DNA of 64,000 nt from Stictocephala bisonia (taxonomy: Eukaryota > Arthropoda > Insecta > Hemiptera > Membracidae), in NCBI GenBank assembly GCA_035578905.1, contig JAQJVL010001101.1:62001-126000 (forward strand). The letters are read 5' to 3'. Positions 1-64,000 of this stretch are shown here, one piece after another (positions within the stretch are counted from its first letter, which is position 1; each line of letters starts with the position of its first letter). A program made the position numbers and the translations under genes. Under the pieces are notes generated by a model. The model searched no databases and had not been told where the DNA came from. It saw nothing but the letters and a program-made list of their open reading frames with translations.

Positions 1-629
1 CCTTGCCTTTACATGTATGAGATGATACTATACTACAGATCACGTTCTTCCTCGTTTCGAGGCAAGAACGTTCACCAATACTACACTAGAGGTAGGGACA
101 ACCTCCGAACACAGACTGGCACTATCAGGCCACATGCCACATCAGGTTGGTGTCAGACTAATCAACAGGCTCCCTGAAGAATTTCCAATGTACAACAAAA
201 CTCAATTCAAAACTCAAATTAGACACCTATTGATGTCTAAAGCTTTCTATTTTGTGGATTAGTTCATGATGAGTCTCTGGGAAGATTAAACAGCGGGACA
301 AGAAGGCAGTGTTATTTGGCTGTATGAGTGTTTATGTATGTGAATGTGGGGTGAATGACCATTTGCTGTTTAGTTTTAAAATTTTAACTAATTTTAAATA
401 TTTATGTATACAATATTGACGTTTGCTTTAACATGACGTTAAACATTTTTTACTACGCAATAAAATTTAAAAAAAAACTACAAATAATTTTGACCTCAAA
501 GGTAAGAAAGCGCTGTTGAAGCGGATTACGACATCCCCTGGGGAATTTAAGGCCTCTTTTACGTCACACAAAACCACCACAAGCTGCAAACATATATAAT
601 AAACCTCTCATTTAGGACGGCCAAACTTA
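1..629 (+). pseudogene. 3' end of a non-LTR retrotransposon (copy 1)
   Basis: The segment is a close direct repeat of 23987-24619, where the same element is longer. It encodes the last part of the reverse-transcriptase ORF (a tail ending KAFYFVD, stop at 260-262), then a 3' untranslated region ending near GACGGCCAAACTTA. It carries small indels relative to copy 2, and the reading frame is broken near 110. It is cut by the window start, so its 5' extent is unknown. The two copies lie either side of the large element but have different downstream flanks, so they are independent insertions, not terminal repeats. Confidence 0.8.
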
Positions 630-640
630 GTTCAACAGCC

Positions 641-1068
641 TTGAGGTGTGTGGTCTACCACCCCATGTACATACTAACTCTGAAAGAAGGTGCCACTGTA
701 ATGCTGCTGAGAAATCTGAATGCGACTCGAATAATTAATTGTAAAAAAATGCACAATAATATGTTAGACTTAGAAGTTTTAAGGAATGCAAATATTGGAC
801 AATTGGACAAAGGGTACTGCTACTTTGTATAGATTTGCCACTGTACAATTTAATTTAAATTTTTTTAGCAATTTCCTATTGTTTTAGCGTATTGTTTTCC
901 TATTGTAAGGCGCAAGGCCAAAAGCTTGATCGAGTAGATATCTATTTGTCTGAGCCAGCTTTTAGCCACAGACAATGGTATGTTGCCTTATCTCAAGGAA
1001 ATGCGTTCAAGAATGAAAATGTTGAGAATCAGGCTAAAAGAAGACGAAGAGCTAATGTTGACTGTTAA
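641..1068 (+). pseudogene. C-terminal fragment of a PIF1/Helitron-type helicase
   Basis: Two adjacent pieces read as the end of a PIF1-like superfamily 1 helicase. The first (641-832) contains LKEGATVMLLRNLNAT, the usual segment before the last helicase motifs. The second, in a different frame (880-1068, stop at 1066-1068), contains KAQGQKLDRVDIYL and FSHRQWYVALSQG, matching the family pattern SQGQTL-ERV-IYL and HGQLYVALSR. The stretch between them (833-880) carries a stop and a frame change. Everything upstream of the first piece is missing. Such fragments come from Helitrons or from PIF1 genes of large DNA elements; with no other domain the source cannot be decided. It lies outside the large element that starts at 2090. 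Confidence 0.75.
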
Positions 1069-2083
1069 GAGATTTTATGAAATAATTATTACTTTATAAA
1101 TATCAATAAAACTTTTCAACTTTCCCTCTACAAAAATGCTGTGGAGCAGCATAGGTCTTCTAGTAATTTATGTTTTTAATGACTTAAAAATTTGTTGCTT
1201 AGCGTTAACTTACATGTTTAATGTTTAAATTATAATAATACAGTTCTTACTGTAGTAAGTTTTTATTTTTATATTAAAAAATTACGTCATATAGAGTAAA
1301 ATTAAGAAAATATATTTTAAGAAAAATTATTTGCAAGAAAATTATGATTTTTTTCCAGAGTGAGTTGATTACGGAGACAAGCTTAGAGTACATCACTACA
1401 CTTAATAGATCATTCTTTATTACTAATACAGTATTATTTTTCAATTTTTATCTGGTTATTGCGCGTTCTTAGCTGGAAAACATTGTTTAGTAACTCTTAA
1501 CACTTGTTTTAACATCAAGCATACCTAAAATGTAATTTAATATAAATAAGATCACATTAAACTTTACCCTAGCACACATGAGTAAAGTGTAAGCCATAAG
1601 ACAACTTTATACCGTCCCTGATGAGTAATGTTCACCCAGGAAGCCGGGGGTTGATATTGTAGAAGGCCCCATAAAACACTCTCCCTGGAGGCAAGGTGTA
1701 CCCATATAGGAAGGGGTGTGAGTGCGATAATGCAAACCACTCCGCCATTCCAGCAATATAAAGCACAACCATACTCCATAATGTGGCTCCCACATTCACA
1801 GAATGTGTACTGGTTACCTTGTGCAACAGGTCAACTAATAATAGTGTAAACAAATAAATTACAGAAATTAACCAACCTAATATTTTTATTTGTTATATAA
1901 AATGATACGGTATCAAACAGCACACTTGTAACAAGTGGTTCTCTTTCATTTGTTTACAAAATTACAAACTGATAGTTAGTATATTTTAATATTAAACAAT
2001 TCATCATTTTCAGATTTTTTAGTTACATGATTTTATCTATTTTTAATTTCATTTTAGAACCAACAGGAACTAGAAATTAACGG
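1069..2083. other. AT-rich spacer, no gene seen
   Basis: This is host-like AT-rich DNA between the helicase fragment and the target duplication of the large element. The short open frames at 1564-1853 on the minus strand overlap one another and have no recognisable domain. A GC-richer patch at 1620-1800 reads on the minus strand with a tRNA box-A-like string (TGGCGGAGTGG), so it may be a fragment of a short interspersed element, but I found no convincing box B. Confidence 0.5.
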
Positions 2084-2089
2084 CCAGTC
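2084..2089. repeat. 6-bp target site duplication, left
   Basis: CCAGTC directly abuts the first base of the inverted terminal repeat and is repeated exactly at 22608-22613 next to the last base of the opposite terminus. Six-base duplications are the rule for Polinton/Maverick integration. Confidence 0.85.
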
Positions 2090-2149
2090 AGTAGTGTAAT
2101 TTGCCGGTGCTGGCTCACATAAATCAAATGGTTTGACAGGTGAGTTTTG

Positions 2150-2179
2150 TGACGTCACGGTGACGTCACAATGACGTCA
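2150..2179. promoter_or_regulatory. Cluster of three CRE (TGACGTCA) sites, left end
   Basis: Full palindromic TGACGTCA octamers lie at 2150-2157, 2161-2168 and 2172-2179, followed by a half-site (TGACGT) and an inverted half-site. The same cluster is mirrored at 22518-22547. TGACGTCA is the consensus for CREB/ATF bZIP factors. Single copies also occur in the internal promoters at 18152-18159 and 19445-19452. Confidence 0.6.
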
Positions 2180-2219
2180 TGGTGACGTAGGTTAGTACGT
2201 CACAGGGATAATTTGTGGG

Positions 2220-2228
2220 TCAAGGTCA
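2220..2228 (+). promoter_or_regulatory. TCAAGGTCA site, left end
   Basis: Exact extended nuclear-receptor half-site, the consensus of the FTZ-F1/ERR type. It lies 14 bp outside the 50-bp hairpin; the same spacing is kept at the right end (22469-22477). Confidence 0.5.
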
Positions 2229-2242
2229 TTTGTGTGTTTTTT

Positions 2243-2292
2243 GAAAAAGGCTTCTTGGACAGAACGACTGTTCTGTCCAAGAAGCCTTTTTC
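2243..2292. terminator. Perfect 50-bp palindromic hairpin, left end
   Basis: A 23-bp perfect stem built on GGCTTCTTGGACAGAAC closes a 4-nt loop (GACT). On the minus strand it lies just past the gene ending at 2351 and past an AATAAA-type signal, so as RNA it would form at the 3' end of that transcript. As DNA it could extrude as a cruciform. The right-end copy is at 22405-22454, and a slightly imperfect third copy is at 20989-21038. Confidence 0.7.
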
Positions 2293-2350
2293 TTTTACTT
2301 TATTTAAAATATTACAAATTTTTACAATATGTACATCTTACAGACTAAAC

Positions 2351-2806
2351 CTACAGTAACAAACTACTTAGTGCTGGCTCAGGATCTGGGTGATGTGTTC
2401 TCCTTGTCTGAGTCGTCTTTGAGTACATCGGCCCGAAGTCCGCTGTAGAGCTTGCAACTTCTTCACTCCCCATCATCTGCCTCAGTACTGCATTGTACAA
2501 CTCCTCCCCACACTCGTCAGCTCCGATGCGGTCTAGTAACCTAAGGAAGTCGTCTTCGCGATGTAACACATCGCTACAAATGCAATAAATAGGCCCGAAA
2601 GTTGCCTCAGGGTTCGACCACATGCAGTGAGTGAAATGTTGACCGTACTTTGTAACTTTGGATTCAGTACAATTCATTCGAAACTTAGTACTCTCAATAC
2701 TCTGCGCTATTGCACCCATAGCGTTCAACTTTTCCAGCGCCTCAGAACTCCAAGAAGATTTTGCCAACCTGACGTTAAGCAACACCAGCTCCATATTTGT
2801 GTTCAT
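2351..2806 (-). CDS. Terminal-repeat small protein, left copy, C-terminus frameshifted
   Basis: This is the 151-residue left copy of a small protein whose right copy (21890-22318) is 142 residues. I do not recognise the family. It starts MNTNMELVLLNVRLAKSS, has an amphipathic N-terminal half, then a Cys/His-containing core (HFTHCMWSNPE followed by IYCICSDVL) and a conserved acidic tract (RIGADECGEELYNAVLR). Near 2435 one base is missing relative to the right copy, so the normal acidic tail ending in SPRS is replaced by an unrelated Thr/His/Pro-rich one. A TATA-like TATATAAG region lies about 60 bp upstream on the minus strand (2866-2873). Expression is possible; the altered tail suggests relaxed constraint in this copy. 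Confidence 0.55.
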   Translation of the reverse strand: MNTNMELVLLNVRLAKSSWSSEALEKLNAMGAIAQSIESTKFRMNCTESKVTKYGQHFTHCMWSNPEATFGPIYCICSDVLHREDDFLRLLDRIGADECGEELYNAVLRQMMGSEEVASSTADFGPMYSKTTQTRRTHHPDPEPALSSLLL

Positions 2807-2999
2807 ATTGAATGTGATTGCTTCGACTGCTGGCGTGCAAGTGATGTTAGAAAGCAGCGAACTGTAATATATAAGAGGAAATTCATGGTGGGGGTAACAT
2901 CATGTGGTGGGGGTTGCATGAATCCTCCTAGCGTGGTAAATTTCGTCTAAAGTCTAAAATCCCCGTCATATAGACTATAAATGCTTCAACATCAGTCTT

Positions 3000-3735
3000 A
3001 ACGCGGGATTTCGATCCAACTTAATTTAAAACCTTCATTTTTACACTACTCACAAACAGAAATCTACGAGTAAATACAGAGCTAAAGTGTGAAACGTAAT
3101 GTAAGAGGTAAAACCTAAAAAGTTCACCAAGTTTTTTCCTAACGATGTTACCGAACCACTTTAATACACCTACTGTTATAGAACGATGGTTAAAATATAG
3201 CAATATGATAGTGCTAAACAAATACTACAACTTTTAACTTAACACGGGTTTTTGATTCAACTTGTTCTTAAACCCTCACTTTTACACTACTCACAAACAA
3301 CAATTTTAAATAGAAGCCTAAAGAGTGATACGTAATGTAAGAAAACAAAAGGCAAAATCCTAAATAATCACGACATTTTTCCCGAACGGTGTTGTAGAAA
3401 CCCTTTATTACACCTACTGTTATAGAACGATGGTTAAAATATAGCAATATAATAGTGCTAAACAAATACTACAACTTTTATCTTAACACGGGTTTTTGAT
3501 TATACTTGTTCTTAAACCCTCATTTTTACACTACTCACAAACAACAATTTTAAATAGAAGCCTAAAGAGTGATAGGTAATGTAAGAAAACAAAAGGCAAA
3601 AACCTAAATAATCACAACAATTTTCCCGAACGGTGTTGTAGAAACCCTTTATTACACCTACTGTTATAGAACTATGGTTAGATATAGGAAAAATGATAGT
3701 ACTAAACCAATACGACAACTTTAAGCTGAGCATAG
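3000..3735. repeat. Three tandem units of about 245 bp
   Basis: Each unit contains the same short minus-strand open frame (starting at 3221, 3465 and 3733) with recurring strings FNHRSITVGV and FLFVSSVK, plus CACTACTCACAAACA. Unit starts are 247 and 244 bp apart. The right end keeps two units (about 21210-21690). The open frames are shared because the unit is repeated, and I do not call them genes. Confidence 0.75.
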
Positions 3736-3811
3736 GAGCACAATCTTATTCAAAGATAAAGTTTGCAGAGTGTAAACAATACGAGCCATCCTTAACCGAT
3801 GTCTGGACATC

Positions 3812-4159
3812 TTGACCGGACATTCAACTCAGGTGGGAGCCTCGCGCGTTCACACGCTCCCCACTCCTACAAGCCTGTACACAGGGACAGCAAACATCAC
3901 ATCTTCAAGCTCCGTTGCCGGAGCAGGTCATCGGTGCTACGCAGCTCCAGCCACCCCAGCCTCCGCAGATAGCTCTAGCAAGCCTCCGACCTCTTCAAGC
4001 AGCTCGGCCAAGGACAGCAGCCTACTGCAGTCCGCTCCCGGGATAGCAGCCAATCCAGAGTTGGCTCAAACATCTATCTCCTATTACCGTTCCTTAAGTC
4101 ATTTGTTTACGGACACCAAACCGGCTCAAATGGCTTATCCTTGCTTACTGTCGTTCTGA
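3812..4159 (+). CDS. Hypothetical Ser/Ala/Pro-rich open frame in the GC-rich cassette
   Basis: This 115-residue open frame is unusually GC-rich for the region and dominated by Ser, Ala, Pro and Thr. Its last 40 residues (PELAQTSISYYRSLSHLFTDTKPAQ) recur in the open frame at 6360-6569, which belongs to a paralogous cassette with a clear CCAAT/TATA promoter. The protein is low-complexity with no domain. In the mirrored position (13980-14275) the sequence is conserved on the minus strand but the frame is not clearly kept, and the segment runs straight into the constant-loop hairpins. A structured or spliced non-coding transcript explains it as well as a protein does. Confidence 0.3.
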   Translation: MTGHSTQVGASRVHTLPTPTSLYTGTANITSSSSVAGAGHRCYAAPATPASADSSSKPPTSSSSSAKDSSLLQSAPGIAANPELAQTSISYYRSLSHLFTDTKPAQMAYPCLLSF

Positions 4160-4310
4160 GGTCTCCAAACCACCCGGCAGTAGGCACCCCGGCTCAAACA
4201 TCTATCTCCTATTACCGTTCCTTAAGTCATTTGTTTACGGACACCAAACCGGCTCAAATGGCTTATCCTTGCTTACTGTCGTTCTGAGGTCTCCAAACCA
4301 CCCGGCAGTA
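4146..4310 (+). ncRNA. Two constant-loop hairpins (H1, H2)
   Basis: H1 (4146-4182) and H2 (4274-4310) each have stem TACTGTC/GGCAGTA (one G-U pair) around a 23-nt loop that starts GTTCTGAGG and ends CAAACCACCC. They sit in a directly duplicated segment (about 4070-4190 and 4190-4317). The loop is shared with H3-H5 (6643-6895) although the stems differ completely. I infer RNA structure; no transcript evidence is available. Confidence 0.5.
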
Positions 4311-4336
4311 GGCACCCCTGTCATTATTTATGTGTA

Positions 4337-4366
4337 TTTACTAATGAAACATGTGTTCTCTTTCAG
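4337..4366 (+). promoter_or_regulatory. Candidate 3' splice site
   Basis: TTTACTAAT resembles a branch point. It is followed by a pyrimidine tract and TTCTCTTTCAG. Almost the same string closes the hairpin cassette at 6908-6938 and occurs in each unit of the 452-bp array. This suggests that transcripts of the element are spliced. Confidence 0.4.
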
Positions 4367-4500
4367 AACTCTTCCCCTCTTCCTTTTACTGTTATGTAGT
4401 GCATGCTTAATCTTGCTTCCTGTACTGTTAGTTATCTAGTGCATGCTTGATTTATCTTGCTTTAGTAGCTAGTGCATAAAGCTAATTTTATATTACTACA

Positions 4501-4651
<151 letters not shown>

Positions 4652-5250
4652 TAACCCCAATGGCCAAAGGCTTTTTTTTTTTTTTTTTTTTTTTTTTAAC
4701 TTTTAAAAAATTGATGTTTGTGAGTAGTGTAAAATGACGGAACTGGAGCAAGTCGGTTCAAAATCCAGTTTTAGGATAAAAGTTGCTGTATTGGTTACTA
4801 GAACCATTTTGTTAGACTTAAACGTAGTTCTATCATAGTAGATGTATTAAAGGGGTTTTAGGAATCGTGAGTAGCGGAACTTTGCGGTATTGCAGTAGGT
4901 CTGACCAAAATCTCGTATTTGTTAATTAGGATCATTTTGTCACATTTTAACATAGTTCTATCAAAGTAGGTATATTAAGGGAAATCTTCAACAACATTAA
5001 ACTCGATTTTTTTTTAATTTTATTATGTCCTTGACCTACTTTCGAAAGTGAATTATAGCTAAAACATGTACCTTCTTTTTATAAGATTTTACGAGACCTC
5101 CTCTCTTACGAATTGTAGATATTCTCAGCTCTGGATCCGCATCACAGTCTTTAACCCAACCCACCAAAGTGATCTCTTAGAACAACAATGATTCCTTCAA
5201 CGATACAAGTCTGTATTTATGTAAGACCTACACCTTCCCGATTGGGGAAA

Positions 5251-5378
5251 ACTCAACAACCAATCACAGCAAAGCCACGCCCCCCACTGAATAGAGAAAA
5301 CTAGGATCGCAGCCTGCAGGAATCATTCGCTTACCAGCATCTACCATAGCACCAGCATCTACCACACCATCTTCTACT
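5251..5378 (+). promoter_or_regulatory. Upstream region of the proline-rich zinc-motif gene
   Basis: It contains a CCAAT box (5260-5264) and a GC-box-like CCACGCCCCCCACTG (about 5275-5289), about 100-120 bp before the ATG. There is no strong TATA; GAATAGAG near 5287 is a poor candidate. The right arm conserves the block in inverse orientation (13200-13250). A closely similar CCAAT plus CCCCCCACT block precedes the TATA promoter at 6308-6350. Confidence 0.45.
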
Positions 5379-6203
5379 ATGGACCCCAGCGTGAGGAAGC
5401 CAACCCTGCCACTACGTCTGGGAAGCCGTCCGCAGAGGTCTATCCTGAAGCAGGCCCTAGAGGCGGCCGACATAGACTTAGAAAAGCTGGGAAAATCCCG
5501 CAAGCAGCTTTTCCCTACTAAAATCTGTCTGCCTCAACCGAGACTTTTTCCTGCCTCCGTCGCTACAATACCACTGCCTTCGCCTTCGACTACTGCCCGC
5601 CCTCTACCAACCGCTGCATCTCTTACAATACCACTACCTTCGCCTTTGAGTACTGCCCACCCTCTACCAGCCGCTGCATCTCCCACTATACCACTGCTTT
5701 CGCCTTCGACTACTGCCCGCCCTCTACCAGCTACTGCATCTCTTTTTTCTCCGCTGTCTCTTCTGTCTCCGCTACCTCCCACTCCGCATTTGAGGAAACT
5801 GAAAGCCTTCAGAGAGTGCCAGAAGGCGTGCAGAGCTCCAAGACCTCCTTGCACGCACCTGTTCCTGCGCGGGGGTAAGAAAGGTGAGAGATGTGGAAAG
5901 CCAAGCGCTCTTGGAGGAGTATTGTGTGCGAGACACAAGCCGAAGCGAACGGCTCCTGCAGCAACGGCAACTCCCTTCAAGCGGCTGCGAATAAACCGGC
6001 TTAAATCCGGGAAACGCTATTTCTATGTTCAGCGTATTTCAGATCGCGAAGTAGCCTTGGAATGTAGTGGTAAACGCTACAAACTGAAGTTACCTCGTGG
6101 ACTGATAAACCCTGAACATCTAAATAAGCGACACTATATTATTCGCAACAGCTTGGGGACATCAGAGTGGAGACTTGCTCCCTCTAACACCCTACTTCCT
6201 TAA
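5379..6203 (+). CDS. Proline-rich protein with C-C-C-H zinc-like motif, left copy
   Basis: The protein has 274 residues. Residues 1-60 are basic (MDPSVRKPTLPLRLG). Residues 60-150 are Pro/Ser/Thr-rich degenerate repeats of the type PSTTARPLPAAAS. Residues 150-200 hold a Cys/His motif (C-x13-C-x10-C-x2-H, with GGKKGERCGKP and LCARHKPKR). The last 75 residues form a compact basic domain (KRYFYVQRISDREVALE, then RGLINPEHLNKRHYIIR). Short GxxxGxxC...CxxH motifs like this are common in proteins of large DNA viruses; that link is from memory and only suggestive. The inverted copy (12292-13125) keeps the full frame despite substitutions and in-frame indels, which argues that both were or are functional. 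Nuclear or nucleic-acid binding is plausible from the charge, but the function is unknown. Confidence 0.7.
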   Translation: MDPSVRKPTLPLRLGSRPQRSILKQALEAADIDLEKLGKSRKQLFPTKICLPQPRLFPASVATIPLPSPSTTARPLPTAASLTIPLPSPLSTAHPLPAAASPTIPLLSPSTTARPLPATASLFSPLSLLSPLPPTPHLRKLKAFRECQKACRAPRPPCTHLFLRGGKKGERCGKPSALGGVLCARHKPKRTAPAATATPFKRLRINRLKSGKRYFYVQRISDREVALECSGKRYKLKLPRGLINPEHLNKRHYIIRNSLGTSEWRLAPSNTLLP

Positions 6204-6226
6204 GCCTTCTTTCCATTCTATCAAAC

Positions 6227-6263
6227 GGTCCTTTTCAGGACCCAAACGGCCCTTTTCAGGGCC
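6227..6263 (+). terminator. Tandem GGTCC/GGCCC hairpins after the zinc-motif gene
   Basis: Two 5-bp hairpins lie 24 bp past the stop: GGTCC-TTTTCA-GGACC (6227-6242) and GGCCC-TTTTCA-GGGCC (6248-6263). The loop is constant and the middle base pair changes from T-A to C-G on both sides. The right arm has three such hairpins (12210-12267). TGACCTTGA follows at 6284-6292. Confidence 0.55.
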
Positions 6264-6283
6264 TAACATTTTTAACTGATTAA

Positions 6284-6292
6284 TGACCTTGA
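6284..6292 (-). promoter_or_regulatory. TGACCTTGA site after the zinc-motif gene
   Basis: Exact inverted copy of TCAAGGTCA, 20 bp past the terminal hairpins. Mirrored at 12181-12189. Confidence 0.5.
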
Positions 6293-6307
6293 CCTACTTA
6301 CAAACAA

Positions 6308-6350
6308 CCAATCAGAAGAGACCCCCCACTCTCGCGAGCTCTATATATAC
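6308..6350 (+). promoter_or_regulatory. CCAAT/TATA promoter of the hairpin cassette, left arm
   Basis: CCAAT at 6308-6312, a C-rich block CCCCCCACT, a palindromic TCGCGA/GAGCTC stretch, then CTATATATA (6341-6349). Transcription would be expected to start near 6370, just before the hairpin cassette. Conserved inverted at 11890-11932. Confidence 0.65.
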
Positions 6351-6359
6351 GCGCACACC

Positions 6360-6569
6360 TTGAAGACGGAATCATTTCTTCAAGCTCCACTGCCAGATCA
6401 ACATCTCCTAGATCAGCGCCTCTTCAAGCAGCCCACTCCAGAACCTCTGCCTGCCCGCCTGCCCACAGCTTGCTTCAGGATAGCAGCCAATCCAGAGTTG
6501 ATTCAGACATCTCTCTCCTATCACCTTTCCTTAAGTTATTTGTGTACGGACACCAAACCGGCTCAATGA
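6360..6569 (+). CDS. Hypothetical short open frame at the start of the hairpin cassette
   Basis: A 69-residue frame begins about 15 bp past the TATA box (MKTESFLQAPLPDQHLL) and ends NPELIQTSLSYHLSLSYLCTDTKPAQ, matching the tail of the frame at 3812-4159. It is rich in Leu and Pro with no recognisable domain. In the right arm the equivalent frame (11698-11880, minus) keeps the N-terminus but differs in the middle. It may be a real small protein or just the 5' part of a structured RNA. The start is very close to the expected cap site, which weighs against translation from this ATG. Confidence 0.3.
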   Translation: MKTESFLQAPLPDQHLLDQRLFKQPTPEPLPARLPTACFRIAANPELIQTSLSYHLSLSYLCTDTKPAQ

Positions 6570-6642
6570 CTTTTTCCTTAAGTTATTTGTTTACGGACAC
6601 CAAACCGGCTCAAATGGCTTATCCTTGCTTACTGTCTATCCT

Positions 6643-6895
6643 CAACAGATTGTTGTTCTGAGGCCCGAAAACCACCCAACAGTCTGTTGAAAAACCATCT
6701 TATGTTTGAGTCTTCTCGAGAATACCGCTGGGGGTCGTGAGCACCGCTTCACCCTTCCTCAATCTTACCTTCCAAAACCCAATCCCTGCACTTTGCTGTT
6801 CTAAGGCCCGCAAACCATCCAACAAAGTGCATCCAACCTACTGTCTTTCCGGCAGAGTGTTGTTCTGAGGCCTGCAAACCACCCAACACTCTGTC
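6643..6895 (+). ncRNA. Three constant-loop hairpins with different stems (H3-H5)
   Basis: H3 (6643-6689) has stem CAACAGATTGTT/AACAGTCTGTTG. H4 (6787-6831) has stem TGCACTTTGCT/AACAAAGTGCA. H5 (6851-6895) has stem GGCAGAGTGTT/AACACTCTGTC. Each encloses a 23-nt loop of the same type (starts GTTCT, contains AAGGCC or GAGGCC, ends CAAACCAYCC). Stem sequences are unrelated between hairpins yet each is self-complementary, apart from one mismatch in H4. They lie downstream of the promoter at 6308-6350 and upstream of two splice-acceptor-like sites. Confidence 0.6.
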
Positions 6896-6907
6896 ATAAT
6901 AGTGTAT

Positions 6908-6986
6908 TAATATACTAATCAGTTGTTTTCTCTTTCAGCTTCTTCTTGGGTATTAATATACTAATTTGTTATGTCTTCTTTTTCAG
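6908..6986 (+). promoter_or_regulatory. Two successive candidate 3' splice sites
   Basis: TATACTAAT, a pyrimidine tract and TTCTCTTTCAG end at 6938. A second TATACTAAT with CTTCTTTTTCAG ends at 6986. Branch-point and acceptor spacing is normal for animal introns, and the pair could give alternative acceptors. I could not identify the donor with confidence. Confidence 0.45.
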
Positions 6987-7023
6987 CGCCTTACATTATT
7001 CTTTACTCTTAACTTATATATAG

Positions 7024-7329
7024 TTAGTGCATGCTTGCTTTAGTAGATATATTGCATGTTTTGGTGTAGCATCTGAGTAGTCTGGATATATTGCATGTTT
7101 TTGGTTTAGCATCTAAGTAGTCTGGTGGAGCACACATACAAACAGCACTCCTTTTTTTATTTTTTTTATAAACATCTACATGTATATGATTATTCATATA
7201 CAAACACTGATGCTTAAGATTCAATAGTACCCAATTGTGCGGTTGAGGATCTAAGGCATCAGAACATATTTTACAACACTTGAAGATTGTAAAAGCTAAC
7301 GGAAGGCTTGTTGTATTGTTATTCAGCAT
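7024..7329 (-). CDS. Hypothetical Cys-containing open frame, inner end of left arm
   Basis: A 101-residue minus-strand frame with CCKICSDALDPQPHNW and a Lys-rich stretch before CMCAPPDYLDAKPK; the PDYLDAKPKTCN segment is partly duplicated at the C-terminus. Two further copies of most of this sequence exist (7425-7630 minus; 10897-11219 plus), both with a frame change near KPSVSFYN. I do not recognise the family. One intact and two broken copies fit a decaying small gene, but a fortuitous frame cannot be excluded. Confidence 0.3.
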   Translation of the reverse strand: MLNNNTTSLPLAFTIFKCCKICSDALDPQPHNWVLLNLKHQCLYMNNHIHVDVYKKNKKRSAVCMCAPPDYLDAKPKTCNISRLLRCYTKTCNISTKASMH

Positions 7330-7690
7330 CGGTTTATTACCCGTGCTGGAGAATAATATTTCGGCTAACCGTTATCTCTTACCACCTTCATAAAACAACC
7401 TTACATTATAATTTTTTTCTTTTTGGTGGAGCACACATACAAACAGCACACCTTTTTTTATTTTTTTATAATCATCTACATGTATATGATTATTCATATA
7501 CAAAACACTGATGCTTAAGATTCAATAGTACCCAATTGTGCGGTTGAGGATCTAAGGCATCAGAACATATTTACAACACTTGAAGATTGTAAAAGCTAAC
7601 GGAAGGCTTGTTATGCAGCATTGGTTTATTGCCCGTGCTGGATAATAATATTTTGGCTAACCGTTATCTCTTACTACCTTCATAAAACAA
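7128..7690. repeat. Direct duplication of about 300 bp in left arm
   Basis: The segment from GGTGGAGCACACATAC through CCGTTATCTCTTAC occurs at about 7128-7390 and again at 7425-7690, nearly identical. The right arm has one copy (10857-11110, inverted), so the duplication is specific to the left arm. Confidence 0.75.
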
Positions 7691-7735
7691 CCTTACATTA
7701 TATATATATATTTTTTTTTTTTTATAAGATTTGGA

Positions 7736-7744
7736 TGACCTTGA
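7736..7744 (-). promoter_or_regulatory. TGACCTTGA site, inner end of left arm
   Basis: Exact inverted TCAAGGTCA; the mirrored copy is at 10801-10809. It marks the boundary between the arms and the unique centre. Confidence 0.45.
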
Positions 7745-7932
7745 CCTACATTTTGGACTTGTAATTTCACGTTACTTGCTGCTCTTTGTGTTAAACAAGC
7801 TGTTGAATCTTTATCTAGTTTGTCTATATGTACACTAAAAAATAAAAGAACTTAAACCCTCCTCATATGTATATTCTATATAAAGCGGTAAAAATCTTAG
7901 ATTTAGTAATTTTTAACTACCTGTTAGTTTCA

Positions 7933-8166
7933 ATGGTTGCTACCATCGTTATTATTCGTGTAATGAATGTATACGAGGATAGGAAGCCTCTCTTAGAAGA
8001 CTTGTGGGTGCTGAAAGCAAAATACCCTACAATATAAGTAGAGTACGATGGCGACGGTAATGAATGCCATCGATTCACTCAGCGCTTTCACGAAGTGTAT
8101 ATGAAAAACCCTTGGGTAAACGATAGTTGTAAAAAGGTGTTTGTTCAAGTAATTATAAACTCTTAA
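7933..8166 (+). pseudogene. Broken member of the 90-residue small-protein family
   Basis: The frame starts at 7933 (MVATIVIIRVMNVYEDRK), meets an in-frame TAA at 8035-8037 after AKYPTI, and continues in the same frame (VEYDGDGNECHRF) to a stop at 8164-8166. It aligns loosely with the intact gene at 18273-18545 (shared pattern LAKY, VEY, EC and a hydrophobic C-terminal strand). Both are followed by a C or T run and the string TTAGGAAAA-GTTGTCAAA, which supports a common origin. The similarity is weak enough that confirmation by alignment is needed. Confidence 0.45.
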
Positions 8167-8263
8167 CCCCCCCCCCTTAGGAAAACGTTGTCAAATTACA
8201 ATCATAGCTATCAAACTTATAACACAATGTTATTGCTTAACAATATGTTTAGTAACCTAGATG

Positions 8264-8403
8264 TCTGATTGGTTGGTCTGCATATATAAGAACAGGCTTC
8301 TGATTGGTTGGTTTGCGTATGTAAGAACAGGCTTCTGATTGGTTGGTTTGCGTATGTAAGAACAGGCTTCTGATTGGTTGGTTTGCGTATATAAGAACTT
8401 GCA
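8264..8403 (+). promoter_or_regulatory. Promoter made of four 35-bp CCAAT/TATA tandem repeats
   Basis: Four copies starting at 8264, 8299, 8334 and 8369 each carry TCTGATTGGTTGG (an inverted CCAAT box) and a TATA-type string. Copies 1 and 4 have TATATAAGAAC, copies 2 and 3 have TATGTAAGAAC. The last TATA (8388-8395) lies about 60 bp before the ATG of the polymerase-linked gene. TATATAAGAAC is also the TATA core of the gene at 18273. Confidence 0.65.
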
Positions 8404-8455
8404 AGTGGTGCTAACAATCATTTCTGCTCCAGACATAGTCGAATAAACAAGTGCA

Positions 8456-9313
8456 ATGCATGTTTGCGGTGTTTGTCGTGAGCAATTTGAGGATGAAATT
8501 TTGCTATTGTGTCATCATGAGCTGTTTCACAAGAATGAAGAGGAAGAGCATCCTCCAGCTAGAGCAAGCATTATTATGTATGCTCCACCACGAGACCTGA
8601 AAGTAGAGATTTTGGCAGAAGCTTTACAAAGATCTGCGGTAAGACATTTTAAAATAAAGAACTCTAAAAGTTACAATTTGGAAGAATTCTTATCCAAAAC
8701 AAAAATGTTGATCATAGATACATTAGCAACAGAATTTCGAAGATTAAACTTTGTTAAATTTGGGTTGATTCTAGACGCTATATTTACTAATACCACAAAT
8801 GAAGTATCGCCAAGAGGATTTATTACTAAAAATCAAACCATTATAGCAACAACAAACCTGGAAGATGTTGTGGATGACTTGTGTCAAGAACTAAAAACCA
8901 AACTTATTGAACATGAGGGAAGAGGATCTGGCTGGAGTTTATTGCATATAGATGGCTTGGATATAAGAGTGCACAAACACGGGTATGGTGATAGAGGTAG
9001 TAGCTACATAGAGCTTCCAGAAAAGATTTCTAACACTAAAGCATGCATAAATGTATAAAATGAGGATAATGAATGCTTTAGGTATGCAATGTTGGTTAAG
9101 TTTATAGAAGATAAAAACATTTGTAGACCTAACGCTAAATACAATCAATTAAGAAAAAAGTACAACTTTAACGGTATGACGTATCCTGTTTCTTTATCAG
9201 ATGTTAAGAGGTTTCAAAAACAAAATCCTGCAACATCTGTAAATGTTTTTGGCTTAGATAATTCAAATAATGTATACCCTCTCCAATTAGCACAATTTGA
9301 AAGTTTCTCATAA
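8456..9313 (+). pseudogene. N-terminal part of a polymerase-B-associated zinc-finger protein
   Basis: There are 286 codons in one frame, interrupted by one TAA at 9056-9058. Residues 3-24 form a canonical C2H2 zinc finger (C-x2-C-x12-H-x4-H). Residues 50-185 match, from memory, the conserved region seen before virus-type family B DNA polymerases in insect and other animal genomes: GSGWSLLHIDGLDIRVHK, then RGSSYIELP, then INV-NEDNECF where the stop replaces the expected Lys (AAA to TAA). The tail (MTYPVSLSDVKRFQKQN, SVNVFGLDN, VYPLQL) completes that domain. The frame then stops at 9311-9313, and the polymerase exonuclease and palm regions are absent. A strong upstream promoter (8264-8403) remains. 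The product would be a truncated 200-residue protein unless the stop is read through. Confidence 0.75.
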
Positions 9314-9360
9314 AGTGAAACGGTTCCTAATGCGCAAGAGCTAATTGAAAATACAACTGT

Positions 9361-9655
9361 ATTTATATAGAACAGAGGCCAGTCTATTTTTTTAACTGAA
9401 CAATTTGTTCATAGTAAATAGATAAAGAAGAAACAATAATATGATCGATACCGTCACGGCGGAAAAGACCTTAAGGACAACATTTCACACAATATGAGTA
9501 CCTGCAATGCTATATTTACGAACAAAAAAAATGTTCCGTTATTTTTTTTCGACTTTTTCGTTAAACAGACTATCATATTCTTGTTTCTTAGTTATCTATG
9601 TACTATAAAAATCGTTCAGTTAAAAAATCTTCAAGACGTCTGTTCTATATAAATA
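9361..9655. mobile_element. Foldback (MITE-like) insertion of 295 bp
   Basis: Arms of about 85 bp (9361-9446 and 9571-9655) are imperfect inverted repeats, beginning TATTTATATAGAACAGAGG on the left and mirrored on the right, around a 125-bp spacer. It follows directly after the truncated polymerase-linked frame. I see no clear target duplication, so it could also be a structural element of the parent. Confidence 0.6.
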
Positions 9656-10749
9656 ACATAAGCAATTGATGAGTATTGCAGCGGTTCGGTGTCTAGGACC
9701 CGGTCACTGCACCACGCTCCGCCCTTGGTCTTGAGAAAAGGTCGATAGCCGCACAATCTTGACCTTCCTCAACACTGCATTTCAGCAACTCTTCGTCTCA
9801 CTCGCACACCGATTACGCAACCATTGTTTATTTCAGCAATACTCGTTTCCCGCCAACCTGCCGGCAACTCTCCGTCTCACTCGCACACCGATCAAGCAAC
9901 CTTTTGTTTATTTCAGCCAGACTTGTTTCCCGGCCCACCTGCGCTTGCCTAAGAAGGTGATGCGGGCGAGTTGTGCTCTTTTTTTAGAGCAACCTCTGAA
10001 TGAACAAACAATAACCTACCTCACTGCCCCACAAACTTGATTATCAGAATAAAAACAAGGAGAGTATTTATAAAAAACTACTATTTATTCTAAAAAATGT
10101 TCAATATCGTGGTACATATATTTGTTAACAGTTTTAATTTTAAGACACCCTATTATACATCGTTGTTGTACTATATAAATAGGTAATTTATGCGAAAAAG
10201 AATTGTCTAAAATCTATTTAATTTATGTTTGTTAGAAAAAGCATTTTTACACTTTTTCTATAAGTCTGCTTGGTATGAAATATATTAACACTTTGACTGT
10301 CAAGGGTCGATGATATCGGCTTTGTAGTTAGTATCCAGAACCGCCGAGGGTTGAACTCAGCGCAATGCACTGTCATACCAAAACCGCTCCAAGACGATCT
10401 AATCGGATTTTAGTAATGTTTCCACAGTTTCGTTATTTATAGAAGTAAATGGTATATCACGTAGAAGGGGCATAGGTCCTCTTTAAGACAATAGCCTTAA
10501 CAATGTTTATTTAATTTAGTAAATTATCATACGATAGCAAAAATTATTGACATTGTTAATAAGCTGTATATAGTGTTGAATAAACTTGTTATTACTTATT
10601 TTAAACTTAGAGTGTTTCGGTTATTTTTTTATATTTTGTGATGGAACTTACATTTTCTCACGCACTCCTGGGAATCTTTGAATTGTATTTTGAGATAAAT
10701 AACGGGGGTGTTGTCATTAATTTGTGTTAAATCAACTTTTTAATTACAT
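9656..10749. other. Unique centre, no gene seen; short tandem duplication
   Basis: A 79-bp unit (starts 9785 and 9864; CGTCTCACTCGCACACCGAT, then TTTATTTCAG) is repeated twice, giving two acceptor-like CAG sites. The 93-residue frame at 9759-10040 lies over this duplication and has no domain. From 10040 to 10749 the sequence is AT-rich with no supported feature. Confidence 0.5.
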
Positions 10750-10800
10750 TTCAGGCACTTCTTGAACAATACATTACAAAGTACAAGTCCAAATTGTAGG

Positions 10801-10809
10801 TCAAGGTCA
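10801..10809 (+). promoter_or_regulatory. TCAAGGTCA site, inner end of right arm
   Basis: Exact match; mirror of 7736-7744. Confidence 0.45.
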
Positions 10810-10896
10810 TCTAAATCTTATAAAAAAAATATATAATGGAAGGTTGTTTTATGAAGGTAGTAAGAGATAACGGTTAGCCAAAATATTATTATCCAG

Positions 10897-11219
10897 CACG
10901 GGCATTAATCCAATGCTGCATAACAAGCCTTCCGTTAGCTTTTACAATCTTCAAGTGTTGTAAATATGTTCTGATGCCTCAGATCCTCAACCGCACAATT
11001 GGGTACTATTGAATCTTAAGCATCAGTGTTTTGTATATGAATAATCATATACATGTAGATGTTTATAAAAAAATAAAAAAAAGGTGTGCTGTTTGTATGT
11101 GTGCTCCACCAGACTACTTAGATGCTAAACCAAAACATGCAATATATCCAGACTACTTAGATGCTAACCCAAAACATGCAATATATCTACTAAAGCAAGC
11201 ATGCACTAACCATTTATAA
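10897..11219 (+). pseudogene. Broken copy of the Cys-containing frame (right arm)
   Basis: Homologous to the minus-strand frame at 7024-7329: it preserves CSDASDPQPHNWVLLNLKHQC and CMCAPPDYLDAKPKHA but has a frame change and a stop near 10960 and another break near 11030. The PDYLDAKPK segment is again tandemly duplicated. Confidence 0.4.
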
Positions 11220-11290
11220 GTTAAGAGTAAAGAATAATGTAAGGCGCTGAAAAAAAAAAACAACTGATTAGTATATTAATACACAATTAT

Positions 11291-11543
11291 GACAGAGTGT
11301 TGGGTGGTTTGAAGGCCTCAGAACAACACTCTGCCGGAAAGATAGCAGGTAGGATGAACTTTGTTGGATGGTTTGCGGGCCTTAGAACAACACAGTGCAG
11401 GGATTGGATTTTGGAAGGTAAGATTGAGGAAGAGTGAAGCGGTGCTCACGACCCCCAGCGGTATTCTCGAGAAGACTCAAACATAAAGTGGCTTTTCAAC
11501 AGACTGATGGGTGGTTTTCGGGCCTCAGAACATCAATCTGTTG
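11291..11543 (-). ncRNA. Constant-loop hairpins, right arm (H5', H4', H3')
   Basis: Mirrored versions at 11291-11335, 11355-11399 and 11497-11543. Read on the minus strand, H5' is identical to H5. H3' has stem CAACAGATTGAT/ATCAGTCTGTTG. Compared with H3, one T-A pair has become A-T, so both sides changed and pairing was kept. H4' has lost pairing at two positions. All three loops are 23 nt. Confidence 0.6.
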
Positions 11544-11697
11544 AGGATAGACAGTAAGCAAGGATAAGCCATTTGAGCCGGTTTGGTGTCCGTAAACAAA
11601 TAACTTAAGGAAAAAAGTCATTGAGCCGGTTTGGTGTCCGTACACAAATGACTTAAGGAAAAGGTGATAGGAGAGAGATGTCTGAGCCAACTCTGGA

Positions 11698-11880
11698 TTA
11701 GCTGCTATCCTGGAGCGAGCTGTGGATGGGCTGCGGTCCTGGGTGGGATGTCTGAGCCAACTCTGGATTAGCTGTGGGCAGGCGGGCAGGCAGAGGTTCT
11801 GGAGTGGGCTGCTTGAAGAGGCGCTGATCTAGGAGATGTTGATCTGGCAGTGGAGCTTGAAGAAGTGATACCGTCTTCAA
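11698..11880 (-). CDS. Hypothetical short open frame, right-arm hairpin cassette
   Basis: Mirrored counterpart of 6360-6569, starting MKTVSLLQAPLPDQHLLDQ about 10 bp past the TATA box. Its middle differs because GATAGCAGCTAATCCAGAG-type segments are duplicated here. The same doubts about coding apply. Confidence 0.25.
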   Translation of the reverse strand: MKTVSLLQAPLPDQHLLDQRLFKQPTPEPLPARLPTANPELAQTSHPGPQPIHSSLQDSS

Positions 11881-11889
11881 GGTGTGCGC

Positions 11890-11932
11890 GTATATATAGA
11901 GCTCGCGAGAGTGGGGGGTCTCTTCTTATTGG
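11890..11932 (-). promoter_or_regulatory. CCAAT/TATA promoter of the hairpin cassette, right arm
   Basis: TATATATAGAGCTCGCGAGA and, 30 bp away, ATTGG (CCAAT on the minus strand, 11928-11932). It is the inverted copy of 6308-6350 with the same internal order. Confidence 0.6.
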
Positions 11933-12180
11933 TTGTTTTATTTTATATTTATTTTTATTTTTATTTTTATTTTATTCCATTCCAACGGTTAAAGACCAAA
12001 TTATAAACATGTTACCTAATACATATAAAATATGATTTCAGTGTAAAAGCTATGAATAAAAAATAATAACTATACCGCAAACCATAGACGAATAACCAGT
12101 GTATAACTAAGAAGGAGGGGCAGCGAGCATGCATCTTCTAATAAATGTTAGACTGTCATTGTCATTGTTTTGTAAGTAGG

Positions 12181-12189
12181 TCAAGGTCA
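12181..12189 (+). promoter_or_regulatory. TCAAGGTCA site past the right zinc-motif gene
   Basis: Exact match, 20 bp beyond the GGCCC hairpins; mirror of 6284-6292. Confidence 0.5.
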
Positions 12190-12209
12190 TTCATTATTTA
12201 AAAATGTTA

Positions 12210-12267
12210 GGCCCTGAAAAGGGCCGTTTGGGCCCTGAAAAGGGCCGTTTGGGTCCTGAAAAGGACC
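12210..12267 (-). terminator. Three tandem GGTCC/GGCCC hairpins
   Basis: At 12210-12225, 12231-12246 and 12252-12267; two are GGCCC/GGGCC and one is GGTCC/GGACC, all with the same 6-nt loop. They lie just past the stop of the minus-strand gene that ends at 12292. Confidence 0.55.
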
Positions 12268-12291
12268 GTTTGATAGAATGGAAAGAAGGAT

Positions 12292-13125
12292 TTAAGGAAG
12301 TAGGGTGTTAGAGGGAGCAAGTCTCCACTCTGATGTCCCCAAGCTGTTTCGAATAATATAGTGTCGCTTATTTGGATGTTCAGGGTTTATCAGTCCGCGA
12401 GGTAACTTTAGTTTGTAGCGTTTACCGCCACATTCCACGGCTACTTCGCGATCTGAAATACGCTGGACATAGAAATAGCGTTTCCCGGATTTAAGCCGGT
12501 TTATTCGCAGCCGCTTGAGGGGAGTCGCCTTGATGGGGGTCGCCGTTGCTGCTTGAGGAACCGTTCGCTTCGGCTTGTGTTTGGCACACAATACTCCTCC
12601 AAGAGTGCTTGGCTTTCCGCATCTCTCACCTTTCTTGCCCCCGCGCAGGAACAGGTGCGTGCAAGGAGGTCTGGAAGCTCTGCTCGCCTTCTGGCACTCT
12701 CTGAAGGCTTGCAGTTTCCTCGAAGACGGAGTGGGAGGTAGCGGAGACAGAAGAGACAGCGAAGACAAAAAAGATGAAGTGGCTGGTAGAGGGTTGGTAG
12801 TAGTCGAAGGCGGAGGCAGTGGTATTGTGGGAGATGCAGCGGCTGGTAGAGGGCGGGCAGTAGTCGAAGGTAGTGGTATTGTAAGAGATGCAGCGGCTGG
12901 TAGAGAGCGGGCAGTAGTCGAAGGTGAAGGCAATATTGTAGCGATAGAGGAAGGAAATAGTCTTGGTTGAGGTAAACAGATTTTAGTAGGGAAAAGCTGC
13001 TTACGGCATCTTCCCAATTTTTGTAGGTCTATGTCGGCCGCCTCTAGAGCCTGCTTGAGGATACACCTCTGCGGGCGGCTTCCCAGACGTAGTGGCAAGG
13101 TTGGCTTTCTCACGCTGGGATCCAT
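12292..13125 (-). CDS. Proline-rich protein with C-C-C-H zinc-like motif, right copy
   Basis: The protein has 277 residues from the ATG at 13125, chosen because it matches the start of the left copy. The frame is open upstream to 13290, but the left copy gives no sign of coding there. Domain order is as in the left copy: basic N-terminus, PSTTARPLPAAAS-type repeats (with a different number of residues), C-x13-C-x10-C-x2-H motif (GGKKGERCGKP, LCAKHKPKR), and C-terminal basic domain (KRYFYVQRISDREVAVE). Within the last 75 codons I count synonymous changes together with three amino-acid changes. Indels in the repeat region keep frame. The ATG lies about 135 bp from an inverted CCAAT box. Function unknown. 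Confidence 0.7.
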   Translation of the reverse strand: MDPSVRKPTLPLRLGSRPQRCILKQALEAADIDLQKLGRCRKQLFPTKICLPQPRLFPSSIATILPSPSTTARSLPAAASLTIPLPSTTARPLPAAASPTIPLPPPSTTTNPLPATSSFLSSLSLLSPLPPTPSSRKLQAFRECQKASRASRPPCTHLFLRGGKKGERCGKPSTLGGVLCAKHKPKRTVPQAATATPIKATPLKRLRINRLKSGKRYFYVQRISDREVAVECGGKRYKLKLPRGLINPEHPNKRHYIIRNSLGTSEWRLAPSNTLLP

Positions 13126-13476
13126 GGCAGAAGACGGTGTGGTAGATGCTGGTGCTATGGTAGATGCTGGTAAGCAAATGATTCCTGCAGGCTGCGATCC
13201 TAGTTTTCTCAATTCAGTGGGGGGCGTGGCTTTGCTGTGATTGGTTGTTGAGGTTGCTCCAATCAGGAACAAGTAAATACAAACTTGCATCTCTGAAGGA
13301 TCATTCTTGTTCTAGGAGATCATTAGGCCTAAGATCCACTACTTACGATTCCTAAAACCCTTTAATACATCTACTATGATACAACTACGTTTAAGTCTAA
13401 AAAATGGTTCTAGTAACCAATACGAAAGCTTTTATGGTAAAGCTGGATTTTGAACCGACTTGCTTCAGTATCATTA

Positions 13477-13928
<452 letters not shown>

Positions 13929-14404
13929 ATATAAATTAGCTTGATGTACTAGATACCTAACAGTAAAGATCAAGCATGCACTACATAACATTAAAGGAAG
14001 AGGGAAAAGTCCTGAAAGAAAAAGTAAGCAGGACTGGTGTTCCGGAGTAAGCTGCTGTCCTTGACCAAGCTGCTTGAAGAGGTCGGAGACTTGCTGGGGC
14101 TATCTGAGGGGCCGGGTGGTTGAAGCGCCAATGACCTGTTCTAAGGGGCCGAGTGGCTGGAGCTGCGTAGCGCCAATGACCTGCTCCGTTGGCGAGCTTG
14201 AAGAAGTGATGTTTGCTTTCCTGTGTACAGGCTTGTAGGAGTGGGGAGCATGTGAACGCGCGAAACTCCACCTGAGTTGAATGCTCGGTAAAGATGTCTA
14301 GACATCGGTTAAGGACGACTCGTATTGTTTACGCTCTGCAAAACTTATCTTTGAATAAGATTGTGCTCCTGTGTTAAGCCTTTGAATTCGACATTTGCTT
14401 CTAT

Positions 14405-14640
14405 TCCCCCGGTCTTTTACGTAGCTTACTCATGCATAGGAGGACGTAGCTTACTCATACATAGGAGGATGTAAGCTTGAGTAAGCACACTTTTTAAGCT
14501 TACTATGGTTTTTTTGTTACCTCTAGTTTCATTATTAATACACATATACATTTACAAATGCACTATCTACCCACATGCACATATACATTTTCTATGCAAC
14601 GCTCTAGTTTCGTTATTTTACCGGGTGATATACACTTTTG
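14405..14640. repeat. Dispersed repeat related to 19770-20070
   Basis: Shared strings include GTCTTTTAC-TAGCTTACTCAT, TAAGCTTGAGTAAGCACAC and CTCTAGTTTCGTTATT. TAGCTTACTCATRCATAGGAGGA is repeated twice in tandem here. It looks like a host transposon 3' fragment; no coding sequence seen. Confidence 0.55.
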
Positions 14641-14914
14641 CGACGCTTGCTTGTATTTATGTCTTTTAGAAACTTCAAGAAGATGGAAGTATTACAAAAG
14701 AGTTTAATTCGTATTATTAAGAAAAATATATTCACCCTATTCCACATATTATTTGTACTTATCATATATGTTTTCTTCCTGTTGTGTCTTTCTGTACTTT
14801 CATGTTTCTCTTCTTCCTTTTCTGTCTTTCCTGTAGCTGCATGTTTGCTTATGTTTTGAATGCTAAACAATAGTTTTTTTCTAAGTTTGGAATGATATTG
14901 ATTATTATATACAA

Positions 14915-15435
14915 ACTAGCTGTACCCGCCCGCTTCGCCGGTCATAATATTGAGTATGGTTTAGAACCTAATAGCTGAAAGAATTCGAGCATTTTTGCTT
15001 CTTCTACCAATATTAGATTTTTAGGAGGCATGTCATAAAAAGTAAACTGCAAAACAAATAATTATTTATTTGTTATTTTCACGTTTCACCACATGTTTTA
15101 ATTACCGAGGAAAAAAGGTTAACACCAAATACACATCACCTGATCAAGGTGAAATGTAGAACTACAATAAATCAAAACATATACAGTACTGTTGTTGTGA
15201 GAACTTCAATCTGCTTATGGCACGTGAAACTACATTAAATCACCCAGTCATATGTTTTTTTGTAAACAATTTAGATTCTCCATTTGAATAACATGGGATT
15301 TTTAGGAGCCCGTGGGGTGGGCCCCTGTGGACGGATCTGCATCAAACTTCACAGAAACCATCTCGGGAGTATACAAGACAACATCCTAAAGTTTCATGGC
15401 GATCGGTTGGATGGTTTGGCAGCGCATAAACTTCA

Positions 15436-15519
<84 letters not shown>

Positions 15520-15541
15520 AACATCCTCTTTTATAAATATA
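14915..15541 (+). mobile_element. Host interspersed repeat inserted in the element (copy A)
   Basis: It begins CTAGCTGTACCCGCCCGC and ends in a TA microsatellite (15439-15517) plus ACATCCTCTTTTATAAATAT. A close second copy lies at 48036-48650 in a different context, so this is a mobile host repeat. A short coding-like patch (CIKLHRNHLGSIQDNILKFH) is common to both copies. I cannot name the family with confidence. Confidence 0.7.
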
Positions 15542-15588
15542 AATTATAATCATTTGTAGTACAGATGTTTTATAATTTTGACAACGAT

Positions 15589-17650
15589 TTTCCGCTTCGT
15601 TTAAATTACCTTGAACTTTATCTTTTTACTTTATAATTCATCACAATTAATAAGTTTTATAAGTAAAAGGATCTAGCGTTGGATGATGTGTCATGGGTTT
15701 CAAGGTCAAGAGGAGTGTTTTTAAAAAAACCTTCTTGCACAGAACAAGTTCTTTCAAATTGTTCTGTACAAGAAGGTTTTTTTCTTTTTATTTTTATTAA
15801 TTTTTATTTACAAATGTACAACTTTAGTCTTCACCGCTACTATCACCAAAACACTTTTGCGACGCTTGCTTGTATTTATGTCTTTTAGAAACTTCAAGAA
15901 AATGGAAGTATTACAAAAGAGTTTAATTCGTATTATTAAAAATTTATATTCACCCTATTCCACATATTATTTTGTACTAATCATATATGTTTTCTCTTTC
16001 AGGACAAAATGTTTTCTTCTTCCTGTTCTGTTTTTTACGATTTCCGCTTCGTTAAAAAGACCTTGAACTTTATCTTTTTACTTTATAATTCATCACAATT
16101 AATAAGTTTTATAAGTAAAAGGATCTAGCGTTGGATGATGTGTCATGGGTTTCAAGGTCAAGAGGAGTGTTTTTAAAAAAACCTTCTTGCACAGAACAAG
16201 TTCTTTCAAATTGTTCTGTACAAGAAGGTTTTTTTCTTTTTATTTTTATTAATTTTTATTTACAAATGTACAACTTTAGTCTTCACCGCTACTATCACCA
16301 AAACACTTTTGCGACGCTTGCTTGTATTTATGTCTTTTAGAAACTTCAAGAAAATGGAAGTATTACAAAAGAGTTTAATTCGTATTATTAAAAATTTATA
16401 TTCACCCTATTCCACATATTATTTTGTACTAATCATATATGTTTTCTCTTTCAGGACAAAATGTTTTCTTCTTCCTGTTCTGTTTTTTACGATTTCCGCT
16501 TCGTTAAAAAGACCTTGAACTTTATCTTTTTACTTTATAATTCATCACAATTAATAAGTTTTATAAGTAAAAGGATCTAGCGTTGGATGATGTGTCATGG
16601 GTTTCAAGGTCAAGAGGAGTGTTTTTAAAAAAACCTTCTTGCACAGAACAAGTTCTTTCAAATTGTTCTGTACAAGAAGGTTTTTTTCTTTTTATTTTTA
16701 TTAATTTTTATTTACAAATGTACAACTTTAGTCTTCACCGCTACTATCACCAAAACACTTTTGCGACGCTTGCTTGTATTTATGTCTTTTAGAAACTTCA
16801 AGAAAATGGAAGTATTACAAAAGAGTTTAATTCGTATTATTAAAAATTTATATTCACCCTATTCCACATATTATTTTGTACTAATCATATATGTTTTCTC
16901 TTTCAGGACAAAATGTTTTCTTCTTCCTGTTCTGTTTTTTACGATTTCCGCTTCGTTAAAAAGACCTTGAACTTTATCTTTTTACTTTATAATTCATCAC
17001 AATTAATAAGTTTTATAAGTAAAAGGATCTAGCGTTGGATGATGTGTCATGGGTTTCAAGGTCAAGAGGAGTGTTTTTAAAAAAACCTTCTTGCACAGAA
17101 CACGTTCTTTCAAATTGTTCTGTACAAGAAGGTTTTTTTCTTTTTATTTTTATTAATTTTTATTTACAAATGTACAACTTTAGTCTTCACCGCTACTATC
17201 ACCAAAAACACTTTTGCGACGCTTGCTTGTATTTATGTCTTTTAGAAACTTCAAGAAAATGGAAGTATTACAAAAGAGTTTAATTCGTATTATTAAAAAT
17301 TTATATTCACCCTATTCCACATATTATTTTGTACTAATCATATATGTTTTCTCTTTCAGGACAAAATGTTTTCTTCTTCCTGTTCTGTTTTTTACGATTT
17401 CCGCTTCGTTAAAAAGACGTTGAACTTTATCTTTTCACTTTATAATTTATCGCAATTAATAAGTTTTTATAGTAAAAAGGATCTAAGGATCTAGCGTTGG
17501 ATGATGCGTCATGGGTTTCAAGGTCAAGAGGAGTGTTTTTAAAAAAACCTTCTTGCACAGAACAAGTTCTTTCAAATTGTTCTGTACAAGAAGGTTTTTT
17601 TTTTTTTTTTTTATTATTTTTTATTAATTTTATTTACAAATGTACAACTT
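15589..17650. repeat. 452-bp tandem array, about 4.5 units
   Basis: Near-identical units start at 15589, 16041, 16493, 16945 and 17398 (the last partial). Each carries TCAAGGTCA, a hairpin with stem AACCTTCTTG-ACAGAACAA, a minus-strand AATAAA region, the final codons of the acidic gene (17650-18039), a GACGCTTGCTTG segment and a splice-acceptor-like CTCTTTCAG. A related single copy of the second half is at 14633-14860. Two 69-residue frames per unit repeat exactly because the DNA does; they have no recognisable domain. Confidence 0.85.
17541..17603 (-). terminator. Hairpin at the 3' end of the acidic gene
   Basis: AACCTTCTTGCACAGAACAA pairs with its near-complement around a loop GTTCTTTCAAA. 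On the minus strand it follows the stop at 17650 and several AATAAA-like strings, and TCAAGGTCA lies just beyond (17518-17526). The stem shares CTTCTTG-ACAGAAC with the terminal 50-bp hairpins. Confidence 0.6.
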
Positions 17651-18039
17651 TAGTCTTCACCGCTACTATCTTCGCTGCTATCCTCAAATAACCTCTTCCT
17701 AACGTACAACAGCCTCCTGCAGCAGTTTGATCGACCCCTTTCAATATCGTTGACATTGAGGGAGGTTGTCGGTGTTGGCAGTGATGATGGACTGGGTGAT
17801 CCAAAGCTGCACGAGGTTGTTGTTGAAATTGGAGTCCCAATGTTCCACGACGTTTCCATGACAGGTGTTGTCGCCTGGCTGTTTGAGGTGGTGGAGGGTA
17901 GACTATCATCATCATCTGAAACGTTGTTGTTGATTTCAGCGATGAAATCCATAGGGACGTCGTCCTCGTCTACTTCACTGTTGATGATATGAGGAATATT
18001 TACCCCTTTGTTGCAAAACACATTGTCGGTGGGAGCCAT
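17650..18039 (-). CDS. Acidic Ser/Thr/Pro-rich small protein
   Basis: The protein has 129 residues from the ATG at 18039 (MAPTDNVFCNKGVNIPH). Residues 20-50 are strongly acidic (EVDEDDVP, SDDDDS), the middle is Ser/Thr/Pro-rich with no fold signature, and the C-terminus has an Arg-rich stretch (RRLLYVRKRLF) followed by an acidic tail (EDSSEDSSGED). The composition resembles small transcriptional or regulatory proteins of DNA viruses, but I recognise no family. It is divergent from the gene at 18273 across a shared 233-bp promoter. Its 3' end is the source of the 452-bp tandem array. A fragment of its 5' end and promoter is duplicated at 19290-19455. Confidence 0.6.
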   Translation of the reverse strand: MAPTDNVFCNKGVNIPHIINSEVDEDDVPMDFIAEINNNVSDDDDSLPSTTSNSQATTPVMETSWNIGTPISTTTSCSFGSPSPSSLPTPTTSLNVNDIERGRSNCCRRLLYVRKRLFEDSSEDSSGED

Positions 18040-18272
18040 CTCAACGATATGAACTGTTTTACAAACTGCAACTCCTTAAGTAACGCAACAGTAAATGGAA
18101 GGGGAAATACTGAATTCTGTGATTGGTTAGTTAAGATACATTACTTGATTGTGACGTCACCTACAAGAGCGGTTAGTTACTACCCCCACCTGGTCAGTTA
18201 CTACCCCCACTTAAACAATTGTCAGTACTATATAAGAACGTTGCTGTGTCCGGATTAGCATTATTGGGGGAT
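18040..18272. promoter_or_regulatory. Bidirectional promoter between two small genes
   Basis: It contains an inverted CCAAT box (GATTGG, 18121-18126), a CRE (TGACGTCA, 18152-18159), a tandem GTTACTACCCCCACCT-like pair (about 18173-18210) and TATATAAGAAC (18229-18239) about 44 bp before the plus-strand ATG. The left half including CCAAT and CRE is repeated at 19310-19452. Confidence 0.6.
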
Positions 18273-18545
18273 ATGGCTTCTACGCATGTGCCTGCTGCGC
18301 TTATAATCCTTAGAAGAAAAGCTAGCTCGAGGGAGGAGCTGGTAAAATGTAATAGAGAGTTTGCAGAGCTATTGGCCAAGTATACAGAAGTGTATGCTAT
18401 GGTCGAGTATTCATGTACCACCGTACATGGTGTAGAGTGCCGTTATAGCAGCAAATTGACTAAAACATTGCTCCCCTTGTGGTCTATATCGTACACTAGA
18501 GGGTTTGACTTTCTAGCTGACATAACAATTTATGTAAAACCTTAA
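18273..18545 (+). CDS. 90-residue small protein, intact copy
   Basis: The protein has 90 residues (MASTHVPAALIILRRKASS...). The first ATG after the TATATAAG box is used; an in-frame extension to 18219 would cross the TATA box and is rejected. It has a helical N-terminal half (REELVKCNREFAELLAKY), a central VEYSCTTVHGVECRY and a hydrophobic C-terminal strand (LADITIYVKP). Family unknown. A degraded tandem copy follows at 18880-19129, and a more distant broken relative is at 7933-8166. A hairpin (18627-18676) and TGACCTTGA (18696-18704) follow, as with other genes of the element. Confidence 0.6.
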   Translation: MASTHVPAALIILRRKASSREELVKCNREFAELLAKYTEVYAMVEYSCTTVHGVECRYSSKLTKTLLPLWSISYTRGFDFLADITIYVKP

Positions 18546-18568
18546 ATTGTTTTGCCCCTCCCTCCACC

Positions 18569-18571
<3 letters not shown>

Positions 18572-18618
<47 letters not shown>
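18572..18618. repeat. Poly-T run, about 47 bp
   Basis: A pure T tract directly after the small gene; the related loci have a short C run (8167-8177) or T run (19142-19151) at the same place. Confidence 0.9.
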
Positions 18619-18620
<2 letters not shown>

Positions 18621-18626
18621 GAAAAT

Positions 18627-18676
18627 GTTGTCAAAATATAATCATTTGTAGTACAGATGTTTTATATTTTGACAAC
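18627..18676 (+). terminator. Hairpin after the 90-residue gene
   Basis: GTTGTCAAAATATAA pairs with TTATATTTTGACAAC around a 20-nt loop that includes GTAGTACAGATG. Copies follow the dead paralogue (19160-19209), and a similar fold precedes the 452-bp array (15540-15586). TGACCTTGA follows at 18696-18704. Confidence 0.6.
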
Positions 18677-18695
18677 GATTTCCGCTTCGTTTAAA

Positions 18696-18704
18696 TGACC
18701 TTGA
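18696..18704 (-). promoter_or_regulatory. TGACCTTGA site after the 90-residue gene
   Basis: Exact inverted TCAAGGTCA, 20 bp past the hairpin; the same order of parts as at the zinc-motif genes and the terminal genes. Confidence 0.5.
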
Positions 18705-18879
18705 ACTTTATCTTTTTTACTTTATAATTCATCGCTATTAATAAGTTTTATAAGTAAAAGGATCTAAGGATCTAGCGATGGATGATGTGTCAAGCGCGGT
18801 TAGTTACTACCACCACTTACACAATTGTCCGTACTACATAAGAACGTTGCTGTGTCCGGATTAGCATTATTGGGGAGAT

Positions 18880-19129
18880 ATGGCTTATAATGCTTAGAAG
18901 AAAAAGCTAGCTCCAGGGAGGAGCTGGTTAAATGTAATAGAGAGTTTACAAGCTATTGACCAAGTATACAGAAGTGTATGCTATGGTCGAGTATTCATGT
19001 ACCACCGTAAATGTTGTAGAGTGTCGTTATAGCAGCAAATTGACTAAAACATTGCTCCCCTTGTGGTCTATATCGTACACTAGAGGGTTTGACTTTCTAG
19101 CTGACATAACAATTTATGTAAAACCTTAA
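18880..19129 (+). pseudogene. Degraded tandem copy of the 90-residue gene
   Basis: The ATG is followed after five codons by a stop, because a stretch present in the intact copy (after ATGGCTT) is missing here. Further single-base indels occur, e.g. in the AGAAGAAAAAGCTAG region. The last 100 bp and the hairpin downstream are nearly unchanged. The TATA core has also decayed (TACATAAGAAC). Confidence 0.75.
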
Positions 19130-19289
19130 ATTGTTTGTTCCCTTTTTTTTTAGGAAAATGTTGTCAAAATATAATCATTTGTAGTACAGATGTTATATAT
19201 TTTGACAACGATTTCCTCTTAGTTTAAATAACCTTGAACTTTATAATTCATCGCAATTAATAAGTTTTATAAGTAAAAGGATCTAGCGA

Positions 19290-19455
19290 TGGATGATGTG
19301 TGTGATATGGGGGAATATTTTTTCCCTTTGTTGCAAAACACATTGTCGGTGGGAGCCATCTCAACTCCTTAAGTAACGCAACAGTAAATGGAAGGGGAAA
19401 TACTGAATTCTGTGATTGGTTAGTTAAGATACATTACTTGATTGTGACGTCATCA
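19290..19455. repeat. Duplicated promoter fragment of the acidic gene
   Basis: It repeats the first codons of the acidic gene (minus strand, GGAGCCATCTCAAC) and its promoter with CCAAT and CRE (19445-19452), ending abruptly after TGACGTCATCAG. Confidence 0.65.
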
Positions 19456-20100
19456 GAAATTCTGCCTCGTATTATGATTTTAAATTATAAGGCTTTTTTA
19501 AATTTATTACGGTTTTTAACAAAATATTTACACATTTCAAAAATATATAAGCTTGGAAGTGTTAGAATTTTACCAGAAATAAAAAAGGTCTGCAATGAGA
19601 TCTGAATGGTTGCCTGAATAATATCCTTATTGCTTTCTTTTGAATTTAAAAAATTCAGCCAAAACTATCTGCTCCCATGCTGCACCAAACGAGTAATCCA
19701 TAGCCAATTAAACTTTGAAAATTTGAAAAAATATACGGTTTTCATAACATTATCAGAAACGCTTCTATTACTCGGGTCTTTTACATAGCTTACTCATACA
19801 TAGGAGGACGTAAGCTTGAGTAAGCACACTTTTTAATATTACTATAGCTTCGTCACCTCTAGTTTCGTTATTAATCAACCGATTTCGTTCAAATTTAATA
19901 CATATGCACTATCTAACCATAGTACAATATTTTATAAATAAAATCTCAGGACTTATCTGTCCCCCCCCCCCACTTACCATTTTACCGAGCGATATCGTTC
20001 AAGTTTGGCGAACATATACTCATGCACTATCTATAACAAATATATTATATGCAACGTATCAGGACCCCCTCCCCCCCCTCTCCTAAACTTTTCATGTATA
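19456..20100. other. Repeat-derived region without a gene
   Basis: 19456-19760 is AT-rich with nothing recognised. 19770-20070 is a copy of the dispersed repeat at 14405-14640 (TAGCTTACTCATACATAGG, TTTCGTTCAAATTT), with short C runs at 19960 and 20070. Confidence 0.5.
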
Positions 20101-20178
20101 AATGAAGGTGTTTAATCCAATTTCTTGTAGTATTATCTCAGTTTTCGCAAGAGAGCGTATTTCTTAACTTGAAAAACT

Positions 20179-20364
20179 ATGGATACCCAAGGTTTGGAAA
20201 ATGTTCAGCACCAAATTGTTAGTTCTACAACTAATAGTGTACGAGATACAAGAGATTTATGTGAGACTATCACGCCACAGGATTTGCCTATACAAGTAAT
20301 GGAGGTTGATAGCACAGTTAAAACTGATGCAGAGGCATTTATAGTCTTTTTGACAGGATTTTAG
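20179..20364 (+). CDS. Hypothetical 61-residue protein
   Basis: A short frame starting MDTQGLENVQHQIVSS, rich in Thr, Asp and Glu, with no known domain. Its 3' part (VKTDAEAFIVFLTGF) is recognisable again at 21690-21745 just upstream of the terminal gene, but the start there is missing. So a two-gene cassette (this frame plus the 142-residue gene) has been duplicated and one copy truncated. The TATA box of the next gene lies 40 bp past its stop. Confidence 0.4.
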   Translation: MDTQGLENVQHQIVSSTTNSVRDTRDLCETITPQDLPIQVMEVDSTVKTDAEAFIVFLTGF

Positions 20365-20398
20365 CATTTTTTATCATACACCACACCACATTTTTGTC

Positions 20399-20407
20399 TT
20401 ATATATT
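20399..20407 (+). promoter_or_regulatory. TATA element of the 142-residue gene
   Basis: TTATATATTG about 70 bp before the ATG; the terminal copy has TTATATATTA at 21832-21841 with a similar GTGCGTTGCT-type leader, followed by CATCACT-GCACRCC. Confidence 0.5.
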
Positions 20408-20471
20408 GAGGTGCGTTGCTGTTCCACATCACTCGCACACCAACACTTGCAAGCAGCACATCTGAGCAGCA

Positions 20472-20900
20472 ATGAATACAAATATTGAGTTGGTTGTGCT
20501 TGAGCTAAGATTTTCAAAGTCTTCTTGGACTCCTGCTGCGTTGGAGCTGTTGGATTGTATGGGAGAGATTGCTACGAGTATTGAAAGTACAAAATTCCGG
20601 ATGAAATGTATAGACACAGAGATTACACGCTATGGTCAACATTTCACTCACTGCATATGGTCGAACCCTGAGACGTCTTTCGGACCTATTTATTGCATTT
20701 GTAGCGATGTGTTATATTGTCAAGACGACTTCCTTACGTTACTAGACTGCATCGGAGCTGACGAGTGTGGGGACGAGTTGTATAATGCTGTACTGAGGCA
20801 GGTGATGGGGAGTGAAGAAGTTGCAAGCTCTACAGCGGACTTCAGGGTTGATGTACTCAAAGACGACTCAGACAAGGATAACACATCACCCAGATCCTGA
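20472..20900 (+). CDS. 142-residue small protein, internal paralogue
   Basis: Same family as the terminal-repeat genes: MNTNIELVVLELRFSKSS, then HFTHCIWSNPE, IYCICSDVL, CIGADECGDELYNAVLRQ and an acidic tail ending TSPRS. It differs from the right terminal copy at many residues in the first half and is nearly identical in the second half. That pattern suggests gene conversion of the 3' half. AATAAA lies at 20976-20981 and a 50-bp hairpin starts 8 nt later. A spaced Cys/His set (HxxHC...CxC) could bind metal. Function unknown; conservation of three copies argues it is real. Confidence 0.65.
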   Translation: MNTNIELVVLELRFSKSSWTPAALELLDCMGEIATSIESTKFRMKCIDTEITRYGQHFTHCIWSNPETSFGPIYCICSDVLYCQDDFLTLLDCIGADECGDELYNAVLRQVMGSEEVASSTADFRVDVLKDDSDKDNTSPRS

Positions 20901-20988
20901 GCCAGCACTAAGTAGTTTGTTACTATAGGTTTAGTCTGTAAGATGTACATATTGTAAAACATTTGTAATATTTTAAATAAAGTAAAAA

Positions 20989-21038
20989 GAAAAAGGCTTC
21001 TTGGACAGAGCAGTCGTTCTGTCCAAGAAGCCTTTTTC
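20989..21038 (+). terminator. 50-bp hairpin after the internal paralogue
   Basis: The same palindrome as at the element ends, with a single stem mismatch. It starts 8 nt past AATAAA (20976-20981). A relaxed TCAAGGCCA-type site follows (near 21045-21055, GGCCTTGACC). Confidence 0.65.
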
Positions 21039-21889
21039 AAAAACTATACCAATGGCCTTGACCCACAAAAATTATCCTGAGTTGAATGCTCGGTAAAGAT
21101 GTTCAGACTCGTATTGTTTTACACTCTGCAATAATACTAATTAATTAAGGATGGCTCGTATTGTTTATGCTCTGCAAACTTTATCTTTGAATAAGATTGT
21201 GCTTATATGTTCAGTTTAAAGTTGTCGTATTGGTTTAGTACTATCATTTTCCTATATTTAACCATAGTTCTATAACAGTAGGTGTAATAAAGGGTTTCTA
21301 CAACACCGTTAGGAAAAATGTTGTGATTATTTAGGTTTTTGCATTTTGTTTTCTTACATTACGTATCACTCTTTAGGCTTCTATTTTAAAATTGTTGTTT
21401 GTGAGTAGTGTAAAAATGAGGGGTTTAAGAACAAGTTTAATCAAAAACCCGTATTATGACAAAAGTTGTAGTATTTGTTTAGCAATATCATATTACTATA
21501 CTTTAACCATCGTTCTATAACAAGTAGGTGTATTAAAGGGTTCGGTAACATCGTTAGGAAAAAACTTGGTGAACTTTTTAGGTTTTACCTCTTACATTAC
21601 GTTTCACACTTTAGCTCTGTATTTACTCGTAGATTTCTGTTTGTGAGTAGTGTAAAATTGAAGGTTTTAAATTAAGTTGGATCGAAATCCCGCGTTAAGA
21701 CTGATGTTGAAGCATTTATAGTCTATAAGACGAGGATTTTAGACTTTAGACGAAATTTACCACGCTAGGAGGATTCATGCAACCCCCACCACATGATGTT
21801 ACCCCCACCATGAATTTCCTCTTATATATTACAGTTCGCTGCTTTCTAACATCACTTGCACGCCAGCAGTCGAAGCAATCACATTCAAT

Positions 21890-22318
21890 ATGAACACAAA
21901 TATGGAGCTGGTGTTGCTTAACGTCAGGTTGGCAAAATCTTCTTGGAGTTCTGAGGCGCTGGAAAAGTTGAACGCTATGGGTGCAATAGCGCAGAGTATT
22001 GAGCGTACTAAGATTCGAATGAATTGTACTGAATCCAAAGTTACAAAGTACGATCAACATTTCACTCACTGTATGTGGTCGAACCCTGAGACAACTTTCG
22101 GGCCTATTTATTGCATTTGTAGCGATGTGTTACATCGCGAAGACGACTTCCTTAGGTTACTAGACCGCATCGGAGCTGACGAGTGTGGGGAGGAGTTGTA
22201 TAATGCAGTACTGAGGCAGGTGATGGGAAGTGAAGAAGTTGCAAGCTCTACAGCGGACTTCGGGGTTGATGTACTCAAAGACGACTCAGACAAGGAGAAC
22301 ACATCACCCAGATCCTGA
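21890..22318 (+). CDS. 142-residue terminal-repeat protein, right copy (intact)
   Basis: Full-length version of the gene found broken at 2351-2806. The start is supported by the TATA at about 21832 and by the aligned start of the paralogue at 20472. Features are HFTHCMWSNPE, IYCICSDVLHREDDF, RIGADECGEELYNAVLRQ, and an acidic tail with DDSDKENTSPRS. The last part has phosphorylation-like Ser/Thr-Pro sites. The AATAAA signal (22393-22398) is 7 nt before a perfect 50-bp hairpin. Its place inside a terminal repeat means two copies per element, as for diploid genes in the ends of some large DNA viruses. Family not recognised. Confidence 0.65.
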   Translation: MNTNMELVLLNVRLAKSSWSSEALEKLNAMGAIAQSIERTKIRMNCTESKVTKYDQHFTHCMWSNPETTFGPIYCICSDVLHREDDFLRLLDRIGADECGEELYNAVLRQVMGSEEVASSTADFGVDVLKDDSDKENTSPRS

Positions 22319-22404
22319 GCCAGCACTAAGTAGTTTATTACTGTAGGTTTAGTCTGTAAGATGTACATATTGTAAAAATTTGTAATATTTTAAATAAAGT
22401 AAAA

Positions 22405-22454
22405 GAAAAAGGCTTCTTGGACAGAACAGTCGTTCTGTCCAAGAAGCCTTTTTC
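22405..22454 (+). terminator. Perfect 50-bp palindromic hairpin, right end
   Basis: A 23-bp stem with loop AGTC, the exact mirror of 2243-2292, located 7 nt past AATAAA. Confidence 0.7.
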
Positions 22455-22468
22455 AAAAAACACACAAA

Positions 22469-22477
22469 TGACCTTGA
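22469..22477 (-). promoter_or_regulatory. TGACCTTGA site, right end
   Basis: Exact inverted TCAAGGTCA, 14 bp past the hairpin; mirror of 2220-2228. Confidence 0.5.
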
Positions 22478-22517
22478 CCCACAAATTATCCCTGTGACGT
22501 ACTAACCTACGTCACCA

Positions 22518-22547
22518 TGACGTCATTGTGACGTCACCGTGACGTCA
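22518..22547. promoter_or_regulatory. Cluster of three CRE sites, right end
   Basis: TGACGTCA at 22518-22525, 22529-22536 and 22540-22547; mirror of 2150-2179. Confidence 0.6.
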
Positions 22548-22607
22548 CAAAACTCACCTGTCAAACCATTTGATTTATGTGAGCCAGCACCGGCAAATTA
22601 CACTACT

Positions 22608-22613
22608 CCAGTC
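22608..22613. repeat. 6-bp target site duplication, right
   Basis: CCAGTC, identical to 2084-2089. Confidence 0.85.
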
Positions 22614-22985
22614 GTTACACTGATATGTTTACCGCGTCGGTTATCCAGATATTATTTTTTATTAAATAAATGTAGTTGGTGTTTTGAAGTAAGTTTAATT
22701 TTTAACTATCAGATTATTCATTGGTTACACCTAGATATTGTACTGTTATATTTTTGGAAGACAACATTTGACTAAATATAATAGTACAATAGCTCTAATA
22801 ATATATTTACATAAGTCTAATAAATAAAACAGGGCATGTGCAGAGTTGTAAGTTGACGCAAAAATAATCCGCAATTAGTTTTAATAAAATATTAGACAGG
22901 AATAAGAAAGAAAAACTCCGACTCTAAATTTGAGGCAATTTTGAAACTGTAGGTAGTTAATAGTAACTAAAATAAAGTTGGACTT
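22614..22985. other. AT-rich host flank, no gene seen
   Basis: The 372 bp between the element and the retrotransposon copy 2 hold only short frames without domains. Confidence 0.5.
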
Positions 22986-22989
22986 AAGT

Positions 22990-24619
22990 TAAGGAATCTA
23001 AACCTTTAACATGAAACCATGGAACATGTTCTATGACTCAAACAAGCTTCATAGAGAGTCACAAATTATTGAATCCAGAACATTTTGGATTCAGAAAGGA
23101 AAGATCCACAATTGATAAAATAAATACACTTTTGGACACCGTTGTCGATGGTTTGGAGAGTATAGAACAAGTGCTTAGTATTTTCCTTGAGCTTTCCAAA
23201 GCATTTGATTGTGTGCACCATGAGACACTGTTGCACCTTTTAGGAAAATCTGGAGTTAGAGGTTTACCACACAGTTGGCTTACTTCGTATCTTAAAGATC
23301 TGCACCAATGTGTACAAATCTCAAATAGAACTTCAAATAAAAATGGGATGGCTCATGGAGTCCCCCAGGGATCTATCCTCAGACCACTTCTTTTTAAATC
23401 TATGTGTGAAGATTGAACACAGTGATCCAGAATGGACAATTGATTCAATGTGCCGATGATACTACTCACTGTATTAAAGGGAAAACATTCAAAGAATTAG
23501 GAATAACAGCTTTTATAAGGCTGAGTTCTTGCATTCAATATTTCAGTGAACTGAATCTAAAATCAAATAAAACCAAATCCAACAAAATGAGTTTTTGTCT
23601 GTGACAACAGAAGCTTCAATCTCACCCCTATGTCTTCGTGGATGACACTCTTTTAGACGTGGTAAATTCCACAAACTTTCTTGGAATGTTCCTTGATATA
23701 GGACTGACTTGGGACGATCATATTGACCATGTTTGTGCTAAAATTGCTTTAGGCATATATGTATTGAGCAATCTTGCAAAGTTCCGTTCCCCTAGTGTCT
23801 TACTATGGCCTACTATGGCATGGTGTATTCACATCTGGAATATGGAGTGAGAATTTGGGGAGGTTGTTCAAAAAGCAAAATTGAAAGGGTTTTTAAACTT
23901 CAAAAAAAGGCTGTCAGAATAATTGCTAAGTTGAACCACAGAGAGTTCCGGAATTCTTTTAGGGAGTTAAAATTACTGATTTTACCTTGCCTTTACATGT
24001 ATGAGATGATACTATACTACAGATCACGTTCTTCCTTGATTCGAGGCAAGAACGTTCACCAATACTACACTAGAGGTAGGGACAACCTCCGAACACAGCA
24101 ACACAGATTGGCACTATCAGGCCACATGCCACATCAGGTTGGTGTCAGACTAACCAACAGGCTCCCTGAAGAATTTCCAATGTACAACAAAACTCAATTC
24201 AAAACTCGAATTAAGACACCTATTGATGTCAAAGCTTTCTATTCTGTGGATTAGTTCATGATGAGTCTCTGGGAAGATTAAACAGCGGGACAAGAAGGCA
24301 GTGTGATGGCTGTATGAGTGTTTATGTATGTGAATGTGGGGTGAATGACCATTTGCTATTTAGTTTTAGAATTTTAATAAATTTTAAATATTTATGTATA
24401 CAATATTGACGATTGCTTTAACATGACGTTAAACATTTTTACTACGCAATAAAATTTTAAAAAAGCTATAAATAGTTTTGACCTCAAAGGTAAGAAAGCG
24501 CTGTTGAAGCGGATTACGACATCCCCTGGGGAATTTAAGGCCTCTTTTATGTCACACAAAACCACCACAAGCTGCAAACCTATAAAATAAACCTCTCACT
24601 TAAGACGGCCAAACTTATT
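22990..24619 (+). pseudogene. Non-LTR retrotransposon, 5'-truncated and frameshifted (copy 2)
   Basis: Reverse-transcriptase motifs appear in order across shifted frames: FGFRKERSTIDKINTL (from about 23080), LSKAFDCVHHETLL (about 23200), GVPQGSILRPLLF (about 23358), and CADDTTHC (about 23449), where the catalytic ADD is kept but the preceding aromatic is Cys. Then come LGMFLDIGLTWDDHI and the C-terminal LEYGVRIWGG and LQKKAVRIIAKLNHREFRNSF. At least three frame changes or stops separate these parts. The motif style fits the CR1/Jockey group. The 3' region matches copy 1 (1-629). Confidence 0.85.
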
Positions 24620-25940
24620 GTTCCTTCAGAAATAACACGAGTTTACCAGCTCGGAGGTGGTTCATAATTTAATATATAGCTTATAATTTAATTTATGTAC
24701 TTCTCGTACCTCGTATAACTTATAATTTCATAAGTAAACAACTGTAATATGTATTTATACTTAATATATAATTACTGTATGTTACGTAATAGACTTATTT
24801 TGAAAATCAAACAAATCTTTCTAATCACTTTACAGCTTCATGTTCTACCTTAGTAGAGAAAATTTAATAGGTAATAATTTCACCTTATGTCAGTTTGAAA
24901 TATTTTTTAATTTATATATTTTTAAAAGATCGTTTTCTCTTTTTGAAAAACACTAGGTATATAAAATATGCCCAGTAGTTATACACAATATTTCTATGAT
25001 AATATAAGTAATAGACTATATTGGATAATTTAAAAATGTTTTAAAAACTATGCTGTTTTTCGGCTTGCTTTATTATAAATACCTCATGGACGTGGTGTGC
25101 AATAATATTAAGTAAATTTTGTAGATACCTGTTCGTTTATCTTATTAATGTATTGTATTAATATTAATTTATTAATTCAAAGTATCCAGGGAGGCCCACT
25201 CAAAATTGGCTTGATGGGTTTGGATCGGTGTCCCATAACAAGACTAAAAAGTGTATTGTTAAAAATTAAAAATTGAACGTTAAATTATAATTTGTTATTT
25301 ACTATTTTGATTAAGGTAATTCATTATGCTAATTGAAATGTATTGATTCGTTTTAATGCATCTTTCTGTATGAACCACTATGGGGATATCTTTAAATTCT
25401 TTTCTTGAACAGTGAAATAAGGAAAACTTTAACATTAATATATTTTCAATTATTTGAACTAATTGTGATTGATGTTGTCACAATACTAATCAAAACTATC
25501 TAACTATCGGGTGATTGTTGCATACACTTTGTCAATTATTGTAAATACACTTACAATTAAAAATCCGTTAATTTTTTATAATTAAACTCTAATAAAAGAG
25601 AGATAAAAATCAACACTTAAAACTTATAAATCAACGTTTATCATTTTAAGTATAAGAACCAATGTGGATTTATAAGTGTTATGTTGTTGTTGTTGTTGTT
25701 ATTATTACAGTGATCCTGTGCAATTGCCTTATAAATGAAAATAGTTTTCATCATTGTAGCTAATATTTGACGTGTAAAAATTGTTCTTAAAGTACTTTAT
25801 TTTTCTTTCATTACATGAAAGCTGTGCTAATATATTCTAAAGAAACGAAATAAGGTGAAATATCGTTTCCGTGCTTAACAATTAATGGCTGTCTGCTGTA
25901 TTCAAACACGGCCTAACAATAATTGGTTATCAATGGTTGA
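24620..25940. other. AT-rich intergenic DNA
   Basis: Nothing recognised apart from short runs such as a (TTG)n stretch near 25682-25700. Confidence 0.6.
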
Positions 25941-26715
25941 TTGAACTGCCCCAATACGTGAACTAATGTACACTGATTAATGATTATCTATTTGGTCTCC
26001 TCAGACAGTTGAGTGATTAATTATATGACAATTATCTTCTGAATGTATTCAAACACATTCACAAAGTAGGTTGTAATCACTAGTTGATTGAACGATGTCA
26101 TTACATTATTCCTTGTACACTGGTTAAAGATACACTTTGGTCTCCCCATATAGTTTAGTGGTTAACTATACGACAATTACTACTGTGCGTATTCAAACGC
26201 ATCCACAAAGTAGGTTGTAATCACTAGTTGATTGAACGGTGTCATTACATTATTCCTTGTACACTGGTTAAAGATACACTTTGGTCTCCCCATATAGTTT
26301 AGTGGTTAACTATACGACAATTACTACAGTGTGTATTCAATCACATCCACAAAGTAGGTTGTAATCACTAGTTGATTGAACTGACCCATTACCATTACGT
26401 GAACCATTGTATACTCATTAATGATGATCTATTACTTGGTCTTCCCAGACAGTTCAGTGATTAACTATATGATAGTTATTGTTCGGTAATCAAGCATAGG
26501 CACATGTGCTTTGCAATCTCTGTTTGATTGAACTGCCCCATTACATTATTCCTTTTTTACTGGCTAATGCTGGTCTATTTGGTCACCCCAGACAGTTTAA
26601 TGATTAACATATGTTAGTTATTGTTCATTAATCAAGCATAGGCACATGTAGTTTGCAATCTCTGTTTGATTGAACTACCCCATTACACGAAGAACTGTAA
26701 GCTGATTAATATTGG
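25941..26715. repeat. 144-bp tandem repeat, about 5.4 units
   Basis: Imperfect units beginning GATTGAAC at about 25941, 26084, 26228, 26372, 26525 and 26668, with common strings TTTGGTCTCC and AAGTAGGTTGTAATCACTAG. Two central units are nearly identical. Confidence 0.8.
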
Positions 26716-26734
26716 TATATTTAAATATTATATT

Positions 26735-26969
26735 AATATTATTGTAACATAAATCAATAGTGAAACTCCAGTTAACGATTTATGAGTTTATAAACTTACA
26801 TTCTATACGTTACTTTCATGTCAACCAAAGGCGTAACGGAAATAACGTTAATTTAATTAAATTATCAAATATTTTAGTTGTTGAAACGAAATACGTGGCA
26901 AAGGCAGTTACTAAAAAATTAAGTATAAATACTTCATTTTATAGTAAAGACTCACCTCACTAAGAACAC
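26735..26969. repeat. 235-bp inverted repeat, left copy
   Basis: Appears identical to the reverse complement of 30666-30900. It ends CACCTCACTAAGAACAC where the C-rich minisatellite begins. The frame in it (26760-26963) is exactly repeated in the partner, but both are probably non-coding. Confidence 0.85.
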
Positions 26970-27245
26970 CCACCCACCCGTACACGTACAGTAGTACTGA
27001 CCCACCCACCCACCCATACACGTACAGTAGTACTGAACAACCCGCCCACCCATACACACACAGTGGTACTGACCCCCCCGCCCGCCCATAAACATACAGT
27101 AGTACTGACCCACCCACCCACCCATACACGTACAGTAGTACTGACCCACCCACCCACCCATACACGTACAGTGGTACTGACCCACCCATACACGTACAGT
27201 AGTACTGAACCACCCACCCACCCATATACCTACAGTAGTACTTAC
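26970..27245. repeat. C-rich minisatellite block 1
   Basis: About 36-bp units of CCCACCCACCCACCC followed by ATACACGTACAGTAGTACTGA. On the minus strand the first part is GGGTGGGTGGGTGGG, a perfect short-loop G-quadruplex motif (27001-27015). Confidence 0.9.
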
Positions 27246-27484
27246 CTATTACCTTAGTACAGTATACAGTAGTACATACCATTACCTTTAATGGTAAATT
27301 ACAATTAATAACATTAATGTAACTTATTAAATACTTAGTTATACGTTTATGACAGCTAACTTAATCACAAATCAACTATTGTAATAAATTGTATGTAAGG
27401 GATGGTTTCAAAAGGCTCTATATTTGGTAAACATTTCACGAGATATATACTAAATAAATAAGTAGATGGCACACGTATATTCTT

Positions 27485-27740
27485 GCCCACCAGCCCACCC
27501 ATACACATACAGTGTCATTGACCTACCCGCCCGCCCATACACGTTCATTGCCATTGACCCACCCGCCCACCCTTACACGTACAGTGACATTGACCTACCC
27601 GCCCGCCCATACACATACAGTGGCATTGACCTACCCGCCCGCCCATACACGTTCATTGCCATTGACCCACCCACCCACCCTTACACGTACAGTGACATTG
27701 ACCTACCCGCTCGCCCATCCACATACAGTGGCATTGAATA
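27485..27740. repeat. C-rich minisatellite block 2
   Basis: Related units CCCGCCCGCCCATACAC followed by TACAGTGGCATTGACCTA, alternating two subtypes. Confidence 0.85.
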
Positions 27741-28035
27741 TGAATATGAGTGGCAGTGAGGCGAATATGAATGATTAGATGAGTGTAGGATGAGTTTGTA
27801 TGAGTGTAGTCTGGTTACTAACTATGTTCAACTGTTCCTCAGAAAGGGTAATTTATTAATAGCCCAACAGCCAGGGAAACTAAGGTACCTACTGATTTTA
27901 CGTGAAATCCGAACCACGTAGTGCTGGTTTGATTTTCAGCTAGTTGGTAAGCCTGATACTCAGTTATCTCCCCCACACAACATCCGTACAATGATTATCA
28001 CCCAACATGGACACCCCAGACTTCTATAGTAGTGC
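27741..28035. other. Spacer between minisatellite blocks
   Basis: No gene seen; AT-rich with a GATGAGTGTAG-type short repeat near 27775. Confidence 0.4.
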
Positions 28036-28039
28036 CCAC

Positions 28040-28485
28040 GTCGACCCATACTTGCACAGTGATAGTTACCCACCCGCCCACCCATACACGCACAGTGATA
28101 GTAGTTCACCCACCCGCTCACCTATACACGCAAAGTGATAGTTACCCACCCGCCCACCCATACACGCACAGTGATAGTGACCCATCCGCCCAACTATACA
28201 CATACAGTGGCATTAACCCACCCACCCACCCATACACGTAAAGTGGTATTGACCCACCCGCCCACCCATACAGGTATGGTGGTATTGACCCACCCACCCA
28301 CCCTTACACGTACAGTGGTATTGACCCATCCATCTACCCATACATGTACAGTGGTATTGACCCACCCACCTACCCATACATGTACAGTGGTATTGACCCA
28401 CCCATACACGTACAGTGGAATTGACCCATCCATCTACCCATACATGTACAGTGGTATTGATTCATACACGTACAGTGTTTTTGTC
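28040..28485. repeat. C-rich minisatellite block 3
   Basis: About a dozen units; the early ones have CAGTGATAGT, the later ones CAGTGGTATTGAC. Open frames on both strands are caused by the periodicity. Confidence 0.9.
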
Positions 28486-28784
28486 GTATGATTCATTTAA
28501 TATACAACGTTTTATTTATCTGCCGAACGTTAACTGATTTTTTTTCCAACTTAGTTTATTTATTTACAAAAAATTGTATAAAATGCGGTCCCAACAAGCC
28601 AACCAACATCGTTTGGCGTTGTGTGCTGAAAATATATAATGTACACCAAAATTGTATAGTATGAAACTAATTAAATAGTAGGAAACAGTGATAATAAAAA
28701 AAGGTTGTAGGCCTAAAGTACTCACCTTGAAGTAATCATCTGCAAAACTGCATTTAAATAGGTTGCAGTGATAATAAACACACT

Positions 28785-28975
28785 ACAATGGTACTGACCC
28801 ACCCGCCCACCCACACGTACAATGGTATTGGCCCACCCACCCACCCACACGTACAATGGTATTGGCCCACCCGCCCACCCACACGTACAATTGTATTGGC
28901 CCACCCGCCCACCCACACGTACAATGGTATTGGCCCACCCGCCCACCCACACGTACAATGGTATTGGCGAATATT
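28785..28975. repeat. C-rich minisatellite block 4
   Basis: Homogeneous units CCCACCCGCCCACCCACACG plus TACAATGGTATTGG. Confidence 0.9.
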
Positions 28976-29104
28976 TACTTAGAACTATAATAACAGACAA
29001 ATTTGCGATATACTAAAGTTTATATGAACGGAAGGGTCTTAAAATTCCAAGTCTTTGGAAGAATAAAACGTAAAGCCCAAAATTTTTTTTAATAACTAAT
29101 TAAT

Positions 29105-29235
29105 ATGTACACGTACAGTGGCATTGACCCACCCGTCCGCCCATACACGTACAGTGGCATTGACCCACCCGCCCGCCGATACACGTACAGTGGTATTGAC
29201 CCACCCCTCCGCCCACACACGTACAGTGGTATTCT
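29105..29235. repeat. C-rich minisatellite block 5
   Basis: Four units with TACACGTACAGTGGCATTGA and CCCACCCGTCCGCCCA. Confidence 0.85.
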
Positions 29236-29439
29236 TTCCATGACTAAAGAATACCACTGTAGTTATATTTATTATAAAGTTATATTTATTGTATATGGCT
29301 AAAATTCATAGTGTTCGTTAGTGTTATCATTATTAATAGATTCACCGCCTGTAGTGCATGGACTATTGGACTCTTTTTGCATATTGTATATGATTTATTA
29401 ATAATATTCTTAATGCTACGGTGTAAATGGCAATTGCAA

Positions 29440-29512
29440 ACATCCCCCGCCCACCCATACACTACAGTAGTATTGACCCACTCACCCACCCATACACTAC
29501 AGTAGTGGTTAT
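29440..29512. repeat. C-rich minisatellite block 6
   Basis: Two units with CCACCCATACACTACAGTAG. Confidence 0.75.
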
Positions 29513-30419
29513 ATTAATGCAGGTATATTCTAGAACATGACATAATAATGCAGGTATAAAAGTAGGAAGTATGTGTAAAAACAATATTTAATTGTCACTG
29601 TTGTATGCCATGAGACTTGCATCGTTAGGTATTTTTACTATCGTAAAGGAGTTATCGAACAATTGATGTGAAAAAAATAGCTCACTTTAAAATTAGTCAC
29701 TTGCAACCTCATCCAAATAGCTTACACCTCATTTTAAATGATAATTCTACGTTATTACGGAAATGTATTAAATATTTGTTAGACATTTGGAAGACTGACA
29801 AAGCTTTGAGTTTTATGGGTGTTAATGAAATTTTTGTTAGCAATTTCCGTCAGGGTCAAATTGCTAATCATTCTCTCATAACATGTTCGAGCTTAAACGG
29901 CCCTTCAACTTTAACGTGGATTTTAATGTTGTTTTTTATGAAGTAGTACAATTTTTAAGTACTAAGTTGATCATTACATTTAATTAATTATTCTTATAAA
30001 ATAATGCAGATGTGAGAAATATAAGACGTATTTTAATTTTAAAATTTCAAATCAAATTTCAAGAAGTTTGGTTTGTGAAGACTCCTTCAATTACTATCAT
30101 TATGCATTTAGTGGGTATTTGGGTATGGCTATTAAAGGTTATTTCGAGATACAAAACTGATATTGTTGGAAAACTGATCGGTTGCAGCATTAGTAGTGAA
30201 TTGTTAATGGGAAGTGTGCAGTTTTAGTAAAGCTATTGTTGCTGGTGGTGACATTAGGATAGTAATTTTCCGATGTAAATGAATTTGTATGTACATGTAT
30301 CAAATTCAAATAGGACCATAAGCATAGGTCTAGCGATTAATAATAATGTTTAATTTATAGATTTGTAAGAGAAATGTCTTATTTTTAATGACAATAGTTA
30401 AAATAGGTAGTACATTCTG
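29513..30419. other. AT-rich spacer, no supported gene
   Basis: Open frames at 29668-29946 and 30012-30227 have no recognisable domain, and their composition matches the background. Confidence 0.45.
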
Positions 30420-30677
30420 ACATTCAGTGTTGGTCCTCATCGGGAATAGTTGGCCTGATCAACCAACTTGATTAATGTATTCTGCTGAAGTGACGCGCCT
30501 TAAACAGCCAACATCCACCTTTACTTGTCTGCACACTTCCTCCCCCTCGCTGGCACTAAGATATTGTTGCTGGCTGCTTTGTCTTTAGAGTTGTGTATCA
30601 GACTAGGTAAAGTGGACTGGGAATTTGAAGCTCTCCGACTTCGTTGGACTTGATGCCTACTTATTGTGTTCTTAGTG
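30420..30677 (+). other. Exon-like segment with a consensus 5' splice site
   Basis: A less AT-rich stretch containing TGACGCGCC and CTCCCCCTCGCTGGCAC ends in GTGAG followed by GTGAGT (junction near 30678), a near-perfect metazoan donor. It could be a non-coding first exon of a host gene. The donor lies inside the right copy of the 235-bp inverted repeat. Confidence 0.25.
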
Positions 30678-30900
30678 AGGTGAGTCTTTACTATAAAATG
30701 AAGTATTTATACTTAATTTTTTAGTAACTGCCTTTGCCACGTATTTCGTTTCAACAACTAAAATATTTGATAATTTAATTAAATTAACGTTATTTCCGTT
30801 ACGCCTTTGGTTGACATGAAAGTAACGTATAGAATGTAAGTTTATAAACTCATAAATCGTTAACTGGAGTTTCACTATTGATTTATGTTACAATAATATT
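30666..30900. repeat. 235-bp inverted repeat, right copy
   Basis: Partner of 26735-26969; together they bracket 3.7 kb of minisatellite-rich DNA. Confidence 0.85.
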
Positions 30901-31129
30901 TATTTATGTTATACCTACTGTAAATGTCAGATAGAGAAAATATTGAGCCACAACTTAAAATTTGTGATTTAGTATAACTTTAAATTTAAAATAACTATTT
31001 CAAGTCAACGCCTATCTCAAGTGTATATAACATGTCGTAGTATTCAGCCTCTATAAAAAAAAAAAAAATAACGGAATAAGTAATTTCTTTAAATATATAT
31101 CTCATATCAACTTAGTTTATTGATCTGTC

Positions 31130-32025
31130 AAAAGAGACCACTGTCTGTCATACGTTGTATCAGATGTCACACGAGACCACTGGCTGTCATATGTTGTATC
31201 AGATGTCACACGAGACCACTGTCTGTCATATGTTGAATCAGATGTCACACGAGACCACTGTCTGTCATATGTTGTATCAGATGTCACACGAGACCACTGT
31301 CTGTCATATGTTGTATCAGATGTCACACGAGACCACTGTCTGTCACATGTTGAATCAAGTGTCACACGAAACCACTGTCTGTCACATGTTGTATCAGATG
31401 ACATAAGACCACTGTCCGTCACATGTTGTGTCAGATGTCACACGAGATCACTGTCTGTAACATGTTGTATCGGGTGTCACACGAGACCACTGCCTGTCAA
31501 ATGTTGTATCAGATGTCACACGAGACCACTGTCTGTCATATGTTGTATCAGATATCACACGAGACCACTGCCTGTCACATGTTGTATCAAGTTTCACACG
31601 AGACCACTGCCTATCATATGTTGTATCAAGTGTCACACGAGACCACTGCCTGTCATATGTTGTATCAGATGTCACACGAGACTACTGCCTGTCACATGTT
31701 GAATCAAGTGTCACACGAAACCACTGTCTGTCACATGTTGTATCAGATGACACAAGACCACTGTCCGTCACATGTTGTGTCAGATGTCACACGAGATCAC
31801 TGTCTGTAACATGTTGTATCAGATGTCACACGAAACCACTGTCTGTCACATGTTGTATCAGATGTCACCGAGACGACTGTCTGTCACATGTTGTATCAGA
31901 TGTTACACGAGATCACTGTCTGTCACATGTTGTATCAGATGTCACACGAGACACTGTCTGTCACATGTTGTATTAGATGTCACATGATACCACTGCCTGT
32001 CACATGTTGTATCAGATGACACACA
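31130..32025. repeat. 39-bp minisatellite, about 23 units
   Basis: Unit of ATCAGATGTCACACGAGACC then ACTGTCTGTCATATGTTGT. As 39 is a multiple of three, frames stay open on both strands. A higher-order block of several units (about 31330-31450) recurs at 31695-31805. Confidence 0.9.
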
Positions 32026-32675
32026 CACAGAGGGTCACTGACAAGTCACAGTAATTACCTTGTGTTATTGTATCCCTCGAGTCTATGGGGAACTAATATA
32101 TGTCAACACCTCGTTGCAATAACATGTTCATCTCAACTGACATAGTCCTCTGTTATGTAAACTGTGTACAAACTATCCGGTATTGATTTATATGTTATTA
32201 CACAAATAATTAAGTTCATATTCATTTGCGTCATATTTAACTTCAGTAACATTAAACAAAAGAGTTACTAATCTGAACATTTATTTAATTCCTCATTCAT
32301 TGATTGTTAAATTATTATATCTCTTAAACTTAAAGTGTGTACATTTTTACAGTAAATTCTAAGAAACTCATCGTTGTAAAATTCATTTTTCACTTATAAT
32401 GGACTAGATATTATTACAGCACCTCTAACAATTGCTATACGATCAGTTATTTAAAACTACAATAATCTAATCAAATATTTACATCACACAGTTATCATAC
32501 AGTTATATATGTTATATTGTGGTACTTAATGAAGGACTACTGTACAGTATTTACGGATGTGTTGAAGGAGTAGTGTAATGTGAAAAATGAAAAATGTTGG
32601 ATAATCCGTCACTTAAAACTACAATTTCAAATGTTAATAAATGTTGTTAACATACAGTTTTATTTCAATTTGGAA
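32026..32675. other. AT-rich spacer
   Basis: No feature recognised. Confidence 0.5.
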
Positions 32676-32935
32676 ATGTAAATTTATATTAACTCTAATT
32701 ATACCTTTCAAGAGAGTTACCTGATCGTACAAGTTTGATTATAGAAGTGTAAATTTACATTAACCCTAAATATACCTTTCAAGTCAGGTACCTGACTGTA
32801 CATGTTTTACTATAGAAATTTAAATTTACATTAACCCTAAATATGCCGTTCAAGGCAGGTACCTGACAGTGCATGTATGAATGTACATTAGTCCTACATT
32901 TGCCTCAAGATACAGGTACCTCACTTCACTGTGAT
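32676..32935. repeat. About 70-bp imperfect tandem repeat, 3-4 units
   Basis: Units share AAATTTACATTAACCCTAAA and CAGGTACCTGACTGTACATG and decay towards the right. Confidence 0.65.
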
Positions 32936-35900
32936 CATGAATAAATGTAATACACTTTATGGACATACCAGATTTTGGGAACTAAAATTCCACAATTTTA
33001 ATTAAAAAGCTAAAAGTACATTATTACCTCTTGCTACAATTTTAGGCTAAACATTGGACAATTTTATATGTTTACGAGTGGGCTTGTATTTTTCTCATTA
33101 GTGCCTTACTCTAAAAATAGTTTCATTGTAGTTTATACAATAAAAGTTAATGTAATCTATTTATACTAAAAATTTTAGTTTGTGTATATCTTCAAGAATA
33201 TATTTCAACTGTATAATTGTTAGAAATAACACAATTTTAAACCAATAAAAGTTTTATAAGTTTTAAATTGTGTTATTTTTTACAATTATATACAAAAAAC
33301 AATACAGTTCCATCTTCAACATATTTCAACTAGGTTTAAAAATTGCCGTATCACATTGCATCAAATCATTTTTAGATTAGCAGTCCTTTAACGGTCATAA
33401 ATGTTGGCCTATTTCTCCATGGACCATTTCTGTAGACCGTGTCTCTCGTAGAAGGAAGTTTGTAATGTTCAATCAAAAGGAAGTCTAAACTATATCAGTC
33501 TTAAAGGTCGTAACAAGTTCTTGGGAAGTGATGGGTCTGAATCTTGGGTTGAAGACAACTGGCTGATGTACTCAAAGTGGTGGGATGTAAAGAGAGGGCA
33601 CCAGTTTCAGTCATTTCCCCACCAGATGCTGTATAGATCCTGGCTCTTGAAGTTAATATACTAGAACAATAGTTCAACAATCTTTGTGATTGTTTTAATT
33701 ACTTTTTCCATGACAAAATATAGTGTTCTTTGTTTGGCATTGCTTATAATTGCAACTTAGTTATAACATCAATACTATACTATATAACACTTATACAAAA
33801 TTTAGTGTATAATAGTTACTATTCTGTGTGAAAATTAGAAACAGTTTTCCTTAAATTATACAAACATTCCTGACTTGGTAAAAAATAAATTAATCACATG
33901 GGCCAAAAAAATTTATTTTTCATTTTCGGATAAAAACAATATTTTATTGACAGAAATACAATTAATAACCCAAATATATTCCCTTAATATTGTTTATAGT
34001 ACTTGTAAGAAACAAAATTTGTATGTTTAAAAATAAATAATAATAATAATAAAATAAGCTTAAATTGCAAAAGTTACAAGAGTATGAAGTTTTTTTATTC
34101 GCGACCAAAAGGTTTAAATTTAATCAGCGTATCAGTACAATGTATTCGTAAACATGTTATTTTACTTATCACAATAACATGAGAACTGTACCTGTACTTA
34201 TCACATTATACAATAAAGGTGTATACAGGTACAGTGGTACTTATCAAGACGATTACCACTGTACCTGTACGGGGAACGTGTTGATCACGTTGATATACAT
34301 CTTTTTTTGTCCCTACGAAACATTCTGGCAAAGTGATCCTAAAGTGTTGAGATGTATCCTTCTCAATCATTCAAGGGAACGATCCGACAGAATATTGTAC
34401 CTGTATTAGTTAGTTTTGAATATACTTTCCCGTTACAACCTGACGAACGTTTATAGTGTATTGATCATTTAGTTATTTGTTTTAATAAAGACTTTCCTTT
34501 CTTATCTTAGGAAACATTGGGACAACAATTTACTATCTTAACGTTTTTGTAAGTACACAATTTTTTTACTAATAAAAAAACTGTACTCTTTACTGTTTCT
34601 ATGTAAAAAATAATATTATTTTAATTTAGAAAATTATTACCATTCTATTTTTGTTTGTTTTTTTCTATATAAGGGAAACTCGTGGATTAAATTAGATGTA
34701 TATGGACATTCAGGTTATCATTGCTAGGTTTGGAAGTTATGGATAAAATCATTCAGGAAATAATTATTAACTTAACCCCATATTTTCCATTAAACATAAA
34801 TACTTGATCAATCTAGCCAAAATAGATGTATAATTTTGATAAATAAATATTGCAATTACGACAGCCGTATTTATTACACACTACATGATTCCCAGCCGTT
34901 TACATATTCATTAGCCTTCAGCTAATTTTGAAAACAAATCGCTTTTCATTATTCCACCACGTATCGTTAATTTGTATGTTTATTGCCAATCATTCAATTT
35001 GGTTTTCATTGGTTTACAATGGTTGAATGGAGTATCGGAAACTCTCAAAACTCAGCTGTGTAAACTCTTAGAAGGCAAATAGATTCCGATGGATGCTCAG
35101 TCGAATAATTGAAAATACTTTGTTGTTTTTTTATTTTTACTATTATTATCTTATAACCAAAACATATAATAATTAGTATACATAATTTTGTTCCAGTTTA
35201 ACTGACACCAGCTAAAAATACTTTATTACAATAATCAATATATAAACTATTACTTTCACTTTAATTTATATATTTATAGCTACTTTATATGTATAATATT
35301 TTTGAGTTTCTCGACATATGATATAGTATAATTATATTTTAACTGATTAATTTCGAGCAAATAAAAACCTTAAATTTATAATTAATTGTTCGTATAATTA
35401 TCATTTATTGTTCTCAGTCCGACTGAAACATTATTATTTTTACTATACATGAAGAGCATATATCTCAGGTAATAATGTAAATCTGTGTTGAAATAAAGAT
35501 CATTAAGCACTGTAACCAAAAATATCCTTCGTATCTTTCTCATCTTATGACTACATAAAGCAACTAATAATACAAATTATTTTTGCAGAGTTTCACTCAT
35601 TTCTACTTCCCACTGATCTCCCCAATGACAACATCCTGGTTAAATATCAAGTGTCTAAAACAACCTTGAGTTCCTAATAACATGGAACACTCGTGAAATA
35701 GGGTGAAACTAGCTGAGTATGAGTTTAGTTGGACAGGCAAAAGTGTCATACTACTTTCAGAATTCAGAAACCTACCATAGACATCATAGTTAAAATCCAG
35801 GTTGTGACGCCTGTTTTATTAATGGAAAATCATAAACAGATCATGTACTCCAATTTTAGGACAAACAAAGGATCTCTTGAGTAAAGTGTATTCTGAACCT

Positions 35901-36165
35901 CTCAAACGAACAATTTCCATGAAACAACTGAAGCTATGAAGAATTCAGTAAAGATATAACAGCTTAATCACTGCATGAAGAGCTAAAAATATCGACAAAT
36001 AATGTTCTAGGGAAGGACAAGAAAGGTGCTTCCACTTCACCTTTCTCTGGACACTTCCACGCCATCCCTGGAAGGAACTTCTTTCGGACAGCCTTCACCT
36101 CTTCAGTGCCAAGACCACTTCAACCAAAGGCCTTCAAAACAGATTTAGTTATTAAAGTTTCATGT
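32936..36165. other. AT-rich intergenic DNA
   Basis: No gene seen. A short foldback (AATTGTTAGAAATAACACAA with its complement, about 33215-33290) and a palindromic GTACCTGTAC-rich patch (34185-34275) are the only structures noted. Confidence 0.55.
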
Positions 36166-36170
36166 TATTA

Positions 36171-36650
36171 AAATAAATGGTATTCTACAGAACGATGCCA
36201 TATAGTTAGTTACTCATAGCTTTTAATATAGTAATTACTGTGTTCAGATAATATCAAATTGTAGTTTAATTATAGGTGACCATGTCGGTAAAAATAAATG
36301 GTATTCTACAGAACGATGCCATATAGTTAGTTACTCATAGCTTTTAATATAGTAATTACTGTGTTCAGATAATATCAAATTGTAGTTTAATTATAGGTGA
36401 CCATGTCGGTAAAAATAAATGGTATTCTACAGAACGATGCCATATAGTTAGTTACTCATAGCTTTTAATATAGTAATTACTGTGTTCATATAATATCAAA
36501 TTGTAGTTTAATTATAGGTGACCATGTCGTTAAAAATAAATGGTATTCTACAAAACGATGCCATAGTTAGTTACTCATAGCTTTTAATATAGTATGTACT
36601 GTGTTCAGATAATATCAAATTGGAGTTTAATTATTGGTGACCATGTCGGT
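36171..36650. repeat. 121-bp tandem repeat, 4 units
   Basis: Units start at 36171, 36292, 36413 and about 36534, each AAATAAATGGTATTCTACA... to GACCATGTCGGT. The first three are almost identical and the last is diverged. Confidence 0.9.
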
Positions 36651-38404
36651 AAAAAATAAAAAATTCCCAAATCATATGAGAAGAAAAGAGGTCACAGCAA
36701 ATCTCTCTTACTGCATGTTACAACGCCTGGAGCTTTCCGTTAATTCACTACCACTACTTTGGTTTTTCCGTTAATTTACTACCGTATGATAAATATTCTA
36801 TTGCTCGAAAAACTCTTCAAAAATAATTATTGTTTACGTCCACTTTGGTATTCCTTATCCACAAGGAACCCGATACTGCTGGCCTTATGGCCTTATCTTA
36901 ACGCTTTCCAACAACTTATACACGGAGAGCGCATTCAGTGGTAAATCAATAATTGTATTTACCAGTTTTTTAACAACTTTGGTAGCCACCTAACCGATTC
37001 CAACCTAACCTAACCGTAATTGCGATAAAAAAGTAGTAGTAGTGAATTTACGCAAAAGCTCCCAAAGATAGGCTTCAAGTGATAGGCAAAGGGTAATCTG
37101 TCTCGAAAAAATACTAAGAGAATGAGTATATTTTAAATATACGAAGTGGGATACAATTATTAACATTTGAACGATCTTTCATGAAGCCATGCTAATAAAG
37201 AGAGAAGATGGCAGACAAAAAACAATTTGTACAACCTTTTCAAATGTTGTGTCTACTAAATACAGAAAAGATTTTGGTTTGAGATCATACAAGTTTGTGA
37301 TCCTTTTTTCGTAATTGAAGTTACTTGTGCAGTCTGCCATACCGAAGGAAACTCTCCTGTTATTAAACTCCAGTGGAATAATGAGTCAATCAGATCAACC
37401 CAGGATCTGAACTGATAATAGATTTCTGCGTTGAAGACATGAGTGATATTACTATTATATTTTAAAATGTATGACCATTGAATATTGGTACTTACATGTA
37501 AAATTCAAAAATATAAAGTAAAGTATTTATTTGCATAAATAAATGTTCTACTTTTTATGTTTAGATTTTGTTTTCCTTGAAGTCACAAATAACAAATCAA
37601 AAAATAAATTTAACCAAGGAGTGAAAATAAATAAAGAAACCTGTTCAAGTTAGGCTCAAATAAGGCTATAAAATGCTTAGTTTATATCTTCTACATGATT
37701 GAAATGGTCAAGTCTTGTTTTTCAATGACTTTTAATGATTACGTATTAGAATTACCAATTATTCTTTTCGGAAACTCATTATAATTCTTCTGCATGTTAC
37801 TGTGAAATAAATGATTCGCATTTGTAGTAAAATAGTGTCCATTTTAATAATAACAGGTGGAAGCAACAAAAGACAGGATTAGGACCAGTTAGTTCTGTCA
37901 GAGACAAATTACCCAGGGTCGCCAACATTGCAGGTGGAATGTTGCCATGGTAACGGAATCGTGAAATGATACTATCAGTATCTCCACTACTTCACTTCAC
38001 ATTTTATTATACATCATTAATGGGGGTCAGCCAACATTTAAATATCTGTTGTGCGCCCTACTGGACGGCGGTCTTGATAGCAGTGCTTGTTTGATGGATT
38101 CATTATGACAAACATGGAAGTTTTATAATATCATCATGTTGTTAAGTACATTTTCCGTCTGAAAAAGGCTGTTTATTGCTTCCAGCTCTCCAATATGGTG
38201 GCTAATAACGTCCTGTTAACGTAAATTTCCTATTAATTGTTTTGTACATGCCCCGTTCATCCAAGATTTCTTTAAACAAACAATATCTTTCGACTGGTGT
38301 AAAGAGCGACACCTTTCGACTAAAATATAAAGATAATAACTTTTAAATAATATTATACTACATATATTGTTAGGTTTTTAATTATCAATAATTATTTGAC
38401 GTGA
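36651..38404. other. AT-rich intergenic DNA with a GC-richer island
   Basis: No gene recognised. The island at 37880-38100 contains a perfect RFX X-box (see 37941-37954). Confidence 0.5.
37941..37954. promoter_or_regulatory. Perfect X-box (RFX-type) motif
   Basis: GTTGCCATGGTAAC is a full palindromic RFX-factor site. It lies in a locally GC-richer island (AGGGTCGCCAACATTG nearby). No adjacent exon is recognised. Confidence 0.3.
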
Positions 38405-38485
38405 CAATCGGGAGAGCCGGTGGCCGAGCGGTCTAGTCTAACTTTGAGGCTGAGTTAAAGGAAACGCATGTTTAAATCCTTGGAT
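38405..38485 (+). mobile_element. tRNA-derived short interspersed fragment
   Basis: GGTGGCCGAGCGGTCTAG is a good RNA polymerase III box A of Leu/Ser tRNA type; GTTTAAATCC about 45 bp later is a decayed box B. The anticodon arm does not fold, so this is not a functional tRNA. Confidence 0.45.
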
Positions 38486-41400
38486 AGACTTTACCAGTAA
38501 TATTCGACATGTACTGTATGTGTTTCCCTCTTGTGTCTGAATAAGTTCCATGAAAAGATCAATAGGCTATGGGGAGTGGGCAGAGCAAGTAAAAATAATA
38601 ATGGCCTCTCTTTAAAAGAGAAACCAAATCTGTCATTGAATACAGTTGAAGAATATTAACTTCACTCAGATAAGTAGGTTTTTATGAGGAAAACTTTTAA
38701 GTATTTTGAGTTTATTTCCGGCGGGTCTCACAGTTAGTGGCAATGTGAATAAATGTTGGACACAGAGACCTGATGTTGTCGTCAGATGAAATAAAGAATC
38801 CAAACATAGAAAAGATATTTTTGTATTAATAGATCGCAACGTTAAAGTGAACATTAAAATACATTTTTTCATATCTCTATTTATGAAGAGCCTGATTGTT
38901 GTACCTAAAATTTATTTATAATATTACATAGTTTGAGATATGCTTCTTAAAAATGTTTGTCCCACACATGCACCTACAAACCTCCAATTTTACCGTTGAT
39001 ATCTCAAAATTAATTATTATTGTGAAATGCCTGTCTTCATATGCCTTAGGGATCTGTCTAATATAATTTGGAAGAAACCCTTTTCTCAATTGTGAAGATG
39101 TCAATTAAATAATTGTTTACTCCGGGACTCTTTTTTAATAAAAACTAGGCCTACATTACTACTTAACCTACAATGATTTTGCTTGAATTTTTATATAAAT
39201 ATATACAAGACAAAAAGTATCTAAATATAACCCTATTACAGGAAAGGAAACACAAAATAGTAAACCATGTGATACATTTATTTTTATAATAAATATACAT
39301 CAGCTTTGCCAAGCACCTTAAGGCATATAAAATACATTGTTACATTATCAGTACTATCCTGATTGGTGGTATTTAACAATAGATGGTGAAATAAATACCT
39401 CATTTTTGTTCTGCCAACAATGTTGAGCTATTCTGTGTGGCCTTAGTATCACTGTTACCCTTGACAAGTTTCCTTAATTTAAAAAATACTGCTTTTGAGC
39501 TAAAAAGAAACATTTTAGTTGTTTCTTCTTAATTTATCCTTCATTTCAGATTCAATAAACCAGAAAGTGTGTATTGTTATACACTTTCATCAATTTAAAC
39601 AGCCACACTAATGTATTTGATTAATTGTAATATAATGTTTATTGTTAGTAATAAATTTTAAATGTTTGTTGATAGGAAAGATAATATACAACATTAAACT
39701 ATTCCTGATGAAACCTCTTTTGTTAAAATCCTCCGTAATTTTAATTTCACAGGTTTAATAATTTAAGTAATAAAGAAAAACATGTTTAAACTGTTTAATT
39801 CAATTCACTATTAACTATTTTTTTTTTAAATTCACTGAGTAAAAAAAATAATAAACTTCCAGATAACATCTTTAACATAAATCAAAATTCTGCTTGTATT
39901 GCCTCAAATTCTAAAAGTTTAGTTCTATTGTTTATTATATTTGGCCATAATCACCCGATCATTTTTTATTTAATTTCAATGTACAACGTGTCCATACAAT
40001 ATTATAAATTCAATATCTAATAATAGACTTTTTTGTAACTAAATTTTTATTCAAAATGAGGTAAAATAGAAAATACCCGGAAACATAAACAAAAATATTG
40101 TGAAACATAATTGAGTTATTAACGTATTAGACTCCAGAATAGTCAGATTTTATCATTTAAATTTACAAACCGAAGTTTCTGCAGAGGTGGAAGCTTACCT
40201 TCCATTTGCCAACTTTTCCTCTCAATCGAACTTTCTCACTTGACAATCACGTTTAACATGACAATACCAACTTTGCTTCTCTAGATGGGTTCTTAGAGGA
40301 ATTGTATTTGAACCACTTATTTAAAATATTAGAATAATTACAGCTCATAAAATGTTGGCCCTACTTATAATTTTCAATAAACTTTTACATAATTAGTATA
40401 TTCGAAGATATTAGTCGTATAAATACGATAAAGTTTAATAAATTAACCTTCTTTCTTTGCAAAAGTAGAAATTACTATTTTTTATCTATTCAATCCAATT
40501 ACAAATACTCTACGGAATCATTTCTATCGTGGTTTTATTTTATTAAGTTGTACAGTTTTCATATTATATTTTTATATCTTCTAATAAAAACCTAAGACAA
40601 ATCTTATTACTATTTTCCTGGGAAAAAAAGTTAATATAATAAGTTTGTAATCATTCACGTAGAGAGAGACACGTAAAATAAATGATCGGTTCAAATGTCA
40701 ATCAACTGACTGTTTTGTTTTATAAGTTTTCTATTAAGATTCAGACTGTTATTTTATTTTTCTAATTCTTATATGATTGATGAAAAGTTTCTTGTTTTGT
40801 CACTGGTATTGTTACCAAAATTATACACTGTTGAATCATAAACATCAAAGAAATCACCTGTGTTCAACGTCAATAGCTGACTACAAAACTTCCTTGTAGT
40901 AAGACAATTTAATTTACAAACTATGAATATAAAAAGAAGTAAAATATACATTAACTGGTGGTCTAATTAGATGATTTCAATATGTTTACAATGAAGCTCT
41001 AAAGCAACATTGTATCTAATTAAAATGTTGGTCTTGCGTATTCCCATATGTGTATGTTGATATGAGGTATGTAGACCCAAAATCAGTGAGTACAGAATAT
41101 AAATAGAGAGGCCTTAGGTCAAAGCGTTTGAAGCAGGGTCTCCGACCAATATGTCGGCATACGATGTGTTTGTGGGTAGTAGACAGCGTTGCGTGCAGGT
41201 GCTTTACAACTGCGCCACGGCGGTTATTCTCACGTAGTCAGAACAGAATGTACTCACTGTTCTCGCAACTAACTTGCAACATTGCTACACTGGAAGTTAT
41301 CTTACAAAATGCGTATGAGAACATATTTCAATTCATGCTAGTAGCTATATTAATTACACGTATTGGTACATTAGAAGGAAGTCTACTACGTCTTTTCCTA

Positions 41401-42004
41401 GCCTACTTACCTATTATATTTTATGTCGTTTCACAAATCGTTGTCTAATATATGTTTAAGATTATTAATTCATGATGGTCTGTTAACAATAAAGCTGTTT
41501 CTTCGTTGTTTGCAAAGGTTAAATATTAGTTCGTCAAACTTTAACAAGCGCCAATCTTTCACTTACATTCCTTTGATGTGTTGGCACCACTGATAATTGA
41601 ATGTCCAATTTCCAATATGTTACTGATATTTTGGCAGACATCTCACGATACTTGTAGCTACAAATTAAAAACAATAAAAGCTATTTGAGGAAGTCAATAT
41701 GGATGTATTTCTTTTATTTAATTGTGGTTGTTGGAATACTATTAGCAGTTCAAGAAAATCTAAGGAGTTAATTTTTAACTTTGACAACAAATAATTTTAG
41801 TCGAATGAATTTTAAAAAGAATGTTTTGTTTAAAAATAAAATGTTACAAAAAGAAATTAAATAAATAATAAACAATACAAAAAGGACTTATTTTCCTTTA
41901 GTATTCCCCTGGCCCAGTAACTAGGCTACAATACAAAACTATGAACAAAGCTATTGTTACGTAGACAGCTTGAACATATTTACTCTGTTTTCCTATATCA
42001 TGCC
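38486..42004. other. AT-rich intergenic DNA
   Basis: No gene recognised. A tRNA-like fragment on the minus strand lies at about 41120-41225 (GTGGCGCAGTTGTAAAGC with GGTCGGAGACC as box B). The 106-residue frame at 41128-41448 overlaps it and is not supported as a gene. Confidence 0.5.
41120..41225 (-). mobile_element. tRNA-derived fragment, minus strand
   Basis: Box A GTGGCGCAGTTGTAAAGCACC is followed about 60 bp later by GGTCGGAGACC. Typical head of a short interspersed element; the tail is not defined. Confidence 0.35.
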
Positions 42005-42372
42005 GATGAGGGAGACAAAGGTAGTTGGACATTTGCCATCATTACGTGAAAATTAACAATCACGACGATTTGGTAAAACCCAAACCTTTTTCAAGTGCTA
42101 AAAACTAAATTACATCTACACAACCATGTTATAAAACTACGTTCTAAAACTAATAAACTTATCTTCTTTAATAATTATCTACATTTTAACCTAGATCCTA
42201 GAGTGGGGTATCATCCTCACTTCGTGCCTGGGACGTCTAGACGCCTTCGTCACTGTGGGTCGTAAGACTTCATCATTTTTGTAATATTTGATTATTGTAT
42301 TGTTTTATTCCTAATAATTGTTGTCTTTTCAGGTTAAAATGTAATTGTAATAGTAGTCTCAGTCCTTCCGAG

Positions 42373-42450
<78 letters not shown>

Positions 42451-42878
42451 TTGTGCATGTTGAATGTTATTTTAAATTAATAGTGTTTTTCAGGTACCAT
42501 ATATTTATGATTAGTTAATGTAATCTTATTTCAGTCTGATTTGAACATTAATTTTAATTGTGTTTTGAAATTTTTCGTTGATATCGTGACCTTGACAGTG
42601 CCTAATTGGTTATATTAATTTAACCCTGTTAACATGTTTTTATATTTAGTAAAAGTTCATTTTGTTGTACCCCACTCTAGGATCTAGGTTAAAATGTAGA
42701 TAATTATTAAAGTAGATAAGTTTATTAGTTTAAGAACGTAGTTTTATAACATGGCTGTGTAGATGTATTTTAGTTTTTAGCACTTGAAAAAGGATTGGGT
42801 TTTACCAAATCGAAACGTCGTGATTGTTAATTTTCACGTAATGATGGCAAATGTCCAACTACCTTTGTCTCCCTCATC
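42005..42878. mobile_element. Foldback element of 874 bp
   Basis: Arms of about 206-211 bp (42005-42210 and 42668-42878) are inverted repeats sharing GAGTGGGGTA, ACCTAGATCCTAGAGTGG and ATTTGCCATCATTACGTG. The spacer has a TA microsatellite (42375-42446) and one TGACCTTGA (42587-42595). No transposase seen. Confidence 0.8.
42375..42446. repeat. (TA)n microsatellite
   Basis: A 72-bp pure AT run within the foldback spacer. Confidence 0.9.
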
Positions 42879-43497
42879 TGATACTCCATCATTAACAAAT
42901 TTCAAAAACAAAGTATATCATGCCATTTGTAAAAGGCTCCACTTGTCTATATCTTATTACATTGGGTCTTCCAATACGTATAAAAATTCGTCGGATGGAA
43001 AACGTAATGTTTGTCGTTATTTTGGCATAGCAGAATAAAATACTCGTAGGTTTCAATAACACATTACATAATATTACACTTCCATTAGTATGTATCTTAT
43101 TTTTCTTAAATCTAATTAATTCTTTTTAGTTTTATTTAGTTTATGCTAATTAAGATTTAAGAATATTTAAGGTAATAAAAAAGTTAAAAAGAATATCGAA
43201 AGCATTTTTTTGCAACTAAAAGCTGTTGAACACCCTCCTTCGAAATGTCTGTTCCCCTATAAAAAGGACTGTATGAATTGTGATTTGAATAAAAGTGGCT
43301 AACAGTAAAATTAAAAAAAAAAGTAAAATGTCAACAGCATGTTTTCACAAGCTATGTAAACTTTAGAACTAATACAAGGCTACATTAAATACATTCTTAC
43401 ATTCTTACATATGAGACGCCGACACAACGTGAAAGAAGATGTTAAATAAATTTTGATATGCAATAGGATCTTTTATTTATAAGGCTTTCGGCTTGGC
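42879..43497. other. AT-rich spacer
   Basis: No supported gene; the frame that begins at 42784 in the foldback arm runs a little into it but has no domain. Confidence 0.45.
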
Positions 43498-46148
43498 TTA
43501 AATTCAATTCAATTCAATTCTTTATTGTGCCACAAGATACATGGGTACATAAGTACTAGTCATAACTAAAACTAAATTTACTTCTAAATATAAACATGTC
43601 ATAACATTTTTTTAAGTTTTCCACCTTGTAGGGTGCAAGATCAACAAAGACAGCCTTCAATTTGTGCTTAAAACTACGGTAGTCCAGATTTCGTTTAAAG
43701 CAATCAGGTAACATGTTATACAGCCAGATTCCCTTATGAAGTAGGTGGCTTTCTGAAAAGGTGGTTCTGTGTTTCGGAACTGATAGGTTAGAGCGTGATC
43801 GAAGGTGATAATGATTAGGATGTGGTTCTGTTATAAAAAGGTTATGATTTTTCTTTACGAACAATAAGGTTTCTAACATGTATATTGCAGGGAATGTTAG
43901 TATTTTGTACTTTTTAAATATATTTTTGCATGATTCTGTTTTACCAAGCTTGAATATGATTCTAATGACACGTTTTTGAAGTCTGAAAATGTATTCAGTT
44001 TTGGATGACTGAGCACCCCAAATAGAAACACCATACATCAAATGCGGATATATAACACCATAATATACTTTTATGAACCCAGTTTCAAGATCTGATTTTA
44101 TAAATGAAATTTTTTTACCTTAGTATTGCCTGAAGATCTTGAATATGTTTCTTTACTCCAATGTACATTTCGCCGCTATTTTTTTTTTTAATATATAAAT
44201 ATTTTAGAACAATATCTCCTTGAAGATGCCGCACCTAGCGGCGAAATGTACATTGGAGTAAAGAAACATATTCAAGATCTTCAGGCAATACTAAGGTAAA
44301 AAAATTTCATTTACATAATATACAGTTAAAAGGAGATTTATATCTGTGAACCGAGATAGCTTTCTCAAGATAAACAATCCACCACTTATAGACTTAGCAG
44401 TTTTTTTTAATGTGGCCATGGAATTTTAAATTTTCGTCAATCTCTACACCTAAAAATTGAACCCTTTCAGACGAAAATACCGTGGTCTCACCGAAAATAC
44501 AAGACATCCCCACATCATCCCTATTACGAATTGAAAAGTCTAGAAGTGTTGTTTTTTCAGTGTTGACTTTAAGATAGTTACTGTGACACCACTGTATTAA
44601 ATTATTTACTTCTTGAAAAAGGTTTTGTTCAACTGATTTTCTACAAGGTCCCGTGACGGTCACAGTGGTGTCATCTGCAAACAGACAAACATTCGCAAGG
44701 CTAAGATCTCTTCCAACATCATTGATGAACAATAAGAAAAGCAAGGGTCCGAGAACTGAGCCCTGCGGAACGCCCGTCAGGACTGACTCCTGCTCAGAGA
44801 AGCAGAATTGAAGAGTTTTTGTGGTATCTATGTAAGGAATCTTTACAACCTGACGCCGCCCACCCAGATAAGACCAAAACCAATCCAAGGGAATGCCTCG
44901 AATGCCCATATTTTGAAGCTTTTGTAATAGAAGTCCATGGTTTACCAAATCGAATGCTTTGCTTAGATCAATAAAGGCACTAGCTGCAAAGCATTTCTTA
45001 TCAAGAGCAGAAACTATTTGATTGGTTAAATGAAATATGGCATTGACTGTACTTTTATCTTTTATGTAACCATATTGATGTCGGAAAATGAATTTACTAT
45101 CTTGAAGAAAAGTCATTAGTCTAGTAAAAACTGCTTTCTCTATTACTTTAGAAAACGTTGAAGTAAGAGTTATTGGTCTAAAGTTGTCAATAATTTCCTT
45201 AGAACCTCTTTTATGCACTGGCTGGACAATAGAATATTTAATGGCTTCAGGAAACTCTCCCTGTGAAAATGATTGATTTATTAGATGGACAAAAGGATCG
45301 ATCAAAAACTCTTGACTAACTTTGAGAATCCTCGATGATATGCCGTCCGGACCTGAAGATTTCTTCGATTTCAGGTTTTTTATAATACTGGTCACCTCCT
45401 CTCTTGTTACTGGAGCTAGAAAGAAAGATTTTGCAAGTTTTCCCATAGGATTTGAACTGGAGTTCGAACAACGAGAAGATACATTCCCACTACCACAATC
45501 AGAAACATTTACAAAGTAAGAGTTGAATAGGTTTGCCACTTTATGAGGATTCTGGATCAGGACATTTGCAGAATCTCGAAAAGAATAGTTGTGAGGATTG
45601 GATTTCTGGGGTCGTTGTATGTTGTAACTAACAACCTCCCATGCCGCCCTTGCAACATTACTTGCATTTTTAATCTTATTGGACACCATCCGGGCCTTTT
45701 CCTCCCTTATACGGATTCTAGACATGGCCTTTAGTCACCGATACTCAATCCGCAATGGACTGCCAAACTCTAGATCTTTGCTGAGATAATAAAGGCGTTT
45801 GACCTCCTGAAGTAATGCTATCGTGTTCGTGCTCAGTCGAATCCGGTGTTGGTCTTTGGATATTTTTATTCTCACATTTTTAATAGGAAAAGCTGTGTTA
45901 AAGCAGAAAGAAAGTGAATTAAAAAAGTTTGACCCCGTTGAGTTGATGTCTGAAGATAAAAATACCTCGTTCCACGACTCACTTTTAAGTAAATGTTTGA
46001 AATAATTAATGTTTTCATTATTTATCAGGCATTTTGTGGTAAATTCAGGCAAACCTGTCACGACCAGAGGAGCTGCCTTGACTCTAAAAACTTGAGCATG
46101 ATGATCAGACAAGGCAGATATCACAACTCTACAAGAGTAAGACAAGTA
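43498..46148 (-). pseudogene. CR1/Jockey-like non-LTR retrotransposon, 5'-truncated, three lesions
   Basis: On the minus strand, 46145-45735 is the end of the endonuclease domain (ISALSDHHAQ). An in-frame TGA (45735-45737) separates it from the reverse-transcriptase frame 45725-44394: KKSSGPDGISSRILK, FRPITLTSTFSKVIE, FIDLSKAFDLVNH, GVPQGSVLGPLLF, FADDTT (catalytic Asp pair present) and VQFLGVEIDENLKF. An extra A in a homopolymer near 44403 shifts the frame; shifting back restores SGGLFILRKLS. A foldback insertion (44069-44312) then splits the VYYG codons. The C-terminal part is 44041-43556 (MYGVSIWGAQSS, LQKRVIRIIFKLG). The 3' end carries tandem GAATT units (43498-43520). It is 5' truncated at about 46148. 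Confidence 0.9.
44069..44312. mobile_element. 244-bp foldback insertion in the retrotransposon
   Basis: Flanked by CATAATATAC at 44059-44068 and again at 44313-44322, a 10-bp duplication of the retrotransposon coding sequence. Most of it folds back (arm from TAAATGAAATTTTTTTACC, centre near 44175-44225). Confidence 0.8.
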
Positions 46149-46788
46149 AACATAGTATTTTCACATTTAATTAGTATTTATGTACAATATGCCTAATTTT
46201 AAACAACGCGAGGAAAATGCTCCAAAGAATTAATTTGTTATTACACTTGAACTGTTCCTTAATGTAGAAACGTGTGTTACAACATTGCACGGAATTTAAA
46301 TAATAATTTGTCCTTAATAAAAAACAAATATAGCAATTTTATTGGATTAAACTTTAGAGCTTTAATTATGAATAAAAAGAAACATTAGATATTACAAAGT
46401 AACACACCATTTCGGTTTCAAATATAGAAAGAATATTGCACGGTTGGTATATGATTAAGGTATCAACGAATATTGCACGGTTGGTATATGATTAAGGTAT
46501 CAACGGATCAGGATTAAAAACAGTAAGTTCTTAATACGTAATAGAATAAGTGCATAAAAATAAACCAAGTAATGCATTGTTGTGTGTCTGGAATAAACTA
46601 ATATCGCTGTTAATAGTATCCAAAATAATGTTATATTCATTTCAACCTATTTTATACCTTATTTTCCATTATTATAAAGTACTGTACATAAAAATAATTA
46701 TTAACAAAATGTATTTAAATGTTTCTAACTTAAATATACAGTATTTTCAGTAAAATAATTTGGGATTTATATTGTATACATAAAAATT
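46149..46788. other. AT-rich spacer with a short duplication
   Basis: A 38-bp unit (GAATATTGCACGGTTGGTAT...) is repeated at about 46432 and 46470. No gene seen. Confidence 0.5.
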
Positions 46789-47464
46789 AGCAAAAAACGT
46801 GATATAAAAGTATGTCCTAAAACCTTTAGTTTTCCGTCTATCTGTCTATATGTGTTTTTTACATAAAAAATCATAACTTTCAATCCACGGAAGGTAAAAT
46901 TATGAAACTTCATGATTGTACCTTCTATTTAAAAAAAAGTAGTTCTATTTATAAAAAAACATAAAAAATAAATCTTCACCCATTTTAAAATGGCGGTCGT
47001 TTAATTGTTTCTAACTAAAATATCTAAAAAAGAACTAATTTTACAAATAAAATGCTAGAATATTTTTTAGTAAATCATATTAAAATATTCACAATGTTTT
47101 TTTCAACAAAAACAGACAAAAAACAGCTGAGTTATGCTCCAAAACGTAAAACAATGTTTTACAGCATTAACCAGAGGCTCGTGTGGTTTTAAATAGGAGT
47201 GACATTTGAACAGCTGATTTAATGTCAATCTGCTATTTCATATGAATAGCTGTTTATTTATAGTATTTATATTAAGGTTGGTTTCCATTGTTGGCATTAT
47301 TCATTAGTAACAAAAAGAACACTTCATGTACACGTTTTTCGTGAGTTTTTCTGTAAAGTTTTTTTATTGTATTGTTAGTTTTAATTAGTTAGTTTTTGTA
47401 ATTTATTTTCTTATGACATAGTTATTTTTTTATTATTTTCATGGTTTCCTTTTATTAACAACTA

Positions 47465-47632
47465 ATGGCAGATAATGTAATGTACAACTTTACCAACTCA
47501 GAAATGGCAGACATGCATTTGATGTGTGGCATGCCCCATTGTAGTAGTACTCAAGCGAGAAGACTGCATCAGGAACGTTTTACAAATCGTATTATACCTT
47601 GTCATACAACTTTGAAAAAGTCCCATCAATGA
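47465..47632 (+). pseudogene. DUF4817-type helix-turn-helix fragment
   Basis: The frame reads MYNFTNSEMADMHLMCGM, then ARRLHQERFTNRIIPCH, matching from memory the insect transposon N-terminal DUF4817 pattern (EMADM-YG, AARLYQERFPNR). A stop follows at 47630-47632, and the rest (GRPVSVRTPELEW) continues in a shifted frame to about 47725. No catalytic DDE region remains. Confidence 0.6.
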
Positions 47633-48035
47633 CTAGCAGAGACGTGCTTAAATCAACAAAGAAAATGTAACTCAGGTCGACCGGTTTCAGTAAGAACTCC
47701 TGAATTGGAATGGAAACCATACCTAATATTAATAGCATAAATAAACATCTGTTCATATTAAATAGCAGATTGACATTAAATCAGCTGTTCACAATATACA
47801 CATATTAAAACCGCACTAGCCTTTGGTTAATGCTGTAAAACACTGTTTTACGTTTTGCAGACAACTCAGCTGTTTTGTATCCGTTTTTGTTGAAACAAAC
47901 ACTGTGAATATTATAATAAGATTTTATAAAAACATTATTGTTGCATTTTGTTTGTAAACTTAGTCAGTTTTTAGATATTTCAGTTAGAAACAATTAAACG
48001 TCCACCATTTTTAAACGGGTGAAGATTTATTTTTT

Positions 48036-48584
48036 ACTAGCTGTACCCGCCCGCTTCGCCGGTCATAATATTAAGTTTGATTTAGAACCTAATGGCTGAA
48101 AGAATTCGAGCATTTTTGCTTCTTCTACCAATATTAGATTTTTTAGGAGGCATGTCATAAAAATTAAACTGCAAAACAAATAATTATTTATTTCTTATTT
48201 TCGCGTTTCACCACATGTTTTAATTACCGAGGAAAAAAGGTTAACACCAAATACAGATCACCTGATCAAGTAAAAGTAGTGTGTGCTACACTCTCAAGGT
48301 GAAATGTAGAACTACAATAAATCAAAACATATACAGTACTGTTGTTGTGAGAACTTCAATCTGCTTATGGCATGTGAAACTACATTAAACCACACAGTCA
48401 TATGTTTTTGTAAACAATTCAGATTCTCCATTTGAATAACATGGGATCTTTAGGAGCCCGTGGGGCGGAACCCTGTAGACGGATCTGCATCAAACTTCAC
48501 AGAAACCATCTCGGGAGTATACAGGACAACATCCTAAAGTTTCATGGTGATCGGTTGGATGGTTTGGCAGCGCATAAACTTCAA

Positions 48585-48632
<48 letters not shown>

Positions 48633-48650
48633 ATCCTCTTTTATAAATAT
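48036..48650 (+). mobile_element. Host interspersed repeat (copy B)
   Basis: Close copy of 14915-15541: begins CTAGCTGTACCCGCCCGC, ends with a TA run (48589-48629) and ACATCCTCTTTTATAAATAT. Confidence 0.75.
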
Positions 48651-49089
48651 AGATAATTATTTTTTTATATAGAACTTTTATAAGGTAGTACAATAATGAA
48701 GTTTCATAATAGTACCTTCGGTGGATTGTAGTTCAAGATTTTTATGTTAAAAAAACGCATAAATACAGATAGACGGAAAAGTGAAGGTTTAGGACATACC
48801 TTCATATGAAGTTTTTTGCTCATTTCTATCTGTACAATAACATTCCAAATTATTGAAACAGTTTTACTGAACACCCTGTATACTACATTTATATAGTATT
48901 TAAAAATATAAAAATTAAAAACTACGTATTGGTGATGTGAATCGCGATTTATCACCTCATATGGAGTTTTAAAAAACAATGCATTAAATTGAAATTGTGA
49001 ATAACTGCTTTGATTAACTTTATATTAGTGGATTTACAAAACTAATATAAAGCTGGAACCTTATTAAGCACCATTTGTAAGTTACCTAA

Positions 49090-49685
49090 TTCAGAAGCCT
49101 TAGTAAAAGCCTTTAGTTGATAGGCTTAGTAATAAGCCTTAGTTGGCAGCCTTTTTAAGTAGCCTTAGTAATTATTCTATTAGGAAGACTTAGCTGGTAG
49201 ACTTAGTAATTAACTGTAGGAAGAAGCCTTATTCGGTAGCCTTAATAAGGAGTCTTAGCTGGTAGACTTAGTAATTAACTGTAGGAAGAAGCCTTAGTCG
49301 GTAGCCTTAATAAGGAGTCTTAGCTGGTAGACTTAGTAATTAACTGTAGGAAGAAGCCTAAGTCGGTAGCCTTAGTTGGTAGCCTTAGTTGGTAGACTTA
49401 GTATGGAGCCGTAGAGAAGAGCCTTAGTCGGTATTCGTAATAAGGAGCCTTAGTTGGTAGACTTAATATGGAGCCGTAGAGAAGAGCCTTAGTTGGTATT
49501 CGTAATAAGGAGCCTTAGTTGGTAGACTTAATATGGAGCCATAGGGAAGAGCCTTAGTTGGTAGAGTAGACTTAGTATGGAGCCGTAGAGAAGAGCCTTA
49601 GTTGGTATTCGTAATAAGGAGCCTTAGTTGCTAGACTTAGTATGGAGCCGTAGAGAAGAGCCTTAGTTGGTATTCGTAATCCTCT
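49090..49685. repeat. About 60-bp minisatellite built on CCTTAGTTGGTAGACTTAG
   Basis: Two unit types: TTAACTGTAGGAAGAAGCC on the left and TATGGAGCCGTAGAGAAGAG on the right, about ten units in all. Confidence 0.8.
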
Positions 49686-51125
49686 AGGTCTCTTTGCATT
49701 AATGTAACCCTCAAAGATAGTGTTCAAGATTTCATCGTGTCTTATTTGATGGCCTACAAGACCAAATCTTCTTTCAACAACTTATTTCCACAAGTTGCTA
49801 TTCTCTCCTACTCTCTTGAGGACCTCGTCGTTTGTCACTCTATCAATCCACTTTATTTAAAGCATTCGTCTGTAGCACTATACAGGTTTTTTCTGGGTTT
49901 ATAAATGTCAAACTTTAACTTATGTTGGTGCTTGAAAGGTGGGGGGGGGGGGATGAATGTTGTCTGTTTTGTGTGTATGTTGATGTGCGTGTGCATGCGT
50001 TAGTGTGTTTATTTATTCATTTATCTTTTGTTATTTATTTATTTTTGAGTGTGGGGTGAGGTATGTGTGTATGCGTGTGAGGTTTGATTGTGCGTGTGTG
50101 GTTTTTAATGTGCGTTTGTGGTATGATTGTGCGTGAGAGGATGTATGTGTGTGTGCATGTGTTGTGTTTTGGTTGGTGTGTGTGATATACAGTCACTGTG
50201 CTTGCGCCCATTATTTATGCTAGGTGTGTGCGTATATGAAGGTTTATGTCAGATAGTGTATTTAATTTGTGTATTCTAAACGTGTATGGGTGTGAGGAGG
50301 AGTCGGGTGCGTCTCTCTTAGGTATGTGTGATCTTTCATGTAGGTGTGTATGCGGTAGTGTATGAATGTGTAATGCTTTGTGTATCAATATTGTGTAATT
50401 ATAGGCGTGGGCAAGTGTCTGTAAATGTGAAATGTGTCCAGGTTTTAGGTCAGGTTTTTATGGTAGTTTTTAGTGGATTACAGTACTCTTTATTATTATT
50501 ATTATTAGTTTTTATTTTTATTTTATTTGCTGTGGCTTCTAATGTTACGAAATTTAGTTTATAAAAGTGTCTCTTTGTAATTTTGTAGTTTAAGTAATAA
50601 TTGTTATGAAACATAAGTTTATTTATATACGTTTTTATTTTTTATTTGTTTACATAGTAGTAACATTTTAATTTTACTTTACGTCTGGCTGGTAGTGGCC
50701 CGTTCCCCTCCCACAGGCATGTGCCCATGAGGGGAACTATTTCCACAGTTTATATGATCTTTATATTGTAATTAATGTTTTTTTGAATAAAAATTCTTAT
50801 CTATCTATCTATATATCTACTACATTTCAAATGCCTCCAACCTATTATATTCCTCTGTCCCCAGGGTCCACGTTTCACAACCATAACAAGCCACACTCCA
50901 AATATATGGTTTCATTAATCTCTTTATTATTTCAAGACTGACTTTTATATGTTAAAATGTTTATCTTGTTATTGAAGACAGTCTTAGCTTGAGCAATTCT
51001 GCTTCTTATTTATATTTTGCTTCGTTCATCTCTACTGATCTTACTTACTAAATAAGTAAACGAGCCAACTTGTACGAGTAGCTCATTGTCTATTAGAATT
51101 CATAAGTCCTACTTCTAGATATTAA
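49686..51125 (-). pseudogene. Non-LTR retrotransposon fragment, split by an insertion
   Basis: The minus strand 51125-50825 encodes the late reverse-transcriptase/C-terminal region (LLVQVGSFTYL, IRSRIAQAKTVFNNK, PYIWSVACYGCETWTLGTEE, LEAFEM). The protein resumes at 49880-49690 (CYRRML, KWIDRVTNDEVLKRVGE, VGHQIRHDEILNTI, EGYINAKRPRG). Both halves contain stops and frame changes. The interruption at about 49886-50822 is a separate insertion. Confidence 0.75.
49886..50822 (+). mobile_element. Inserted 3' end of another retroelement
   Basis: It splits the flanking retrotransposon after the EM codons. It is TG-rich, has a CCCCTCCCACAG/GAGGGG hairpin (50706-50738) and ends GAATAAAAATTCTTATC plus TATC repeats, as many non-LTR 3' tails do. 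No reverse-transcriptase motif remains. Confidence 0.55.
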
Positions 51126-51144
51126 ATGCATTATATAATATATT

Positions 51145-51392
51145 TATAATGGCTTTACCTTTTTAATATCCTCTGTTTTGACATAAGTACAACCAGTTTC
51201 GTGGTGACCTACCACGTCATCAGGTACGTCCTCTTTGGCATTCGTTGTCGAATTAAAATTGTGTTATAGTGTGTCTCAATTTTAATTCGACGAGGAATCC
51301 CAAAGAGGACGTATCTGATGCGTGGTAGGCTGCCACGAAACCGGTTGTACTTATGTCAAAACAGAGGATATTACAAAGGTAAAGTCATTATC
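51145..51392. mobile_element. Foldback insertion with 8-bp target duplication
   Basis: Arms of about 105 bp (TAATATCCTCTGTTTTGACA and complement) around a 20-bp spacer; AATATATT flanks it at 51137-51144 and 51393-51400. Confidence 0.75.
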
Positions 51393-51400
51393 AATATATT

Positions 51401-54079
51401 ATCATTGTATATGTCTTACATAGTTACTACAGTAAAAATAATGTAACGTATTTCTAAACTATATAGTATAAGGTGAAAATATAAAGAAGTATTTGTTCAA
51501 TTTTATTTGTGTTTCTAAAATATAGATCTATTGGTATCTTATTTTATTTGTGTTTAAAAGTCAAATTGGACGTTGAGTGGGTTAATTTAAACTCTAGTAA
51601 ATGGAGGGTGCCTATGCTTAGTTCGTAATAACTGATAAATATTTTAATCGCATAATTTATTCATCCATATTTACTGTGGGAAATTTATGTGATGGGTTCT
51701 ATCCTCAGTCTTATTAATATCAATGTAACTTAATTACTTCATACGGATTGCCATAAATGTGGACTCAGACTACTACAGAAATCTGGGATGTCCATGTCAG
51801 GTGGTTGCTAGGATTCAAGTGTTCACAAAGGATATAACTGAGTATCATACTTGTCAATTTGCTGAAAATCAGACGAAGGCTGCTTGGTTCGGATCCCACG
51901 CCAAACTGTAAGTCTCTTATTTGACCTGGGTACTACGCTATTAATGAAAAAGAAACCACAGTTAGTAACAATGACTACACTTGTTTATATACACTAATCA
52001 TACAAATGTTATTTTGTGTTCAATTATCTCTCAAAACATGCTTTTTTACATTAATTATTTGTAGCTGTTATTTAAAAATATACAGATATACCACTGTTCC
52101 AGTTTCTTTTTTTTATATTAAATCAAATGTTTTGATGGCCACTCCAAACTGGTTGTATTACCTAGGAAGTGACCTTATTATTTAACAAATATTAAGTTTG
52201 ATTAAGTAATATCATTACATTTATTTTATGTATTAATTTCAATTTTGATTTTATCATTTATATTATTTTAGAAATTAATACATTTGGTTATCTAAACTGT
52301 ACATATATGTGTAATCAATGTATATGGAATAAAGTTTCTTTTTAATTTGAATTTGAAAAAAATTCACCCCTATTATGAGGATAACTATCTAATAAATAAA
52401 TAAATATAGTTAAATCAGTTAAATACATTTTCTATTGATGAATCCTACCGATTGTACGTGTTTTAACATCGGAGTTTACCCTAGAAAGAGCTTGCGATGT
52501 TACTCGCCTCAATTCTACGTATAGCCCCTCACAAATGGAGCTCAGAGGACACAAGGACCGTGACGAAGATGGAATACAAACTGTCGTTCTGAGGGCTGTA
52601 ACTCCTTTCAGCCATAAATACGTTATGAGGCCTACGTTTAATAATGGAAGATGACGTTTCCTGGTTTACTCACTCCTTTTAAACAGTGTCAGTTTATGTA
52701 TTGCCTGTTTGTTAGTTAAATATTTATCTGATAGGTCCAAAACCTTAATTATTCTTAGTCACATTTCTAAAGATGTAAAAATTAAACTCATAGTGTTAGC
52801 CATAAATACAATTGTTCTCCATTAGCTGTTAAAAGTTTACTATTGTTAAAAATGAAACACAATGTATTTTTATGAAGTATAATCAAGTTATTTTTATGTC
52901 ACACTGATATTATATAGCCTCATTATAGCTGTAAATAATAGGGCGAACGAAAATAAAGTTAAAAAAAATATTGTAAAAAGAAATTCCTCATTTCTCACTG
53001 ACAATTATTTTAAGTGCTTCACAAAATATAATTCTTTAAAAGAATGTAAATAAGGGAATTAACACCTTTGTGTATCGGCTGACCATATAATATTAACAAT
53101 GTATAGTTATATACTGACTTATGATAGCCGTGTAATGAGTAAAGGTAGATGTACTGACCCACACTACATGCACAGCTGATATTTAACCAACACAACTCAA
53201 AAACTAACATCAAGGATTTAAATTTATGGTGATATTTAAAGTAATGTGCTCTATTTTTTACAGTTATATTTAATTATGTTTCAGTTAATGTCTATAGTTG
53301 AACATCTATAGTCATAACTATGGACGTGGGTTTACTGTATATAGTTATGTTTGTAATGCTACTGTAACCCATCATCTATGATACTGCACTCCATTTTCTA
53401 TGGTTACATACAAAATTGCAATAACATTATAATAAAAAATAAATATAAAAGGAACGTAAACATTTATTGTACTTTGCTTCATTGTGTAACTAGTTACAAA
53501 GAGATGGCTGTTGAGATAATTCACCAGTCACTCGCAGCCCCGAGGGAAACAGACCTCAAAGTTCACACCGGTTTACGACCACTTTCCCTCACTTTACAGC
53601 CAATTTTCCCAAGATACGTGAACACTGCTAGCCCCTGATATTGTAAAGTTCGGGCGCCACAATTCCCTGTGTTTGTTTGGCAATAAACGTATTGTTGTAG
53701 CTGTATGTATAAAAATACCACTTTTACGAACTATCTTCAATATTAGACACCGTTGTAAATAACATCCTTAACAACAGTAAAAGTAACCTGTGTCAACAGT
53801 TCATATTTGATGGCTTTCATTTATCTCTTTATGGCATGTTTCTGTATCAGAACACTATTTATCGTGCTATAGTCTTAAATGTTAAAACCTTTAGTATGGA
53901 TTGCTCGTATGTATACTTGTACATGCGAAGTATACAGTTCATGAGACTAATAATATATAGATGTTTATTATAGATCACTGTATCACGAACGTATAGTACA
54001 TTTTTGTTAAATGTTAAATTAATATTACAAACACGATATTGGCGATAAAACAATTGTAAGTATTTAGAATTACACGCAA
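51401..54079. other. AT-rich intergenic DNA
   Basis: No gene recognised. A tRNA box-B-like GGTTCGGATCCC at about 51886 and a non-LTR-like 3' tail near 52320 (GGAATAAAGTTTC) are the only hints of repeats. A GC-richer stretch at 53500-53690 resembles an LTR end (GTTCGGGCGCCACAATTCCC) but no partner was found. Confidence 0.5.
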
Positions 54080-54355
54080 TCAATGCCACAGTGCGTGTAT
54101 GGTGGTGGGTCAATGCCACAGTGCGTGTAGGGTGGGTCAATGCCACAGTGTGGTGGATCACATCGGTGTGATCACAATATTGGTGTGCAGTGGATCACAT
54201 TACGTGTACACTAATGTGTACATAACATTGGTCACAGTACGTGTACGTTGGATGGGTGGGTCAATGCCACAGTGCGTTTAGGGTGGTTGGGTGAGTCAAT
54301 GCCACAGTGCGTGTAGGGTGGGTGGGTGGGTCAATGCCACAGTGCGTGTATGGCA
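54080..54355. repeat. G-rich minisatellite, inverted relative of blocks 1-6
   Basis: Units GGGTGGGTGGGTCAATGCCA plus CAGTGCGTGTA; complement of the 27-29 kb minisatellite family, 25 kb away and in opposite orientation. Confidence 0.8.
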
Positions 54356-57300
54356 CATAATGATGTGTTAGTCGATAATGTGTAATAGGAATTAAATTAA
54401 TTGATCTATAACAATGGTATTATCTATTTTAATCACCATTTGTTGATTTGGACTTTATAAAGCACCAATAAGTAACCTCTAAACAATTACTAGACTAAAA
54501 AAAGCTAGTCAATACAAAATTACAATAACATTTCATATAAAACCGTTATTGAATAGTAATGATGATTGAATAGTAACCATTAATAGTTTGGCTGAAACCT
54601 TCGTTACCAGCAACAGTAAAAAACGAGTTTAATTGTACGAGGTAGGTGTTTTAAAACCATTGAACAGTGATTGTTTAACGAAAATCTGTATACTCATTAT
54701 TAAATTTTTAACTTGTTATTTTAAAACAAATGTACTCTTCACTTTTCTGAACATGAATACATAATTTGTTTTTCAATGAAAATAGTTTTTAACTCCTAAA
54801 AAGACACCTTTTACTCAACCAACCAAACACAATTCAACCAATCCTAATACTAACCGTAGTTTTTTTAAAAGCATATTTTATTAATTTATTTTATTGGACC
54901 AATTATTATTAATTAATATTGGAATATTCGATAACGAATATATCTAAAATGTTCACAATTGAATCAAATTAATCGTTTTTATTTCATGGTTGAATAAGAA
55001 TTGCGCGGTTTGAAATGAAAGCATTTATTTTCGTATATCGTTGTTTAGATATTGACTCGTAAATAAGTATATTGTACACTTTTTATTTCATTAATTTACA
55101 TTTAAGTTATATATTATAATAACGGTATATAAAGATAGCGCACATTATATTACGGTATATGATATTTTACGGATATCATTTAAATTGTATTGTACTATGA
55201 ACTTAAATAACAACATCCTTATGTACTAAAGAAGAATCCACAAATTACACAATAGCTACAAATATCTTGCATAACGATTTTTTGTTCAACATCTTTTATC
55301 TTTTTCAAGCCATGCAACGTGATTATGATCCTTAACATAAACTCATTTTTATAAGAGAACAAAATGTGTTTTAGAAATAATAGACTTTATACTCTGAAAT
55401 ATAATTTGTAACTAAATAATATAAAAACATATATACTATTGAATGCAATATTTCCTAGCCTGAAGTTAATTTTCTCTAAACTAAAATGTGACGTAATGTC
55501 TTCTACAAGATCATAAAGTTTTTCTCTAATCGTATTATACTTTTCACCCAGCTTTTACAACAAACTTTTCCAGACAACTTTCATCGTAAGTCACCTCATA
55601 AAACTAGATAGTGACAGCGACGCTGAACTTTAAGCATCTTATGAAATATCGAAATTAAATAATGAAATTTATTTCTTATAAAACACAATTTACAGTATAC
55701 ATGAAAAATAGGAAATATGACATTACATGACCACGGTTCAAGTATTGTGGCCAGAGTTAAAGAAGTAAATTTTCTATAAAAATAAATATTGTACTTAGTC
55801 CAGTCCAGTAATGTATTAATATATTAATCTGGTGTTTTGAGTAGCGTAAATTTACAAAATAATTACATTTTTATCGAAATTACATTTGATATCGTATTAC
55901 AATGGTTTAATATGTACTGAAAATTAATAGTAGTAAGCAGTGGTAAATCAAATTATTTGAAATGTATTAATTTAATCTTAAAGCGTCCATTTACAAATAA
56001 TTATATTTTATATGTTTCAACACATGTACTGAAAAATAATAAATGTACCTAATAACAACTAAAGAGTTTCTAATTTCATTAATTCTTCTTCTTTTGAAAA
56101 TTCCCAATTTCATTACAAATACGTGAAACTAACGGGCGATATCTGACATGTTTATGGTATAAATTCCATTTAACTGGAACTAAGTTCAAATCACATATAT
56201 TTTCTTAAGTCATAAAAAGTTAACTTCGGACTAAATTAGCTATTACTAAAGTATGGAGAGCCCCTTTCATCTACGATCATCTGTAATAGTGCTAACATAG
56301 ATATTGACTTACCTAAGTATTGAATAATGATTATTCCCATAATTATTAGCACAAGTATAATGACTTAATTGTGCTAATAATCCACCAAATTAAGCTTTTA
56401 TACTTGGCCTGCGTATTAATTGGACATTCATGTATGGTATATTTTAGTATTTAACATCAAAATGTTCAATATTTTTATTTAGACTGAATCTATTGTTTCC
56501 TTTACATGCATTCACTGTCAGTGCTCTTAATTATAGTTTTATATATTATTCTTCATATTATTTAGTTTGTTATTTGTTAAAATTGAGTTTTATTCAATCA
56601 TACCCCTTTGTAATGGCTTCTCTTATGTACGATAAAATATATTTATGCATTTTATGAGGGATTCCTACAATGTTATTATTATATTTTTCATTATTTTTTT
56701 AGATTATGATGATGAAAACATCTATCACTTTATTTTCAATTATTATTATTTTACTTATGAAGCAATTGTATATTTCTTAAATAACGTAGGAGGAAATTTA
56801 AAGTCACTGAACAGCTCTTAATTCTTACTAGAAAATAAATGTGACCTTTAAAACACGATGTAGATGTAATATTCTAAAGATCAACTAAACACCCCCCTTC
56901 CTCCCTCAGGAAAGCAAATACACCACCCGCCCCCAAAGAACTCCCTTCGTCAAACCTTCACAGGATTGGGTCAATTATACTTTGAACTAATTTAATTTAG
57001 TTCTCTGTAAATTGTGTTTGAAATAAATGGGTTCCTAAAAACGTAATTCTTTGATTAAGAACATTTTGTCTTGTACTTTTTTTTATTTAATGAGAATGCA
57101 AAATAAGTTAAAATATTTCACTCATTATTAAATTTATGAATTAACAAAACAAGACCATATTTTAACAACTTAAATCTCCTTTCACGCATATTATATATAA
57201 ATATATCAATGTTTTTATTTATAAATATAATAAAAAATCATTATTACATGGTATGATGATATCATGTCGTAGTAAACGACAGTAAATATTTAAAACTTCT

Positions 57301-58715
57301 AAAACGTCTTAAAGGTGTGTGCATTGATTAGTTCAGCTTGAATCTGTAAACTTTGAACAAGATTTTGCTCTTTTGAATATGAATAAGATTTAAATACATA
57401 AGACATTTGTATTCAAGCTTCTTATAGATATGCATATGTTCCTAACTGTACAACTCTCACTATACGTTATTCGTATACTCTTCATTGCGCATGGAGGGCT
57501 TGTATTATTGTGAAATAGAGTAAGGGTTAGAGTAAATTGTAGATAAAATATTCTCGCAACCATTTCTTTATATAAATTAACATAATAAGTTCTAATTTAC
57601 TTATCTATGTACATCAGTTTCAATTTGGCTGTTTTGAGTTTGTTTATTTAACAAACAGTATGCATAGTAATAGGTGTAGTGTAAACACGTCATTATAAGA
57701 CTGAAATTGTCTTGACCTGTGTAAAGATGCTTCTATTAAATATAACAAGACCGTTCTTGGGTATACGTCAATGGTATTTCAAAATTTAAAGTAATATGCG
57801 CAATTGCACACTGTTCAAAATTAGTATATATTTAAAAATGGTGGTAAAAAATTCGAATACAACCAGCAGCTTATCTCTACATTGAAACAAGTACAAGTTA
57901 ATATACTTCAAGATAGTTATTACAGTCCCACAGACACAGAAGCCATTCCAGTTAGAGTTTCTCAATACAAAACGTGTGTCTAGTTCGACAACACTCTCCT
58001 GACAGCTGATTCTGTTATTGAGAAAGGTGTATCTTAAATAATAAAAGGCTCTGGGAACTCAAAGTACTTTCAGATGACCAAAATGATATCCACCACTTAA
58101 AATCTAAATTATTATTTTTAGATCATTCAGCAATAAATCACCCTTTACGACAACAATTCACGTGTGCCGTCATAAAATATCATATTCAGTTAAATATTAG
58201 TGTTTTACATTTGTTGTTGTGTATAAGTAAGGTTAGGAAATCTAAACACAATCAAGACCATCTGACAAAGGTAAGTTATCATGCAACTGGACCTTTTTCT
58301 GTTATAATTACATTTTTCTAAATACGTATATAGATTTCCTACCTTTGATACTTAGTTAAATACGATCTTATTAACGCCTATATTATGTTATTAGGGTAGT
58401 CTACACACTATCTTATTTTTATTTATGATTCTAATTTGTTACTTAAGTGTTTAACAATAGAGGATTTCATAAATATAAGTGCAACTAATAATCATAAATT
58501 TAAAGATAAAATGGGTATGGCAAAGTTTTGCAGATATCTACCATAAAAATTACAAGCATAACTTTTTTCTATTTATTTATTCTTAAGACACCGATCGTCA
58601 AGACATGGGCGAATGTGGATTTCGAATGAATTTGATGAGTGTAAATGAGGGATTGTAGTCATTGTTACAAACTAAGGCCGACTATTCCTTAGAAAGTATC
58701 ATTAATTAATAACCC
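54356..58715. other. AT-rich intergenic DNA
   Basis: Strongly AT-rich with no supported gene, RNA or repeat array. Confidence 0.6.
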
Positions 58716-58719
58716 AATG

Positions 58720-59035
58720 ACAAACGATAAGCCGGTGGTTATCAGCTGTCCATAACCACAGAGAGGGATTAGCCGGTGGTTATCTGCTGTTCATAACTAC
58801 AGAGGGGGATTAGCAGGTGGTTATCTGCTGTTCATAACTACAGAGGGGGATTAGCCGGTGGTTATCTGCTGTTCATAACTACAGAGGGGGATCAGCAGGT
58901 GGTTATCAGCTGTTCATAACTACAAAGGGGGATTAGCCGGTGGTTATCTGCTGTTCATAACTACAGAGAGGGATCAGCAGGTGGTTATCAGCTCTTCATA
59001 AACACAAAGAGGGAACAGCCGGTGGTTATCATCTG
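58720..59035. repeat. 41-bp minisatellite, about 8 units
   Basis: Unit GATTAGCCGGTGGTTATCTG then CTGTTCATAACTACAGAGGGG; alternate units have CAGCAGGTGG in place of TAGCCGGTGG. Confidence 0.9.
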
Positions 59036-59044
59036 ACCCCTCTC

Positions 59045-59135
59045 AAAATGTGTCACAACTCTGATTGGTATCAAACTGAGAATATTAAGCTTATGAAGCC
59101 GGGACTTAACCAACTAAGCTACCGACCGAATACAT
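59045..59135 (-). mobile_element. tRNA-derived fragment, minus strand
   Basis: The minus strand reads GGTAGCTTAGTTGGTTAAG (box A) and, about 45 bp on, GTTTGATACCAATC (box B-like). This is a tRNA-like head without a clean cloverleaf. Confidence 0.4.
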
Positions 59136-60483
59136 TAATTTGAGTGCGCAAGAATCCCTCAAACACAGGCTTACTATAGCACCAGCGTATTTTTAAGCGA
59201 TATCCAATCGTAATGTGTATACTAAACATACAAATACAACAATCACGTGTTAGCAAATGTATCACTATCCTTACTATTAGTTTCAATCGTCGTTATGTCT
59301 AGATTAACGTAAATTATATTATGTATGATCAAGTTCGTCCAAAATACATTTATCATCTTGTGAGAGAATAGTTTATCTGACATTATATAAATATACATAT
59401 GACAATTTACAGAAACATATGACAGATCATGCAAATTAGTTTTAAATTAATCTTCTCACATCTTGCCACAATCTGTCTGTTACAATGACGTAAATGGAAC
59501 AATTAGCAACATCACACAATGCCAGTTTGCTAAGCGGCCATGCATTATTCTGGCCTTTACAAAGGAAGGTGTTAATTACACGCAAGGTGTTATTTCACAG
59601 CGATCCAAGATAGTGAAGAGAGTTATTGTATTTAACTAATTGTGTCAACAGAGTTCAGTTAAGTCATATATTAACTGATATTAAACTGAACTTTTATATA
59701 ATTTTATTTGAAAATCAGTTCCGTTCCACAATAGAAACAGAACTGAGTTGAGGTTAGTTGCATGGTTGTGTTTGTCAAAATCATCCTAAAGTTGAGTCTA
59801 ATACTAAGTTCTACATATTGTAGTTAATGTCTAAGATACATTATTGTAGTAATTAAAAGAAGGTATGTACTTGCATTTTTTACACGTACGAAAAGATAAA
59901 CGGACGCTCTTATTTAATCAAAGTAACGATTGTTTTTATTTTTAAATCGTAAAAATAGTATCCCAAACATCCATCAGAGTCGTGTATTTTTTCCTATTTA
60001 AAAATAGTATTAATTACTTTTTAAAATCAGTTTTGGCTTCCAGATTGTAATTTTACACCCAATTAAAATCACCTTAGGTTGCTTTAGCGACTAGTAACGC
60101 AACCACATACATGGTGAACGTTTAAGAATACGATTTATAAAAATATTGTCCTACCCTTACTCCACTGTCACCTTGGGTTTCCAACACCTTCTAGTTTAAG
60201 GGTTAGGTTAGAGTTCCAAATTATTAAATACATTTTCTACTATAGTTTCTTCTGTCAATATTAATATGCTGTTCTATATCATTAACTGTTGGGGTCAATT
60301 CTATTTTCCTCTTCTTCGCAGCACTGATACCTACAGCTACTTGGATGATAAGTTCTGTAAATATTCTAAGTGGAATCACAAAATTGAAAAAAAAAAAAGA
60401 GTCACATCCAATAGTGTACTGAATGAATGTCGAGTTAATTAAACTTATATAAGCTATAAGGATGAACGTAACCCGCAAAACTA
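59136..60483. other. AT-rich intergenic DNA
   Basis: No supported feature; short frames at 59243-59434 and 60224-60478 (minus) lack domains. Confidence 0.5.
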
Positions 60484-60484
60484 C

Positions 60485-61212
60485 AGAAAGGGAGATATAT
60501 CTTCAAGAAAGGGAGATATATCTTCAAGAAAGGGAGATATATCTTCAAGAAAGGGAGATATATCTTCAAGAAAGGGAGATATATCTTCAAGAAAGGGAGA
60601 TATATCTTCAAGAAAGGGAGATATATCTTCAAGAAAGGGAGATATATCCTCAAGAAAGGGAGATATATCTTCAAGAAAGGGAGATATATCTTCAAGAAAG
60701 GGAGATATATCTTCAAGAAAGGGAGATATATCTTCAAGAAAGGGAGATATATCTTCAAGAAAGGGAGATATATCTTCAAGAAAGGGAGATATATCTTCAA
60801 GAAAGGGAGATATATCTTCAAGAAAGAGAGATATATCTTCAAGAAAGAGAGATATATCTTCAAGCAAATGTGAAAGGGAGATATATCTTCAAGCAAATGT
60901 GAAAGGGAGATATATCTTCAAGCAAATGTGAAAGGGAGATATATCTTCAAGAAAGGGAGATATATCTTCAAGAAAGGGAGATATATCTTCAAGAAAGGGA
61001 GATATATCTTCAAGAAAGAGAGATATATCTTCAAGAAAGGGAGATATATCTTCAAGCAAATGTGAAAGGGAGATATATCTTCAAGCAAATGTGAAAGGGA
61101 GATATATCTTCAAGCAAATGTGAAAGGGAGATATATCTTCAAGCAAATATGAAAGGGAGATATATCTTCAAGCAAATGTGAAAGGGAGATATATCTTCAA
61201 GCAAATGTGAAA
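60485..61212. repeat. 21-bp satellite with a 29-bp variant
   Basis: The basic unit is GAAAGGGAGATATATCTTCA plus A; towards the right, units with inserted GCAAATGT (29 bp) take over. Each unit has the palindromic core AGATATATCT. Long frames on both strands (up to 153 residues) arise because 21 is a multiple of three. Confidence 0.95.
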
Positions 61213-61341
61213 GTAATTCAAAGATAAAATAATTGGGAAATATTCATTCACACCATCAGTAGAGGTTCTGACCGAGTACAATCCATGACCGATAAGAATG
61301 TCAAATTATTGTAGGACAGAACTCATCTGAAGTCTCATCTA

Positions 61342-62152
61342 AGGCCTCCTACAATAATATGTTATGAACCCACTGGACAGCTGTTTTCTGTACGTTCCAG
61401 GCCTCCTACAATAATATGTTATGAACCCACTGGACAGCTGTTTTCTGTACGTTCCAGGTCTCCTACAATAATATGTTATGAACCCACTGGACAGCTGTTT
61501 TCTGTACGTTCCAGGCCTCCTACAATAATATGTTATGAACCCACTGGACAGCTGTTTTCTGTACGTTCCAGGCCTCCTACAATAATATGTTATGAACCCA
61601 CTGGACAGCTGTTTTCTGTACGTTCCAGGCCTCCTACAATAATATGTTATGAACCCACTGGACAGCTGTTTTCTGTACGTTCCAGGCCTCCTACAATAAT
61701 ATGTTATGAACCCACTGGACAGCTGTTTTCTGTACGTTCCAGGCCTCCTACAATAATATGTTATGAACCCACTGGACAGCTGTTTTCTGTACGTTCCAGG
61801 CCTCCTACAATAATATGTTATGAACCCACTGGACAGCTGTTTTCTGTACGTTCCAGGCCTCCTACAATAATATGTTATGAACCCACTGGACAGCTGTTTT
61901 CTGTACGTTCCAGGCCTCCTACAATAATATGTTATGAACCCACTGGACAGCTGTTTTCTGTACGTTCCAGGCCTCCTACAATAATATGTTATGAACCCAC
62001 TGGACAGCTGTTTTCTGTACGTTCCAGGCCTCCTACAATAATATGTTATGAACCCACTGGACAGCTGTTTTCTGTACGTTCCAGGCCTCCTACAATAATA
62101 TGTTATGAACCCACTGGACAGCTGTTTTCTGTACGTTCCAGACCTCCTACAA
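61342..62152. repeat. 57-bp satellite, 14 nearly identical units
   Basis: Unit AGGCCTCCTACAATAATATG ... GACAGCTGTTTTCTGTACG TTCC. Only a few base changes in the whole array. Confidence 0.95.
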
Positions 62153-62829
62153 CAGACTAAAACATTCGTTCCATTTTCCTTAATAATATTCTATATAGAT
62201 CCTATAAGCGTTAAATTAATTATGGTTAAATACGATTAATTTTTATTATTGTATATTAACTCTCGAACCACGGACACAAAAGCATAAAATACGAGTACAT
62301 TCATTATTGTTAGGAAATTAGATCAACAATGAAAAGCGGAAACGTTTTCAAGTGTATGAAAACAGGGTGAGTATCATAAACAATGATCAGCAAAGCATAA
62401 ACCAATAAAACCCAGTTGTATTCATGAATAAAATTAATATTAATACAGTTTATATATTATTCAATTTCCTATAATATAGAATATCAGTCAATAGTTACAT
62501 AAACAAGGGCCATGAGGAGTGGTTTTTTGATGACATTTAAGACCGTGGTTTTGTGATTTACCATTTAAAAATGATAATAACTATTATTATCATCTAAATA
62601 TGTATTCAGTCAAGCTTCCATTGATTTTTTTTACGTATATGTATAAAAGATCAATGTAAATACAATCTTGTAATTTCTACAAAAAAAGTACCTTTGAATA
62701 TAAAACTTCGACATTTCAATTAAATAGTAAATCTATTTCTTTAGTCAGCTGATTTCCGGCATCCATGTGTTCAACAGTGTTTAGTTGAAAATAAATAACT
62801 CTAATGAGCCTTACACGTTTGCTTAGTTG
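62153..62829. other. AT-rich spacer
   Basis: No feature recognised. Confidence 0.5.
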
Positions 62830-64000
62830 ATAATTAATACCTTACATTACACTTACCTTACATAAAAGAATTGCCTTACATTACTATTCATTACACTTAC
62901 CTTACATAAAGGAATTACCTTACATTACTATTCATTACACTTACCATACATAAAGGAATTACCTTACATTACTATTCATTACACTTACCTTACATAAAGG
63001 AATTGCCTTACATTACTATTCATTACACTTACCTTACATAAAGGAAGTACCTTACATTACTATTCATTACACTTACCTTACATAAAGGAATTGCCTTACA
63101 TTACTATTCATTACACTTACCTTACATAAAGGAATTGCCTTACATTACTATTCATTACACTTACCTTACATAAAAGAATTGCCTTACATTACTATTCATT
63201 ACACTTACCTTACATAAAGGAATTGCCTTACATTACTATTCATTACACTTACCTTACATAAAGGAATTACCTTACATTACTATTCATTACACTTACCTTA
63301 CATAAAGGAATTACCTTACATTACTATTCATTACAATTACCTTACATAAAGGAATTGCCTTACATTACTATTCATTACACTTACCTTACATAAAAGAATT
63401 GCCTTACATTACTATTCATTACACTTACCTTACATAAAGGAATTACCTTACATTACTATTCATTACACTTACCTTACATAAAAGAATTGCCTTACATTAC
63501 TATTCATTACACTTACCTTACATAAAAGAATTACCTTACATTACTATTCATTACACTTACCTTACATAAAGGAATTACCTTACATTACTATTCATTACAC
63601 TTACCTTGCATAAAGGAATTACCTTACATTACTATTCATTACACTTACCTTACATAAAGGAATTGCCTTACATTACTATTCATTACACTTACCTTACATA
63701 AAAGAATTGCCTTACATTACTATTCATTACACTTACCTTACATAAAAGAATTACCTTACATTACTATTCATTACACTTACCTTACATAAAGGAATTACCT
63801 TACATTACTATTCATTACACTTACTTTACATAAAGGAATTGCCTTACATTACTATTCATTACACTTACCTTACATAAAAGAATTGCCTTACATTACTATT
63901 CATTACACTTACCTTACATAAAGGAATTACCTTACATTACTATTCATTACACTTACCTTACATAAAAGAATTGCCTTACATTACTATTCATTACACTTAC
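62830..64000. repeat. 44-bp satellite running off the window
   Basis: About 26 units of TGCCTTACATTACTATTCAT plus TACACTTACCTTACATAAAGGAAT, with two alternating positions (TGCC/TACC and AAAG/AAGG). It continues past the end. Confidence 0.95.

Follow-up and report, generated by a model that had tools for sequence, protein, structure and literature searches.

Vertebrate Polinton/Maverick elements, for which the name 'Proteoviridae' has been proposed, have (AGT)2...(ACT)2 termini and 6-bp duplications, and in the accessible text of PMC8097293 the intact copies vary in length by about 10% around the mean, from which a 'constrained genome size' is argued. The same text remarks on the genome size of adenovirus and states that virions of animal Mavericks have not been observed. 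The constrained size of intact Polintons could be held by their genes.

Here we analysed a 64,000-nucleotide stretch of contig JAQJVL010001101.1 from the membracid Stictocephala bisonia (the window), where a Polinton-like element had been predicted from sequence. Direct reading of both junctions confirmed the exact inverted AGTAGTG termini, the CCAGTC duplication and the proposed 20.5-kb length, the element spanning 20,518 bp (2090–22607): CCAGTC is followed by AGTAGTGTAATTTGCC at the left junction (2084/2090), and GGCAAATTACACTACT is followed by CCAGTC at the right junction (22607/22613). The terminal repeats are likewise present, at about 1.4 kb by alignment instead of the 1.5–1.7 kb first given, with 96.9% identity across 1,403 alignment columns (37 mismatches, 7 gaps). 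With terminal inverted repeats starting (AGT)2 and a 6-bp duplication, the element carries the predicted integration signature and is Polinton-family by its ends; its size, slightly above the 15–20 kb range quoted for Polintons in the part of PMC4028283 consulted, was accepted as a Polinton length. The ends comprise:

2084–2089, no strand: left target-site duplication, CCAGTC (direct reading)
2090–3488, plus strand: left terminal inverted repeat, terminus AGTAGTG, with three copies of TGACGTCA at 2150–2179 and a 23-bp hairpin at 2243–2292
21208–22607, minus strand: right terminal inverted repeat, with a hairpin at 22405–22454 and three copies of TGACGTCA at 22518–22547
22608–22613, no strand: right target-site duplication, CCAGTC (direct reading)

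The 24-nt terminus occurs exactly 197 times in the 1.68-Gb assembly (96 forward, 101 reverse) and its reversed-pattern control 0 times, indicating an abundance beyond chance. The first 100 of the 197 termini gave 33 end pairs, with a minimum spacing of 17,919 bp and a median of 21,053 bp. Two kinds of element share these ends, an ordinary Polinton (type A) and a gene-poor relative (type B). An exact 6-bp duplication flanks each of the first eight full-length copies examined (window, C5419, C1151, C3992, C3644, C3083, C99 and C1); for type B, ten copies were tried and both ends read in nine, with seven exact duplications, one matching at 5 of 6 bases and one mismatch. Overall, exact duplications were seen in 15 of the 17 copies read at both ends.

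Type A supplied the longer same-ended relatives that the original prediction had proposed to look for, bearing polymerase, integrase, ATPase and capsid genes. A 1,191-aa open PolB frame is found in 20 of 150 scored rows of same-ended copies (a stop is flagged in one of these, C154); four of the seven first copies checked are among these rows. The capsid-side half of one type A copy matched a double-jelly-roll (DJR) major capsid protein (3e-119) and a PLA2-like protein (4e-14), and the same copy gave a transposase/integrase match in PHROGs (5e-6); the type A ATPase and integrase matches in Pfam fall under the curated cut-offs. Protein search returned 2,725 relatives of the type A capsid protein. 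One full-length copy, C5419, is a second mosaic, in which the structural proteins are A-like (95–100%) and the p345–ATPase–integrase–PolB set is only 35–45% like that of type A.

Type B is a multi-copy family with the same termini as type A and very long terminal inverted repeats, measured at 5.6 kb in one copy. None of the type A proteins tested matched within it, except for a relic of about 25 aa from a capsid-side gene (74 bp, 97% identity). Judged by its gene content, type B is a non-autonomous Polinton family that has a few small genes and in which polymerase, integrase, ATPase and capsid genes were not found. Two of its small frames were compared across the same nine copies. For the 129-aa frame, dN/dS is 0.15–0.36 in five copies and 0.6 in two with short, poorly aligned frames, and two copies have no intact frame; for the 90-aa frame it is 0.14–0.38 in four, 1.46 in one and undefined in two, the frame being absent from two. 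Repbase may hold non-autonomous Polinton entries. A literature search found no printed description of such elements in the portions retrieved, including those of PMC6431247, PMC10294476, PMC8504770, PMC2871265, PMC5718144 and PMC4028283.

The window copy itself is a two-part A/B hybrid, with its parents, joint, termini and duplication in view:

2090–9303, plus strand: left part, from the polymerase side of a type A Polinton (30 mismatches in 7,150 aligned bases, with 764 gap columns, against C1151)
9303–22607, plus strand: right part, from a type B element (matches to C3430, C5048 and C880)
9303, no strand: A/B joint, one shared base, absent from the other candidates scored

Of 1,357 candidates, 40 were scored, and none of these rows apart from that of the window crosses the joint. 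To its right, 9303–10760 is 100% identical to C3430, 17650–22607 differs from C5048 at 14 of 4,927 positions, and 14302–16296 and 17195–21717 are 95–96% identical to C880. Divergence from the parent is thus 0.4% on the left (one A copy) and 0.3% on the right (one B copy, 17650–22607). Young B copies are 98–100% alike in the centre, and the near-identity of copies of both partners in this genome suggests that these copies are probably recent.

The joint accounts for the features that had made the element look unusual. The large inverted internal arms that had been noted are present (about 4487–7712 against 10822–13935) and are, on sequence comparison, one polymerase-side region in two forms, that of A and a diverged one of B, not an independent design; they lie face to face because the joint brought the two versions together. 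A palindromic copy-back from a single Polinton was rejected, since the inverted region is 86–90% like A whereas the left part is 97–99% like it, and the inverted region belongs to the separate B family. The odd gene content likewise arises because the joint unites an ordinary Polinton with a gene-poor family:

5379–6203, plus strand: 274-aa basic Pro/Ser/Thr-rich protein, A version
8456–9058, plus strand: N-terminal 200 codons of PolB, with an in-frame stop in the window copy; the polymerase domain is lost through the 9303 joint
12292–13290, minus strand: 332-aa B version of the 274-aa protein
17650–18039, minus strand: 129-aa acidic frame, B-specific (no type A match found)
18273–18545, plus strand: 90-aa frame, B-specific
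20472–20900, plus strand: 142-aa protein, paralogue of the terminal-repeat protein
21890–22318, plus strand: 142-aa terminal-repeat protein (left-end version of 151 aa at 2351–2806, minus strand)

The truncated polymerase-linked gene reported earlier is a Polinton PolB cut down to its N-terminal part: in type A the PF03175 polymerase domain sits past the position of the joint, and the PolB-domain piece of an A copy had no match in the element. Neither the type A integrase piece (RVE) nor the type A double-jelly-roll capsid protein and packaging ATPase matched the element, and 9304–22607 gave 0 matches to ten type A capsid-side proteins or two PolB pieces, in keeping with the claim that almost none of the expected genes of an autonomous Polinton are there. 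The 274-aa protein has 0 relatives in Pfam, PHROGs and the protein collection. The 142-aa protein has one relative (78%) by protein search and no related locus in IMG/VR; its single-chain structure prediction (mean pLDDT 37.9) was set aside.

The element also contains the RNA hairpins that had been described, together with a tandem array:

4144–6893, plus strand: hairpin motif GUUCURAGG-N5-AAACCAYCC, whose stems change yet re-pair, at 4144, 4272, 6646, 6789 and 6853
6227–6264, plus strand: two histone-3'-end-like stem-loops 3' of the 274-aa gene, under the Rfam gathering score
11293–11540, minus strand: B copies of the GUUCURAGG-N5-AAACCAYCC hairpin, at 11293, 11357 and 11500
12210–12272, minus strand: three 21-bp units with the same histone-3'-end-like stem-loop, 3' of the 332-aa gene, under the gathering score
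15584–17670, plus strand: 452-bp tandem array of 4.6 units, with a hairpin in each unit

Rfam gave 0 matches in the window at gathering scores, and weaker matches (miRNA, rli56, ctRNA and similar) were rejected as generic hairpins.

These observations allow us to propose how the hybrid arose. We suggest that the window copy is probably a non-autonomous, size-constrained Polinton passenger, inserted as one unit and mobilised in trans, as supported by the termini and 6-bp duplications common to A, B and the hybrid. The joint would have formed in an extrachromosomal, replicating molecule; with priming at the AGTAGT termini common to all, the type A polymerase could then have copied B and the hybrid, and the type A integrase could have inserted them, making the 6-bp duplications. 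Total length would be kept near 20–21 kb if molecules of other lengths were not passed on, the simplest cause being that A capsids package a fixed length, and B and the hybrid may thus be packaged into A capsids. Sizes of B and the hybrid do stay at that of type A: seven B copies measure 20,462 ± 415 bp, the window copy 20,518 bp and the seven first copies checked 21,172 ± 701 bp. Older B copies lie near the same size (C4767, 20,505 bp; C2017, 21,348 bp) or well above it (C1351, 44.7 kb; C2810, 35.5 kb; C3416, 30.3 kb), the oversize ones being read provisionally as carrying later insertions. The young B copies are so alike in the centre that common descent, not selection, may explain their equal length, and a toy model gives a randomly placed joint about a 3–5% chance of yielding a length near 20.8 kb, which makes a single hybrid weak evidence for a size constraint.

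Alternatively, a resident A copy could have broken near 9303 and been repaired from a B copy to the right end. Such conversion after insertion would leave the duplication intact, the terminal repeat common to A and B offers homology on one side, and C5419, with its exchanged gene set, is mosaic too; we nevertheless consider it unlikely, because repair would have to run one-sidedly over 13.3 kb, and all the way to its right terminus the window copy is most similar to B (C5048, 1–2 mismatches per 500), no return to A being seen. A misjoin of two separate insertions during assembly might be suspected, given the numerous near-identical copies and the many short contigs that end within elements, but it is highly improbable: a joint homology of one base leaves no overlap to mislead the assembler, and the copy's own perfect duplication speaks against it, two unrelated insertions sharing a 6-bp flank with a probability of 1/4096. 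Hardly credible at all is a long-standing, independent lineage that has genes and a replication strategy of its own, a form of the undescribed virus-like lineage entertained in the original prediction, since the small B genes and the low dN/dS of the 129-aa frame in five of nine copies are set against missing matches for replication, integration and capsid genes in B, ends almost identical to those of A, the A capsid-side relic, the four copies in which the 129-aa frame is at 0.6 or not intact, and the mixed values of the 90-aa frame.

The passenger reading instead fits the other suggestion, of a non-autonomous satellite-like relative, which describes the type B family and hence most of the element. 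More tentatively, type B might be a genuine satellite that lives off an animal Polinton, retaining only its ends, filler DNA and a few small genes under selection, relying on A proteins for replication and integration, and having A length because it is carried in A capsids. If so, the size of B and the hybrid would be the genomic footprint of packaging, and hence of virions. Because a multi-copy family and a hybrid have lost these genes at unchanged length, genome size can be considered apart from gene content, which opens the packaging idea to testing. A hybrid whose left third is ordinary Polinton, and whose remainder derives from a gene-poor relative of equal size and with identical ends, hints that a complete element may copy such passengers and perhaps package them. 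The single-base joint of the hybrid, together with the exchanged ATPase–integrase–polymerase set of C5419, illustrates recombination among Polintons.

Among known systems, protein-primed DNA viruses, adenovirus for example, have defective or satellite genomes that can be of helper size with filler DNA, duplicated ends and hybrid joints at microhomology, features that recur here. Unlike these, the hybrid and B are integrated in a host genome and known here from sequence alone. As for a satellite virus, which depends on a helper to replicate and be packaged, same-ended helper-type copies (PolB-bearing A) exist, B's dependence on them being putative; as for a virophage, which has a capsid gene of its own and parasitises a giant virus, the capsid protein of type A, used as the query, matched nothing in the window element. 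MITEs and other non-autonomous DNA transposons, as treated in the text of PMC10294476 consulted, likewise depend on the enzymes of a same-ended autonomous relative, a dependence that is putative here; such elements are usually small, whereas B is as long as its putative helper, and the window copy, at 20.5 kb with several small frames, departs from the short, gene-free, high-copy MITE pattern. Like the polintoviruses described in the corresponding part of PMC4028283, type A combines pPolB with integrase-like, ATPase-like and double-jelly-roll capsid genes, of which none is intact in B or the hybrid. Compared with the Polintons in the accessible text of PMC8097293, the window copy and B are without core genes, their length unchanged though genes were replaced, and mean length is about 21 kb here versus about 17 kb there; the termini, the 6-bp duplications and the narrow length spread are the same.

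Both junctions of the element at 2090-22607 were read directly. At the left junction (2084/2090), CCAGTC is followed by AGTAGTGTAATTTGCC, and at the right junction (22607/22613) the mirror image of this end is found with CCAGTC, in agreement with the precise ends, 6-bp duplication and length of about 20.5 kb of the original prediction. The element measures 20,518 bp, and its terminal repeats are 96.9% identical across 1,403 alignment columns. In the host assembly (G000; 1.683 Gb, 11,105 contigs) the exact 24-nt terminus occurred 197 times (96 forward and 101 reverse) and the reversed-pattern control 0 times, and with the first 345 nt as the query all 40 rows scored, out of 328 candidates, matched at 99–100%. 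The proposed check for 6-bp duplications in other copies gave exact duplications in each of the first seven full-length copies examined, or 8 of 8 with the window copy. The element is real, precise and interpretable.

Relatives with the same ends, as sought by the original prediction, include helper-type copies with a long PolB frame (type A). A PolB-fragment search (150 of 2,399 candidates scored) returned a 1191-aa open frame in 20 rows, one of which, contig C154, had a stop flagged. Among the first seven copies, C1151, C3992, C3644 and C1 belong to this group, C3083 and C99 have frames shorter than 1191 aa, and C5419 is without a row among those scored with the window's PolB fragment. The C1151 frame matches PF03175 (8e-23) at a position beyond the part kept by the window. 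The capsid-side half of C3992 carries genes for a PLA2-like protein (4e-14) and a double-jelly-roll capsid protein (3e-119), and a search of the protein collection with the type A capsid protein yielded 2,725 relatives. The predicted ATPase and integrase are represented by poxvirus-A32-like (4e-4) and rve (0.0015) matches, both under Pfam's cut-offs; PHROGs transposases also match the integrase piece (5e-6). We regard type A as an ordinary and apparently complete Polinton. C5419 (loci L031 and L032) is a mosaic Polinton with ends as in type A and an exact duplication, whose six structural-side proteins are 95–100% like type A and whose PolB, integrase, ATPase and p345 are just 35–45% alike. 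The assembly also holds at least two more Polinton groups (PolB-fragment identity about 64–69% and 55–60%), many with long open frames.

A second family with the same ends is gene-poor and has very long terminal repeats (type B). Among 40 candidates scored with 9303-10760, matches in other contigs start exactly at 9303; seven contigs are 98–100% identical along the whole stretch, C292 matches as two separate segments (99–100%), and another group of contigs shows 80–89% identity. The marker 17650-18560 lies in both orientations on at least 11 contigs (40 of 236 candidates scored), and an alignment of the two 5,608-nt arms of C880 shows 5 mismatches and 19 gaps. Both ends were found in nine of ten type B copies sought, with lengths of 19.9–21.1 kb; seven duplications were exact, one matched at 5 of 6 positions and one copy had none. 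The ends of C716, 23,481 bp apart in the terminus listing, lay beyond the stretches fetched for reading duplications. When the B pieces read were compared with two PolB pieces and ten capsid-side proteins of type A, the one match was a fragment of 24–25 residues from a single A protein, in C880 and C3430; the C880 fragment corresponds to a relic of 74 bp at 97% identity. Type B is thus gene-poor and contains a piece of A. The B part also includes a stretch with an (AT)n end (14900-15520), present in C880 too, which we take to resemble a retroelement 3′ end. Outside the element lie reverse-transcriptase fragments of non-LTR retroelements (23033-24254 and 43556-46160) and, in the host flank, long minisatellite arrays (31126-32024, 60485-61213, 61342-62152 and 62845-64000).

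The window copy is a hybrid of the two, type A from 2090 to 9303 and type B from 9303 to 22607. The left part differs from C1151 at 30 of 7,150 aligned bases, with 764 gap columns besides, 600 of them within one 500-bp bin. Over 17650-22607 the right part shows 14 differences in 4,927 bases (35 gap columns) against C5048 and 29 in 4,920 against C3430; C3235 and C880 are further away still. At the joint, A reads TTTGAAAG and then AACTG, and B reads TTTTTAGC and then GTTTC, with one G common to the two sequences. The joint, spanned by the window alone among 40 candidates scored, lies inside PolB; 245 nt before it, an in-frame stop closes the window's reading frame after 200 codons. The large inverted arms inside the element, noticed originally, prove to be one A and one B version of the polymerase-side region, 86–90% alike. 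Because the whole element has its own perfect duplication, the hybrid was most simply inserted as a single molecule.

Both parts carry small genes, hairpins and short motifs.

Small genes, hairpins and motifs of the element
5379..6203 (+), 274-aa protein, A version
12292..13290 (-), 332-aa protein, B version of the same protein
17650..18039 (-), 129-aa frame, B-specific
18273..18545 (+), 90-aa frame, B-specific
6227-6264 (+) and 12210-12272 (-), two or three stem-loops resembling the histone 3′ end, downstream of the 274-aa (A) and 332-aa (B) genes
2243-2292, 20989-21038, 22405-22454 and all 452-bp units of the 15584-17670 array, long hairpins directly past the 3′ ends of small genes
2220, 6284, 7736, 10801, 12181, 15700, 16152, 16604, 17056, 17518, 18696 and 22469, TCAAGGTCA
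2150-2179, 18152, 19445 and 22518-22547, TGACGTCA

The histone-3′-end-like stem-loops score 25.5–27.2 bits, below the Rfam gathering score of 34, and might link expression of the 274/332-aa gene to S phase. The 23-bp long hairpin folds at -40.3 kcal/mol. A 41-nt hairpin motif is repeated in A and B with a constant loop and a varying stem. Across 11 of its 14 distinct examples, both partners vary in 6 of 11 pairs; the three left out are in shifted register and form 6, 4 and 3 of 9 stem pairs as cut. Its covariation score was 0.349 versus 0.093 in shuffles (0 of 500 reached it), the rows being related repeats and the shuffles ignoring kinship. The window contains 13 occurrences of TCAAGGTCA, presumably a nuclear-receptor/ERR-type site, against 0.44 expected; 12 lie within the element, and five are in one tandem array. 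It also contains eight occurrences of TGACGTCA, which we assume to be a CRE/ATF site, against 0.54 expected; all eight fall within the element. For the small genes, comparison of the two 142-aa paralogues gave a dN/dS of 0.30, and that of the 274-aa protein with its 332-aa counterpart 0.41. Of nine copies compared, five gave 0.15–0.36 for the 129-aa frame, two gave about 0.6 on short frames and two lacked an intact frame; for the 90-aa frame, five copies gave 0.14, 0.29, 0.29, 0.38 and 1.46, two gave no defined value and two lacked the frame. Since the counts are small and the copies related, these values are only suggestive of selection on the B genes.

In the Polinton family, the RVE integrase generates the target-site duplication. 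We suggest that the type A polymerase and integrase would act in trans on type B and on the hybrid, that the hybrid may have been born in a replicating molecule through a template switch or end joining, and that packaging would hold the length; we infer a satellite-like life for the element. The AGT repeated at the ends fits the jumping-back start of protein-primed replication, as described in PMC8097293.

Mean length is 20,462 bp (SD 415) for the seven type B copies whose duplications are exact and 21,172 bp (SD 701) for the first seven full-length copies, which include the mosaic C5419; the window copy measures 20,518 bp. Among the first 100 of the 197 termini listed, 33 pairs were 17,919 to 44,742 bp apart (median 21,053 bp, interquartile range 20,791–21,522), 34 were single ends, several at contig ends, and short elements were absent; the A-flank subset comprises at least 52 listed termini. 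In a toy model, a random joint lands this near 20.8 kb with a chance of about 3–5%. Two reservations attach to a constant size: three B-bearing contigs give 30–45 kb, and the younger B copies are closely related to one another. Barreat and Katzourakis (PMC8097293) argued for a constrained genome size from intact vertebrate elements and noted that virions had not been observed. The elements described here add to that argument a case in which genes are gone yet length is retained.
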